Assembly: GCF_000002875.2 (NCBI RefSeq) | Contig: NC_009417.2 | Coordinates: 1,221,929 to 1,285,928, forward strand | Length of the DNA stretch: 64,000 nucleotides | Reading direction: 5' to 3' | From: Leishmania infantum JPCM5 | Lineage: Eukaryota; Euglenozoa; Kinetoplastea; Trypanosomatida; Trypanosomatidae | Shown here: positions 1 through 64,000 of the stretch, in pieces | Numbering within the stretch: the stretch's first letter is position 1 | Layout: each line of letters begins with the position of its first letter | Position numbers and translations under genes: made by a program | Notes under the pieces: generated by a model | The model's input: only the letters and a program-made list of their open reading frames with translations | The model's database searches: none | Told to the model about the DNA's origin: nothing

Positions 1-1190
1 TTTGAAATGTTTTCTGTTCTTTTTGCCGAAAAGTGCCGGGCACTCCGAAAGGAGCAGCACTTCCTTTTCTAATCCATGCGTGCGAGTGTGGGGACTGTGC
101 GGGGTCAATGGACACCAAGAAGAAAATCTCGTCTACAGCGCAGCGTCAGAAAGGAGTTGGGTGGCATTTGCTTCTCCACGCGATCGCACTCCCAGTTAGT
201 GTTCCGCTCGCGTTTTCCAGATTGTACAAAAAGTTTCTTCACCGTTTTTTTTTATGTTGTTTTCACTACAGCTGGTAACTAAGAGGGTCTTCGTCGTATA
301 GAAGCGGCTGATTTTTCTTTTGACCTTTGCTACGTTCACTTTTTTCTCTCCGGTCGACCGGTTCTTATAGCGTACTCAGGGTTGATGAATTCGAAATCAC
401 AGAATAGTTTTTCGACTAGCTGCATGATACTGCGCTAGCACGACCTGAACAGAGCGTTTCTAATGTATAACGTGCCTTATTTTTTATTGCTGATGAAGGG
501 AATGGACTAAAGAAGTGATTCTCGTAGCGACCATATGTGTCTTTGATATGCAGCGTTGGTGGGCATGTTCACGAAGCAGCGGGAATGATGTGGCTGGATA
601 TTCTCCAAAGAGAGCACTTAATCTGTGCACACTTTTTCCCCTTTACTGTTAAGCGGTTATAAAGCATGAGCATTATGCAGTTTCTGCGGCAGCATGCTTT
701 TTTTTCTTGCTATTCAACTCTGTCGCAAACCGCGTATTTTCAATTTCCCCCCTGGATGCATGTTTGAGTGCTCCACACAAAGGCGTCTCTGAACTAATGC
801 ACCTGATGCTCACAAGTGAGACAGTTCTCTCAGGGGTCAGAACTCTTCTAGGTGCCCATTCGACGCAAGCACGTAACTTAGCTGAGACTCACGCGAACCA
901 GGGGTTTTCCATAGATAGAAGACTCTTTACCATAGCTGCTAGCAAACGTGGGGCAATTTCTTGAACGGGAAAGGGAGGAACGAGCTGAATCGCTGCTTTC
1001 ACAGATTCTGTTTCAGGCGGCATCATTTTTATTTTTTTTTTGGCCTTACTCCACCTGATTCTGCCTGGACTGATTCACTATAAGAGGGATTGATGTGGTT
1101 TCTTCGTGCAAAATCAATGCTTTCATGCATGAGCGCCTACGCATTACGGTTGCCCCCTCAATTTGGTTACAAAAGTAATAACTAGTGTAA

Positions 1191-1727
1191 CCCTGATGAC
1201 GGAGGTCGCCTCAGTACGTGGTATCTCAGGGTCTAGTATTCCCATATTGTGTGGGAAGAGGCCCGGCAGCCCCCTATCCCTGCGAGTGCCGAATCGCTTC
1301 TGGTGGTGAAACGGTCAAACACCCACGGGGTAAGGGAGGGTGAAAGCGATACATCGCTACTGATATCGGGGGCCGTTTCCTGGATTGCGTCACACCGAAG
1401 CGACTTTTGACAGTGCATAGACTTGCACCATCCACAAGATGAGCAGAGTGCCAGCGTGACTTGAACGCACATATAACCCGACCTTCATTGCCTGCTGGTG
1501 TGGGGAGCCTGCGCCACCGCGAAGGATGCACCAGGTGGCGAGCTTCAAGGTGCCTATGCGCAGAGTGCGTGGTAGAGGCCGTGCTGAGGTAACTGGATCG
1601 CATTGATCTACCGCGTTTTTACGGCTGCCTCGCACAAGCTGATGGGGCCTGTGAAAGGCCTGGTAGACTGGAGCTGAAGTCATGTTCTAGGGCAGAGAAT
1701 GGGCACAAGGAAGGAGAAAGAAAACAG
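1191..1727 (+). mobile_element. SIDER2-like degenerate retroposon, copy 1
   Basis: The element begins with CCCTGATGACGG, then CGCCTCAGTACGTGGTATC and CAGGGTCTAGTA. This matches in order the Pr77-type hallmark known at the 5' end of the trypanosomatid L1Tc/ingi retroposons and their truncated Leishmania derivatives (SIDERs). It ends at an A-rich purine stretch (about 1707-1727) after the block ATGTTCTAGGGCAGAGAATG. The second copy at 37793-38365 shares the 5' hallmark, several internal blocks (CTATCCCTGC, TCTGGTGGTG, GCGCAGAGTG) and the 3' block. The length of about 540 bp fits SIDER2. It has no coding capacity. Family knowledge: SIDER2 copies usually lie in 3' UTRs and can lower mRNA stability. 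Here it would lie in the transcript upstream of the gene at 5768. Confidence 0.85.
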
Positions 1728-2298
1728 AGGCGAGATGTACATTGCATCACAGTTTTTGGAGAAGAGAGAGGAGTGGGAGATGCAGGCGTCAAAGGAGTTT
1801 CTCCTTTGCATACATACCTTTGTGTCCATGTCTAATGCGCTTTGGTGTCGAGACTTGATCCGCTTCTGTTTCTGTTTTCTGAGCATGCGCATGTGTACAA
1901 AACCGTCGTTCATCTTTTTTTTTTCATATCTGAACGCCTTTTCGATCCCCCACCCCTTCGTTCTTGTGTTCCTGTTCTGCATAGAAATGCCTTTTTGCCT
2001 GCTGTCTTGGTGTTTCACTTTACTTCTTCTCCGTATTGTTTCAAAGCTTTGCTTCCCCGTCCACACAGCTAAGGCAGCTTCTTTTTCTGGACGGTTCTTC
2101 TTCATCTTGTTTCACTACTTTCTCCTCCTCTGTGTTTGTGTCGGCTCGTTTTCTCGACATACGGCGATGCAGTTTTATCATCTCTTGTTTCAGTTCTCAT
2201 CTTTGATGGGTAGCGTCTGGGCCTGTGTGTGCCAGCCTGGTCTTTTTTCGAACTATTCTCCCATTATTCACTATCTTCCTGTGCTGTTTGGCTTTGCA

Positions 2299-2299
2299 G

Positions 2300-2330
<31 letters not shown>

Positions 2331-2340
2331 ATGTGTGTGT
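2299..2340. repeat. TA/GT compound microsatellite
   Basis: About eight TA units run directly into a GT-rich stretch. It is simple sequence in non-coding DNA, of a kind common in trypanosomatid UTRs. Confidence 0.9.
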
Positions 2341-5300
2341 CTCTGCTCTCCTTTTCTCTGTTTCTATTCTTTGAAACTTTGCCTGTTTTTATCCCAGCGG
2401 ATCAGCGAGTGTAGCCGTGTGTGGGTGTGTGCCGATCTGTGCTAGCTGATTCGGTTGTCCGAAATGGAAGTGACAAGCAAGAGAAACATAGCAACTGATT
2501 CGGTGATCAGCGAAAGCAGAGTAGCGCCAAGAGCTGTTCTTTGAGGCGCTGGCCCTCATGGTCATACAAACGTGCACCTACATGTACATGCCGCATGAGA
2601 GGTGCTTGGCTCATGCGGGCGCTCGCTGATGGCAGTATGTGGGGAGTTGCGGGACTGCGCTGTGACGTGGAAATGGTGCCACAGGGACCTCCTCCAATCT
2701 CATAACCCCTCGCTGCTGCTGCCCTTCGTACCCCGTAGCCTCACGACTTCCGTGAATTTAAAGGAGTGGTGGGATAACTGCATGGCAGGTGGGTGACGAG
2801 TGACATGATTTTTGCACATAGCGGCCTCTTTTCGGCGGTCTGCAGCGCGCACTATGAATCAGTTCCCTCGGTACACATGCGCCAGGATTATCCCTACTTT
2901 CGACTGAGTGTCTGCATCTCTCCATATGTTTCTCTTTGCATTTATTGGTGCCTCTCCTCTGCCCACGCCCTTCTCTCTCCTTTGTTCTCTTCATGCCTTC
3001 CCCCCCTTCTCGCCTCCCTCGGACATGGTCGGCCCATACGACACAATGTACCATCGCATGCACACGTAAAAACGTGTGCCCTCGTCATGGCTTGACAAGC
3101 TTGCCCTGTCATAGTCATCAGTCAAGCACACCCAAATAGTTCCCCTCCCCTCACCTGACAACACGCACACCAAGAAAGCATCTCTCCTTCCCTCCTCCCT
3201 ATCTCATCTCCCACCTTTTTACCATTGTGGCGTACTCAGTCGATCACCTCGCTGAGAGTGCAAGAGCATCCGCTAGCACAAAGCCATCCCGCACAGCTAC
3301 AGGAAGGATTGCTTTAACGAAGCAATACAGAAAGTAGAGCAGGAGGCATTATCGGGGAGACGGGGGGACGCGCGCGCATGCCGCTTGATCCCTCCTCCGA
3401 CATACTCTCGCTACCCCGCGTGCCAGCACTCCTCTCACGAGGTGTAAGACGCGTGCGAGTCGCCGACAACCTCCAACCTCACTCTTACCTTCATAAACAC
3501 ACAGACACTCATATCGCGTGTACCGTCTTGATTGAGGTCAAGTAGATAGCCGCCGTGATTCTCTTTTAGTGCTCTTCTTTCCCTCCATTCCTCCAGATCG
3601 GAAAGGAAAAAAAGAAAGGACGACGAAAAGCGGGCCAGGCACTCACACACGCACACACATCTTCATACGGAAAGAAGGGAAGTTGAAGGTGTACAAGAGG
3701 CGGTGTTGTATGGGGTAGTCCATTTTTTTCTTTTTACCATTTTCTGTAGCTGCTTATTATTATTATTTTTTAGTCTGTGCCTGTCTCTGTGTGCCTTTTT
3801 GTGATTGCCTGTAGTACATCGCCCTTGCGGGTGACACTGACCAGGTCACTTTACGCCCCACCCTTCCTCTTTTTTTTTTCAAAAGTGTGGGGAAATAGCC
3901 GTTCCTCTTTACCTTTCCTCACCTTTGTCTTCATTCGTCTGTGTGTGCGTGTTTGTCTTTTCCCAGTCTTCTCTCTTTGCCCTTGGAGTGTGCTCTCTTT
4001 TTCATTTCGCCCTCTTCTGTTTCCGACTGTGTGTACAATCATCTTCTCTACCCCGCTATTTGGATTCTCTTCTCTTTACCCCTCCCCTCTCTCTGCTTTT
4101 TTTTGTTTTCGTCTCTTGCCGTGCGCTTGCCCGTGTTTTTGTATATATATACTGGGAACAGTTTGCTGTCTCCATTGTCTTGGTTTGCGTTGTGGTGCGG
4201 GCTCCTCTCTTTCACATCTTTCAAACGACCTTCTGCTACTCGGCGCTTTCTCGCCCTGCCTCACTTTCTTTCTCGCCATCTCTCTCGTGTCTCTCATCTT
4301 CTCTTGTTTTACCCCTCTTACGCTCTCTTCTGCCTGATTCTGCTTTTTTTACGCCCCCTTTTCCCCAACGTCGCATTCACGGGTATTTGTGCACAGACTC
4401 GCTCTCGCTTTCCTTTCGTCTCCTGTAGGCTACGCTCGCCTTCCTCCGCTTCTCTTCCCCCTTTTCTCACGACTCTACCTATCTCCCTTTGTGTTGCTCC
4501 GCAGTAGCTGCCGCTGCTGCTCTTTTTATTTGCTGTTGTTTCTTGTTTGTAATCCGAGTCTTTGGACGTGTACACGCCTTCTTGTCGGATTTGCTGTCTG
4601 CCCCCTGCTTTGCCGTTCCCTTTTCCCCGTACCTTTTTTTTCTTCACTCTCTCTTTCTTGTGCGCGCGCACGCACGCACGCATACGGCAGCAAAGAAGGC
4701 TATAGCCACGAGAGAAGACAGAGAGGGATTCACACGTGCCTAGAGTGCCTGTGCGAAATAAAATCAAGCGTGTGTGTGTGCATGTGGATAAAGACGGGCG
4801 AGCGAACAGCGTGTGCGCGCACACAGACAGACAAACCGATAGAGAAGCAAGCGCATGAAGCAAGGCCCCTCCCTTGTCCCATTCGTTTGTGCTTTTCAGC
4901 GTGCGAGTGTGTGTGTGTGTCTTTGCCTTTTTTTTATTCGTGCACACACCCCCATCCAAACCCCGTTACATATCTGTTTTTCCTTTTATGTCATTTGGTT
5001 CTCCTCGATTGCAATAGTCGTACATATTTTTAGTGATAGATGCAGTCTTACTGGGCGCTCTCTCCCTGTGTGCTGTGTTTCTCCCTTTAAGTTGTTGTCG
5101 CTGACAATTCCCCATTCTTTGTGTTTTTCTTTATTTGTTGACTTTTTTTTCGGTGCACTGAGGGTGCACTCTTGGGTATCAGAAGTCGTCGTCGTCTGCC
5201 TCTTTCCGGCACCACTGTGTTCTTCTCTTACCTATCCTCGCTGTTTTCTCTTTTCATTTGCGAGTTGCGGTTAGGTGTCGTCTGTCTCTTTTAGTTTCGT

Positions 5301-5616
5301 TTTCCTTTGCTTCCATTTTGGTTCGCAGTCACGTGTCGTCTGGATTTTTTTTGTTTCTTGCTGCCTTTCCGGCACTTTAGTCTTCCCCCTCCTCCAAATT
5401 CAGCCCCCCTCTCCTCTTTGGTTTGCTTTCTGTTGGTTCTGCATGCTACTGTTCTCCCGCCGTCCTCTTCTCCCTACTCATCGTGTATGCCCCTTCCGCG
5501 CCTACCCCCTCTTTTTTTTCGCTAGGCGTATTGCTCCTTCGCCCTTCTGTGTAGTTTTTCTCTTTGGCGGACGAGTTACGTGCGCCTTTTTTTTTCTGAC
5601 GTCCACTCTTACACGC

Positions 5617-5669
5617 TGCTTTCCCTTTTCCTACCCCCTTTTTGTTCTATCTGTGGTCTGTTTGGAAAG
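5617..5669 (+). promoter_or_regulatory. Candidate spliced-leader acceptor for gene A
   Basis: A C/T-rich tract (about 5617-5660) is followed by its first AG at 5668-5669, 98 bases before the ATG at 5768. Trypanosomatid trans-splicing typically uses the first AG after such a tract. The tract is only the last part of 2 kb of pyrimidine-rich DNA, so other acceptors are possible. Confidence 0.4.
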
Positions 5670-5767
5670 GTAGAGAAGGCGAGGACAAGGGCGAGGCAGC
5701 GCGCAGAGATACGTACATACACGCATACGTGTGATCACTGCGAGCTCAAACAAGCGACCAGGGCACC

Positions 5768-8700
5768 ATGATGGCAAGTGGTGACTACATCTACGCCAAT
5801 GACCTCGATGATGGGGGCCTGATGGGCGCAACGGTGCGGCGTCATGAGCACAGCAGCTCCCTTTTTGTGGGTGTCACGCACGACAGTGCCGGGGAGTCGC
5901 AGTCACAGTACGACTACCTGGATGAGTCCCTGGTGGGGAGCTACGACAGAGGAGGCGATGGAGTACTGACAGCGCTGGAGCTTGAGGACTTTGCCGGGGC
6001 CGATGGCAGCAATTTGGCAAGCGTATTATCGGAGAGCAACTCTGTCTTTGACATCGGCGCTGAGGAGGCCAACATGCAGACACAGACACCGAGTGTGGCG
6101 AGCCGGTCCGTGAGCGGTGCTGACTTTGACACGCTGCCCATCACACCCATGGCTAAGCAGCCCATCGAGGAGCCACATGCAGCGTCGGCGTCGGTACCCA
6201 GACCTGCAGCGCCGAACTCAGCCGTCTCAGCGCACCACCTCAACCTCAGAATCAACACGGTGACAGACCTTAAGCGTCCTTCAACACCGGATAAGTATTT
6301 TGAGATTTTCGGAGGTGCCTCGGGCCTGGCGGCGGGGCACAACAACACAGTCAACTACAGCGCTAACACCAGCAGCGGCGATGCTCACCACCGAAGCGCG
6401 AAGGGCACGAGCAACCACCGTGCCACAAACGCAACTGTGACGGCTGCCGGCAAAGGGGCAGCGGCGGCTGGCCATACATCAAAGCTTTTCACGTTGCATC
6501 CCGGAACAGCCGCTGCTGGTGTGTCAACATGTCCTTCAGCGCCATCTGCGCCGCCCCCGTTGCACCCCTACCCCTCAGTCTCACAGCCACACAACGATAG
6601 CGAGGGGTTCAGTTTTGGCATCGACACCTTCTTACACGGCAACCAGCTTGGGTTTGGTCGTCAGCCATCCTTCAAACGGCTCACACCGGCCGTACAGGGC
6701 GAGTTGAAGAAGCCCTACTTTCTCTTGCACTTTGAGGATGGCGACGCGAACACCACTGCTGCTGCCGCGGCGGCGAAAGGGCATCCTGGGGCGAGTGCGT
6801 CCAGCACGAGCCTGCGCGCCGCTCCTGCTGCGGACCGGAATGCAGAAGAGTTCAATACGTGGCTCGAGGCACTGGAGCCGAAGGCGGCGGGGTTGTTGAC
6901 ATCTGCGCGTGGCGGCCCCTGCACGACGCACGCGGGCTCTGCAATTGGGGAGAACTTCAAGCGAGAGGTGGATGTCTTCATGAAGAATCTGCTTGGTGAC
7001 TACGATATGTTCGCCGGCGCCACGGCCACGGCACCGGTGAACAACTCATCTGTCTCGGGTGTCTCTCAGTTGTTGGTAGGAGGCAGCGGGCCCCTGAGCA
7101 GGCGGCGAGGCAGCGGCCCGCCTTGCCCCGCAGATTACCAACCATCAGACCTCGACGCGTTTCTGGGCGATGCGCGCACCCTCACCCCTCCTCTGCGATC
7201 CCCTACCCTGGCGGTGGGGCAGGCGAAGCAACGGCCTAGGCAATCAGGTGCCGTTGGTGCTCACACCTCGCTCGTAGGTTCACCGACACTGAAGACGACA
7301 GTGCCAACGACGATGACTGCCGGCAGCCCGTTCAGCGGTGAAGGGGGGAAGGGCAGCACCGGCGCTTACCCAAGGTCCAGCGCTACCGCCTCGGCATCAC
7401 CGCAACCACCGACCCGGGGCCATGCGACAAAATGCCGTCGGCACGTCTGGAGCACCTCCCTAGGGCCCAACAAAAGCACATCGGCGGCCGCCGTGAACGG
7501 CGAAGTTGTGCCGGATCCCACCTCTGCAGCGGCTACCGAGGCTCTGTCAACGACGAATTTCGCCAAGGCCGCCGCGAAACCGGCCAATGGGCAGCCAGCG
7601 CAGCGTTCCTGTGTGACAGCCGCATCGCAGACGGTGGCAGCCATAACTTGCGTGCAATCATACGCCTCGACAGGGGCGACTCGCGCCTCTGTCGCGGGGG
7701 CTGCCAAGCCAGCGACCGGTAAGGCGACCAACGCCTCTGCAAAGCCCGATGGCAGCGTTGGCGATGTTGCGCGGGCGCGTGACCCGGCAACCCCTAGCAC
7801 TGCGACGCCGTACCCTTACATGGATGAAGATCTCTTGGCGGGTGGCTACATGACAGGGCCGCCGCAGCTCATCCGCTCTCCAGTAGAGAGCAGCCCCACC
7901 GTACTGCCCGCGGCCCGCGTCGCAGTGGAGGCCCCATTCACCAACAGCAAGGAGAGAGGGGAGCGCAGTGACAGCAACACGAGTGACGCCGTCGCCCTGG
8001 CTGCGCGTGGTTGCCGCTCCTCGCTGTTGGACGGGCACATCAGCGCGTCGCAGCAGCGACTCTCGCTGCTCCAGCAGAAGCTGCGCCCGTCTCGGCACAA
8101 CCGTACACGCGGGGATGGTGACAGCAAAACCACCTCAGACTCCGACGGTCCAGGCATGACAGCATCAGAGGCACTACAGCGAGCGCCGGCTACCAGCAGT
8201 CGTGAAGGCTCACGAGAGTCTCCGATACCAGCTTGGAACGATCCGTACGGTCGCGCCGCGACTTCCCTGCCTTCGGAGTTGGTTACTGCGGTGTCCAGCA
8301 AAACGCGATTAGGCAGCCGTAGAAACGGTGACAGCACCCTGGGCGACGTGGGTAAAACATTCCTCTGTTTCGAGGAGGCGGCCGACGAGGACTTGGTGGA
8401 CAGTGGCGCCACGCGTGCAAACGTGCTGCCACCGCCCGTGTTCCTTGATCAAAACACCAGCGCACAGGAGGGCATGACTGCCAACAGCAGTACCTCCGGC
8501 TCTGGCGCCACTAGCAGCCATCTTCACTGCATCTGCAAGAATGGTGGGGCCACGACGCCGGCTGGCTGCAGGCGGCGCTCGTCGCGGGGACCTCTCTCGG
8601 AGCCAGTAACGGTGGAGCCCATCGCACTGAAGAAGTGCCTACCTATTCCGCTGCGGCCGTCGTCCCTAAGCCGGCAGGCGTCTGTCAGCCGAACGGACTG

Positions 8701-11700
8701 TGAGGCGACAACAAGTGGGGAGCACGGCGCGGCAGCGACGCCGCCGCGGCGACGTCTCACAGAGTTCCGCAACGGTGACTACATGCTGCCAGCCTTCTTG
8801 CTCAAGTCCCGCGTCTCTGCCACCACTGCCGAGGATTCGCATTTGGAAGCGTTGAAGCAGCAGGACCGCGACCGGCAGACGCAGCAGGCCAACGAGGAGC
8901 GGCGGCAGCGCATACAGGCCTTCATGTCAAAGCGAAAGGCCGAAAAGCAGCTGGAGGAGCTGCGGCGCCGCCAGCTGCTGGTGCAGGAGGGGAAGCCGGA
9001 GATGTGCCGTGAGATGCAGGAGCAACAGCGCATCCTGGAGGCCACCCCGCACCTGGAGACGTCCGGAACTGTCGGGAGTGGGCTTAACGCCATCAAGGCG
9101 GCGAAGCGCGTGAGCAAGTCGTCCCCGCAGCGCGACCGAGCAGTGCGGCAGCCGGTTCCGGCGGCTGGCCTCATTCCCAAGGCGGCAATGGTCGCAACAG
9201 TCAGCAGCCCCCACATCGAGGTGGCCGCACCTGCCGTGGCAGACACCCTCTCTCCCGCTGGACGTGGAAAGGGCAACGGTGCGGTAGCCAAAACCAACGT
9301 GCGCGCAGTGGTGGTGTTCACGAGCAGCTCCGGCGCTGAGAAAGGCGGTGTGCCTGTGACAGCCAAGGACGACGGCAACGGACGACGGCGCAGCAACGGC
9401 AGCATCGCCCCGAGCACGGCCGCGTCGGGGCTATTCGACGAGGGAACGGTGGGGGTTGTGGAGCTGAGTGAGAGCAGCAAGACGCTCAAGGTGCAGCAAC
9501 CACACGAGCGCACGCGCTTCTTCTTCGTGGACGAGTTTTTGCGCATCAGTGACGCTGAGGCGTCAAAGCAGGTCGAGCGGCCCGTCAGCACGAGGGGCAG
9601 CGGCGTCGTGGGTGGGGTGCTGCCGAACGGCGCATTGCCGCGGCGACGCTTGTCGTCGTTAACGCTGACGGAGATGAACCGCAAGTTTCTGGCTGGTGTG
9701 AACGTGGCGCTGTTGCTCGCGAGTACCGAGAAGGCGCATCACGCCTCACTAACGGCGATTCGGGAGGTGGTGGAGGGAGTGCTGTCGCACATGCCTCCCC
9801 ACGGGGAACTCTTTGCCTCCATCGCGTTCGTCGCCGGTGGCAACACGCAGGACCTGTTGCACGACCCCGAACGCGCAGTGCGCTCAACCTTCTCGACATC
9901 GCCGCTATTTGGCTCCACACTGGACGATGTCACCTACGTGGCAGTGACGGGAATCGGACACCTTTCAGCGATGGTGACAGAGTCGTACAAGCGGTGCGAC
10001 CTGGCGGTTCAGCGGCAGCAACCTAGTGCTGGCCTCCTTGTGATGTCGCTGTTGCTGAAGCAGCCGCGCGGCAGCGACGTTTTGCTGTCCTCGTACTTGA
10101 TCACAGACGCGGGGTGCGACGGCAGCACCTACTTAGCGGCCTTGTGCAAGGCACAGCACACCCCATTTGCGCTTTTCCACTCTGCGCTGGGCGGGCCGAC
10201 GTTGACGACGGCGCTGATGTCGGTGGACGTCGACGACACGGCGACGGTGGTGCCGCTGCTGAACGTGCAGCACCGACTCGCTAGTGTTACCAATAAGCCG
10301 TGCCGCGTGGGAAGTGTTCGACGCTTCTTGGAGCTAGCGCAGCAGAAGCTGCAGAACCGCGTCGAAGACGGGAAGTCCGGCAGGAGGCGGAGCTCCGGCT
10401 CCACCATAACGAAGGTGATTTCAGAGCAGCGGCGGAACAGCGTCAGCATCTCTAGTAGCAACAGTGTGAGCGACAGCACCAGCTGTTCACCGTCGTTAAG
10501 TGGGCACCGGGGGCGAAAGCAGCACCCTGGGTCCCGAGCACAGCTGCACAAGCGGCTTTTAGAGCAGGTTGCGACGGCGCAGAGCATCCTCAACGACCCC
10601 GCAGGCTATCGACCGAAGGCGGTGCGGGAGTCGTCGCAGGTTCGGCGCGCTAGGGCGCTCACGTCGACGGCGCCGGCGTCAACATCTGCTGCGCCGCCAC
10701 TGTCGGCAGCGACGCCCCCGCGCGCGCAGCGGCGCAGCGCAGACGACGGCGCGATGCCGAATCCGGACCTGGCGGCGCTGCGCAAGCGTTTGTCGACGAG
10801 CAAGGCGACAGCCACCGTCGACACGGTACTGCTGCCGTCGCGCGGCACTGGTTCTGCCCTGGCGCGCAAGCACTCCCCGTCATATACCGCCGTGGAGGAA
10901 CCGCCGATACAGCTCACGCAGCTGCTAGCCACGCGCCGCCGAAGCGATGCGCCGAACGTCGAGTCGGACGCGAGCGCCACGGCAAAGACACCACTGTCAC
11001 CAGCGACCACGCCTTCCAACCATCAGATTGCGCAGTTCCGTCCACTGCAGCAGAACTCTTCACCACTGGCAGGGCACAGAAGCGCCAGCATGTCGTTGAG
11101 TACTGCGTACGTGCGCCGCGGGAACGAAGGCGGGGCCGCGCCACACAGGACATGGTTTATGAACTTCGAGGATCTGGGTGACAGCACCACTGCGTCCGTA
11201 GGCAGCAGGCCCGGCGCGGGCACCTTGCTGAAGAAAGGCGAGCGAGGGGTGTCGCAAGATCCACCATTGTCCTCGGCAACGACAATGGCAGCCAAGCCAC
11301 TTAATGAACGTTGCATCGCGGACGACAGCGAGTTGTGTCAACGCGGCAAACCTGCGTTGGCCGGCGGTGCAGACGGGTCGATGCAACGGCCGATGTGTGC
11401 GCCACCGGGTGTGGGGAGCAGGCGTGTGGGTGCAGGTCGGAAAGGGCTGCTCGCGGCTCCTACGCGAATTGGGTCGAATGGACCACAGTGGCCCAGCATA
11501 GCCGCCATGGACCCCGGCAACATCCCGGTCGTTCCGTGCGTTGACTCCATCGACTCCTCGCTTGTACACGACGTCTCCGTGGCCGCGCGGCAGAGTTCGA
11601 CGGCCGACGACGGCAAGAAGGCGCCGATCCCGACGTCGACAAAGGTGCGCACGCTCGTCATCGTTGACCCACGCTGCTGCGAAACGTCGAACGTGACGTA

Positions 11701-13993
11701 CGATAATACAATGGTGATTGCCACCACCGACGATGACTTTGAGGAATACGACGTGGACGAGGTGCGCGAGGTGGCGCCGGCGCAGGAGTCGATTCAAGCG
11801 GACCTGCTGACGGAGCTGTGTAAAACACTGCTTCTCGGCGGCAACGCCTCCATTCTCGGCGCTGAGAGTCGTCCGACCGGCGTCTGTGCACAGGTGCTCA
11901 AGTCCGTTGTGCACACAATCTTTGCAGACATGAACCGCGATGGGACGCATCGCAGAGGACGTCTCAGCGTCTCAATTGTGAAGGTGAAGGGGGAGTCTGT
12001 TGTCGACTTGCTAAAGGACTCCGGCGAAGCGCAGAAGCTCGTCATTGCCATTTCGCCCCTGTTCGGCTCCTGCGTCCACGGTGTCACCTACTCTAATATC
12101 ACGAACTCGGCCACCTTCAACGCCACGATTGACGCCGCGCTGCTCCGCGCCGCCTCCGACGACAACGGCCGCGACTACGGCTTCCTCTTCTGCTCTCTCA
12201 TTTTCAAGCTGCAGCTAGAGGAGGAGGGAGACGTGCTCGTGTGCTCGCTGGTGGCAACCTTCGCCGGCGAGCACGTCGGGCTCTACACGTCTGTCCTGGA
12301 CCGCAGTCCTCTCGTACCGCGCGCGTTGTTCCACTACGCCCTCGGCGGCCCCAGCTACACGATCGCACTGCTCGGCATCGGCAGCGAGGAGTCTCGCGCC
12401 AACCAGATGCTGCAGGTGCAGCGGCGGTTGGGCGAGGTGAGCAACCGCGCGACACACCCGGGCAGTGTGGCGAAGTTCGTGGCCGGCATCCGCAACGACT
12501 TAACGCCGAACCTGATCGCCAAGTACGAGAGCACGCATGACCGGGATGAACGAGCGGCAACGAAGGAAATGATCGGGCGGCTGGCGGAGATGGTGAAGGA
12601 TGCAGACGCGCTTCTACACGACTTCGACCACCACCAGCCCAAGGCCTACCTGCACGAGGACCAGGAGCGGGGGACGGCGCCGACAGGCACGGCAGCCGTC
12701 AAAGGCCCCGATCCGGGTTCACTTGCCACGGCAGCGCCACGCAGGAACAACGCGAACGGCACTAATGACTCCAGTTTGATGAACAAAGCCTCTGCCGTCA
12801 GTGCCGTGGCGGCTACAGCGCCGCCGCCCACCAGCCGACCGGCTACGGAGCGCTCGTTGCCTTCCATCACCGCGGTGAACCCGGAGGGCGAGGGGAACCA
12901 CATCCAGTCGCTGGTATGTTTCGAGCAGGTGCTGATGGGCGCCGGCTCGGTCGCAGTGCACGGCAACTCGATCCTTTGCACGAGCCAGGGGGGAATGCGC
13001 TACGACAGCGACGAGGTGATTGTGTGCGACGAGTCACATCGGTCCTTGTCGTCGAAACTCATGGATAAACTGGTAGCCAAGTTCCTTGCCGGCTATCACA
13101 CGGGCTTGCTCGCCGCCGACAGCAGCTATAGCGCCTTCACGCCGCTGATGCTGCGCTGCATCGCTAACAGCATCCTCGACGCGATTCTCGGACGCGAGGC
13201 AGGGCCGCGTGAGGGCTTGACTTCCTCCGCTTCCTTCAAGCCACCCACGGTGACGGGCGAGCTGTACGTTTCCATTGCTCTCATCAAGGATGAAGTGACA
13301 GCTGACCTGCTGCCCACCGACGCCGACGCGACGTACCACCGCTTCGAGATGGAGCACAAACCTCTTTATGGCCCCCGCGTTGTCGGAGTAACGTCGCACC
13401 TCGTCTCCACACCGCAGGACTTCGACCACTTCCTAGCGGTGGCCATCGACAATGCCGATCCGGCGCTGCAGTCAGCAGATCCAGGCATCATGGTGGTCTT
13501 GCTGACCCTAACCCAGCGTGTAACGAAGCCGACCAAGGATGTGCTGGTGTCGTCGCTTTTGTGCACCGCCGTCTTCGACGCCGTTCATCATTACGAGCGT
13601 GTGCTGGGGGGCGATACGAGCGAGCCGTTGGAGTTGTTCCACAACATTCTCCGCGGGCCGTGCTTCACCGTCGCGCTGTTTGGCATCAGCGATGAGGAGG
13701 AGAACCCCGGCAAGCTGCTGCGCGCGCTTCACGGTATTACCCAAGTGCGCAACCGCCCCGCGGAGGTGAACAGTGTGTCGCGGCACATCCGAGAGCTGCA
13801 GCGCGGCATCGTGCAGCTGAAGGAGCGCATGACTCCGTCATCCAGCGAGGAGGAGAAAGAGTATATTCTGAGCCGCGTTAAGGTCGCCGAACATCTGCTG
13901 GCCGACGCGGAGGCGCTGCAGCGCAACACCCTTTCCTCCGTGCAGCCACGCCCCTTCGTCCCGCTTGGCGGCGCACCCCACTTGCGGGCATAG
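5768..13993 (+). CDS. Giant protein A: disordered N-terminus plus three degenerate kinesin-motor-like modules
   Basis: Intact 2741-residue frame with a double ATG (MM) at the start and a TAG stop. Residues 1-1020 are Ser/Thr/Ala/Gly-rich and probably disordered. Residues 1024-1093 are Arg/Glu/Gln-rich and likely coiled coil (AEKQLEELRRRQLL). Three paralogous modules follow at about 1177-1620, 1959-2295 and 2377-2741, separated by Ser/Ala-rich linkers. Each shows an FFVDEF or YDVDEV strand, a GVNVALL or GNASIL or GYHTGLL strand, SPLFGS or PLYGP, ALGGPxxT (LRGPCFT in the third), and GSVRRFL or a variant. The order matches kinesin motors, but no P-loop GxxxxGK[ST], SSRSH or DLAGSE is present, so ATP hydrolysis is unlikely. 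Modules 1 and 2 end in a (L)xDPxxxxP cap motif. The same modules occur in the genes at 19501, 30656, 40250 and 59610. Existence of the gene is certain; the kinesin relationship and a cytoskeletal role are inferences. Confidence 0.93.
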   Translation: MMASGDYIYANDLDDGGLMGATVRRHEHSSSLFVGVTHDSAGESQSQYDYLDESLVGSYDRGGDGVLTALELEDFAGADGSNLASVLSESNSVFDIGAEEANMQTQTPSVASRSVSGADFDTLPITPMAKQPIEEPHAASASVPRPAAPNSAVSAHHLNLRINTVTDLKRPSTPDKYFEIFGGASGLAAGHNNTVNYSANTSSGDAHHRSAKGTSNHRATNATVTAAGKGAAAAGHTSKLFTLHPGTAAAGVSTCPSAPSAPPPLHPYPSVSQPHNDSEGFSFGIDTFLHGNQLGFGRQPSFKRLTPAVQGELKKPYFLLHFEDGDANTTAAAAAAKGHPGASASSTSLRAAPAADRNAEEFNTWLEALEPKAAGLLTSARGGPCTTHAGSAIGENFKREVDVFMKNLLGDYDMFAGATATAPVNNSSVSGVSQLLVGGSGPLSRRRGSGPPCPADYQPSDLDAFLGDARTLTPPLRSPTLAVGQAKQRPRQSGAVGAHTSLVGSPTLKTTVPTTMTAGSPFSGEGGKGSTGAYPRSSATASASPQPPTRGHATKCRRHVWSTSLGPNKSTSAAAVNGEVVPDPTSAAATEALSTTNFAKAAAKPANGQPAQRSCVTAASQTVAAITCVQSYASTGATRASVAGAAKPATGKATNASAKPDGSVGDVARARDPATPSTATPYPYMDEDLLAGGYMTGPPQLIRSPVESSPTVLPAARVAVEAPFTNSKERGERSDSNTSDAVALAARGCRSSLLDGHISASQQRLSLLQQKLRPSRHNRTRGDGDSKTTSDSDGPGMTASEALQRAPATSSREGSRESPIPAWNDPYGRAATSLPSELVTAVSSKTRLGSRRNGDSTLGDVGKTFLCFEEAADEDLVDSGATRANVLPPPVFLDQNTSAQEGMTANSSTSGSGATSSHLHCICKNGGATTPAGCRRRSSRGPLSEPVTVEPIALKKCLPIPLRPSSLSRQASVSRTDCEATTSGEHGAAATPPRRRLTEFRNGDYMLPAFLLKSRVSATTAEDSHLEALKQQDRDRQTQQANEERRQRIQAFMSKRKAEKQLEELRRRQLLVQEGKPEMCREMQEQQRILEATPHLETSGTVGSGLNAIKAAKRVSKSSPQRDRAVRQPVPAAGLIPKAAMVATVSSPHIEVAAPAVADTLSPAGRGKGNGAVAKTNVRAVVVFTSSSGAEKGGVPVTAKDDGNGRRRSNGSIAPSTAASGLFDEGTVGVVELSESSKTLKVQQPHERTRFFFVDEFLRISDAEASKQVERPVSTRGSGVVGGVLPNGALPRRRLSSLTLTEMNRKFLAGVNVALLLASTEKAHHASLTAIREVVEGVLSHMPPHGELFASIAFVAGGNTQDLLHDPERAVRSTFSTSPLFGSTLDDVTYVAVTGIGHLSAMVTESYKRCDLAVQRQQPSAGLLVMSLLLKQPRGSDVLLSSYLITDAGCDGSTYLAALCKAQHTPFALFHSALGGPTLTTALMSVDVDDTATVVPLLNVQHRLASVTNKPCRVGSVRRFLELAQQKLQNRVEDGKSGRRRSSGSTITKVISEQRRNSVSISSSNSVSDSTSCSPSLSGHRGRKQHPGSRAQLHKRLLEQVATAQSILNDPAGYRPKAVRESSQVRRARALTSTAPASTSAAPPLSAATPPRAQRRSADDGAMPNPDLAALRKRLSTSKATATVDTVLLPSRGTGSALARKHSPSYTAVEEPPIQLTQLLATRRRSDAPNVESDASATAKTPLSPATTPSNHQIAQFRPLQQNSSPLAGHRSASMSLSTAYVRRGNEGGAAPHRTWFMNFEDLGDSTTASVGSRPGAGTLLKKGERGVSQDPPLSSATTMAAKPLNERCIADDSELCQRGKPALAGGADGSMQRPMCAPPGVGSRRVGAGRKGLLAAPTRIGSNGPQWPSIAAMDPGNIPVVPCVDSIDSSLVHDVSVAARQSSTADDGKKAPIPTSTKVRTLVIVDPRCCETSNVTYDNTMVIATTDDDFEEYDVDEVREVAPAQESIQADLLTELCKTLLLGGNASILGAESRPTGVCAQVLKSVVHTIFADMNRDGTHRRGRLSVSIVKVKGESVVDLLKDSGEAQKLVIAISPLFGSCVHGVTYSNITNSATFNATIDAALLRAASDDNGRDYGFLFCSLIFKLQLEEEGDVLVCSLVATFAGEHVGLYTSVLDRSPLVPRALFHYALGGPSYTIALLGIGSEESRANQMLQVQRRLGEVSNRATHPGSVAKFVAGIRNDLTPNLIAKYESTHDRDERAATKEMIGRLAEMVKDADALLHDFDHHQPKAYLHEDQERGTAPTGTAAVKGPDPGSLATAAPRRNNANGTNDSSLMNKASAVSAVAATAPPPTSRPATERSLPSITAVNPEGEGNHIQSLVCFEQVLMGAGSVAVHGNSILCTSQGGMRYDSDEVIVCDESHRSLSSKLMDKLVAKFLAGYHTGLLAADSSYSAFTPLMLRCIANSILDAILGREAGPREGLTSSASFKPPTVTGELYVSIALIKDEVTADLLPTDADATYHRFEMEHKPLYGPRVVGVTSHLVSTPQDFDHFLAVAIDNADPALQSADPGIMVVLLTLTQRVTKPTKDVLVSSLLCTAVFDAVHHYERVLGGDTSEPLELFHNILRGPCFTVALFGISDEEENPGKLLRALHGITQVRNRPAEVNSVSRHIRELQRGIVQLKERMTPSSSEEEKEYILSRVKVAEHLLADAEALQRNTLSSVQPRPFVPLGGAPHLRA

Positions 13994-16900
13994 ACAGCTT
14001 CAGAAATGTGTGTATGCTATGATGGCGGCTGCATTACCGTGTCGAATCTTTGTGCACTCTTTTTTTTTGCGTGCATTTGTGCTTTTGCCTCTCTGCGTGT
14101 GCGTCGCTGCCATCAGGAACGCGCCCCATCATCTCTCCCTTTCCTCTTCAATCTTTTCTTCCTCACTCTACTGTTCACTGCCGTGTCGCTTCGCTCGCCA
14201 TATATCAGGTGCGTTGCCGTTCTCTTGCCGTCTGTGTGTTTGTCTCTCTCTCCTTTTTCCGATCTCTGGCATTCCCTCTTTGCCCTCTCTTGCTTTTTCT
14301 TTTCTGTCTTCGCGTTCTCGCACCCTGTGTGCGAGTACCGATGCCTTTCCCATGCCGTGGTCACTTTTCTCACGTGCCCGCCAACCGTATCTCATTTTCT
14401 GTGTGCATTTTTTTTTGAATTCCTTTTTCTTTTGCCCGCCGTCTTGCTCCTTACATGCGCAACACAGACGCGCGTCGCTGTCTGTTTCGCTCGCTCGCTC
14501 TCGCTCTCGCTTTCTGTGGGTATTTTTGTTGGCGCTTCGTTGCTCTTCTTCGCCCCTTCTCTGGGGAAGCACACTTCTTCTCGCCTTCCTCGTCTCCGTA
14601 CGTGCTTGTTTGTGCCTTGGTTAGACGTGGTGGTGGCGTACGAAGAAAAAGCTGCTTGCACTTGAAGAGCGATGCCCCGGACGCCTACTCCGACCCTTTC
14701 AAAGGGAGCGGACAAAAAAAAAACTGCAACAGCTATGCACGCGCTCAGACGCATGGAGCGATACAATCCTGCATGCACACACGTACTTGAGCTTCTCACA
14801 CAGAGACACGGCGGCGGCATCCGCTCTCCGACACGTACACACACACACATATGTATATATATGTATGTAATAGCTGAAGTCATTCATTCGGTGTATTTTT
14901 GTGTCATTCATGATTGCCTCTCCCTCTCTCCCTCGTTTGCTTCACGCGCATGGCTACACTGCACGTGCTTGACAGCGAAGAGGATGCGAATCAGGTGTAA
15001 AACGGAGAAAAAAAAGCGGAAACGACATAATGAGAAAAGTGGATGTCTGGATGAGCGGAAAGCGGAGGGGGTTAGCCGTTCATTTTTGTTTTAGGTAGCA
15101 GATTTTCTCAGCAAACAAGCAGCGGAGGATAACGCCAGCGCATCCAGTAGGTGCCCCCTCGACGTGTCTAAGCACACACGTATGTCGCCCATACGCATTC
15201 TGCGCGCTCTTACGTGTGCCCGGGTGCTCCCAAAAGATGATGATGCTCATCGTCATCTTTGAACGCGACCAGAACGACTCGCTGCTTCATCAACCGCGAG
15301 CTCACACGTAGTGGAGGAGGTCCGCTGGATTGAGCGCGCTCAAGCATCGCAGCGTTTCCGGGGTGCAATGTCTTACCTCTTTCCGCCGACTTGTAGCTCT
15401 CATCTTCGCCGCTTTTCTCTTTCCGTGTGGCTCTTTCTCCCTCTCTCGCTTTCGCATTCTCACCCACGCACATGGGACATGCCGCGTGCTCATCGTTCCT
15501 TGTGAGCGTTCGGAGACGTTCACGTCTTATCTTTCCACCGGCAGCGTGCAGGACACTCAAACTCTATACGAACCCGGACGTGCGTAGGTCGCGTTCAGCT
15601 GACTGGTTATCAGAAGAGCAGCACCAAAAGGCAAACGTAAAGAGAGCAGCAGCGACGGAAGCCGCCTTTGAAAACAAGGAAGATAAAGCGTCAACAGACA
15701 ACACACACGCGCGCAGGGAAGAGAAGTAAGTGAGGACAACTTGGAAGGGGTCAAGAAGAGAAGCGAAAGTGAAAAAAAAAGAAAAAGGTCAGCACAGGCT
15801 TTTACACACATACACACGGCGAGGAGTGCAACGACGGCCAACACCGACATCGCTTGCGTGCGTCTGTCTGACTCCCGGCACTGGTCGTGTTCTGTTTTTC
15901 TCTTTTTTTGTACTGTTTCCCCGTCGCGCTGTTCAGCCCTTATCTTTCATCTCTTTCTTCGCTTTCGAGTGACTTTGCCCGCCACGACTTACCAACGATC
16001 AGACAAAAAGAAGACACAAAAAAGGGTATCGGTTTTTTTTTTCGTCGTCTCCTCCGTCACCTCCATTCTACCATCTCACCACATCACAAAAGGTTTTCCA
16101 GTTCATCCTCCACCCCTTTGCAACACACACGCACCTTTCATCGCCACCTCCAGCCCATTGGCCGATTGTACCCCCCCCCTCCTCCTCCATCCCCGCTTGA
16201 CTCAGAACACCCTTCCTAACTGCACTTTTTTTCTTACGCGTGCGCTCTCGCTAACTCTCTCTGTCTTGTGGACCCTCTCTCTGCGAATCCGACGACCACG
16301 GAGCCTTTTTTTTTATCCGGGTTTCTGTCTGCGTTTCTTATTTTTTTTCCATTGCATACCATACCTTCTCCCTCCTCCCAGTACACCCCTCTGTTTCTTT
16401 CGCACTGTTCTGTTCTTCTTCCTTTTGCTGCCATTGCTGGGTGGTGGTGGTGGGGAGTTGCTGTGGATATGGTGCTGCTAACGCCGGTGGCCAAACGGCT
16501 CGTATACTGGTCCTGCCTCTCACTCTCGCTTTGCGTGCCCGTATGCGTGTGTGCTCTTGCCTGGTCTCTTTTTCGTTTTACGCGGCCTCTTGTCTGACTG
16601 AGCTTCCTTGTCATTTTCCTTCTCGCCCCCCTTTTTGCCCATTTTTTTTACCACACGTCGACGTCTGCACACCTCTTTGTGTCGGTCGGTCTGCTTGTGT
16701 GGGGATTTTGCGCTATCTTGCTCTCTCTCTGTCTCTGTCTAGCTCTCCTCGTTACACCGTTGCGCTTGCTGCACCTCTTCAGCCCCTCTCCCCCTTGTTA
16801 AGTCTCCTCCCTTCCACATATACTTGGGTGCGCTCTCGGATTCATTTCTCCACCCGTTCCGTGCGTCAACTCGGCACTCGTTATCTACTGTCTTCTCTAT

Positions 16901-19500
16901 TGCTTCTTTAGCCTCTTTCTTCGTTGGTGCCTTTCTTTGTGGTTTTTTGCGCGTGTGCTTCCTCTCCAGCGAGACCGTCGAGGCCACTAGCGTGGCATCA
17001 GCAGGAGAGCGATCGCCCCCCTTCTCTCCACCACAGTGGACAGCGTGCGTTGCGTACAGGTGCGAGAGAGGTGAGTGACCCCAGGCAGATTCAACGCAGT
17101 ACAACGAGTGCACACGGAGAGCCCTACGTCCAAAAAACAACGCTTTTTTAGCAGAGGAACAGCGAGATAAAAAGCAAGCAAATCAACGATTGCCACAAGA
17201 TCGAGCTGTCTTTTTTTTGTTTTAGGTGTTTCACTGTTGTGCTCTGGAGGTCATTGCCGCTAAAAGATCGTCGGCGTGCGTCTTGTCAGCACAAGCGCCA
17301 CCTTCTTCTCTTACTCATCGTTTTTCGTTTTCCATCCCCGCCCTCCATTACCTGTAGGCGTGCGGAGAGTCCTTGTTGCCTCTGCACACGCATTTCGCAC
17401 GAAGATACACACATTGCTGCAACCGTCGCATACCCCCCACCCTGCCTATACTATCTCGTATAGTTTCGCGTACAGTACAAGAACAAGTCTTGCATCAGTC
17501 ATCCGCGTACGCCTAGCCACACGCATGTGAGCGCCATCATACGCCCAACGGAGAAGGTCAAACGCCGTTTTTTCACATCACGAGAAATCTCTCTCATTTT
17601 TTTTTCACGTGCTCCTTCGTCTCAATTCGTTTTCCCCCTGCCTCCGTTCTTTTTTTTTTTCAAACTGTCTGTGCCTCTCTCTCTTTCTGTTTCCCTTGCG
17701 TCGATCATTGATTGGTGCGGAAGATCTCCGATTTGGTGGTTGTTCTCCCGCTCCTCCTCATCGCTTTTTTTTACGTTACTTGTTGTGGAGTTTTTGTTCG
17801 TGCCAGTTTGTGCGTGTGTGTGTGTGTGCATCTTTTCTTCTGGTGCTTTACTACTTGTTTTTTTTTTCCTTTTATTTTGTCGTGCGGCGGTGATCCATCA
17901 TCATCTCTATTTTTTTTTTCTCGGTGTGCGATTCTCTTTTCGCTTGCCGTTTTTTATCTTTTCGGCGTAGAACTCCTTCCCCGTTCTTATTTCGTTCTTT
18001 TTTTTTGCGTTTGCTTTATTGTCTTACTGTCTTTGCTGTATCTTGGCTTCTGCATCACCCGCAGCCTTGACCCGCTTTTGCTCTCTTCCCTTCTGTCTTA
18101 TGTCCTATTTTCATTGTCGCCCATACGTACCTGTACAACTGTGAGATCAAGTTTTTGCTGGATAGGTAGCTCATTCAACGATCCCTCTTTGCATAAAGAC
18201 AACTCTCTCTCTTGATCTCTCTATATTTTGTGCTTTTAGATAAACCGTTCGGACTGCTTTTTCGTTTATGTGGAAGCGGGCGTTTTGTTTCATGGTGTCT
18301 TCTGTTCTTTGTTTTCCACCATCTCGGATCATTTCTCTTTCTCCCGTTTTATGCTTCTTTTTTTTAGTCTATCAAGCAAGTGCGCTGCCGGCGGGTCTGA
18401 GACTCTCTTCTCTCCTTTCTTTTTTCACTTTTTTTTTGTCTCTCGCCGTGTTGGCCAATTCGCTGAAGTTCGCCTCTTGCCTCTCTCTTTTATCTTTTTC
18501 CCTTCCGCTTTCCCCCGTCCCCATTCTCTTCTCATCTTGCTGAGCTGCAGCTCATTTTATGCTGTTCCTTACATATATCGCCTCTGCTAAGTGCGCACCT
18601 TCTCCCTCTTTTTTAAACGACCCCAACAACAAAAAAAGCACCCTGTCGTCTTGCTCTTCCATCCCCCGTCTCTTTCTGACTCATCGCCGTTTTTCAGCGG
18701 TGCATGCGTGTGTTTGTCTACAAAAAAGGGCGATTTTTAGTTGTTCGCGTGAGCGAGTCATTGCGCGCACGTGGGGTGCGCGTGCGTGTCTCTGCTGTTT
18801 TCTTTTTTTGTGTCTCTCTGTCGTTTTTTTTTTTTCGTATTCTTGCTCTTCCCCTCTCTGTGGTGGCTTGGCACCGCTTTCTTGCTAACACTCAACTTTT
18901 CACTGGCCTGGTCTCAATTTCTCTCTGCTTTCCTCTTCCACGTCGTCACTCCGACGCAGCTTTCACCGCGGCGTCCTTTTTCTCTTTGCTCCGCGTGAGG
19001 TTCTCTGTTGTTGGATATGCGTGAGGGGAGCGAAAACAGAACCCCCCCCCCAAGAAAAGACGACTGGCGGCCAGACATTCCCACCTCACCGACAAGCAAC
19101 AAGGCCAAAGCATATATTAGGCAGGAAGAGAGGAAAGACAACAGAAGACTAACGGGGCAAGCGCCAGAGTACTGCGTGCGTGCGTTTGGACGCGCCTGCG
19201 CCACGACGGCGGCAAGAGGCGACAACGGCCAACAGAGAGAAATCATCACCACCCACCAGCATCCTCACCACCGCCTTCTGGTAGATCTGTTTTGCTTCTC
19301 GCGCTGGTTTTCTTTTTTATCGCCGCGCTTATCACCCGCATCGGTGGAGGGGTGTTCCGGGGCAACTTTGTGTTCTTGTCTGCGTTTCTGTTCTCATCCC
19401 TCTCCACTCGCTCGCTTTGTGGCCCTCCTCTTGCTTCCTTGTGTGTGTGTGTGTTTCCGCACCCTCCCTTTTGTTTTCATTCCACATCGCGTCTGCGGGG
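13994..19500. other. Spacer A-B: UTRs and pyrimidine tracts
   Basis: No supported gene in 5.5 kb. The 3' UTR of gene A begins with C/T-rich DNA (about 14040-14620). A mixed stretch follows (14640-15300), with a short inverted GATGATGATG/CATCGTCATC-type palindrome near 15235-15260. A purine-rich patch lies at 15640-15800. Long T/C-rich blocks run at 15880-16900, 17560-18560 and 18780-18990. Frames of 80-250 codons here are translations of pyrimidine tracts, dominated by Phe, Leu, Ser and Cys. Confidence 0.75.
18916..18959 (+). promoter_or_regulatory. Candidate spliced-leader acceptor for gene B (upstream choice)
   Basis: The pyrimidine-rich stretch TTTCTCTCTGCTTTCCTCTT, continuing C-rich to CGACGCAG, has an AG at 18958-18959. 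It would give a 5' UTR of about 540 bases before the ATG at 19501. Further pyrimidine tracts lie at 19280-19330 and 19417-19495, so acceptor choice is uncertain, and it decides the protein N-terminus. Confidence 0.35.
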
Positions 19501-22500
19501 ATGCAGAGCGCTCACGCGACAACGTCTCAGTTTACTGCCTCGCAGCCGTCTTGCGAGACGTTCGGGTCGCACTCCGCCTTGCAGGGAAGCACTGAATTGC
19601 AGCCGCAGCAGCCGCAGTCCCCGTCATCGAAGAGAGGGCCGGTGGGCAGCAGCACCGATAGCACCACGTGCACGGTGCCGGCGAGTGACGATAATGCTCT
19701 CGGCTACGCCTTGAGCGACGGGTGCTATGTGCCCCTCTGGGAAGAGGTAGAGTCGCCGCCATCGCTGCGGCCACTTCCTCAGCCTCTCGCCGTTTTTCGT
19801 GACACACAGTCGCCCACCGGCTCACGCAGCGATCCGAACGACAAAGCCGGCCCCTCGTCCTTGTCAACTGTTGACGACCGGATGCTCTTCTCGTCACAGC
19901 GACAAGGACCTGGCTGTGTCCCTGATCGTCATCGGCGTCATTCGCAGGCGTTGGAGACTCCGAAGGATGTAGATCTCCAGCCATGGAGGATAACCTCTAC
20001 AATGACGCAGCACCAGAAACCGAGCGACACCAGCAGCAGCAGCAGCAGCAGCAAGACCCGGGAAACTGAGGCGTCCCGCAAGAACAGCGGCGTCACGGCA
20101 CCTCCGCAGTTGTTGCGCTTGGAAGGAAGCGGGCGTGTTTCGCCGCGCCCCAGGGAGCCAAGCTCAATTCCTCTGGCGGCATCGGCACGCCAGCCGACCG
20201 GTGGGCGGCTTGAACCTCTGGGGCGCGCCGTCAGTTGCGACTCCGCTCCGGCAGCGCCGGCATCGTCGTACCCGCTACGAGTGGGAACGAGTAAGACGCT
20301 TGATACCACTTCCTTCGAAAGGATAGTGCTTACACCTGCGGCATCGGCGCCGACGTACTTTTGCGACACCAGCACCGAAAGCGGCGCCGGCACAGCGTCC
20401 TTCTTCCTGCGCGAACCAGTGCTCGCGAAGTCATCCTCGTTGAATGTCGGGCAAAACGTCGCCAGCGGTGGGTCTCCCCGTGCCGCGTGGCCTCTATCGT
20501 GGAGGGGCGCGCCCGGCGATTGCGGACGCTCCACCGGCGACGCTCCACACGCGGATCAGGCGCTGAGGAGTGGTGAGCCCATGGCGCAGGTTTGCCGGTC
20601 TTCTTCGGCAACCCGTCAAAGTTCTTCTTCCGTAGCAAGCGATCGAGGCTTGCTGTCTCCGATGCGAGTCTCACCGCAAGGGCCTGGCATGCCGGCTGCT
20701 GGTGCTGCTCACCACGCTACAAGCAGCAGAGGCGGCGAAGTCTTCTCGATCCACACGCTCGTGTCGCGCATCAAGAACGTCGACAATTTCGACTACGGCT
20801 TGCAGGCGCTCGGCTTTCCTGTCGAGGACTGCCGCCGCGTCTCGAAGGCATCCGCAGGGATGCGAGGGGAGCGTAGTAGCGGCGACTTTGGCAGCTATCT
20901 CATGGTGGCGTCTAACAGGTCTCGCGTCAAAGATCAGGGCGGCCACAGCCCTCGCAACCCCGCTGCCAAGACTGGTTCCACCGCAGGAGGCGGCGGCAGC
21001 TTTGCCGGCGCATCGTCGCTCCTGCCGCTCACACGCAGACAATCTAAGCTGCCGCTGACCTCGTCCGGCGTGCGCGCCGCCTCCCCTTCAGCATCTTTTG
21101 GCCTCTCTGGTGTGCCGCCTCACTCGAGCAAGAGCGCCAGCGCGGCAGCTTCGTCCTCAACTGCGCAGACCTCCATGTCGGCCAGCTTGTCGAAGACCCT
21201 TTCGAGAACGATGGCCCCGATGGCCATTGGGACTGAGCGGCCGGTGTCAACCGGTGACGGTCTCTTGTCGCCTGCCGCGCCTGGTGCACTTCGAACTTCT
21301 GCTGGCGCGGCCGCAGCGCGTCCGCAACTAGGAGGCGCCAACGAGCCAAGCTTCACCACTAGCGTTATCCCCGCAGCAGCGGTTGCGACTCCGCCGAGTG
21401 AGTCCCGCAGTAGCATTGGCAGCAGTGACGCTCTCGTGTCAGCATCTTTTCGCTCCATCGTCCTGCAGTCGCGTCGTCTGCCATACAAACTTGACGTCGT
21501 GTACGGAGATCTCGCGCACAGCTCGAGTAACTTCACCGGCAATAACTCACCATGCAGAAGCTCTGCACATGGCAACTCTTTCAAAGGCCCTGTGGCCGGT
21601 CGCGGCGGAGGTGTTGCCACCGGGTTCAGCTCTACAGCGAAGTCGTGGAGTGCGACGGATCAGTCTGAGAGGGGCGACGATGGAGGCGCACTCGCTGTTG
21701 TCGAGGGTGAGGAGAGCGACCCGCTGTCTGCAGCGCGCCGGATGCCCGGCTCGCTCGGGTGGACCTTTGGTGAGGACAATTTTCAGGACTATGAGGCACT
21801 TGTGTCACTGGCGGTGCCGCCGAGGAGCGGCAGCGGCAGCGGCAGCAGCAGCTCCAGCGACGGCAGCTTCTCCTTTGGTGAGTCGGACCTGGGTCTTACT
21901 CTCGAGGAGGGTAAACCCACGCCGCGGCAACTACGACGCCAAGGCGACGGCCTCGGTGGTGGCGGCAGTTTCACCCTCGAGGTGCCGGCTGATGGTGGTG
22001 TGCCGCTAGCAAAGGGAACGGGCAGGCGCAGTGGGCGAGACCGCGTCTGGGCAAGCGGCGATTATGGTAGCACTCCAGAGGGACGCCGCCTGCCACGTCG
22101 CTCCCGCGACACCTTCTTCCCCTTCGAAGACGGCAGCGTCAACTGCTCCCGCGGCTTCAGCAGCCTCGCGCTGTCGTCGTTTCTGCGGGATGCGGGGCCC
22201 ACCAACCTCAAGGGAATGGTGTGGGACTCCTCCTCCTCCGTGGCGCCGTCAAACCCCGTCAACTCGTCTGCTCAGGACACCTCTTCGCCGCCGTCGACGT
22301 CGGGCAGGACAGCCGTGATGGCGCGCGAGAAGGGCCGGATGGGTGGCCTCTCGCACCCTTCTCTCTTCCAGGGCATAAGTAGCACAACCGCCGGAACGCA
22401 AACGGTGCCGCTCGCCATCGTCTCCGCTACCAGTATTGCTGTCCACACCTCCACAGATCCCCTTGAGGTTCCCGCCCAGAGTTCACCGCTGACGATTCGC

Positions 22501-25500
22501 GGCGGTGCATCCACGAGCACGACCTTCGAGGCCGTGACGGGCGCGGCGAGGTCGAACCACCAAGTACCGCGGCCACCGATGAACGTGGGATCAGCAGCCG
22601 GTTTGGCACACCAGAACAAGGTGGGACAAGTCGCCGCGAGTGGGCCAGACGGCGTCAGCAGCAGCAACGGGACCGCCGAGGCGCCAGCGGAGCTCGTCCG
22701 CGCCGGTGTACTGCGATGGTCAAAACCCCTTCAAGCTGCGCGTATGAACCGCAACACTGTGTCCCCGTCGCACGGGGCGACGACTGCACGCTCCGCCCGT
22801 CGCACGCAGGATGAGCTTCCGGCCTCGGAGCTGGAGTTGCCGAGGCCGAAGGAATGGCTCGACGTGCGGGGGTTGACCGTGCTTGAGTGCTGTGGAGCAG
22901 CGGCAACGAACACGCCTGCGACAGCGCGGGTTTTCGCGGTAGATGGTGGCTACACAGTGCGCGTAGTCCAGGGTAACTTGGTCGGCGACTGCAAGACGGA
23001 CGAGTGCGTCCAGCGGTGCGCTGCTGCTATGGCTGCCGCCAACGAGGCGAACGCCCCCGACAAGGCCAGCGTCGCCGCATCGTCGCCGCCGCTTCCTTCC
23101 CTGCTGATTGACACGGCTGTTACGCGCTTCATCGAGGGTGGCGAAAATGCGATGGTGATAGTCATGGACACAGTGAATGACTTTGTGCAGCGACGGCGGG
23201 CTGCGGCGGCGGCAGCAGCCGTAAGTTTACAGGACAGCATGCGTGGCGGAGGTGGCTCGTCACCCTCGTCTTCGCTCTCTCCTCCGGCGCCGTCAACTCA
23301 CGCGGAAGCGTTCCCAACAGCGAGCGTGGCACGGGCAATGTGCATGCGCGTCGTCGAGAGCTTTCTTTCCTGCAAGGGCGTGCGAGCCAAGACACACCCG
23401 GACTGTGTGGCTGACTTGAAGGTGGCTGTTGCGCTGGTGCCGGTCAGCCTGCAGCTGAACTCTCCGCCGACACCGAGGCCTACGTCGACGCCGACAGCGC
23501 GCGCCAGCTCGCCTGCGGAGATTTCTCCTTACGCCGGTGAGAGAGGCGTCTTCTACGACGTGATCTACACTGCCTGCACTCGCGACACCTGCTGTCGCCC
23601 ACTCGAAGTGGCCACGTCGCCGATCTTCGGCGCATGTCTGAATGAGTGCCAGTGGCACGTGGTTGAGGACGAATCGGACATTGCTGTCGTCTTCGAGCTG
23701 GCGCAGAGCCTCGCGGGGGCCGCTCGCGGGCGGCAGCAGCAACGCCAGGGCTTCTTGTACATCCAATTCCTCCATCAGTGCTTCATTCCGGATGTGGCTG
23801 CCGCCCGCGGTGCGGATGCGGCGACGTCGCCAGTGTGCACGCAGCGGCGAGACAGTCGGCACGGCGATATAGTCGTTTCCTCATTTACCATCACCACCTC
23901 TCCCTATTCAAGCGTGGTCGAGTCCATTCTTGATCAGCGCGCCGACACGCCGTGGCCACTTCTGCGTTACGCGCTGGGGAAAGGGCCCTGCACCGTGCTG
24001 GCGGTGGTGAACGTGCACGAGGAGGACGAAGAAGCGGCATACCCGTTGAGCATTCTACAGCGGCTAAAGTCAATGCAGCACCCGCGACCGCGGTGCGGCA
24101 GCATACGCTCCTATATCGCTGAGCAGCGTAACAAGATCTCAGACCTCAAGTGGCGTTTGGCCAACATAACAGAGTCTCGGTCAGAAACGCAGGCCACTAT
24201 CAAGCGGCTGACGGTGCTCATCTCGAAGCTCGAGTGCGGCGCGAAGGATGCCGAGGATTTCTTGTCGGACCCCAAGTCTGCTCACGTGCCAGTATACGTA
24301 GACGCGCGAAAGGCAGTCCCTGAGGTCGGTGGCGCGGACCCACTTGTCCACACTTTCTCCCCGACCAGGGAGGCGGCACCGACGTGCGAGGCGCCTCAAG
24401 TGCTGGCTCTGGTGCAGCATTACTCTCCAGTCACCGGCTTCGCCTCGTACTCACCCAGAACCGTATCGTCTCGGCCCAAGGAAACGACGGCGCGGTGGCT
24501 CGCCGCTACGGCGCGAACGTCACCGATAGACTCGACCGCGCCACGCACGGTGTCGCTGACGGCGCAGCTGTCTTTAACACACTCCACTCGTGTCCAGGTA
24601 GGCGAGATCACTTCGCTTAGTGAGGCCAACACCTCGGAGCTGGGCTGGCAGCGGTGCGCGACGTGGCGCCGCCTCGGCGAGCGCTTTCGCAGCGGCTTCA
24701 ATGCCACCGTGGCTGTGGTGCAGGAGTCCGCCGGGGAGAACCGCGCGTGGTCGTTGCGGGTGGTACTCGAACTGGTCCGCAGTGTTCTCAAGGACTCGTG
24801 GGGACGCGTCTCGAACACGCCCGCCAAAGCTGGCGATGATGACCAGCCGCGGTTTTCCTCGCGTCAGGTGATGCGCGTCGCCGCGTCCGTCTACCACTGC
24901 AGCGACTCGGCTGTCGCCGATCTGCTCCGCACCTCCAGTACGAGTCGCATAGCCACTGGTACCTCCGTCCTCGGCACGGTGTCTTTTGCACCGGCGAAGA
25001 TGGCCGTGCGGCCGCTCGCCGGCGCGTGCGCACCAGTGAATGTGTCAAGCAAACCGATCGCTTCGCCAGGGGAGCTGGAGACGCTCTTGCGCGGGGCGGT
25101 CGAGCGCCTGCGTGCTGCGCAGGCTGCCGCAGAAGATGCAGCGTCGCACGATGGCGTGCAGGACGCACTCACGCGGCAGTGCCTGCTGGCGCCGGGGTAC
25201 ACCGTTATGAGCATCGAGCTTACGCAGCAGGTGACAGGGGCTCGCCGCCGCTCTCACGCGAGCATTGATGCGGAGCACTCTCTCAACGACAGCGAGGATG
25301 TGTACGTGAGCACTCTGACGGTTGTAAACCTTGGCGGCCACTACGCGTTGCTGTCGGAGGCAATCAGGGCAGACACCGCGGCGGGCGACGAGCACAAGGA
25401 CGACCCTATCGCACCTTATGCGAGGAGGACTGCAGCGACGATACCTGCAACATCTAGTGGCGCGGCGCCGTTGACAGCTAGGGCCCTGCTCGCGCGCCTC

Positions 25501-27606
25501 CTCGTGCACCGTCGCCACATGATCGTGTGCGCTGTGGCCTTGCCTGCTGTTCCGACGCCTGAGGCGGCCGATCAGTTGCTGTGCACTGTGAGAGACTTCG
25601 TGAAACATGTGGCGAGCCAAGGCGCAACGGGGGCGACGTCGCTCGGAAGCGTGCGGCACTTCATTGCTCACCTGAGAGATGTGCTGCGCGTAGCAGAGCA
25701 CAGACAAGGTGGTGTGAGATACTCACTCGTTAGCATCCGCGACGCGGTGAAGCGCGCCTTTGCCGTCTTGCGCGACCCGCGCAGCGTCGCCTTTACCTTC
25801 TACCCATTTACGCAGGAAGATGCGGAGGCACTGACGCTGCCTGCGTCACCGCTGCTCGTCGACCGCGCTGCAGGTGAATCGGTATCTGTGAGGGAGTACG
25901 GGTCATCGGATACCCTCACCAGTGGCACCGTGCCCACCATCAGCGGCGGTGGCGGTCGCAGGGCGCCGACGTTGTCGACGGCAGCGACGGAAAACGAAGG
26001 GCCGCGTGTGCCGCGTGCAGCCGCGCGGAGGGCGACGCCAATGGAAGCTACGTGCCCTAACGGTGAAGCGCACGGAGCCTTCGACTGCCGTGCCTTCGGC
26101 ACCGCGATGAGTGCGCGCACCGCGCTCCTGGGAAACCCGGCCACCTACTACGGCATTTGCTATGACCGCAAGGAGGATCCTCCGCTGCTGTGCCGCGACG
26201 TGGCCATGTCGCTCTGCCGATCAGCGCCGCGGAGTCGGCTATGCGCCCCAACCACCGCCACCCCAGTGACAACGACGGCGCGCACCAAGGTGCAGCACCC
26301 CAGCGACATCAGGGAGAAAGACGAGGACAAGCAGGTGACGGTGCCGAGTGTGGTGGTGCTCAACGCGGCCACCACCAGCTCGTATGTGTGCCGACGCGGC
26401 ACATGGGTAAGCGTCCCCGTCCCCTCCACGCTGCCCCCGGTGCCAGCAGAGCCACAGTACTTCTCATTCGGCGCCGATGAGCTAGTCCGCATCAAGCCCA
26501 CGTCGATTGGCATGAAGAGCTCACGACTGATGCGAGCCGTGTCGTGTGTGTCGCGTGGGCGTACGGCAGCGCTGCTCCTATCGGACACGGAGTCGTGTGA
26601 GGCGACATCATCGATTGCGTGGCTGACGCTGCGCACCGTGATAGGTGGCATCTTCCAGTCGCTCAGTCTGAAGGAGGTGGAAGGGGTGCAGCACTGCGCG
26701 ACAATGCGAGCCTTCCTGATTGAGCAGGACAGCAAGGACGTGTTTGCCGACCTGCTGGCGCCGAACCTGACCTCCGTGCACCCGAGACAGCCGCTGACCC
26801 GACTCGATTACTCACCCTTCTGCGGCCCCGTCCCGTCAGAGACGACCGCCGTGCCTGTGAAGGATTTGCGAGACGTGAACGTGGCGCTCACCTCTGTGCT
26901 GCTTGGTGCTCGCCTGGCCCATGAGTCGGCCACTTTAACGGCTGCGGAGCAGCTGCAGGGCTGCATCGTTCTTCATCTCACGTTCCACCAGTACGTTCCG
27001 GCAACAGCCGGCGTACTCGCCGACGTAGTGGTGTCGTCGCTGTGGTGTGTGCACATGGGATCCAGCGTCGGGTGGATGGAGGCGTTGTACAAGGCACCGA
27101 GCACCGCCACCGGCGCGTTGCTGCGCTACTGGTTGGGGGGCCCCTGCTACACCACCGCCATCGCAGGATTTTCCCGGTATGTGGGGGTCCCTGCAGCGAC
27201 CTGGCGTGCCCTCATCGACACCCAACGGCGTATGAGCGTGATTGTGCTGCGGATGCCGCGCTTTGGCAGCGTCCGTGCCTACATGGACTACCTCAGCGAG
27301 ACTGTGGCAAGGTGCAGGAAAAAGGCACCAGCGGCAGCCAAGTTGTGTGGTCAGCTGGGAAGTGCTGTGACCGTCACGGGCACTTCAAGCGTACTCGCCG
27401 CCGCGTCGCCGCGTCAGAAGTGGAAGTGCGACGACTCACCGCAGATGGTGGCCGGCGTAGCGGACGCGGTGGCGCGAGTGATGGTGTTGCTAAAGGAGGC
27501 ACAGGACATGATTGACCGTAGTAGCGATGACGGCATCGCTCCAACGAAGCAGCTAGGATTACTGGCGCATGACGAGAAAATGTTTGCTGCCTTAGACACG
27601 GTTTGA
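19501..27606 (+). CDS. Giant protein B: Ser-rich N-terminus plus three strongly diverged kinesin-motor-like modules
   Basis: From the ATG at 19501 this is 2701 residues, ending in TGA. The frame stays open to an earlier ATG at 19417, which would add 28 mostly hydrophobic residues. I prefer 19501 because that extension is encoded by a CT/GT pyrimidine tract. Residues 1-1110 are Ser/Gly/Pro/Arg-rich with a Ser run (20031-20053). Module 1 (about 1119-1600) shows GENAMVIVMD, TSPIFGA, LGKGPCTVLAV, RCGSIRSYI and a FLSDPK cap. Module 2 (about 1634-2105) keeps GFNATVAV, VADLL, GSVRHFI and VLRDPR but has lost the GGP motif. Module 3 (about 2278-2701) has YFSFGADEL, YSPFCGP, LGGPCYTTAI and FGSVRAYM. 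It is the most diverged paralogue. No nucleotide-binding motif is visible. Kinesin ancestry is inferred from motif order and from similarity to its neighbours. Confidence 0.9.
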   Translation: MQSAHATTSQFTASQPSCETFGSHSALQGSTELQPQQPQSPSSKRGPVGSSTDSTTCTVPASDDNALGYALSDGCYVPLWEEVESPPSLRPLPQPLAVFRDTQSPTGSRSDPNDKAGPSSLSTVDDRMLFSSQRQGPGCVPDRHRRHSQALETPKDVDLQPWRITSTMTQHQKPSDTSSSSSSSKTRETEASRKNSGVTAPPQLLRLEGSGRVSPRPREPSSIPLAASARQPTGGRLEPLGRAVSCDSAPAAPASSYPLRVGTSKTLDTTSFERIVLTPAASAPTYFCDTSTESGAGTASFFLREPVLAKSSSLNVGQNVASGGSPRAAWPLSWRGAPGDCGRSTGDAPHADQALRSGEPMAQVCRSSSATRQSSSSVASDRGLLSPMRVSPQGPGMPAAGAAHHATSSRGGEVFSIHTLVSRIKNVDNFDYGLQALGFPVEDCRRVSKASAGMRGERSSGDFGSYLMVASNRSRVKDQGGHSPRNPAAKTGSTAGGGGSFAGASSLLPLTRRQSKLPLTSSGVRAASPSASFGLSGVPPHSSKSASAAASSSTAQTSMSASLSKTLSRTMAPMAIGTERPVSTGDGLLSPAAPGALRTSAGAAAARPQLGGANEPSFTTSVIPAAAVATPPSESRSSIGSSDALVSASFRSIVLQSRRLPYKLDVVYGDLAHSSSNFTGNNSPCRSSAHGNSFKGPVAGRGGGVATGFSSTAKSWSATDQSERGDDGGALAVVEGEESDPLSAARRMPGSLGWTFGEDNFQDYEALVSLAVPPRSGSGSGSSSSSDGSFSFGESDLGLTLEEGKPTPRQLRRQGDGLGGGGSFTLEVPADGGVPLAKGTGRRSGRDRVWASGDYGSTPEGRRLPRRSRDTFFPFEDGSVNCSRGFSSLALSSFLRDAGPTNLKGMVWDSSSSVAPSNPVNSSAQDTSSPPSTSGRTAVMAREKGRMGGLSHPSLFQGISSTTAGTQTVPLAIVSATSIAVHTSTDPLEVPAQSSPLTIRGGASTSTTFEAVTGAARSNHQVPRPPMNVGSAAGLAHQNKVGQVAASGPDGVSSSNGTAEAPAELVRAGVLRWSKPLQAARMNRNTVSPSHGATTARSARRTQDELPASELELPRPKEWLDVRGLTVLECCGAAATNTPATARVFAVDGGYTVRVVQGNLVGDCKTDECVQRCAAAMAAANEANAPDKASVAASSPPLPSLLIDTAVTRFIEGGENAMVIVMDTVNDFVQRRRAAAAAAAVSLQDSMRGGGGSSPSSSLSPPAPSTHAEAFPTASVARAMCMRVVESFLSCKGVRAKTHPDCVADLKVAVALVPVSLQLNSPPTPRPTSTPTARASSPAEISPYAGERGVFYDVIYTACTRDTCCRPLEVATSPIFGACLNECQWHVVEDESDIAVVFELAQSLAGAARGRQQQRQGFLYIQFLHQCFIPDVAAARGADAATSPVCTQRRDSRHGDIVVSSFTITTSPYSSVVESILDQRADTPWPLLRYALGKGPCTVLAVVNVHEEDEEAAYPLSILQRLKSMQHPRPRCGSIRSYIAEQRNKISDLKWRLANITESRSETQATIKRLTVLISKLECGAKDAEDFLSDPKSAHVPVYVDARKAVPEVGGADPLVHTFSPTREAAPTCEAPQVLALVQHYSPVTGFASYSPRTVSSRPKETTARWLAATARTSPIDSTAPRTVSLTAQLSLTHSTRVQVGEITSLSEANTSELGWQRCATWRRLGERFRSGFNATVAVVQESAGENRAWSLRVVLELVRSVLKDSWGRVSNTPAKAGDDDQPRFSSRQVMRVAASVYHCSDSAVADLLRTSSTSRIATGTSVLGTVSFAPAKMAVRPLAGACAPVNVSSKPIASPGELETLLRGAVERLRAAQAAAEDAASHDGVQDALTRQCLLAPGYTVMSIELTQQVTGARRRSHASIDAEHSLNDSEDVYVSTLTVVNLGGHYALLSEAIRADTAAGDEHKDDPIAPYARRTAATIPATSSGAAPLTARALLARLLVHRRHMIVCAVALPAVPTPEAADQLLCTVRDFVKHVASQGATGATSLGSVRHFIAHLRDVLRVAEHRQGGVRYSLVSIRDAVKRAFAVLRDPRSVAFTFYPFTQEDAEALTLPASPLLVDRAAGESVSVREYGSSDTLTSGTVPTISGGGGRRAPTLSTAATENEGPRVPRAAARRATPMEATCPNGEAHGAFDCRAFGTAMSARTALLGNPATYYGICYDRKEDPPLLCRDVAMSLCRSAPRSRLCAPTTATPVTTTARTKVQHPSDIREKDEDKQVTVPSVVVLNAATTSSYVCRRGTWVSVPVPSTLPPVPAEPQYFSFGADELVRIKPTSIGMKSSRLMRAVSCVSRGRTAALLLSDTESCEATSSIAWLTLRTVIGGIFQSLSLKEVEGVQHCATMRAFLIEQDSKDVFADLLAPNLTSVHPRQPLTRLDYSPFCGPVPSETTAVPVKDLRDVNVALTSVLLGARLAHESATLTAAEQLQGCIVLHLTFHQYVPATAGVLADVVVSSLWCVHMGSSVGWMEALYKAPSTATGALLRYWLGGPCYTTAIAGFSRYVGVPAATWRALIDTQRRMSVIVLRMPRFGSVRAYMDYLSETVARCRKKAPAAAKLCGQLGSAVTVTGTSSVLAAASPRQKWKCDDSPQMVAGVADAVARVMVLLKEAQDMIDRSSDDGIAPTKQLGLLAHDEKMFAALDTV
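20031..20053 (+). repeat. CAG/AGC trinucleotide run (poly-Ser)
   Basis: About seven to eight AGC units encode a serine run in the N-terminal low-complexity part of protein B. A second Ser/Gly run lies at about 21829-21860. Confidence 0.9.
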
Positions 27607-29382
27607 GGAGACGGTGCGCGTGTGTGTGTGGGGGGGGGATGTGGTGGTAGAGGTGACTGTCTGAAGACAAGATGGCGGGTGTAGTCCTTTACGCGCTATC
27701 TTCCTTTGTCTTTCTCTACGTTTTTATTTTTCGCGCTTCGCTTACTATTGCTCGGGAGCGTGTACGCTTGGCGGTAGATGTATGAGCGCAGCTGACGCTG
27801 CTGATGGGTGTGCTTTTCTTCCTTGCTTTGTGTTGGCCTTTCGTCTCAACAGTCGACGTGTAATCCACCTGTACACGGCATTCTCTGCCATCAGATCTGC
27901 ATGCCTTGCAATGCCCACTGCTACGACTACTACTACGAACCGTCGATTCAGTGAGTTCCCTATGATAAAAGCTCTTCAAGAGGGGTGGGGCAGTCAGCAC
28001 CCGTCGCCGCTGTTTCTCCGCTGGGTTTGAATATCTGCGGGTGAAGAGGAGGGGCTGAGAGATTGCTCAGACGCTGCTGACTTTTTACAGACTGGCAAGT
28101 GGCAACCGTCGGTGAAGGGGCCATACCTTTCCCGCCGCGCAGTACAGGACCGCGAAAGGAAGTCGTATGATCCAACAACCCCCCACCCCCTCGAACCCGC
28201 ATGACCTCTTGCGACTGTATTCTTTACTCGCACAACGTTGCAGCTACAAATCACACCTCTTGCTCAGGTACTGTTCCCCCTCCTCTCCCCTCTTTCTCCA
28301 CGCGACACGCCGGTCAAACGCAAACAAACCCACACCCCCTCACCTTGTGTGTTCATCAAGTTTTACGCCTCCCTCACCTTGCCACGCGATGTGCCGTGGG
28401 GCGGAAAATGCACAGAGGGCACAGTCGTGAAGGATGCTGTTCTTGCCAGTTTCTCCGTTCATACGATTTTATTTCCTTCCATCCGGGTGTGGGCAGAGTA
28501 TTCCCACTTGGCACGGGGCTTTTCTCTGACGTTTTCCTCTGTCGTTTCCATCTCCCCCACGAGTACCTTTGCCGCTGGGTGCTGTGAGCGTCAGGTAAGT
28601 TCGCTCTTGCCGCTTTTTGAGGGGCGCTCTTTTGCTTTTCAGTTTTTTTTTGTCTTCGAGTCAAGGCGCGCGCAGCGCATACACGGGGGCCGTCTTCTTT
28701 TGTTGCCTCATGGAACCCCGCACCCTGCGTGGCGCGCGAAGATGCATACAGGTATGTATATATACGCTTGCGGTCTTCTGTGGTCGTACGTGTGGTTCTC
28801 AACGTCTTTCCGCCTTTCTGCGGTTCTCTCCTTTTTTTTCGCTGTTTGGTGGAGCATGTAATCTTCTTCCACCCCCTTGCTGAAGACACCTCTAAATCCG
28901 TGTTCCTTCCGATTTGAGTAGTCGACCCTTTTCCGATGCCAGAGGTGTTCAGGCTTTATCGCGTTGCCAGGGCAAGGACCGCCGCAAGCGCCAGTGCCTG
29001 CCTCGGAAACGATCGGTGTCCCCATCAAGGCAGTCTGCTCTTGCGGGAGGCAGAGGACCGGTTGCTAGCATTCAAAATTGCGAGGAGAATTATGTCCTCC
29101 ATCGGTAGCGCAGCGGAAGCGGTGAGAACACGATGATAACGCCCGGAGACGCTTCATTGGGTGCTGCTTTGTCATTACCGTTGCAAATTGTTTCCCATTC
29201 CTCTCACCTCGCTGGTTTACCGGCTGTGGCTGGGCTCGGTGGGCGGGTGGGCTCGAAGCAGCAGCGCCAAAGAAGAAAAAGTTAGCTGAGCAAGAGCCGG
29301 ATAATGGAAATGTGCGCGCGCACGCCGGCGAGAGCGAGTTGCTAGACAACGCACAACCAGCAGGGGGTGCACGTTTTTTCTG

Positions 29383-29399
29383 CCCCCCCCCCCCCCCCC
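29383..29399 (+). repeat. Run of 17 cytosines
   Basis: An uninterrupted homopolymer of C in the B-C spacer. The complementary strand could form G-quadruplex-like structure. Its length may vary between isolates or be a sequencing artefact. Confidence 0.9.
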
Positions 29400-30489
29400 A
29401 GTTCTCTACACTTAGCTGAAGGAGGACGTAAGGGAAAACCCGCATTGCGCATCCCCGCCGCTGGAGGCCGATCGGATCGGGAAGTCAAGCCGAGACAATG
29501 GCACCGTGCATTTTTTTTCAGCGATGGCGGCTGCGCTTCGTACACGCGCGCAAGCGAGAGGGCAGGCAAGCACGTTTTGTTCATGTTTGCGTTTGCTGCT
29601 CCCGGCGCAGACATCCGCTGGGGCACAGTAGACACTCGCACAGAACGGGCTCTCGCAGCAGAGACACCGCATAGCTTGTGCGCACAATATGTACCCCCTT
29701 TCAGCTTCACAGGCTCAAAGGACAAGGTGGCGATGCTCATGGCACGTTGGCTTTCTACCCGCCTCTCGCCATTTTACATGTCTTCAGTCACGTCTCTCTC
29801 TATCCTCGCATCTTCTCTTCTTTCCCGCCGCCTTATTTACTTGCGGTGGCTTTGTTCTTGCTTTTTTTTTTTGCAGTGACAGTGCTTGGCTCCATCCAGG
29901 TTTCTCCCTGCCGCATTCGTGCTCACGGCTCCCTATCCTCCCTCCTGCTCACCACACACCTTTTTCTTTCTTTCACCGTTCGGGCACCCGAACCCTTTTT
30001 CCATTCTCCCCTCTCACTTCCATCGTTCTATCACCCCCCACCGCACTCCATCCCACCCCTCGCGCCCAAGCTCAGATTTTTTACTTTGCGTGCCGAGGCC
30101 GCATCCGGTGGTGTAGAAGAAGCGCCTCAAGGACAGGCAAGAGAAGGGGTGGTCCGGCTTTCTCTCTGCGCGTAGCTTTCCTCATCAGATACCCCTTCAA
30201 GTTTCGCTTCGTTTTTCTTTTTGTCTTTTTCGCGTACATCTTTCTTTCACACCCACTGAGTGGCCATATACTCCCCCCCTCTCTCTCTGCTACGGAGGCT
30301 CTCTTCACCTCTGCACAAACCTTTATTGTTATCTTTTCTTGCTCCATTTGGCTTTTCGGGTTGGCTGGCCCTCTTGATTCCCTCACGCAGCCCCCACTAT
30401 TTCTTCATTGCGTTCGATTTTGAGTAGCTCACTGTTGCCGTTCTTCTCTGTCTGTCGTGCACTAAAACAGTGACGCAGGGTCGCCGTTT

Positions 30490-30522
30490 TTCTCTCTCAC
30501 ACACACACTCACATACTTACAG
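30490..30522 (+). promoter_or_regulatory. Candidate spliced-leader acceptor for gene C
   Basis: TTTTTCTCTCTCACAC continues C/A-rich to CTTACAG, with AG at 30521-30522, leaving a 5' UTR of 133 bases before the ATG at 30656. An alternative AG lies at 30469-30470 after another C/T tract. Confidence 0.5.
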
Positions 30523-30655
30523 GACTGCCCAAACTTGTGTCATTTGTGGCAGTCGCTCGCTGCACGGCGCCGCACCACTATCGCGCCCCTCCCTCCGTTT
30601 TCGTTTCCCGCTCGTTTTCCCGGCATCTCGTCACCCGAACACTTAGCGGTTCACC

Positions 30656-33600
30656 ATGCCCTCCTGGACTGCAACGAAGCCAGCTCCAAACCGGCCGGTA
30701 GGGCAGGAGACGCAGGCGCCTGGCGCGACGAAGCCTGCTGGCGCTCCGTCAGCACCGGAGGCTAGAACGATCTCCGCAAACGGCAACGCTTTCGTCTCCG
30801 CTGCTCCAGCCAATGCTGGCGCCAAGCCAGTCATCGGCTACCGTGCTTTCCCTCAGAGCGGTGGCGTCAGGGGGCCTGCAGTCAACATCATACCTGGTCC
30901 GCGGCCCCCGCAGCTGCAGCAGCCAAAGGGCAACTCCATGATGATCGGCAGCGGCTACGGCAACTCGATGTACCGCCCCAGCAACATGAGAGGCTATGCC
31001 AGCATGTGCGACTTCGGCGGCATGAGCTCTACGCAGCCCGGTGGCTTCATGTACGGCAATCAGAACTTTATGGCCAGCGGCTTCGGCTCCCTGCGTGGGG
31101 GCCAGGACGACATGGGTAGCTACGGCTCTATGGGTGGCGGCGTTTCGATGTACGGTGGGATGGGCTGCAAATCGATGGCCTCCTCGTACGGCATGAGTGG
31201 TTCGATGGGCTGGATGTACGGCATGGGCGGCAACCCGATGGTCTCCCTATACGGCATGGACGGTCCGGTGGGCTTCATGTATGGCATGGGGTGCCCCACG
31301 GGTTCGATGTACGGCATGGGCGGCACGGGCTACATGATGCCACGCTCCATGAGCTTCTCCTCCTACGGTGGCAGAAACATATGCGGCTCGATAGGCGGCA
31401 GCTCGCTCATGAAGATTGGCGGCAGCGCTTACAGAATTGGCGGCATGTGGGGTGCGGAGTCGGGCTCCCAGGTGCGTCGGCATCCCGACTGCGACATGCC
31501 GACCGTGGCAAAGGCTCTGCAGGACGACGGCGAGACGCGCAGGTGCCTGGCTCTCACTACCGCAACAAATCAGACGGATACGGACAACCAGCTGCACGTG
31601 AAGGGTGCTGCTGCTGCCGCGGCCAACGGCGCCAAGGCCGCGGAGGAGGACAAGGAGGTGGCGAGCGAAGACACGTCGAAGTCGAAGGGGGACGACCACG
31701 CGGACGAGAGGGCGAAGCAGGAGATCAAGTCGCGGGCGGCGTCCTCGCCGCCGGCCGTCGACGGCGAAGTCTCCGCCGCAAACGCCAACGAGGACAAGGG
31801 TGGGATCACGCTCAGCAACGGTATCGATGGCATCGTTATAGTCGAGAACGCCAAGAGCACAACGTTAGCGGTGGAGAGGGAGGAAGCGGGTCACAAGGTG
31901 TCACTGAAAATGGCGACTGGCGAGCCAGCGGAATGCAAGGTGAGCGAGGTGATGGAGGGCGCCGACGCGGACATGAGCAAATCCGCCGTGCTGAACACCG
32001 TTTCGACACACCTGCTCAGCGGCCACAATGTCGCCTTGATCGCCGTTGACAGAGGAGAGAAAATGTCGGCAGCCGTGGAGAATGCCATCTTCACATTCTA
32101 CGCGGGATCACTTGGGAAGCTGGTGGGAGACCACAAGTGGAAGGCGACCTTCTCCGCGTCAGCGATCTCGGGTGCGACCAACTACCGAGACTTGCAAGAC
32201 GACGCGGCGCCGGCGGCCCCGCCGAAGGTCATCGCGTTCGGCTCAAACCCCATCTGCGGCGCCTGCATCATGGACCTCAAGAAGGTGACATTGAAGGACG
32301 CGGAGATGGTAGCAGTGCACGTGAAGGGTGTTCTGGGGAAAAATACGCACCCGCAGGAGATTCTGTTCATGCAAGCCATCTTGCGCATCCACACGGAGAA
32401 GGACTTGTTCATCTGCTCCATGAACGCCTACGTCGTGCGCGACACCGAGACGGCGGAGGCCTTGGCGATCCTCGACGACCGCCGCGTGCCAGTTCCAGTG
32501 CTGCGCCCCGCCATCGGCGGGCCGACGCGCACAACCGCCGTCCTGTTCCTCTCCGGCGCTGCCCCGGCGGCGGCGGAGGCAGAAGCGTTGCGCCTCATGG
32601 GCACCCTCTGCACTAAGGAGAGCTCGCCGCCTCGCAGCGGTAATGTGCAGCGCTTCATCGAGTACGCGGACGAGCAGATCAGGAAGATCGGGGACGTGGC
32701 GAATCTCAGCAGCGCTGAGAAGGACCGCTGCGCGTACATGGTGGAGAAGATGCGGACAATGGCGAGCGATGCAAGGGAGCTGATCGGCAACATGGAGATG
32801 GAGCCAAACGTGTACCCTATTCATAGCAAGAGCGACGCCCCCAGCGTGGCCGCGCTGGCAGCAGCTGACAAGGAGAGCAATGCCAAAGAGGCCGCTGCGG
32901 TGACCGAAGCCACCAAGGCGGGCGACATCGCCGCGAACGGGAAGCCGACGCTGGCGGCCGTCCCCAACTGCAAGGTGCAGACTGCGGAGAAGCAGGCACC
33001 GCAGTCGAAGACGGACGCGGCGACACCGGCGGCACCAGCGAACCCCTTCAGCTCCATCCACCGTCTAGCGTACCTGCAAGACGCCATGACGCCGTCTATC
33101 GGCAAGATGGCGCAGGTGGTCGTGAACGGCGAGATAAAAGTGTATGACGTGGACGAGTGCATTGAAAGCCCTGCCGGCGCCAATGTGCACGCGGTGGAGG
33201 AGTCCAACGAGCTGAGGCGCATGGCGGCCTTGTTAGCCGCTGGCTTCAATGTCGCCCTGCTCGGCGCGGAGTTCACGGAGCCGACGCGACCGAATGCGCA
33301 GATGACGTGGCAGTCCGTGAGACTCTTGCTCACGTTGGCGCTCAAGTCTGCCGAGCCGGAGACGGCGACGGAGGCGACGCTGCACATGTCCGTGGTGCAC
33401 GAGCACGAGGTCCTGGCGGACCTGGGCTCCGGCGACACAACACCGCATCCCCTGGTGGTGGCCATGTCGCCCCTCTTTGGGCCCGTGGTGCACGGCAGCG
33501 CCGGCGTAAAGGCCAGCACGCCGGAGGAGTTGGAGGAGGTGATGAGCAAGGCACTCGCCAACGCCCAGCCGGCGCTGAAGGATGGCGCCATGATTGTGAT

Positions 33601-35437
33601 GACGGCGGTGGTGCGGCAGAACCGCCACGACGATGTGATGGTGGCCTCCGTCTTCGCCGTCTCGGCGGCGGACCTGCGCCCGTACACGAGCGTTCTTGAG
33701 CACAACCCGAGTTATTCCCGAACTCTCTTTTCCTGCGCCCTCGGTGGCCCGTCGTCCACTGGCGTTCTCATCACAGCATCCCGAAAAATGGATTTGTCGG
33801 AGCTGGCGAACGCGTTCAGCATGCAGTACAGCGTGGCTCACGTTGGAGTACCGGCCTCGCGCCGCGGGAGCGTGAGGGAGCTCATCCAGTATGCACGCGG
33901 CTCGCTGGAGCGGCAAAAGAAGAAAGTGGCCGCGGCGACGGAGCCGGCAGAGAGGGAGGCGGCGGAGAAGAGTTTACGTCGCCTCTCGGAGAGCCTGCGC
34001 GACCACGAGGAGCTGTTGGCAAACCCGAAGACCGCTGAGGCCAAAGCCTACCCACCCGAGCCTGTTGCAGCAGGTGCGTTGTCGCCGACGGCAAGGGAGC
34101 GCCCGGGCCGGGCGGCGACACCGCCGGAGTTGCCGCAGTTTCAGGAGCGTGCCGCCGAACCCCAGCATGAGGAGACACAAAAGGGCACCACGAGGGTGAC
34201 CCCAGATACGGAACCAGCACCGCAGCCACAGGAGGCCAAGCCCGAGAAGGCACAGTCGCTGCAAGCGCAACAGACGGAGGAGCCGAAACCGCAGGAGGAA
34301 GAGTCGCGGAAGCTGAAGCCCGCCAAGGAGCAGCGGACGGTACGGCAAGAGAACACATCCGAGGAGAAGCCGCAGGAAGTCGTGCAGGAAGACAACACGC
34401 AAGCGGTGCAGATCCTGGCCGTCATCACGGAGGACATCGGCAGTAGCTTGCCGGTGAAAGAGGGCTGGTCGGTAGAGGGGAGCGACGAGCAGCTCGTCGT
34501 CACGGATGTCCAGGGGCCGCACAGCTTCCTGGTGGACGAGGTGGTAGTTCGGCAGAACCGCGGCTCGCCCATCGACTCAAAAGTGCTCGAGGAGCTGCGC
34601 CACCGGTTCCTGCAGGGCAACAATGTAGCCCTCCTCACCACCGAGGCGCGCGGCTCTGTGGCGAGCCTGGAGATGGTGGACCGCACGGTGCGCCGCATTC
34701 TGGACAAGATGCCGCCGTCCAACTCGCTCTTTATGTCGCTCTGTGCACTGAAGGAGAAGGAGAACATCGTACTCGACACGCTCACCGACGGGGGCGAGTT
34801 CCACACTGCTGAACTAAACGTGTCGCCCCTGTTCGGCCCGTCGGTGGCCGGCGCCAACTTCGTAAAGGTTAGCATGGTGGAACAGTTCTCGAAGCTGATG
34901 GGCGGTGGCCTTCGCAAGTGCGGTGAGAGTCGGGCGTGTGTCCTACTACAGCTCGTGCAGGTGGAGATTAAGGAGGAGCAGCAGGACGCCAACGTGTCTT
35001 CGCTTCTCGCCCTCATGTGCCCCAGCGACACCTCCATCTACCGCCATGCGCTGGACCAGCCAGTCAAGGAGCGCGGGCTGCTCTCCCTGGTCTTCAGCGG
35101 TTCTTGTTACACGGTCTTCGCCGCCGGCCTGACGAAGCAGCCGGTCGACGAGGGCTGCCTGATTTTCCTGCGCCTCGCGCAGGCCTTCAAGGACTCGGTG
35201 CGCGACTTCAAGCCACGCGGTGGCAGTGTGAAGTGCTTCATTGAGCACACTCACAGAGCTGTCGCGCATATGCAGCAGAACTGTCAGCGCGCCACCTCCG
35301 ACGAGGACAAGGCGAAGATGCAGGCATGCATCGACGCGGTGAAGTTTATACTGGAGCAGTCCGAGGCCTACCTGGCGGACCCCGTTAACAAGATGCCACC
35401 GAGCTTCCCCGACGTGCGCGAGCGCCGTAAGCGCTAG
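30656..35437 (+). CDS. Protein C: SMYG-rich N-terminus plus three degenerate kinesin-motor-like modules
   Basis: Complete 1593-residue frame, with ACC before the ATG and a TAG stop. Residues 1-90 are Ala/Pro-rich. Residues 92-272 are Gly/Met/Ser/Tyr-rich with irregular SMYGMG repeats. Residues 273-385 are charged linker. Modules lie at about 390-720, 802-1132 and 1251-1585. Module 1: GHNVALIAVD, SNPICGAC, IGGPTRTTA, RSGNVQRFIEY. Module 2: YDVDEC, GFNVALLGAE, MSPLFGPVVHG, ALGGPSSTGV, RRGSVRELI. Module 3: FLVDEVVV, GNNVALLTTE, SPLFGPSVAG, RGGSVKCFI. Each ends with a helical segment and a (L)xxxPxxYP-type cap. A Pro/Gln/Glu/Lys-rich linker (about 1150-1240) separates modules 2 and 3. Nucleotide-binding motifs of true kinesins are missing. 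Modules 1 and 2 resemble modules 1 and 2 of the gene at 59610 more than they resemble each other. Function is unknown; a structural cytoskeletal role is inferred. Confidence 0.95.
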   Translation: MPSWTATKPAPNRPVGQETQAPGATKPAGAPSAPEARTISANGNAFVSAAPANAGAKPVIGYRAFPQSGGVRGPAVNIIPGPRPPQLQQPKGNSMMIGSGYGNSMYRPSNMRGYASMCDFGGMSSTQPGGFMYGNQNFMASGFGSLRGGQDDMGSYGSMGGGVSMYGGMGCKSMASSYGMSGSMGWMYGMGGNPMVSLYGMDGPVGFMYGMGCPTGSMYGMGGTGYMMPRSMSFSSYGGRNICGSIGGSSLMKIGGSAYRIGGMWGAESGSQVRRHPDCDMPTVAKALQDDGETRRCLALTTATNQTDTDNQLHVKGAAAAAANGAKAAEEDKEVASEDTSKSKGDDHADERAKQEIKSRAASSPPAVDGEVSAANANEDKGGITLSNGIDGIVIVENAKSTTLAVEREEAGHKVSLKMATGEPAECKVSEVMEGADADMSKSAVLNTVSTHLLSGHNVALIAVDRGEKMSAAVENAIFTFYAGSLGKLVGDHKWKATFSASAISGATNYRDLQDDAAPAAPPKVIAFGSNPICGACIMDLKKVTLKDAEMVAVHVKGVLGKNTHPQEILFMQAILRIHTEKDLFICSMNAYVVRDTETAEALAILDDRRVPVPVLRPAIGGPTRTTAVLFLSGAAPAAAEAEALRLMGTLCTKESSPPRSGNVQRFIEYADEQIRKIGDVANLSSAEKDRCAYMVEKMRTMASDARELIGNMEMEPNVYPIHSKSDAPSVAALAAADKESNAKEAAAVTEATKAGDIAANGKPTLAAVPNCKVQTAEKQAPQSKTDAATPAAPANPFSSIHRLAYLQDAMTPSIGKMAQVVVNGEIKVYDVDECIESPAGANVHAVEESNELRRMAALLAAGFNVALLGAEFTEPTRPNAQMTWQSVRLLLTLALKSAEPETATEATLHMSVVHEHEVLADLGSGDTTPHPLVVAMSPLFGPVVHGSAGVKASTPEELEEVMSKALANAQPALKDGAMIVMTAVVRQNRHDDVMVASVFAVSAADLRPYTSVLEHNPSYSRTLFSCALGGPSSTGVLITASRKMDLSELANAFSMQYSVAHVGVPASRRGSVRELIQYARGSLERQKKKVAAATEPAEREAAEKSLRRLSESLRDHEELLANPKTAEAKAYPPEPVAAGALSPTARERPGRAATPPELPQFQERAAEPQHEETQKGTTRVTPDTEPAPQPQEAKPEKAQSLQAQQTEEPKPQEEESRKLKPAKEQRTVRQENTSEEKPQEVVQEDNTQAVQILAVITEDIGSSLPVKEGWSVEGSDEQLVVTDVQGPHSFLVDEVVVRQNRGSPIDSKVLEELRHRFLQGNNVALLTTEARGSVASLEMVDRTVRRILDKMPPSNSLFMSLCALKEKENIVLDTLTDGGEFHTAELNVSPLFGPSVAGANFVKVSMVEQFSKLMGGGLRKCGESRACVLLQLVQVEIKEEQQDANVSSLLALMCPSDTSIYRHALDQPVKERGLLSLVFSGSCYTVFAAGLTKQPVDEGCLIFLRLAQAFKDSVRDFKPRGGSVKCFIEHTHRAVAHMQQNCQRATSDEDKAKMQACIDAVKFILEQSEAYLADPVNKMPPSFPDVRERRKR
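31120..31350 (+). repeat. Degenerate Gly-Met-Tyr coding repeats in gene C
   Basis: About seven imperfect units of roughly 30-33 bases encode variants of [GS]-[SF]-M-Y-G-M-G-x-P. They are more decayed than the equivalent repeats at 60294-60455. Confidence 0.85.
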
Positions 35438-37792
35438 GGCACTTTCGTCGGCCTGTGCCGGCTTTGCGTCTGCCCGTGAATGTGTTGCCGAGCGCTGATT
35501 TATGTTTGTCCTATCGCGTGTGCTTGTCTTGTTCCGCTTGGCGCAAGTCATCCTCCGGCCTTGATGCCAGTCGTCCATGCGGCCGTTCCCTCTTCCTCGT
35601 TGTTGGAGAGATTTGGACGCTCTCTCGTCCACGTCTCTGTGTGCCGTTTTTTGTTGCTGCTCCTCTTCTTCACGCATGGGCTCTTCCGTCTATTTCTTGC
35701 TTTTTCCGTCTTTGGTTTTCGCGTGCATGTCTGCACGCGCACACCGAGGGGCCGGCTGTGTTTCTCGTTTCACGGAGCTGTGCACCTGTGATGCCGCCTG
35801 CCGCTATTCTGGATTTTTGACGACGGGGAAGAAGGAGAAAAGGGTGCCACGGCGAAAGGGACAGGAAGATGATAGAGATGCCTTCTCTACCTTTCGCCTT
35901 TTTATCCATGGCCACAGGTGGTGGCGGAGGGGACGGAAAACCATGCGTGCGCGATGTCGTGATGGACAGGAAATGGAACGTAGGTGGCGCAGCGCGAGGG
36001 CTGCTCGTTTTTCTTTGTTTGAGGGCGTAAGGAGAGAGCGGGGAGAGTGTATTGGGAGGGGAAAGGGAGGACAAGTTTTCCCCCATCTCTCCTCACCTTT
36101 CTTTTCCCTGCACGCCCCGCCCAACACCCACACTGCTGAAGCCCCGGACCAGCTTCATTGGCATTTCTCTCTCTTTCCTCTCTTGTGTAGTTTGTGAGTG
36201 CACCAAAGACCTTGTAGCGGCTTGTTGCGTGGATACGCACATGTCACCGTCTTCGCCATCTCCATTTCCGTATCGTGCCGCTCGCTGCCCCCCCCCCCCA
36301 TTGTCTTCCCCCTGCAACACTCCTCCTGCTCTCCTCTTCCCGCATCGGCGCGTGTGTTTCCTTCTCTCGCTTTCCTAGGCACTGCGTTCTAGCATGTGCC
36401 TTGCTCATTGTCGTCTGAAACCTGCACTGCAGGATAGGGACTGAGGGACTAGAAACAAGATGAAAGAGGGAGGGAGGAGGGGTGCCGTCTCGTACCCTGC
36501 TTCCTTGTTCGTCTCATGGAGTGTGAGGTGCTGCCATCAGCGTAGTGGATCTGTTTGCCTTTTGTTTCTTTGCTGTGGTTGCCGTTACTTGCGTCACCGT
36601 GACATTCACGTATGTGGTGAAGGGTACGTTTCTGCGTGCGTGCGAGTACATGTATGCGCATGACGTGCACCACTTTCTTAAGTGCTTACATATATATATA
36701 TAGAGAGAGAGATGGCGTAATCATCTTGTGTATCGTTTTCTTCTTTTCGTATCCGCGTGTCAGTGTTGGGTCTCTGGCTCTGTGTCTGCGTATTTCTTCT
36801 TTGCATCTTTTTGGGTATGTTGTTTCTCCTTTATCTCTTTTTTTTTGTGTGTGTGTCTTTTTTTTGCCGGTGCTTCTGTCCTGCCCCCTCCCTCCCCGCC
36901 GCATCTCCATGATGGCTGCTCTTCATGTGTTCGTTGTTCTCCCATCCCTTGCTTTGCGGTTTGTCCGCTTCTCCTGCTCGTCCTTGTCTTATTGTCCCTC
37001 TGCCCATGTTTTTGGGCACGCGCGTGTGCGTGGGTGGCATGACGCCGCGGCGATGCAATACAACAACAGCTTGTCAAACAAAGAAAACAAGAGAGAAAAA
37101 GCTGCATAACAAAAAATTCTAATAAAACGAGAGAGAAGTGACACTGGATGTGGGGACTGGAAATGGATCCTCTCCGCGTGGGCGAAGCAGGCCAGGGATG
37201 CGCCTTCGATCTCGAAAAAAAAAGAAATGAGAAGTATCACAGAGTCAGCGTGTGCATGTGTGTGAACGTCAGATGCATGGAGATGGTGCTGGTTGGAGGG
37301 GGAAGCAGGAGGCGAGTGGCGGGCATTGACACATTTTCCTGCATAGCACAAACTCCTTTCCTCTCTTCAGCGCCTTCTCAGTCTCTTCAAGCGCCCGTTT
37401 TTTTTTTGTCCCGGGCGTTGAGGGTATCGCGCACCGATGCCGCCTCTTGTTTCTTTCCCTTCTTGAGTTCTTGTCCCGCATTCAGTACCGCTATTCCCTG
37501 CGCGATCGTCGCCGCCTTCCTCAGAGTACCAAACTTTTCTCCGCCTCTACCCTTACTCTGGTGAGATCGACGACGGTGAGAAAGGGCTGACGATACAGCA
37601 GCGCGAATCACGGGTGGCTGACACCTCCATCGTTCTTTTTTTTGCGTCTTTCTGTCGATTTTGTTACAACGGAAAACATGCGCACAAGCCATGTGTCACC
37701 TCCTTCCCTCTTGCTGTGCATGTGTATCTCTACGTTCGTGCGCGTGACTCTTTCTGTGCTGGTTTATCATTATTAATATCCTCCCATGCCGC

Positions 37793-38365
37793 CCCTGATG
37801 ACGGGAGACACCTCAGCCTGGTATCTGATGGCCGAGAACCCCACTCTCTGTGAGTGGAAGTCAGGCAGCCCGCCCTATCCCTGCTGATACCGCAACACCT
37901 CTGGTGGTGCCAAGGCCATGCACCTACGACGTAGGGTGGCCGGAGCAATCTATGACTGCTGATGTCGGCGGCCAGGCCCTGGATGACGCTGCGGCGGAGC
38001 CACCTGCTATAGTGAACGCCTCTGTGCCATCAAAATGATGCGCAGAGTGTCCTTGTGACTCGAACATACCCCGCCCGGCCCTCTCAATGCCCACTGGTGG
38101 TAGGCAGCCTGCGTGCTACCCCGATGGGGAGGCATCATGCCGCGACGGGCATGATGGCGAAGCGGCTGCGAGGCGATCTGCGAAGTGGCGGATTGGTAGA
38201 TTTTGATCCAAGGACATTGCTCTGACGGTTGAGTCGGCGCATTGCTGTAACACGCGTCTTCCGCTGCTGCGCACCACGTGATGTGGGGCCTTGCGACAGG
38301 CCGGTGTGGAGTGAGGTTCAGATCATGTCCTATGGCAGAGAATGGTCACGGTGAAAGGAAAAGAT
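37793..38365 (+). mobile_element. SIDER2-like degenerate retroposon, copy 2
   Basis: It begins CCCTGATGACGGGAGACACCTCAG...TGGTATC, then CAGGCAGCCCGCCCTATCCCTGC, and ends with CATGTCCTATGGCAGAGAATGGTCAC followed by an A-rich stretch. Blocks are in the same order and orientation as in the copy at 1191-1727, with many substitutions and indels between them, so both are old. The second arm of the 5' hallmark (CAGGGTCTAGTA in copy 1) is eroded here. The position, 2.36 kb after the stop of gene C and in sense orientation, is where such elements usually act, in a 3' UTR. An effect on the stability of the gene C mRNA is plausible from what is known of SIDER2 but is not shown. Confidence 0.85.
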
Positions 38366-39424
38366 TCTTCTCTATTTTTTGTTCTCTTTTGCCACGTCTC
38401 TACTCGGTGTGTGTGCGTGTTTTGGCCATACCTGTCTCCCCTCTCCGTCCTCCTCTCTCTGTCCGTGTGTGCACACGGCACTACTACGTGTTTTACGTTG
38501 CTTTACGGTTTGCGTGTTTACTTATCACGTGTGTGCGTCTCTTTTCAGCACCAGCCTTTTGCTCTCCCCGTTTTTCCCCCTCTCTTTTTAGTCCTCATCA
38601 CCTCCCCTCTCCATTACTTTGCCTGTGCCCCTTTGCCTGGTTGTGTCTGGTGATGTGCCTTTCGCGACTATGGTGGACTGCGGTGCGGCTGGAAGTATGA
38701 GAGGTCGTGCTTCTCTCACCTTTTCGTTTGTGATGTCTCTTTCTTGCTAACGTATTCCCCCCTGCTTGCTTGTCGGTGCACTCGCCCTCGCTCACACGTA
38801 TACGCATATTTGACAGCTGCCGTGTCTCTCCCCCTCTGTCCCTTCTCAGCGTGTTCATTTTTGCTCTGTTGACGTGGCTATACGACGCTTCAGAGGCCTC
38901 TCCGCCTCTCCGTCCTCCCTCTATCTCTGTGTGTGCGCGCGTGCGTGTGCGCGTGTGTGTGGTCTCTTGTTTTTGTGTCTCTGCTTTTTTCTTATCGCGT
39001 TTCAGCTGCAAGCATGCCTGCGGCGCGGCTGGCGCTTTTATTCGCCTCCCTATGTGAGTTGTTGCTCTCTCTCCTTGTCTTTCCTGTGGAAGAGCATCAC
39101 CCGTACCAGACATCGACAGCGATGCAAGGAAGAGTGTAGCTACCGACGCACAACTTGCCAATATGATGGCTCGCGATCCTCTCTGCGCGCGGAGAGGATC
39201 CGCACGAGACGAGCAAGGAGATGGAGAGGATGGGCAGAATACCTCCTGTAGGGCTGTGCTTTCGCGCTGGGGCAAGAACGCAGGTGTGAGGAGAGATGGA
39301 GCGTGGTAAGAAGGCCTTTGCGTGTCCGTTTCTCTTTGTGCCTTTTGCCCTCTGTCTTTGCCTTCTCTTCTTCCTCAGTGCCGTGACTGCTCCTCTGCTC
39401 GGCCCCCTCCACTAGCGGGGCTTG

Positions 39425-39443
39425 CACACACACACACACACAC
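39425..39443. repeat. CA dinucleotide repeat
   Basis: About nine to ten CA units in the C-D spacer, followed by CAGCACAGCACAGG. Confidence 0.9.
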
Positions 39444-39881
39444 AGCACAGCACAGGCTCAGCTATGCCGCGTAGAGAGGGCGCTTTCGCTGCCTTTTCCA
39501 CATGAACAACAATAAAAAAGGAATGCAGCCCCGTTGCAGCGAAGCGGCCGGATGGCTGAGTATTCTCTCGCTCTTGCTCTCGTGTTTTTCTCGTGCACAC
39601 CGCGCATTCGCACTCGCAGAGATATGACGCGTCCACGACGGGTGCGCGATGGCTCACCTCCTTCCACCCCATCCCCCTACCGGTTCTCCTTTTCGCTCTC
39701 TCTCTCTGTCTGTCTCTCTTGCTGCGCCGACACCTATCGGCACGTCGTTGTGTGTCTTCGGCTCGTCTGTGCTGCTCGTGCTTCTCTCTCCCCTCGTGCA
39801 CTGCACGTCTCTACATCTCCCACGCATGGCGTAGAGTTTTTGCTGGCTTTTCTTTGCCTCGTTCTCTTTTCCGCGCACGCG

Positions 39882-39926
39882 CATCTCTCTTCCTCCCTCC
39901 TTCCTTCTTCGTTATTCGTCGCTGAG
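39882..39926 (+). promoter_or_regulatory. Candidate spliced-leader acceptor for gene D
   Basis: The tract ATCTCTCTTCCTCCCTCC, continuing with TTCCTTCTTCGTTATTCGTC, is followed by its first AG at 39925-39926, giving a 5' UTR of about 320 bases. It is the last strong C/T tract before the ATG at 40250. Confidence 0.5.
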
Positions 39927-40249
39927 AGCTTGCGCGTGTGGGTGTGCCGTGTATTCGTTTCACCAACGGTTCTTCGCAAACACACCGAAGAGGTCCTCCG
40001 CTGATACCCAAGTGACTTGCATCCCACTCGGAAATACTTGATCACACCCCAGAGCTGAGAAGACAAGGAGTCCGGCATCGTAGAGGAACGCCCCGACACA
40101 CTACGCCCCCCACCCTCCGACACGCCGATACTCACGCGCGCCTCAACGGGCATCGCACATAGTACGCGTACATTAACAAACTTCTCGCTCAGCGGGCACC
40201 GACGCGCATTTTTCCGAGGCAGTTTTACTAGGGCGTTACGTTCTCGAGG

Positions 40250-43200
40250 ATGCTACCCACCCCAGTGCAAGCAAAGCATGCCGCGAAGGCGGCCACGCCT
40301 CAGGCGACATGGGCGACAGCAGAGGCCCCGGCTAGTGTGGCTTCCAATCCGTCTCCTCGCCATGCAGCGAACGACACGCACGCTGCCACGCCGTCTGTCC
40401 ATACACGCCCGACAAACGACACTGCGCTTCCGGCGTTTGCCCCGTCAACACAGCGCGCGAGCTCACAGCCGACTGGGTCAGCTGCGAAGGCGGGGCTGCC
40501 GATACCGAAGGCGGACCCGTCTTTCATGCCCGAAAAGCCTATCTCCGCCTTCAGCCCAGGTATCTTGGCACGCGGGCAGCAGCCCGGCTCCGGCTACGGA
40601 ATAGGCTCGGCCATGGGGAGCTTTGGTGGTGGCGTGATGGCGCCGATGGGCGTCGGCGGTGCACCCAACCCAGCTTATGGGGCACAGTTTGTGCAGCCGC
40701 TCGGCGGCAGCAGCATGTACGGCGGTGGCTCCATGTTCGATGGAGCCCCTCCCGGTGCCGCCGATGGCTTCATGTACGGCGTGCAAAACCCAACCATGAT
40801 GCACGCCTCCAGTTATGGCACCTCCACAATGGACCCCTCGGGTGGCCCGGTGGGCAGCATGTACGGCATGGGTGGTCTGATGGGCAGCATGTACGGCGTG
40901 GGTAGCCTGATGGGGCCCATGGGTGGTGGCGGCTACGGAATGAGCGGCTACGGAATGAGCGGCTACGGCGCAGGCGGCTTCGGTGGTAGTCTCTATGGCG
41001 GCTCTCTGCTCGGTAACACCGGTAGTCTCTACAGCACGGGGGGCTCCCTCTACGGCAGCAGCGCCCCAAGGGCAGTGATGGGCAGCATGTACGGCAGTTT
41101 TATGGGCTCCATGTTTGGAGGTTTCGGCTCCATCTACCAAGTCGACGGTCCCCACACGAGCCTTGGTGTAGTGCGCAAGCAGTCTATTCCAGGCTTCTCC
41201 TACACGTTTGGGTCGAACCTGGGCACTACCGCGTACCGCCCGAGCTTTCACGTCGACTCGGCGGCATCGCGTAGCGGCAGCATGCGGGATAACACTTTTC
41301 GCACCTCCACCTCGATGAAGGCCAGCGAGCACGAGGCGGAGCCGAAAGTGAAGGCCGAGGAGACGGCCCGGCAGCACGGCTCGACCGGCGTTGACAAGGA
41401 CGGGAAGACGATTGCGGAGAAGCCCGAGGGCGACACGCCAGCTTCGGCCGCCGTGAAGGCGACGGAGCCCGAGTCGATCATGAAGAAGCGCACACCGGCG
41501 ACAGAAGCGCCAAAGTCGCCGACGACGGCGCGCCAGCAGGGCAGCTGCAACGCTGCCGGCCAGGCGTCGACGCTCTCTAGCGATTTTCGTATCCACAACG
41601 TGGCTGTGCTGGAGCAGGCGGGCGCCGGAAGTGCGACCGTGACGAAGAAAGACGAAACATGCGTGATGAAGGGCAAGTCGTTCGCGATGGACGAAGTGGT
41701 GGAGTACAAGCCAGCGAGCAAGAGGGCCGCCGTCGAGTCGCGTCATCTGAACGACCTCATCGAGCACGTGCTCGCAGGCCACAACAGTGCGATCCTCGTC
41801 GCCGACGACGGCAAGGCAGTAGGCGCCGCCAAGGCGGCTGTGGAGACGACCATGATGAAGCTGATAGAGGAACTCAGGAAGCCGGCACGCAACAGCTATG
41901 CGGGCCTGTCAATGACCATGTGCAGCTTGCCGAGTAACACGACAGTATGCGATCTCCTCGTTCACGATGCGAAGGCGACGCCGTTGAAGACGGGCAACTC
42001 GCCGCTTTTCGGGCCCGCCGTCGTGGGCCTCAAGTCGGAGCCCATCGAGAGTGGTGCCCACTTCGCGGAGCTGTACGACACCGCACTGAAGCGCGGCGAT
42101 CAGAAGTCGATAATGGTGTGCACGGTGGTCGTGTTGCAGATGCGGCCGGCCTCGAGCGAAGGCAAGGGAGAGGTGTTCCTGTCCTCTGTTTTCATCGGCG
42201 TCAGCCGTACCGGCCCAAAGGCGTTCCACGACATCATCGACAAGCTTCCTGCCTCTGCGCACGAGATCTTCCGTTACGCGATTGACGGCCCTACAGTGTG
42301 CGTGCACGTCGTTTCGGTAAGCCACGACACGACAGACGCAAAGGTGCTGGAGGAGGCGGCGAAGGTCGGCGCGGTCCAGAATAGCCCAGCACGCAGCGGC
42401 AACGTACGCCGCTTTATCGACTTCACGGAAAGCCAACTGAAAAGCATGTTGAAGCGCCGCGATGCGAGCACTGGCTCCGAGAAGGCGGAGCTTGACAACC
42501 ACGTGAAGCGGCTGAACGTAGTGCTGCAGGACGCGAAGAGTCTTCTGTCCAACCCCCAGAACACGGCACCGCCCGTCTACCAAACTGAGGTAGGGGCGAG
42601 CATTGCGGCAACTCTGGCAGAGCCGAAGACCACTGCCGCTCCAGAAGCTGCGGCCGCGGGCGAGGCGACGGACAAGCCTTCTTCGACTGCCGACTACAAG
42701 CCACGCAGCACCAACATCGCGGCTCTTGTAATCGCGGATGTGGCTGAGGCGCGCGCCTACTCGGTAAAGGACACGATCGTGACGTCCAGCGGTCGACCTT
42801 TTTCGGTAGATGAGGTGGTAATGCGCGACGCGGTGAAGTCGACGGCCATGAAGACCAAGACGACGGGCCGGGTTCTGACCGCCTTTCTCAAAGGGTACAA
42901 CGGAGCCGTCATCGTGGCGGATAGCACGGCGGTGGCTGCTAACGGAATGGAGTCACCGACAATGAGCTTCCTCTTCTCGGCCGTCGCCGGTGCCCTCGAG
43001 AATACAGGCTGCAAGGGGGTGCGCGTGTCCATCGCGCTCTTACGGGGGTCCGGCTCGGCGTGTGACTTGAGTGGCACCGCTGCGGAACTGAAACCGATCG
43101 AGGTGTCATCGTCTCCGCTGTTTGGCCCGATCCTGCAAAACGTTGCACTGCACCCCATTTGCGCGCAGGAGGATCTGCAGAAGATAGTGGACAAGGCACG

Positions 43201-46084
43201 GGAGCAGGTGAAGCCGCTGTGGAATGCGCATAGTGCGGTGTACATCACAGTGCTGCATTGCTTCGCGGAGGGTGACGATGTGTTCGTGTCGTCGCTGCTT
43301 TTCTCTGTCTCTTCGTCCACGTGCAAACTGTACGAGCAGGTGCTACGGCAGCAGAGGCACAGCATGCACGACTTGTTTCGCTACGCCTTTGGCGGTGCCG
43401 CCACGACGGCGTTCGTCGTCTCAGTGGCCAAGGAGGACCAGGTAGCGGACGTTGTGGCGTCCCTCGGCACACAGCACTCCGCGAGTGTCCTGCGCAACCG
43501 CTCGCCGCGTCAGGGCAGCATCAGGAACTTTATCGCATACACAAAGGCCTCGCTCGACAAGCGCCGTGAGCGGCTGGCGACTCTTTCGGACGACTCCACG
43601 GAGAAGGCGGCCATGACCAAGGCCATGGCACCAATGGAGCGCATGCTGAGTGACCACGAGAAGGTAATGGCGGACCCTGCCAGCAACTTCCCACAGGCCT
43701 ATCCCGCAGAGAACGGCAGCGACAAAGAGGCCAACAGCGAGGCACCGGCTGCGGCCGGCGCGACGAGGCAGGAAGGCGATCGGTGCCTGATTGACAACGG
43801 GAACCGCGATTTGCCGAGCGACCAGCAGCCGCGGCAGTCGCCTCAGAAGCCGGCCGCCAGCAGCACTCCTAGCTCACGTCCAGAGGAGCCGATCGCCGGC
43901 TTCACGGAGCCGCGCGTGGTGGCCTTCGTGGGTCGCGACGTGGCGGAGGGCGCGAAGCAGCTTTCGCTCGGCAGCAAAGACTACACGCTTGATGAGATGG
44001 TTAAACGCATGAGGAGCTCTAGCGGTACCACCACGGGGCCGTCGGTCAAGATGGCTGAGATCGAGTTGCGCTTCGCTGGGGTGCACAATTGCTCTCTCAT
44101 CTCCGCCAGCTCGGTGACGGATGCCATCTCGGCCGAAGAGCCGGTGTGGATGTACTTCCAAAAGTGCCTCAACAGCGCCCTCGCGAGTGGCAAGCCTGGC
44201 GAAGAGATGTGCGTCGACCTCTCCTTCGCAGTCGTGTCGGCGGACGAGCTTTTGGCGGACCTGCTCTCAGATGAAACGACGGCGGAGACTAAGCCGCTCG
44301 AGATTGTGTCGTCGCCTATCTACGGCCCACGCATCCACAATACCCGCTCGGTTGCGGTGCGCAGCGCGGACGAGGTGGCAAAGCTGATGGAAAAGGTTCA
44401 CCTTCGCGCCGAGAGCCACCTCGGCGCGATCCGCACCGGCGACCTGATGGTGGTCGGCACGGCGCTGCTGCGCCGCCGGACGAGCGAGGGCGATGTACTC
44501 GTGGCGTCGCTGATGGGTACGCTGACAGGGCCTTCGGTGAAGGCGTACAAAGAGGCAACAGAGAAGGCGCCAGTGGCGCGGCGCACGCTGCTGAGTAGCG
44601 CCTATGGCGGTCCCAGCGCTACCGTCACATTGCTGAATATCGGCACCGAAGATGAGTCGGCGCAGGACATGTTGTCCACTGCCATGGCGATTAGCAAAAA
44701 CCAGCGCAACCTGGTTAGCCGCTCCGGTGGCGTCGAGGCATTTGTGCGATTCACCGAGGGCACAATGAAGCGCGAGCAGGCGCGCGCCGCGGCTGCGTCG
44801 GGGGAAGCGAAGGAGCTCCACTTGCAAAAGATGAATCGCCTGCAGTCCGTCATTGAGGACCACAAAAAGCTGTTGCACGATTTCACGGCTCCCATCCCCG
44901 CTTACCCGATCACAAGAACAAGCAACTGCGACATCCCAAAGGCGGAGAAGAAGGGTACCACCGTCCCCAGCACGTCGCCTGACAGCGCCGCCATCTCTAG
45001 TGGGTCCAGGAAGGCGCCGCAGTCTACCAAGGCTCCGACGCCTGGCAGCACCACCAAGAAGGAGTCGGCGGTGCCCAACCGCATCCAGACTGTCGTGGTT
45101 GTCACGCCGAATCGAAAAACACTATCCTCGACGGCCCTGGTGCCGGTGACGCGGGCGGACGAGACGCACATTACGATAGGGATCGCTGGCGAACAGCGCA
45201 CCGTCGAGTGGGATGAGGCGGTGAGTCGCCTCGACCAGTCCTCCGCCGTGCGCTCCGACAAGCTGAGCGCCGTGGCCCAGCATTTCGTGGGCGGCTTTAA
45301 CACCGCCATTCTCTGCTGCGACGTAGGAGGGTCCAGCGCTGGGCCCACCGCCTGCGCCAAGACGGTGCACCACGCTATCGAGGCGAGGCCGGAGAACTCC
45401 GAGCTCTACATGTCCATCACCGCCGTCAAGGATGACGGCAACGCCAAGGACTTGCTGGCGCCGAGCGGCAGCAGCGGCTACATCCCTATGAAGGTGAGCA
45501 ACTCCCTCATCTTCGGCCCGTGGGTTCACGGAGCGACCATGGCGCGCCTTGCTAGTGTAGCCCAGTTTGACGGCACCTTCAGCGCCGCGTACGCGGAGGC
45601 CACAAAGGACGGGGCCGCGTGCGTTGTGAGTCTCGTTCTAAAGGCAATGGAGAAGAAGGACGTCATTGTGAACAGTCTGCTAGTGTCTCTGAGCACGCAA
45701 CTCAACGCGCACGCGGCAGTGGTGAACGCGCCGCTCAAGACGGATCGCAAGCTTTATCAGTACGCCGTGCACGGCAGCTGCTTCAGTGTCGGCCTTCTCG
45801 GCCTACCCGACAAGGTGGACAAGGAGGGGATCGGAGAATGTCTTGAAGTATATGCGAAGATGCGAACTATCGAGAACCGCCCCATGCGGAGTGGCAGTGT
45901 GCGGCGTTTTCTCGCCTACTCTATCAAAGCCGCGGCAGATGTGAAGTCCCGCGCTGAGCGCGTCACGGACGAGCTGCAGCGCGCGATGCACAAGCAGCGA
46001 CTCGCTTCGCTGGAGAAGATGATCGGCGACGCGCGTGCGCTGGTCGAATCGCCAGAGGGTCGAATCCCCAACACGTACATGTAA
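40250..46084 (+). CDS. Protein D: SMYG-rich N-terminus plus four degenerate kinesin-motor-like modules
   Basis: Complete 1944-residue frame, stop TAA. Residues 1-110 are Ala/Thr/Pro-rich. Residues 111-297 are Gly/Met/Tyr-rich (GSMYGMGG, GYGMS). Residues 298-445 are charged linker. It is the only member with four modules: about 446-780, 822-1152, 1220-1552 and 1610-1944. Module starts are marked by FAMDEVV, FSVDEVV, YTLDEMV and VEWDEAV. P-loop-position strands read GHNSAILVAD, GYNGAVIVAD, GVHNCSLISA and GFNTAILCCD. The SPLFGP equivalents are NSPLFGPA, SSPLFGPI, SSPIYGPR and NSLIFGPW. The neck-like starts are RSGNVRRFI, RQGSIRNFI, RSGGVEAFV and RSGSVRRFL. All four end in the cap motif (PPVY, PQAYP, PAYP, PNTYM), and the protein stops exactly at the fourth cap. 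This defines the module edge. No Walker A, SSRSH or DLAGSE motif is present. Function is unknown; an inactive kinesin-fold scaffold is inferred. Confidence 0.95.
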   Translation: MLPTPVQAKHAAKAATPQATWATAEAPASVASNPSPRHAANDTHAATPSVHTRPTNDTALPAFAPSTQRASSQPTGSAAKAGLPIPKADPSFMPEKPISAFSPGILARGQQPGSGYGIGSAMGSFGGGVMAPMGVGGAPNPAYGAQFVQPLGGSSMYGGGSMFDGAPPGAADGFMYGVQNPTMMHASSYGTSTMDPSGGPVGSMYGMGGLMGSMYGVGSLMGPMGGGGYGMSGYGMSGYGAGGFGGSLYGGSLLGNTGSLYSTGGSLYGSSAPRAVMGSMYGSFMGSMFGGFGSIYQVDGPHTSLGVVRKQSIPGFSYTFGSNLGTTAYRPSFHVDSAASRSGSMRDNTFRTSTSMKASEHEAEPKVKAEETARQHGSTGVDKDGKTIAEKPEGDTPASAAVKATEPESIMKKRTPATEAPKSPTTARQQGSCNAAGQASTLSSDFRIHNVAVLEQAGAGSATVTKKDETCVMKGKSFAMDEVVEYKPASKRAAVESRHLNDLIEHVLAGHNSAILVADDGKAVGAAKAAVETTMMKLIEELRKPARNSYAGLSMTMCSLPSNTTVCDLLVHDAKATPLKTGNSPLFGPAVVGLKSEPIESGAHFAELYDTALKRGDQKSIMVCTVVVLQMRPASSEGKGEVFLSSVFIGVSRTGPKAFHDIIDKLPASAHEIFRYAIDGPTVCVHVVSVSHDTTDAKVLEEAAKVGAVQNSPARSGNVRRFIDFTESQLKSMLKRRDASTGSEKAELDNHVKRLNVVLQDAKSLLSNPQNTAPPVYQTEVGASIAATLAEPKTTAAPEAAAAGEATDKPSSTADYKPRSTNIAALVIADVAEARAYSVKDTIVTSSGRPFSVDEVVMRDAVKSTAMKTKTTGRVLTAFLKGYNGAVIVADSTAVAANGMESPTMSFLFSAVAGALENTGCKGVRVSIALLRGSGSACDLSGTAAELKPIEVSSSPLFGPILQNVALHPICAQEDLQKIVDKAREQVKPLWNAHSAVYITVLHCFAEGDDVFVSSLLFSVSSSTCKLYEQVLRQQRHSMHDLFRYAFGGAATTAFVVSVAKEDQVADVVASLGTQHSASVLRNRSPRQGSIRNFIAYTKASLDKRRERLATLSDDSTEKAAMTKAMAPMERMLSDHEKVMADPASNFPQAYPAENGSDKEANSEAPAAAGATRQEGDRCLIDNGNRDLPSDQQPRQSPQKPAASSTPSSRPEEPIAGFTEPRVVAFVGRDVAEGAKQLSLGSKDYTLDEMVKRMRSSSGTTTGPSVKMAEIELRFAGVHNCSLISASSVTDAISAEEPVWMYFQKCLNSALASGKPGEEMCVDLSFAVVSADELLADLLSDETTAETKPLEIVSSPIYGPRIHNTRSVAVRSADEVAKLMEKVHLRAESHLGAIRTGDLMVVGTALLRRRTSEGDVLVASLMGTLTGPSVKAYKEATEKAPVARRTLLSSAYGGPSATVTLLNIGTEDESAQDMLSTAMAISKNQRNLVSRSGGVEAFVRFTEGTMKREQARAAAASGEAKELHLQKMNRLQSVIEDHKKLLHDFTAPIPAYPITRTSNCDIPKAEKKGTTVPSTSPDSAAISSGSRKAPQSTKAPTPGSTTKKESAVPNRIQTVVVVTPNRKTLSSTALVPVTRADETHITIGIAGEQRTVEWDEAVSRLDQSSAVRSDKLSAVAQHFVGGFNTAILCCDVGGSSAGPTACAKTVHHAIEARPENSELYMSITAVKDDGNAKDLLAPSGSSGYIPMKVSNSLIFGPWVHGATMARLASVAQFDGTFSAAYAEATKDGAACVVSLVLKAMEKKDVIVNSLLVSLSTQLNAHAAVVNAPLKTDRKLYQYAVHGSCFSVGLLGLPDKVDKEGIGECLEVYAKMRTIENRPMRSGSVRRFLAYSIKAAADVKSRAERVTDELQRAMHKQRLASLEKMIGDARALVESPEGRIPNTYM
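40931..40975 (+). repeat. Three 15-bp coding repeats in gene D
   Basis: Two identical units GGCTACGGAATGAGC and a third starting GGCTACGG encode GYGMS-GYGMS-GYGAG. They lie in the Gly/Met/Tyr-rich part, after two roughly 30-bp GSMYGMG-type units (about 40854-40916). Confidence 0.95.
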
Positions 46085-49000
46085 CCTAAACCCCCTCTTC
46101 GCCGAGACGGAGAAGGGAAGGAGCATGAGCGCGCACCCACAGGCATGCGTACATCGCATTGCGCGGACAATGCTCGGAAAACAAGGCGAAAAAGTGAAAG
46201 GCACGCGGCAGCGGTAGAAAGGCGAATGCAAACACACATGAACATGAGTGACCTGAGAATCCTGTTGCACTTCATCGCTCTGTCTTCGCCTTTTACCCCC
46301 CCTTTTTCCGCGTTCTAGTGGGCTCATCTTTCGTTTCGTGCCCCCACGCCCTTCTCATCCTCCAATGTGAAAGCTCTCTTTCTCCCCTTGATGATGTCTG
46401 CGCCTCCTTCCACGGGGATTGTTGTTCGAGCGTGTATGTTGCTGATAAGTCTCAATGAACCTCGGTGTTGTGCTCAAGCGGGTGCGGTTTGTCTTTTTTT
46501 TTCGTCATTTTTTTTTGTGTGTTTGTGGGAGGAGGGAATGGGGGTAGGGGCTCTCTCTTCTCTACCTCGTCTCTCGTTTTTCTCTCCGTTCAGCTCTTTG
46601 GTTCCATCCGTGTGCTCTTTATACTGGCCTCCGCGCCGGCCATGCTCTCAGCGGGCTTACAGGAGTCTCTACTGGTTTGCATGCACACCGCGTGTGTGAT
46701 GATGAGCAGAGCATCTCGCTCACCTCTCTTTTCTTTATTTCAGCAGATCTTTTCTTGTATGTGGATTTGTCTCTCTTTGAATGTGTGCGCATATTTATTT
46801 TCTTATATATCTGCTTTCGATAACGTCTGCCTGGTGCTTCCGTTGTTGCTGCGATTGTGTGCGCTGTCAACGTTTCAGATCTCGCACCATTATCCCACAC
46901 CCATCACCTCTTGGACCCTGGTGCACTCCCATCTTGTTCTCTTTCTGGTCTGCTCCTGCGTTTGCACTTTTTCGTTGTGCTCATGTATCCTTCGACGCCG
47001 CCGCTCCTGCACACAAACACACACACACACACACTGACACACAGATATCTTACCCTCCGTCTTCTCCTCCTCGTACCTTTGCACCCCGTTCTCCGTTTTC
47101 TGTGTCGCTCTGTTGGTTTCCTTTGGTGCGTCTTTTCTTTCTCTCTCTCTCTCTCGTTGCTTCCCTCTGCAGCTTCATAATGCCTCATGCTCTCAAACAT
47201 GCACATCCGCACACAATCACACACAAGTGCTCTTGCTGTTCGTGCGCGTACGTTTTTCTGCCAAAGTGTTGACGCCACCGCTTGCTTTGCCCTTGTGCCA
47301 CTCTTCTTTCTCTCTTGTGCCTGTGCTTGTGTGCTTGAGGATATCTTCATTGTTGCTCTCCCCACTCTCCTCTTGGGCGCGCATGAATAGACTCGCTCTT
47401 TTTTTTTTGGGCGTAGGAGGGGGGCACGCCTGTATGCGCGTGCACGCAACATCCTGACTCTCTCTCTCCGTTCTCGAACCCATTCTATCCACGGATACGT
47501 GCGAACATATGTGCGTGGTGCATCAGCGCCTTTCTCCCCCTATCCCGTTTCTCTTTCTCGCGTTTTCTCTCAGTTGAGCCCTGAGTAAAGAGGGCAGTGA
47601 GGCGGCGAGCACAAAGGCATGTGTGAAGACGGCGAGGAGTGAAACGTGCGTGTGCGGCTGCACGTGAGTGTGCGTGTGTGTGTGTGGGGGGGGGGGAGGG
47701 GAGCGCCCACATCGTTTTTTTTTAATACTCCTGCCTTGTATATTCTCTCTCTCTCTCTGTGTCCCCTGCCACCCCGTCTGTGGCAGGTGAGGCGTTCAAA
47801 GCGTCGTTGTGGGCGATGATGACTCATTTCTCGCTGATGTTTTTCTTGCACGTCGCGACGGCTGCTCGAACACACATACATGTGAATACCGTTTTTTTTT
47901 TGTTCCGTGTGTGCTTCATGTTTTGTGTCTCTTTGGCCTAGCCCTCTGTGCACATTTTTTTTTCCTTTTGCTGTTGCCACCCTCTCCTCTTATTCTTCTG
48001 GACTTTTTGCACCTCCGCCGCCAGCTGCTCGGAAGGAGGCAGGAGGAGGGAAGGAGGTAGGGGATGGAAGGAGGGGTAGTTCATTGTTTCGTTGTGTCTG
48101 TGTGTGCGTGTCTTGGTGTGTATCTGTACGACCCCCCGCTGGAGGATGGAAAAGGGTCTCTTTCCAGGCCTCCCCATTGCTCCATGTGAGAGACTCTGGC
48201 TGTTTCTCGTTGCTGCCTCTCCGGACATTTCAGCCCCTACCTTGCTTCTTTCTTGTGCGGTTTTACATCCAGAGCGGATGGCGACAAGAAACCTGAGGGA
48301 AGGGAAGGGAAGGCATTCAGCGCGGATCCAATGCATGCAACAGGTGCACCCGCAAAGACGCACACGAAAAGAGAAAGTGAAAGAGAGGACTGAAACAAAA
48401 GACGTGCATGCTACAAGGAAGGAAACATACAGGCGAGAGCGGAATGTTCGTTCCCCTGCCTTACCTTTTCATTCTCAGTACAGAAGGCGCGGGAAGAGCA
48501 CTCATTGTGTTGGCGTGCCGTCCTGTTCTGAGTTTATCTGTGCATATACTTTTCCAAAGGTTTCTTTTTCTTTAATTTTTTGGAAGTGAAGTTGATGGCG
48601 ATCTGCTGATGCTGTTCGGTGATGTCGGCTTTGTTTTTCATCCTCAAGTGCACGCTTTCATTGTTTGATTCTGTCGCAGGTATATGTGCCGGTGCACGAG
48701 TTTGTGCATAGGCTAGTGCATTGCTTTTTGACGCTCGCACTCTTCCTCGGCACCTCGCACCGTCCTCAGTTATCCCCAATGCTCGTCTGGCTTTGTCATC
48801 TCTCTCCACAATTGCGTGGACTGCGTTGCTTGCTCTTTTACCTTTGTGTTTCATGTGCCACAGTAGATTTTCTTATGCCTTTTCGTTTTTCTTTTTTCAT
48901 TCCCTCTTTTTTTTTAGGTCTGTGATAGTCTGCTCACTACCCCACTGTCGCTCATGTTGTTGGCTTGTGTCTCGGCATCTGTGTGTCGTCATCGTTTGTT

Positions 49001-51351
49001 TCGTTGATGCTCCCTTCTTTTCGCCCCTTCGTCTTGTTCGCTGTATTTTTTTCTCTTTGGCTTCTTTCTGGTTGCCTTCTTACGAGCCTCCCTGCCTGTG
49101 ACAAGAGAAACACGTGCTTCACTTGTGCACCCCCTCCCTCCCTCCTATACGCACGTACTTTAGCAAAACAACAGGCACACGCACACAGTCGTCTACAGGT
49201 CTGTGTGCTCTGATTGCCTTTGCAGTTGCTGTGGTTGTTGGGTGATCGGGTCTTTTCCCTCCTCCTTTCATCTCTCTCAACGCCGTCTCTGCTCCTTATC
49301 TTTCTTGCGTTCTTGTCTCTGCATGCTACTGCCTTCTTCTGTGCGTGTTTAGTGACGTGCGGCTGTATGCTGTTTCTCTTATTTTTTTCCTGTCTTCTTC
49401 GATGTGCCCACCACCCTTAGTGCTCTTTATACATTCTTTTATCCTTGGAGCCTCCAATGAACGCGAAGGCGCTGGGTCGTCGGGTGCGCATGCGGCGTGT
49501 GTGCGTGTGAGCGAAACGCAACGCGTGCATGGGTTGCGTATTCATGGGACTCATTCACCCCCCCAAACCCCCAATCCTGCTCTCAGAACGCCTTTTAAAC
49601 GAAAAACCTTTTTATTTTCTTTTTGCTCCCCAGCTCTCCCTTTGGGTCATCTCAATCGCCTTTGTTCTTTCCTACTACGCGGCAACGCTCACTCACACTC
49701 TGTCTCTCTGTTTCGTTGCCCTCCGTATGCATCGTTTTTCTCGCGCCTTTCCTATGAGTTTTGGGTGGTTCGTCATGTTTTTTCTTTGTTGTTTTCCTTG
49801 GCGGTGGCGGGAGTTGGTGCCTTTATATGTATAGTGTATTCGTTTCTGCCTTTGAAGAGTTGTGCTTCGTTATGTGTAAAAGAGAGGCTTGGTTTCCGCT
49901 CATTTCTCTTTTGTCACCTACGTCTGCGTCTTTCTGTCTGTTCTCGTTCCTCTTCGGCTGTCGTGGTTCACGGGCCTTTTCGAAAATTGTGTGTGTGTCT
50001 GTGTGCGAGTATCCACGTGTGAGTACGGCGGTGATGAGAATACAGGTGTTTCTTCGTCTCTCTTCTCGACGTAAATGTGGCCACGCTCACTCGCGCGCAC
50101 CATCGCCCACACGCATACCCGGGTACACACATCATCTAAGCAATTGTTTTTGTTCTTGCTTCTCTCTCGTGTGGACGCCTTTGTATTTGTTTTGCATGTG
50201 TGTATCCCTCTCTCTCTCTTCGTTTCTGCATACGGTTGTGGTACACTCGGATGATGGAAATCAAGCAACGTCGTCTACGATAAACGCTTGAAACAAGACA
50301 AGGAAGCCGCAGTGCATCCTGGCGACGGCAGCGAACCCCCGAGAAGGATGAACCGGAGGACACCGCCTACTCTCCACCTCTTGTTGCAACGGCGGACTGC
50401 ATCCCTGGACGCGAAGAGGATGACGAGGTGGTGAGTGGGCGGTGAAGCTCCACCGGGTTCTTGCCAACCGTTGGAGAGACAAGCGTGCGCCGTCGAGGCG
50501 AGCTTTCAAATGTAACGTCGTATGCATATGTGTGCGGATCCCTTCCCCTTTTCCCTCCCTCTTCAAAGGCGGATTGCAGTTAGAGGTTGAGGCCCACGGC
50601 ATGCTGTGGGGATCGGCCCACTGGTCTTCTGCTTCCGTTGTTGGCCAGCTTGAGTATTATGTCATGCTGTTGGGCTCCTATGATGGTACGAGTTGCAAGC
50701 CTACTCGTTCTCTTTCGATGCTTTACATCGCTCTTGTTCCTCTCCTTCCCTTCTCCTTTCCGCCTCTCTTGCCATCGCACAGCTTCTCCTGATCTTTCCG
50801 GCTTTCGTTTTCTTTTTTGACCTGCCACGATCTCTATTCCACTTCTTCTTGCCTCGTCTTCATTGGCTGAAGCACTCTTAACTAGATAGAAACACGACAT
50901 TCACGCCTTCTATCCATCCAGTATCCCTCCTCCCTGTGCACAAGCACCCGGTTCCACTCGTTCCACGCCCTACCGCTCCCGCCCCCCCCCCTTTACAGCC
51001 TCTCCTCACCTCCTACGTCTCTCCCCTGGCTGCGTGTCTTCAGAGCCCGTCTGTGTTGTTGTTTTCGTACGGTGAGTGTTTGTGACTCTGGGCTTGTGTG
51101 CGCGTGTACTTCTGCTTCCCTTCCTTTCGTTGCGTGGACTGCCTTCTCTCTCCTTGACAGCCTCTTCGCACGTGCGCGTGGGTGCGATCGCGCTTGCATA
51201 AATATCACTCGACCTCTGTGTGTGCACCAGCTCCCTCCTCTCCTCCTTCTCCCTTCCGTGACTCCGTCTGTGTATGTGCGTGTGCGCGACTTCATCGTAT
51301 TGGGCCGCCCCTCTTCTCTCCTCGTGTTTTCGTTGTTTGACCTGCGTGTTC

Positions 51352-51401
51352 TCCTCCTTTTCCTCTTTCTAAATCCTGTTCTGCTTTCGGTTTCGCTGGA
51401 G
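51352..51401 (+). promoter_or_regulatory. Candidate spliced-leader acceptor for gene E
   Basis: CTCCTCCTTTTCCTCTTTCT continues T/C-rich to GCTGGAG, with AG at 51400-51401, giving a 5' UTR of about 150 bases that would contain a CA microsatellite. An alternative AG lies at 51461-51462, after the microsatellite. Confidence 0.4.
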
Positions 51402-51418
51402 TCTTCCTCACTCCTCAT

Positions 51419-51448
<30 letters not shown>
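51419..51448. repeat. CA dinucleotide repeat upstream of gene E
   Basis: About 14-15 uninterrupted CA units, about 107 bases before the ATG at 51555. It may lie inside the 5' UTR or just before the splice acceptor. Confidence 0.95.
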
Positions 51449-51450
<2 letters not shown>

Positions 51451-51554
51451 CCGCTCGCGAAGGCAAGCAAAACAGCAGCTGCAATAAAGTTTGCTTGCCG
51501 AGTTCACAGATACTGACACTGACACATACACGCACACACAGTCAGTCTCCAGCC

Positions 51555-52475
51555 ATGAGCTACGGCGGGTACGATCAAGGCTACGGCGGCGGCTTTGGGT
51601 GCAACATGCAAGACTATACTTACCAGCAGCAGCAGACGCTGCCGTACCAAGCGCATGGCGGCTACAACCTGTACGGGCAACTTGATGTACACCCTCCGCA
51701 GCAGATGAGTGGCGTGACCGGCAATGCTAATGGGGCTTACCAATACCACGGCTACACACAACCGTGCGGGGACGATGCTCACTCGACGGCGCTGAAGTCG
51801 TCGAAAAGCTTCACGGGTCCCTCAGCTGACGTGGAACGCAAACAGAGCAGCGTGACACGCACCCGTTCCATTGCCTCGCGCAGCAGCAAAGGCGGTGGCA
51901 CGGGCATGGCCCGCCACGGCAGCGTCTTCTTCGGAACCCGCGAGCGCGACACCCAAGTGGCCATCAGCACTCGCGGCGGCATGAGCGTGCGCGGCCTTGA
52001 CGAGGAGGAATTCGAGGAGTTAAAGCAGTACTACGGAGACATGGCGTGCCGTAACGAGGAGCGGCGCATGGACGGGCTGAAAGCTGTGCGGAGCTACCGT
52101 GGCGACATCGAGGACGGAGAGGATGTCGGCAAGCCGCGCCGCGTGACAAACCGCCGCAACGTGGACGGCCGCTCGGCGACCGGCTATGGTGGCATCAACT
52201 TCAAGCGCAAAGCAGCCATGCGCAATGGCGAGCAGTGGGGTGAGGTCGAGATCCGCAACAGGCCGAATGGCAACGGTGGCCGCTCGCGCAGCATGGAGAG
52301 ACCCGTCGTGCAGCAGCCGATACCCGGGCCGAGCATGTACATGGCACCCGCTGTGCTCGATGAGCCGCCGGTGGTGCCGCAGATATACAATCGGGAAGAT
52401 GTCCACTCTTATAGCAACATCAGTGACTCGTTTTCGGAGGCGGACGAGGGTGCACCGAGAGATTTCGACTACTGA
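51555..52475 (+). CDS. Protein E: small Gly/Tyr/Gln-rich protein of unknown function
   Basis: 306 residues from ATG 51555 (AGCC before it), stop TGA. The frame is open upstream to 51072, but that part translates pyrimidine and CA tracts (a His-Thr run), so I start at MSYGGYDQGYGG. Residues 1-75 are Gly/Tyr/Gln-rich and aromatic. Residues 80-125 are basic and Ser/Arg-rich (RTRSIASRSSKGGG). The middle (about 148-250) is highly charged, with DEEEFEELKQYYGD, RRVTNRRN and NFKRKAAM. The C-terminus is acidic (SEADEGAPRDFDY). It has no module of the neighbouring family, no signal peptide and no membrane segment. The GY-rich N-terminus recalls the SMYG-rich N-termini of the neighbours, and it sits between two of them. 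This suggests, without proving, a shared assembly. I do not recognise the family. Confidence 0.9.
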   Translation: MSYGGYDQGYGGGFGCNMQDYTYQQQQTLPYQAHGGYNLYGQLDVHPPQQMSGVTGNANGAYQYHGYTQPCGDDAHSTALKSSKSFTGPSADVERKQSSVTRTRSIASRSSKGGGTGMARHGSVFFGTRERDTQVAISTRGGMSVRGLDEEEFEELKQYYGDMACRNEERRMDGLKAVRSYRGDIEDGEDVGKPRRVTNRRNVDGRSATGYGGINFKRKAAMRNGEQWGEVEIRNRPNGNGGRSRSMERPVVQQPIPGPSMYMAPAVLDEPPVVPQIYNREDVHSYSNISDSFSEADEGAPRDFDY

Positions 52476-54728
52476 ACAAACAACGAGGGAAAGCAGGAGC
52501 TGAGGAAGACACGCAGAGGACAAAAATAAAGGTCCAGGAGAGAAACTAGTACTGGGGAGCCTGTCGACGCCCCATAGAGTGTGTGGAGAGAGAAGAGAGC
52601 ATGCCTGCATCGCCGAAGACACACGTACACGCATGGGGGTGGGGCCTGGCGTCATCGTTGCGATCCTTCACTCGTCGCTTTGCGTGAAAGCGAGTGGGTG
52701 GGCGTTGCTGATAGCCCGTCTCCCTCTTTCGATCTCTTTGACCCGCGCTTCTGCTCCGTTTTTTTTTTCTTTGTGTGTGTGTGTGTGCTCTTTGCGTTTA
52801 TTTCTGCTCCTTTCATATTGCTTGTCGACAAATCTTTTTCCCCTTTCCCCATCGTGTGCAGTGTATTACCTCCTCTCGTTCTTGGCCGTTTGTCGACTTT
52901 CCCTGGCTGATTCGTACCTCACCTCGCCCTCTTCGGCGCACCCACTCCTACCTTTTCCTCTGCGCCTTCGCTCACCCTCTTTCTCCCTCCTCTCTCTCTG
53001 CATTGTTTCCGTTTCTGTTTTCAGCTCTCTTCTTTCTGGTTTCTCTGTCCGCCCCGCTCTCTCTCTCCCGCCGGCGTCGTCGTCTTCATGTTTCTTTTTT
53101 TGTGTTTCGCGCTCTTCTCCACCAATGCATTATTCTCTTCGTGCCCTTTCCTTGTTATCCCCCCATCCTGTTCTCTTTCTCTTGCTGTGTGATCTATGCG
53201 CGTTACTTTTCTATTGACTCTCTTCCTCCGCCCACGTTTTTGTTTTCTGTGTCCACTTGGTTGGGCTGGCGGGCGTTATTGCCGACTCCTTCGTCTGCTG
53301 CCTTTTCTTGCTGTTCATGGGGTTGCTACCCTACTGCTCACCCCCATATCCGAACCTACCCTCCGTCTTCCTCTCTGCATTCCGACTGTTTTTGCGGCCG
53401 CATATGTGCACTGTTGTTTGCTGCTTTGCGTATTCATGGGGCGTGCTCATGTATGTGTTTACGTGTCCGACTTTTACGAGCGCGCGTATCTTGCCCTAAC
53501 TAGGCGTATGTGTGTCTCTGGTGCCACCGCCTCCGTGTGCGTCTGTCTCCTCGTCCCCTCCGGCCCCTCTCCCTTACTTGCTTGTGCCTCTGACGCTTTT
53601 CCCCCTTGTTCACTTTTGCGCTGGTGCTGCATTATTTTCCCTTGGCACCCTGTTAGTTGCCTTTTCGAGACATGCTTGGTAGAACACACAGACACACATG
53701 TCCACTCTCTTATGCACATACACAGAAGGGTGGACCTGCTTGCATCGACGGGCAGGTGGATGCACACGCACGTACACAAACACATACACACACACACACA
53801 CGAATGCGCGCGCACCTTTGTGCTATGCTGCTTTTCCTCGCGTGTATTGTTGTTGTCCACTTCCCTCCTTACTGTTTCCCTTGTGGGAGCATGCATCTTT
53901 TCCTCTCGCTTTTTTTTTGGTGCATTGGTACACACCAGATGAGGATTGCTGTGCAACGGCAACAAAAAGGTCGACAGCTGCTCATCGTTGTATCTCTCCC
54001 CATCTCTGTTTTCCTTTTTCGTATGACCGCGGCATCATGTGATGTCGGTATGGGGAGGGGAGAAGAGGACATGCGAGGGAGGCGGGGCTAGTACGGTGAG
54101 GCGTATATATATATGTGTATGTCTGTGAGGGAAGGGGGAGGGGGTTGAGATTTTGACACCGCTCCAGCTGTGTATGCAGGCAGGCGTGCGGAATCGCCTT
54201 CAAGTTCGCCGAAAGGCGCATGACTGTCTTTACCCCTCGCCCTCTACCCCCCCCTCCGTCTTCCCTTTTCCCCTTTCTCCACGCTTCTGCGGCGCCCCTG
54301 TGTGATTCAAAGTTGCCATTTTTGTTTTTTTGTTGTTGTCTTTCGTGTCTTTTGCTTCATCATGCATTTTTTTATTGACTTGCGGTGCTGCCATTAGAGT
54401 TCAGAATAAGAAGGTGGAAAGCAGAAGAAGCAAGGGAAGGATGGAGAGGTGGTACCCTCGCACATGTTTGCCTGTGCATGCGTCTGACCGATCAGCCCCC
54501 CCCCCCACAAACACACACACACACACACCAGCTCAGGACCCGGAAGAGGCCCTCCCCCTCCCTGTTCAGGGAGAAAACGAACAAAGAACCAGATCAAGCG
54601 TCGTTTCTTGTTGAGCGGAAGAGCGAAAAAGGCTGCCGTACAGATGTGTGTCGGAGAGCGGCGCAGAATGAAGAATCTCACTGCGCTTCTCCTCTCACGC
54701 ACGTTTTGAGATCGACTTCGCTCCCCAA

Positions 54729-54748
54729 TGTATATATATATATATACA
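54729..54748. repeat. TA dinucleotide repeat
   Basis: About nine TA units, self-complementary, flanked by ATG and CATT. It lies in non-coding DNA. Confidence 0.9.
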
Positions 54749-57700
54749 TTCGTCTTGGCGGGGTGGCGCCCACAGGGTCGGCGCGTTATTATTTTTTTGT
54801 GAGTTGCACATATATATGCATATGTATCCTTTTCCCTCTCTTTCCGCATTTTCGGTAATTTTCTCACACACTTCAGTCGCGACGTTCGACGATTTTGGTT
54901 TCTCGTTTTCTCTTGTTCTCATTGCAGAAAGTCTTTTTGCCCTTTTAGGGGAGGGCGGTCTCTGCTATGTCGTTCGGGCGGCTTTTTGGCCTCGACGTGC
55001 GGGCATATATACGCGTGTGAGGCGTGGTAGCCACCTTTCCCTCGCTCTTATGTTGAGGAGGATGCTAGCTGGTTTTACTGTGTTGTCTGTCAGTTCAACT
55101 GAAGTTCTCCGCGACCGGCCCCCATCATGCCCGCCACCGGGGTGATACATGACGGCTAAGGAAGGGTTGATCCCGCACCTTCGTAAGCGTCATCGAAAAG
55201 ATAAGCAAGCCATACCGTGAAAGTGGAATACGGAAGCCAGCTCCCCCTCCCCGTTACCTGGCGGTGTCCAACATACTGGAGACATGATCCACAGCACGGT
55301 CAGGGAACGGGACGGAGCCCCTTCAACTCAGTAACTGCCCCCTTTTCCTGTTTCTTCTGTCTGTCTCTCTGTCTCACTGATTTCACACCAGCGAGGGCAC
55401 AAGAAATATTCGTGAAGGCACAGCGACGACATCCACCACTGCCGTCCCCCGGTTACTTCAGTTCGTTTTTTTTTCGTTCCTCTCTCTACCCCCTGTGAAC
55501 AGGCGCAGATAAAAGGTTGTCTCTTCTTCACCCCGCACATTTCTCTATCTCTCTTTGTGTGCGTGCGCGTCTCCGGCACCTTGATTCCCACCCTTTGCCT
55601 CACTCTCCTCATCTCCCACCTTTTGGCTAACTTCCATGATGTGCTTGACTTTAGCCATTCTCGATTTCTTGTACTGCTGTCGACTCTGTCTTCCTTTTCT
55701 TTCTTCCTCGTCGATTTCTCCGAGAAGACGGCGCTGAGGGCCTCGAGACGCACCCGTGCACAATAACAACAAAGAAAAAACATAGCAGCGGGCTTGCCTA
55801 CCGCTTACCTCCTCGTACAAGCCCTGTTGACAGACACACTTCCTCTTTCCACCGCCTGCCACCAAAGCCCGTTTCACTCTGCTACACCACTCTTACGACT
55901 TCTTATCCGACTCTTCGCTGCCTTGCTGTTCCGTATCGTGTGGTTACCAAGTCCAACTATCGTTGTTCCGCGACAGATCCTTGCGCGATCTCGCCCCTCC
56001 CCTTTGTCTTCGCCTTGAATTCTCATTCGCATATATTTTTTTGATGTAGCAGTGCCCTTTCCTCCGTTATTCTCTCCTGTCTTTCCTCTTCTGACGCCCA
56101 ACACGCATGAGCTGTGGACAAAGTGACCCGTGTGCGGAATGCAAACGTTGACACGCGGTGAGGTGCGGAGGGGGTGAAACAACAGCAAAAATTGGACACG
56201 AAAATAGCGGGAACACACACACACACACACGCGTACGCACACGAGGAAGACACCGTCGACGCGCGCGCACACACCGCCTCGCTAATGTTTAGAGCGAACT
56301 GCGAAGAAAATAGAAGCGCGAAAAAGAGCAAATGGCAAACAAGCGACAGATGCGCCGCCACGGCTCCTCTTCTCCATTCGTTTTTTTTTTTGTTACGTGT
56401 CCGACGTATGTGTTCTGCATTTTTTTTTGATTCTTTTCTTGTTGTTCTCGTGTGTGTATGTGTGTGTGTGTGGCTGTTTGTTGTGGATCTGTACCTCTTC
56501 TGCGTGTGCGTCTCTCTCTTTCTTTTTCTTTCTTCCCTCTCCTTACTGTGCTCGCTCTGCGTGGTGTTGCGCTCTTTTACGTCGGGTCCTGATCTTCTTC
56601 GACAGCCGCTCTGCATGACCCCGCCCTTCTTCCCATCCCCTCTGCTGCGCGACTCGGGCCTTTGGCCCTCTCTTTCTGTTGGTTGCCCACGTGTTCTTCT
56701 TGTGCTTCCCCCCTTTCCCATTGCGCACAGTGTGAGCAAAGCAGTCGACTGACAGACGCCGAGAAGAAGTAGGCCGACACACCCCCACCCACCATCGTGG
56801 TGGGCCTAAGTGTCACGGGTCAGACCTTTGCGTGCGTTTTTTTCTCCGTTGTTGGTAAAAGGGGCTGACCCCGCCTCCCTCTCCCGTCTCACTTTATTTT
56901 CTCCCACGTTTTCTTTTCGTTCTTTTTTGATGTTGTCCCGTATTTCGCGTGCGCACAGCCCTCACGCGCTATCGAGGGGGCTGGCCAGATGGAGGGGTGT
57001 GCTGCGGCGTTGGGGAGTGGTCGATAAGCCAGAGAGGTGCCGGGCGTCGATACGCTGCAAAGGATCGGCGAAAATGCTTGCAAGGGTGCACTGGACACCT
57101 CAACAAAGGAGCGAGGGGAGAAAAAATTGATGCGACATAGCCAGAGCTACACCTGCGCTTGAGTGAGGCGAACGCCAACAGCGCGTAGAGTGACGCCGGA
57201 AAGCGGGTGCGGAGCGAGCGCGAAAAAACCCGTGAAAAGGCAAAGGCGCTATGAAGAGCGTTTCGAAGTGAAAGAAAAAGCAAAATCAACACCTGCGGGA
57301 ATGGTTTCTGCCCCTCGAAGACGCATTGCTTGCGCATCACTTCCCCGTCCCTGCCCCTCCTCCTTCTCCCGCGCAAAGGAGGTGGCACCTCTTTTTTCTA
57401 TATGTGTTTGCGCGCGTGCCGGTCTTGACTTCTCTTTGGCGTTTTCTCTTTCGTGCTGTATCTTTCTTTGCCTTTTTTTTTCGTGTGCTCGGCATATTCT
57501 TTTTTTTTTCGGGGGAAAGGGGCTGTTTTGCCTGTCCTCTTGGCAGTTGTGTTTTGGTGGTTTTGATGGTGGCGGGTGAGGAAGAACCGTTGGGAGGTCC
57601 CTATACGAACTCCTGTTCTTTGGCTTCTTCTCCCACCTTGCAGCTTCTTACCTCTCACCGAGAGGAGCCTTGCTGCTATTATTTTGTGTCAGAGCCGCTA

Positions 57701-58728
57701 TTCTATTTTTTCTGGCTTCTGTTTGCTCTCTTTCTATACGGCACATCGTTGTTGTGCATTACCTCCTCTTCTGTTTTTTTTTCTTCTTTCTGTGTTGTGT
57801 GTGTGGCGGCGCCATGCCTTCCGCGCTCTTTGCTCCTCTCTCCACTCTTATGCTCTTCTTTGGTGACTGTCCCGGCTGTGCTTCTGTTTTCTTGCCGTTC
57901 TCTGGATGGGAGGCAGGAAGTGCAACCTTTGTGTCTCTCCGTTTCTGCATTGCTGTCTGCAGGACAGGGGGAAGGGTATGCGTGTGTGTGTGTGTGAAAA
58001 AAAAAAAAGAGATGCGCGGCGGACGGTGGTGGGCTAACAGCAGCGATGGCGGTTTTCAACTGCGTCTTGTTCTGTTCCCTTCACGTCTATGTTCCCCCCC
58101 TCAGCCCACCCCCTTTTTCGGTCCTTTTTGCTTTTCGGTTACTCACTCGTCCAGAGCCTCATTTCCATGTGCATGTGCATGAATGCTTTTGTTTGCCTTT
58201 TTGTGTGTCTAAAGGTGCGTTGTCGTGGGCTTGTGTGTGCGTGTGTGTTTGAATGTGAATCTTTCCCTCGTTTTCTCTCTCTCTGTCGTGCCGATGCACA
58301 GCAACGTGTCTGCCTGTCTGCGTGTTTGTGTTTGAGTGCTTGGACCTTGTGGCATGTATCCAGCTAGGGGGAAAAGGCCATTGACTTCGGTTTCTCCATG
58401 CACGGGAGCGTTGCCTCCCCGCCATTACCACCACGACCTCCGTCTGTGTACCTGATTTTGAAGTAACACAACAGGCGATGAAATTCTAGACGGCGACGGG
58501 AGGTGGGACACCCGCACGCGCGCACACGTTCAATGGATCACCGAACGCCCCTTTCGACTCCTTGAAAGGCATGTGGTAGACCCCTTTGGTAGGAGCGGTT
58601 TTGTTGCTCATGCTGCGATTGAAGTACACGCGGAGCTCGTGCTTCGTAGCCTCTCTGTCTCTTTGACCCCCTTCTTCTGTCTGCCTGACCACGTCTTTCG
58701 AACTGTTATCCTCCTCTGCTTCTCATTC

Positions 58729-58732
<4 letters not shown>

Positions 58733-58761
<29 letters not shown>
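58733..58761. repeat. CA dinucleotide repeat
   Basis: About 14 CA units in the spacer before gene F. Confidence 0.95.
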
Positions 58762-58764
<3 letters not shown>

Positions 58765-59430
58765 CTCCATCTTTCACGTTGGTGCGCACACGCATCTGTG
58801 TTGGACTGCCACCACCATCACCACTCCACGACACTCACATGCACAGACAGACGTATACGCGGTCAGTAACGCACTTGAATTCTTGTTGCTGCGCGTTCTG
58901 TTTTTTTTTTTGGTTTCTTCTCTTTGAGCTTCTCTCTGCATCGATTCACCGTGCTTGCGTGTTTGCTCAAGCAAGCAGGTGAGCGCAGCCGTCATAGCAG
59001 GCGTAGGTAAGAGCACGCAAAAGAAACGAAACACACACACACACACATACAGCAGTCGCCGCACGGATAGCAGCACCCTATTTTGGTTCTCAAGCCTCTC
59101 CGCTTCTCTCTCCCGCCTTTTCCCGTACTCCAACGGTTTTCTTTTTTTTTTTGTCGTGTGTATCTCCATTCTCGCTTGTTTTCTTCTCTGTTTTGCGTGT
59201 GCACCCCCCCTCTTCCTCTCTTCATCTCTCACAAGCCGTGGAGTTTCGTGTGTGACTGTGAGAGGGTCTGCACGTACGCTGTACCTCCGTCTCCTTCGCC
59301 CACCCTTTTACCGGTGTGGCCACTGCAGCGACTCATAGTTAGCTTCCATCTCTTCCGCCCATCTTTCTTGCGTGCTGCTATTCGGCAGGTTCAGTTTTTT
59401 GTTCTTTGTCTTTTTGTTTCCACTGTTGTG

Positions 59431-59473
59431 CCCCCTCCCCCGTACCTCCTCTTCCTCTGCTGTTTTTCCGTAG
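59431..59473 (+). promoter_or_regulatory. Candidate spliced-leader acceptor for gene F
   Basis: CCCCCTCCCCCGTACCTCCT continues T/C-rich (CTTCCTCTGCTGTTTTTCC) to GTAG, with AG at 59472-59473. This leaves a 136-base 5' UTR. It is the clearest acceptor in the window: an uninterrupted tract, the first AG, and a short distance to the ATG. Confidence 0.6.
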
Positions 59474-59609
59474 TGCTGCGCTTGCGATCCTTGCCCTCGT
59501 CGGTCAAAGTGGTCGTGTATTCTCACCCCACATCGGCCTCGTGCGGGTCCTTTCTTGAGTCCCTCAAACCTGTGTGTGCTTCTTTGCGTGCTACAGCTCG
59601 ATACTCGAG

Positions 59610-62600
59610 ATGGCCTCTAGTGCGAAGAAAAAGGAGAAGACCGGCCACCGCCGCTCCTCGTTGTCGTCCAACTCCGGAGACAAAAAGCCTTCGTCCGTAT
59701 CCTCTGCACACATGAGCAGCAGCGGCCACAAGCCTTCGGCATCTGGCGGTGCACAGCTCCCGCGGCATCAGAGCACCGCATCAGCGGCCGTGCCTTCGTC
59801 CTTGCCGCGAAAGCCGTCGGCGAGGGTATCTGCTTCAGCGTCCAAGCCAGCCGCGCCTTTCGCAGCTTTGCAAAGCGATGCCAAGCGCGCGGGCAGCAGC
59901 GCTTCCCCTGTGCCATCGTCGGCGGCTCCCACGACTATACAAGCCGGTTTCCCCGCCACGTCTCCTGCCAGCGGTGCACGCAGCGCGCCCGCTCCTGCTG
60001 GGGCTCCGACAACAGCCAATGCGGCGCCAGGCTCGCAGAACGCTATGGTCGCCGATGGCTATGGCTGGATGGGGCCCACCGGCTACGACTCCATAGGTGC
60101 CGATGGGGCGGGTACCATGGAATACAATGGATTGGGGTCCATGGGCCCTGGCGGTTATATCATGGGCGATGGCAGGCACAACTACCTGGGGGGATACGGC
60201 TCAATGGGCCCTGGTGGCTACGGCAGCATGAATGGCAGTGTGTCGGGCAACTACGGCTCCATAGGCGGTGGTGAAAACGGCATGACCTCGATTTACGGCA
60301 TGGGTGGGCCGATGGGCTCCATGTACGGCATGGGCAGCAACCTGATGGGCTCCATGTACGGCATGGGCGGCAACCCGATGGGCTCCATGTACGGCATGGG
60401 CGGCAACCCGATGGGCTCCATGTACGGCATGGGCGGCAACCCGATGGGCTCCATGTACGGCCTGAGTTGCTACAACATGGGTCTGGGCAGCAACGGAGCC
60501 TCCATGTACGGCATCGGCCCCTTCAACAGCCGCATGAGCTTTCGCAGCACCGGCGGCTACGTCGGCGGCGCCTTCGGCAGCCTCTGGCGTGCACCGTCAG
60601 CCTACACCTCGCGTCCGAAGCAGGACATCAGCATCCCACCGCCGTCCTCGTCCCTTCACGAGGAGATGCGGGAAGAAAAGGATGACACAGCAGGCACGTC
60701 GAAGGACTCGGGCGCGAAGGCCACTGCGCGCGGCGAGGCGACTCTCGGTGCGGAGAAGAGCAAGACGCATGCCGTGGAGGGCACGGGGGCCGACAAGAAG
60801 GACGCGGACGCGAAGGATGCGGAGAAGAGTCGCGACCGTGCCATGCCGACGGCGATGGCGTCTTCGCACCGTCTTACGAAGCAGGTGAACGACAACGTGC
60901 ACGTCATTGCCGTGTTGGCGAAGGAGTCGATGCTGAGCCACCCCGACAAGTCCGTGACGGTAGGCACAAACACGTACCAGATGGACGAGGTTGCGGTGTC
61001 CCCGGTGAATATAGACAAGTCGGACTTGCTGAGGGATATCGTGGAGCAGACGCACTGCGGCCACAACGTGTCCATACTGGCCCTCTGCGGCTCTCAGCCG
61101 TACACGGCGTGCACTGAACCAATCACTGCCGTTGTCAAGCGCATGATGGAGTCGTTCGCGGAGGATAAGGCGCAGGTGACGCAGGTGAAGGCGTCGGCGG
61201 TGTCGTTCGCCGAGGCCGGCAACATGATCGACCTCCTCGAGGCGAACGCGAAGCCGGCCAAGGCGGAGATCGGCTCCAACCCGATCTACGGCCCGTGTGT
61301 GATGAACGCGTCTGAGAAGGACATCATGTCGGCGGCTGAGGCGGCCGAGGTTGTCATCGGTACCGCCGCGAAGGCTGCGAAAGAGTGTCTCGTCGTCATC
61401 ATGTACAAGATCAAGCAGATCCGCCCTGTCACCACGAGCGGCGCCGCGCCAGCGAAGGACGTGTACGTCTCGTCCATGCTAGTCGCCATGGTGAACGACG
61501 CCGGCATGCAGAATCTGAAGGCGGCCGAGAAGCACGCCACAACTGAACCCGCGCTCATCTTCACCAACGCGATTGGCGGCGCTAGCCGCACCGTGGCCAT
61601 TGTGCATGTGCCGGAGAAAGATGCTGAAAAGCTGGTCGGCGGCGCCGCCGCCCACTCCCAGGGCCTACGCGAAATCAAGAACTCGCCAACACGCAGTGGC
61701 AACGTAAAGCGCTTTATCGACTACACGGAGCGCGCAGCGGCAGCCAACACGAAGGCGTCCCCGGAGACCACAGCGAAGATTGACCGTATGCTCAAGGACG
61801 CGAAGGAGCTGCTGGCCAGGCCTGAGCAGACGCCGCTGATGGCGTACAACCTCTTTGGTAGCAACTCGTCCACGAGCCCGCCGGAGACGGTGCCCCAAAG
61901 CGGCGAGGCTGCCGCGAAGAAGGCTGATGCGCCGGCCGAACCCGCTGCGGAGAAGCCCGCCGAAACGGTCGCTGTGGCGTCTGACGCCACGCCGACCGCT
62001 AAGCCAGAGTCGGAGACGCAGGTGCGTCTTGTCGTGTGCGTCGACGGCACGGCGACAATTCTGGCGGAGCGGGTGAGGGCGGATGAGGTGGTGGTCCGAA
62101 CCCACCCGGACGAAGTGCCCGAGTCAGATACGCTCAAGACGCTGCGCGCCGTTTTCGGTAAGGGCCGCAACGTGGCCTTGCTCTCGGCAGAGACGCAGCC
62201 GAGGATTCCGCTCAAAAACCAGTACACATGGAAGAGCGTTGCAGAGATCCTTACAAAGGCGTTTGAGTCGCCACCGGTGCAGGCGAAAGACACGTGCATT
62301 GAGCTCTTCATGTCCGTTGTGCGCAAGCGCCAGGTGCTCTGCGATCTCATGGCGAACGGCGCGGCGTCGGCGGGGCCCAAGCCTCTCGGCACGGCGTCGT
62401 CGCCGCTCTTTGGTCCGGTCCTTGTCGACACGACCTACAAAACATTGCGGCAGGCGTTAGACGTGAAGCCGGCACTGGATCAGGCGCTGCAAGCCGCTCC
62501 GGCCCACCTCACGGAGCCGGACTCCATGATTGTCATGACGGCGGTGCTGAAGCAACTGAAGACGAACGACGATGTGGTCGTGGCCTCTTTCATGGCCGCC

Positions 62601-64000: not shown

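What the first reader, a model, noticed from the sequence alone, without database searches (positions are those of the whole stretch)
5768..64000. A locus of five tandem paralogues built from 16 repeated pseudo-motor modules
Seen: genes at 5768, 19501, 30656, 40250 and 59610 share the same 350-390-residue module (3+3+3+4+3 copies). Anchor motifs are (F/Y)xxDEV, GxNxAxLxA, SPLFGPxVxG, LFxYALGGPSxT, RSGSVRRFI and a terminal (L)xDPxxxxPxxYP. They occupy nearly 60 kb in one direction with only one other gene among them. A family of such large, multi-module, tandemly arranged proteins does not match any characterised Leishmania cytoskeletal family I know. Inference: a multivalent structural assembly evolved by repeated gene and module duplication.
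Basis: partly seen in the sequence, partly recalled or inferred. Interest (0 to 1): 0.92.

Follow-up and report, generated by a model that had tools for sequence, protein, structure and literature searches.

The report
Dead-kinesin scaffold genes for parasite adhesion
A long row of Leishmania genes encodes proteins built from repeated kinesin motor folds that have lost their fuel-binding motifs and most of their track-binding part; they belong to a family recently shown to help the parasite glue itself inside its sand fly host.

Summary

In L. mexicana seven members sit in the adhered flagellum, and KIAP4 is needed to colonise the sand fly valve. Not found in that paper's main text: the shortened microtubule-binding segment, the co-linear module history, and a likely missed member (106624-109785) that BLASTP does not link at the paper's 1e-5 cut-off.

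The parts
5768..13993 (+). member gene 1 (2741 aa, 3 modules in the C-terminal half); by gene order the counterpart of LmxM.32.2890
   Evidence: locus number inferred from order only
9431..10615 (+). gene 1, module 1 (with insert)
11633..12652 (+). gene 1, module 2; Pfam Kinesin 28.0 bits, just under the 29.3 cut-off
12887..13960 (+). gene 1, module 3
19501..27606 (+). member gene 2 (2701 aa, 3 divergent modules); by order LmxM.32.2900
22846..24300 (+). gene 2, module 1 (with inserts)
24529..25806 (+). gene 2, module 2, the most degenerate (37.7 bits leave-one-out; one of two modules without the short switch II-helix 5 span)
26326..27486 (+). gene 2, module 3
30656..35437 (+). member gene 3 (1593 aa, 3 modules); by order LmxM.32.2905
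31115..31354 (+). gene 3, Gly/Ser/Met/Tyr-rich low-complexity stretch (76% GSMY over 80 aa)
31799..32818 (+). gene 3, module 1
33044..34054 (+). gene 3, module 2
34394..35410 (+). gene 3, module 3
40250..46084 (+). member gene 4 (1944 aa, 4 modules; Pfam Kinesin 36.6 bits, over cut-off); one orthologue is named 'Present in the outer mitochondrial membrane proteome 22'; by order LmxM.32.2910
40859..41098 (+). gene 4, Gly/Ser/Met/Tyr-rich low-complexity stretch (76% GSMY over 80 aa)
41567..42583 (+). gene 4, module 1 (the module modelled: pLDDT 91.6, pTM 0.91)
42704..43705 (+). gene 4, module 2 (extra module; joins no positional clade in the tree)
43898..44908 (+). gene 4, module 3
45077..46081 (+). 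gene 4, module 4
51555..52475 (+). 306-aa gene inside the array, not a member (no BLASTP link to any array protein, no Pfam match)
59610..64000 (+). member gene 5 (1491 aa, 3 modules; ends at 64085, outside the window); by order LmxM.32.2930
60198..60437 (+). gene 5, Gly/Ser/Met/Tyr-rich low-complexity stretch (80% GSMY over 80 aa)
60873..61850 (+). gene 5, module 1
61947..62993 (+). gene 5, module 2
63105..64000 (+). gene 5, module 3 (runs on to 64079)

Best explanation
The locus is the ARND gene array of a Leishmania of the L. donovani complex. Each protein carries one to four copies of a domain descended from a kinesin motor. The domain keeps the kinesin fold, but its ATP-binding motifs are gone and the loop 11-helix 4-loop 12 segment that grips microtubules is cut to about half its length. 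It therefore most likely works as a rigid protein-binding block, not as a motor or microtubule binder. Multi-module members are beads joined by flexible linkers and would cross-link partners; several members also carry a Gly/Ser/Met/Tyr-rich low-complexity N-terminus that could help pack them densely. In the insect stage they would assemble the cytoskeletal adhesion plaque under the flagellar membrane. Shown here: homology, fold of one module, loss of motifs, the shortened segment. Shown by others in L. mexicana: plaque localisation of members, need for KIAP4. Inferred: scaffold function, cross-linking, role of the low-complexity tails, and that these genes act as their L. mexicana counterparts do.
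Against: Only 2 of 11 array proteins give any Pfam Kinesin match and only 1 passes the cut-off. Two of 24 modules do not show the short span (65 and 69 residues). The other loop spans overlap between modules and kinesins, so only one excision is clear-cut. The tandem model does not fix how modules pack (pTM 0.51). Four of 11 array proteins lack the SxYG motif. A T. brucei relative, POMP22B, is mitochondrial (PMC13416946, discussion). Of the five L. mexicana counterparts by order, one gave only a weak plaque signal and one did not meet the paper's selection criteria.
Confidence: 0.75

Rival explanations
1. Vik1/Cik1-like pseudo-kinesins: no ATPase, but the domain still binds microtubules and anchors the plaque to axonemal or lysosomal microtubules.
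For: Full kinesin topology is kept; non-catalytic kinesin-like heads that work on microtubules are known (PMC4338441, listing and start of abstract seen; details recalled).
Against: The loop 11-helix 4-loop 12 segment is 31-35 residues in 22 of 24 modules against 48-80 in 19 of 19 kinesins. Binding through another face is not excluded.
Confidence: 0.1
2. Septin-like filament former: single-module members such as KIAP4 polymerise under the membrane and shape it; this is the published authors' own speculation.
For: PMC13416946 discussion. A compact domain with coil-forming C-terminal helices (280-300 and 303-328 in the model) could polymerise. It overlaps with the best explanation and is not exclusive of it.
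Against: No sequence or fold evidence of a septin interface was tested; the fold is kinesin; most of the window's proteins are multi-module with long linkers, which fits cross-linking better than a regular filament (inference).
Confidence: 0.25
3. The window's genes serve the mitochondrial outer membrane, as the name POMP22 suggests, and adhesion is a side role.
For: An orthologue is named 'Present in the outer mitochondrial membrane proteome 22'; POMP22B is mitochondrial in T. brucei procyclics.
Against: PMC13416946 puts seven L. mexicana members in the adhered flagellum; it reports only one of the T. brucei paralogues as clearly mitochondrial. No targeting signal was tested here.
Confidence: 0.07
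4. The modules are unrelated folds joined by chance anchor motifs.
For: Mean identity is only 20.1%.
Against: Leave-one-gene-out scores of 85.7 to 772.8 bits per protein and no hit to shuffled or reversed controls.
Confidence: 0.01

Closest known systems
ARND (Adhesion Related NTPase-like Domain) family incl. KIAP4, L. mexicana chromosome 32 (PMC13416946)
   Same: Same kind of locus: an array on the homologous chromosome plus one gene elsewhere (LmxM.17.1030 / C17 here); one or more kinesin-like NTPase domains without Walker A; disordered regions. Member list fits gene by gene in order.
   Different: Ten array members are named in the paper's main text, 11 found here; the extra one by order is 106624-109785. 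Module counts per gene, the shortened microtubule-binding segment and the module tree were not found in the main text (supplement not read).
POMP22 / POMP22B (T. brucei, Tb927.2.5530 and Tb927.2.5610)
   Same: Name carried by L. guyanensis and other orthologues of gene 40250; listed as an ARND paralogue in PMC13416946.
   Different: Mitochondrial localisation reported for POMP22B in procyclics.
Kinesin motor domain (Pfam PF00225; closest solved: KIF13B, KIF15, KLP-6, KIF14)
   Same: Fold, strand order, G-x-N, D-L-L and GG signposts.
   Different: No Walker A, switch I or switch II; segment for loop 11, helix 4 and loop 12 halved; repeated up to four times in one protein.
Vik1/Cik1 and other non-catalytic kinesins (recalled; PMC4338441 seen only as listing and start of abstract)
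   Same: Kinesin fold without catalysis.
   Different: Those work on microtubules as one head of a dimer (recalled); here up to four heads in one chain and the microtubule segment is shortened.
Calpain-like proteins of kinetoplastids (parallel drawn in PMC13416946)
   Same: Expanded family with a dead enzyme domain in cytoskeletal roles.
   Different: Unrelated domain.

Membership tests
ARND family (PMC13416946) | At least one NTPase-like domain whose best structural match is a kinesin | tested here: met
   One module modelled and searched; the other 22 array modules and the C17 module by profile
ARND family (PMC13416946) | Walker A motif not conserved | tested here: met
   0 of 24 modules match GxxxxGK[ST]
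ARND family (PMC13416946) | Array on chromosome 32 of L. mexicana plus a member on chromosome 17 | tested here: met
   11 genes on contig C33 and one on C17; the match of locus numbers is by gene order only
ARND family (PMC13416946) | Linked to KIAP4 by iterative BLASTP at 1e-5 | tested here: met
   All five window genes link to 66949 (8e-8 to 7e-42) and 10 of 11 array proteins link to another member; 106624 does not (best 1e-2) and is added by profile
ARND family (PMC13416946) | Coiled-coil and intrinsically disordered regions | tested here: inconclusive
   Low-complexity stretches and a disordered linker seen; no coiled-coil predictor was run
ARND family (PMC13416946) | Localisation to the adhered flagellum / role in adhesion | not testable with these tools
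   Known for L. mexicana members only
Active kinesin motor | Kinesin fold | tested here: met
Active kinesin motor | Walker A, switch I and switch II motifs | tested here: not met
   0 of 24 modules for each
Active kinesin motor | Full-length loop 11-helix 4-loop 12 microtubule-binding segment | tested here: not met
   31-35 residues in 22 of 24 modules against 48-80 in 19 of 19 kinesins
Active kinesin motor | Pfam Kinesin gathering score | tested here: inconclusive
   1 of 11 array proteins over cut-off, 1 just below, 9 without a Kinesin match
Septin-like filament former | Polymerisation / septin interfaces | not tested
   Published speculation only

The most novel reading that the evidence does not exclude
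ARND modules are a separate class of post-motor domain: kinesin heads from which both the nucleotide machinery and the microtubule-binding segment were removed, leaving a neutral block that builds a cytoskeletal adhesion plaque, strung one to four per chain and packed by Gly/Ser/Met/Tyr-rich tails. The family also holds members too diverged for BLASTP, such as 106624-109785.
Probability: 0.4. Interest if true: 0.75.

Novelty: already known. Interest (0 to 1): 0.5.

Why it matters
Stable attachment to the sand fly valve aids transmission, and how the plaque is built is open. If the modules have lost both the ATP and the microtubule sites, ATPase and motility assays will miss their function and work should turn to protein-protein binding and polymerisation. 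The count of modules and the traced duplications say which proteins are likely cross-linkers (three to four heads) and which are single blocks. The overlooked member shows that BLASTP lists of this family are incomplete, so statements that a species lacks it need a profile search.

Tried and rejected
Chance motifs or unrelated folds: rejected by leave-one-gene-out profiles and controls. Active motor: rejected. A profile over six-frame pieces of the window and 14 fetched 10-kb flanks found only the known genes. Module phylogeny: only three branches are strongly supported and 13 of 21 are drawn open, and positional groups as a whole are not single clades (first 4, second 3, last 3 changes); the co-linear reading rests on the clades named in the report. 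Which kinesin class is the ancestor: kinesin-3 chains lead the profile and Foldseek lists but KIF15 and kinesin-2 lead VIA-align within one Z unit, so left open. Relative placing of two modules: not resolved. Loss of the P-loop and switch I loops by length alone: spans overlap with kinesins, so only the motif loss is claimed. PDB search with the whole 2741-aa protein: no hit. Literature for 'pseudokinesin' gave one passing use (PMC5076506, listing only).

Full report
What is there. The window lies at 1221929-1285928 of contig C33 of an unnamed 32-Mb genome. Its proteins are 98-99% identical to L. donovani records, so it is a Leishmania of the L. donovani complex. An iterative profile started from a single module recovered the 16 modules in them. 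To avoid circularity I rebuilt the profile 11 times, each time without one gene: each left-out gene was found with every one of its modules, 23 of 23, at 85.7-772.8 bits per protein, and none of 1,400 shuffled or 14 reversed controls was hit.

The array is larger than the window. Six more member genes follow at 66949-69714 (1 module), 76503-78872 (1), 84611-89344 (1), 90573-94247 (2), 106624-109785 (1) and 115852-119190 (1), in window coordinates. Two array genes are not members, 51555-52475 and 100817-101800. A twelfth member with one module lies at C17:487726-488742 (213 bits). Five single-module queries against the whole genome showed no further member, within the limits of single-sequence searches.

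What was lost. Walker A, the switch I SSR[ST]H and the switch II DLAGSE motifs occur in 0 of 24 modules and in 17, 17 and 16 of 17 kinesins of the same genome (those 17 are the fetched kinesins after setting aside two degenerate ones, L040 and L041). The span from the switch II position to the GG of helix 5, which holds loop 11, helix 4 and loop 12 in kinesins, is 31-35 residues in 22 of 24 modules; it is 59-80 in the 17 kinesins and 57 and 48 in L040 and L041. The two exceptions, 19501 module 2 (65) and 84611 (69), are among the most divergent modules. In the model only helices 218-224 and 232-235 stand between the two strands that flank this segment. That helix 4 and loops 11 and 12 are the main microtubule contact of kinesins is established knowledge, recalled. 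The spans around the P-loop and switch I are shorter on median but overlap with kinesins. So the module has lost nucleotide motifs and, in most copies, half of its main microtubule-binding segment.

How the proteins are built. In the two-module model of the 40250 protein each module folds but the linker (341-382) has pLDDT under 50 and the overall pTM is 0.51, so the modules look like beads on a flexible string. Six of 11 array proteins carry at least six SxYG motifs in a Gly/Ser/Met/Tyr-rich N-terminal stretch, one has two and four have none. All 19 KIAP4-like relatives found, from Leishmania to T. brucei and T. congolense, have at least two such motifs. In the module tree the first modules of 30656, 59610 and 90573 group (95/92), as do the second modules of 30656 and 59610 with the third of 40250 (92/93) and, less firmly, the last modules of 30656, 40250 and 59610 (82/80). 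This fits duplication of a whole multi-module gene, with an extra module in 40250 and a lost last module in 90573. Much of the rest of the tree is unresolved.

What is known. PMC13416946 (Owino et al., PNAS, 20 July 2026; I read the outline with abstract, the Results, the first part of the Discussion, the bioinformatics methods and searched passages; not the supplement) names this family ARND. Eleven L. mexicana members are given: ten on chromosome 32 (2890, 2900, 2905, 2910, 2930, 2940 = KIAP4, 2960, 2970, 2980, 3010) and LmxM.17.1030. Its best structural matches are kinesins and Walker A is lost. [quoted passage not shown] By gene order the five window genes are 2890, 2900, 2905, 2910 and 2930; three of these had strong plaque signal (2890, 2910, 2930), 2905 a weak one and 2900 did not meet the selection criteria. 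The order mapping is supported by gene numbering in other species (for example L. martiniquensis LSCM1_02803, 02806 and 02812 for 40250, 66949 and 106624) but locus numbers were not checked against sequence.

A likely missed member. The array here has 11 member genes where the paper names ten. The protein 106624-109785 has no BLASTP link to any other member below 1e-2, and its L. mexicana orthologue P0045 (87% identical) has none below 7e-4 among the relatives I compared, both above the paper's cut-off of 1e-5. A profile built without it finds it at 98.2 bits, and one that also holds the C17 module finds 13 of 13 orthologous proteins at 89.8-124.5 bits. By order it would be LmxM.32.3000, which the paper's main text does not mention. 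It keeps the shortened segment (34 residues).

Function. The most likely mechanism is a non-catalytic scaffold of the adhesion plaque: folded, ligand-free kinesin cores used for protein-protein contacts, cross-linking through several modules per chain, and low-complexity tails that promote dense packing. The published authors also expect protein-protein interaction and speculate on septin-like filaments; the term microtubule does not occur in their main text. The microtubule-binding alternative is made less likely by the shortened segment but is not excluded.

Verdict. A true and well-seen feature, ordinary in the sense that the family was described shortly before this analysis, with new detail on anatomy, on what the domain can no longer do, and one probable extra member.

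Noticed in passing
contig C33 upstream of the window, about -29900 to -4200 in window coordinates (L010, L009, L004): A stretch of about 36 kb before the first member gene has no long convincing gene and holds large near-identical repeats (4.5 kb at 98% and 3.1 kb at 99.7%, about 8-18 kb apart). It could be a strand-switch or repeat region or an assembly effect.
   Followed up: partly
window coordinates 103315-104547, 112566-113798 and 72664-73468 (beyond the window): A 1.2-kb intergenic element repeated at 99.8% identity between two array spacers, with an 805-base piece at 99.0% in a third; recent copies among very diverged genes.
   Followed up: no
G000:C6:148800-150300 (L041) and G000:C31:1295000-1296400 (L040): Two other degenerate kinesins: L041 reads GPPESGRS in place of the Walker A motif and L040 lacks the usual switch motifs. 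Neither is found by the ARND profile, so they look like separate cases of motor decay.
   Followed up: partly
51555-52475, and 100817-101800 beyond the window: Two small proteins inside the array (306 and 327 aa) with Gln/Gly/Tyr-rich N-termini and no module; no BLASTP link to the array proteins or each other. Possible plaque partners by position only.
   Followed up: no
66949-69714 (beyond the window; L012): The first 131 residues of this frame are probably upstream sequence: the L. donovani record is 790 aa and would start at the internal Met 132.
   Followed up: no
40478-41782 (- strand): A 434-aa antisense open frame opposite gene 40250; probably a shadow of the biased coding strand.
   Followed up: no
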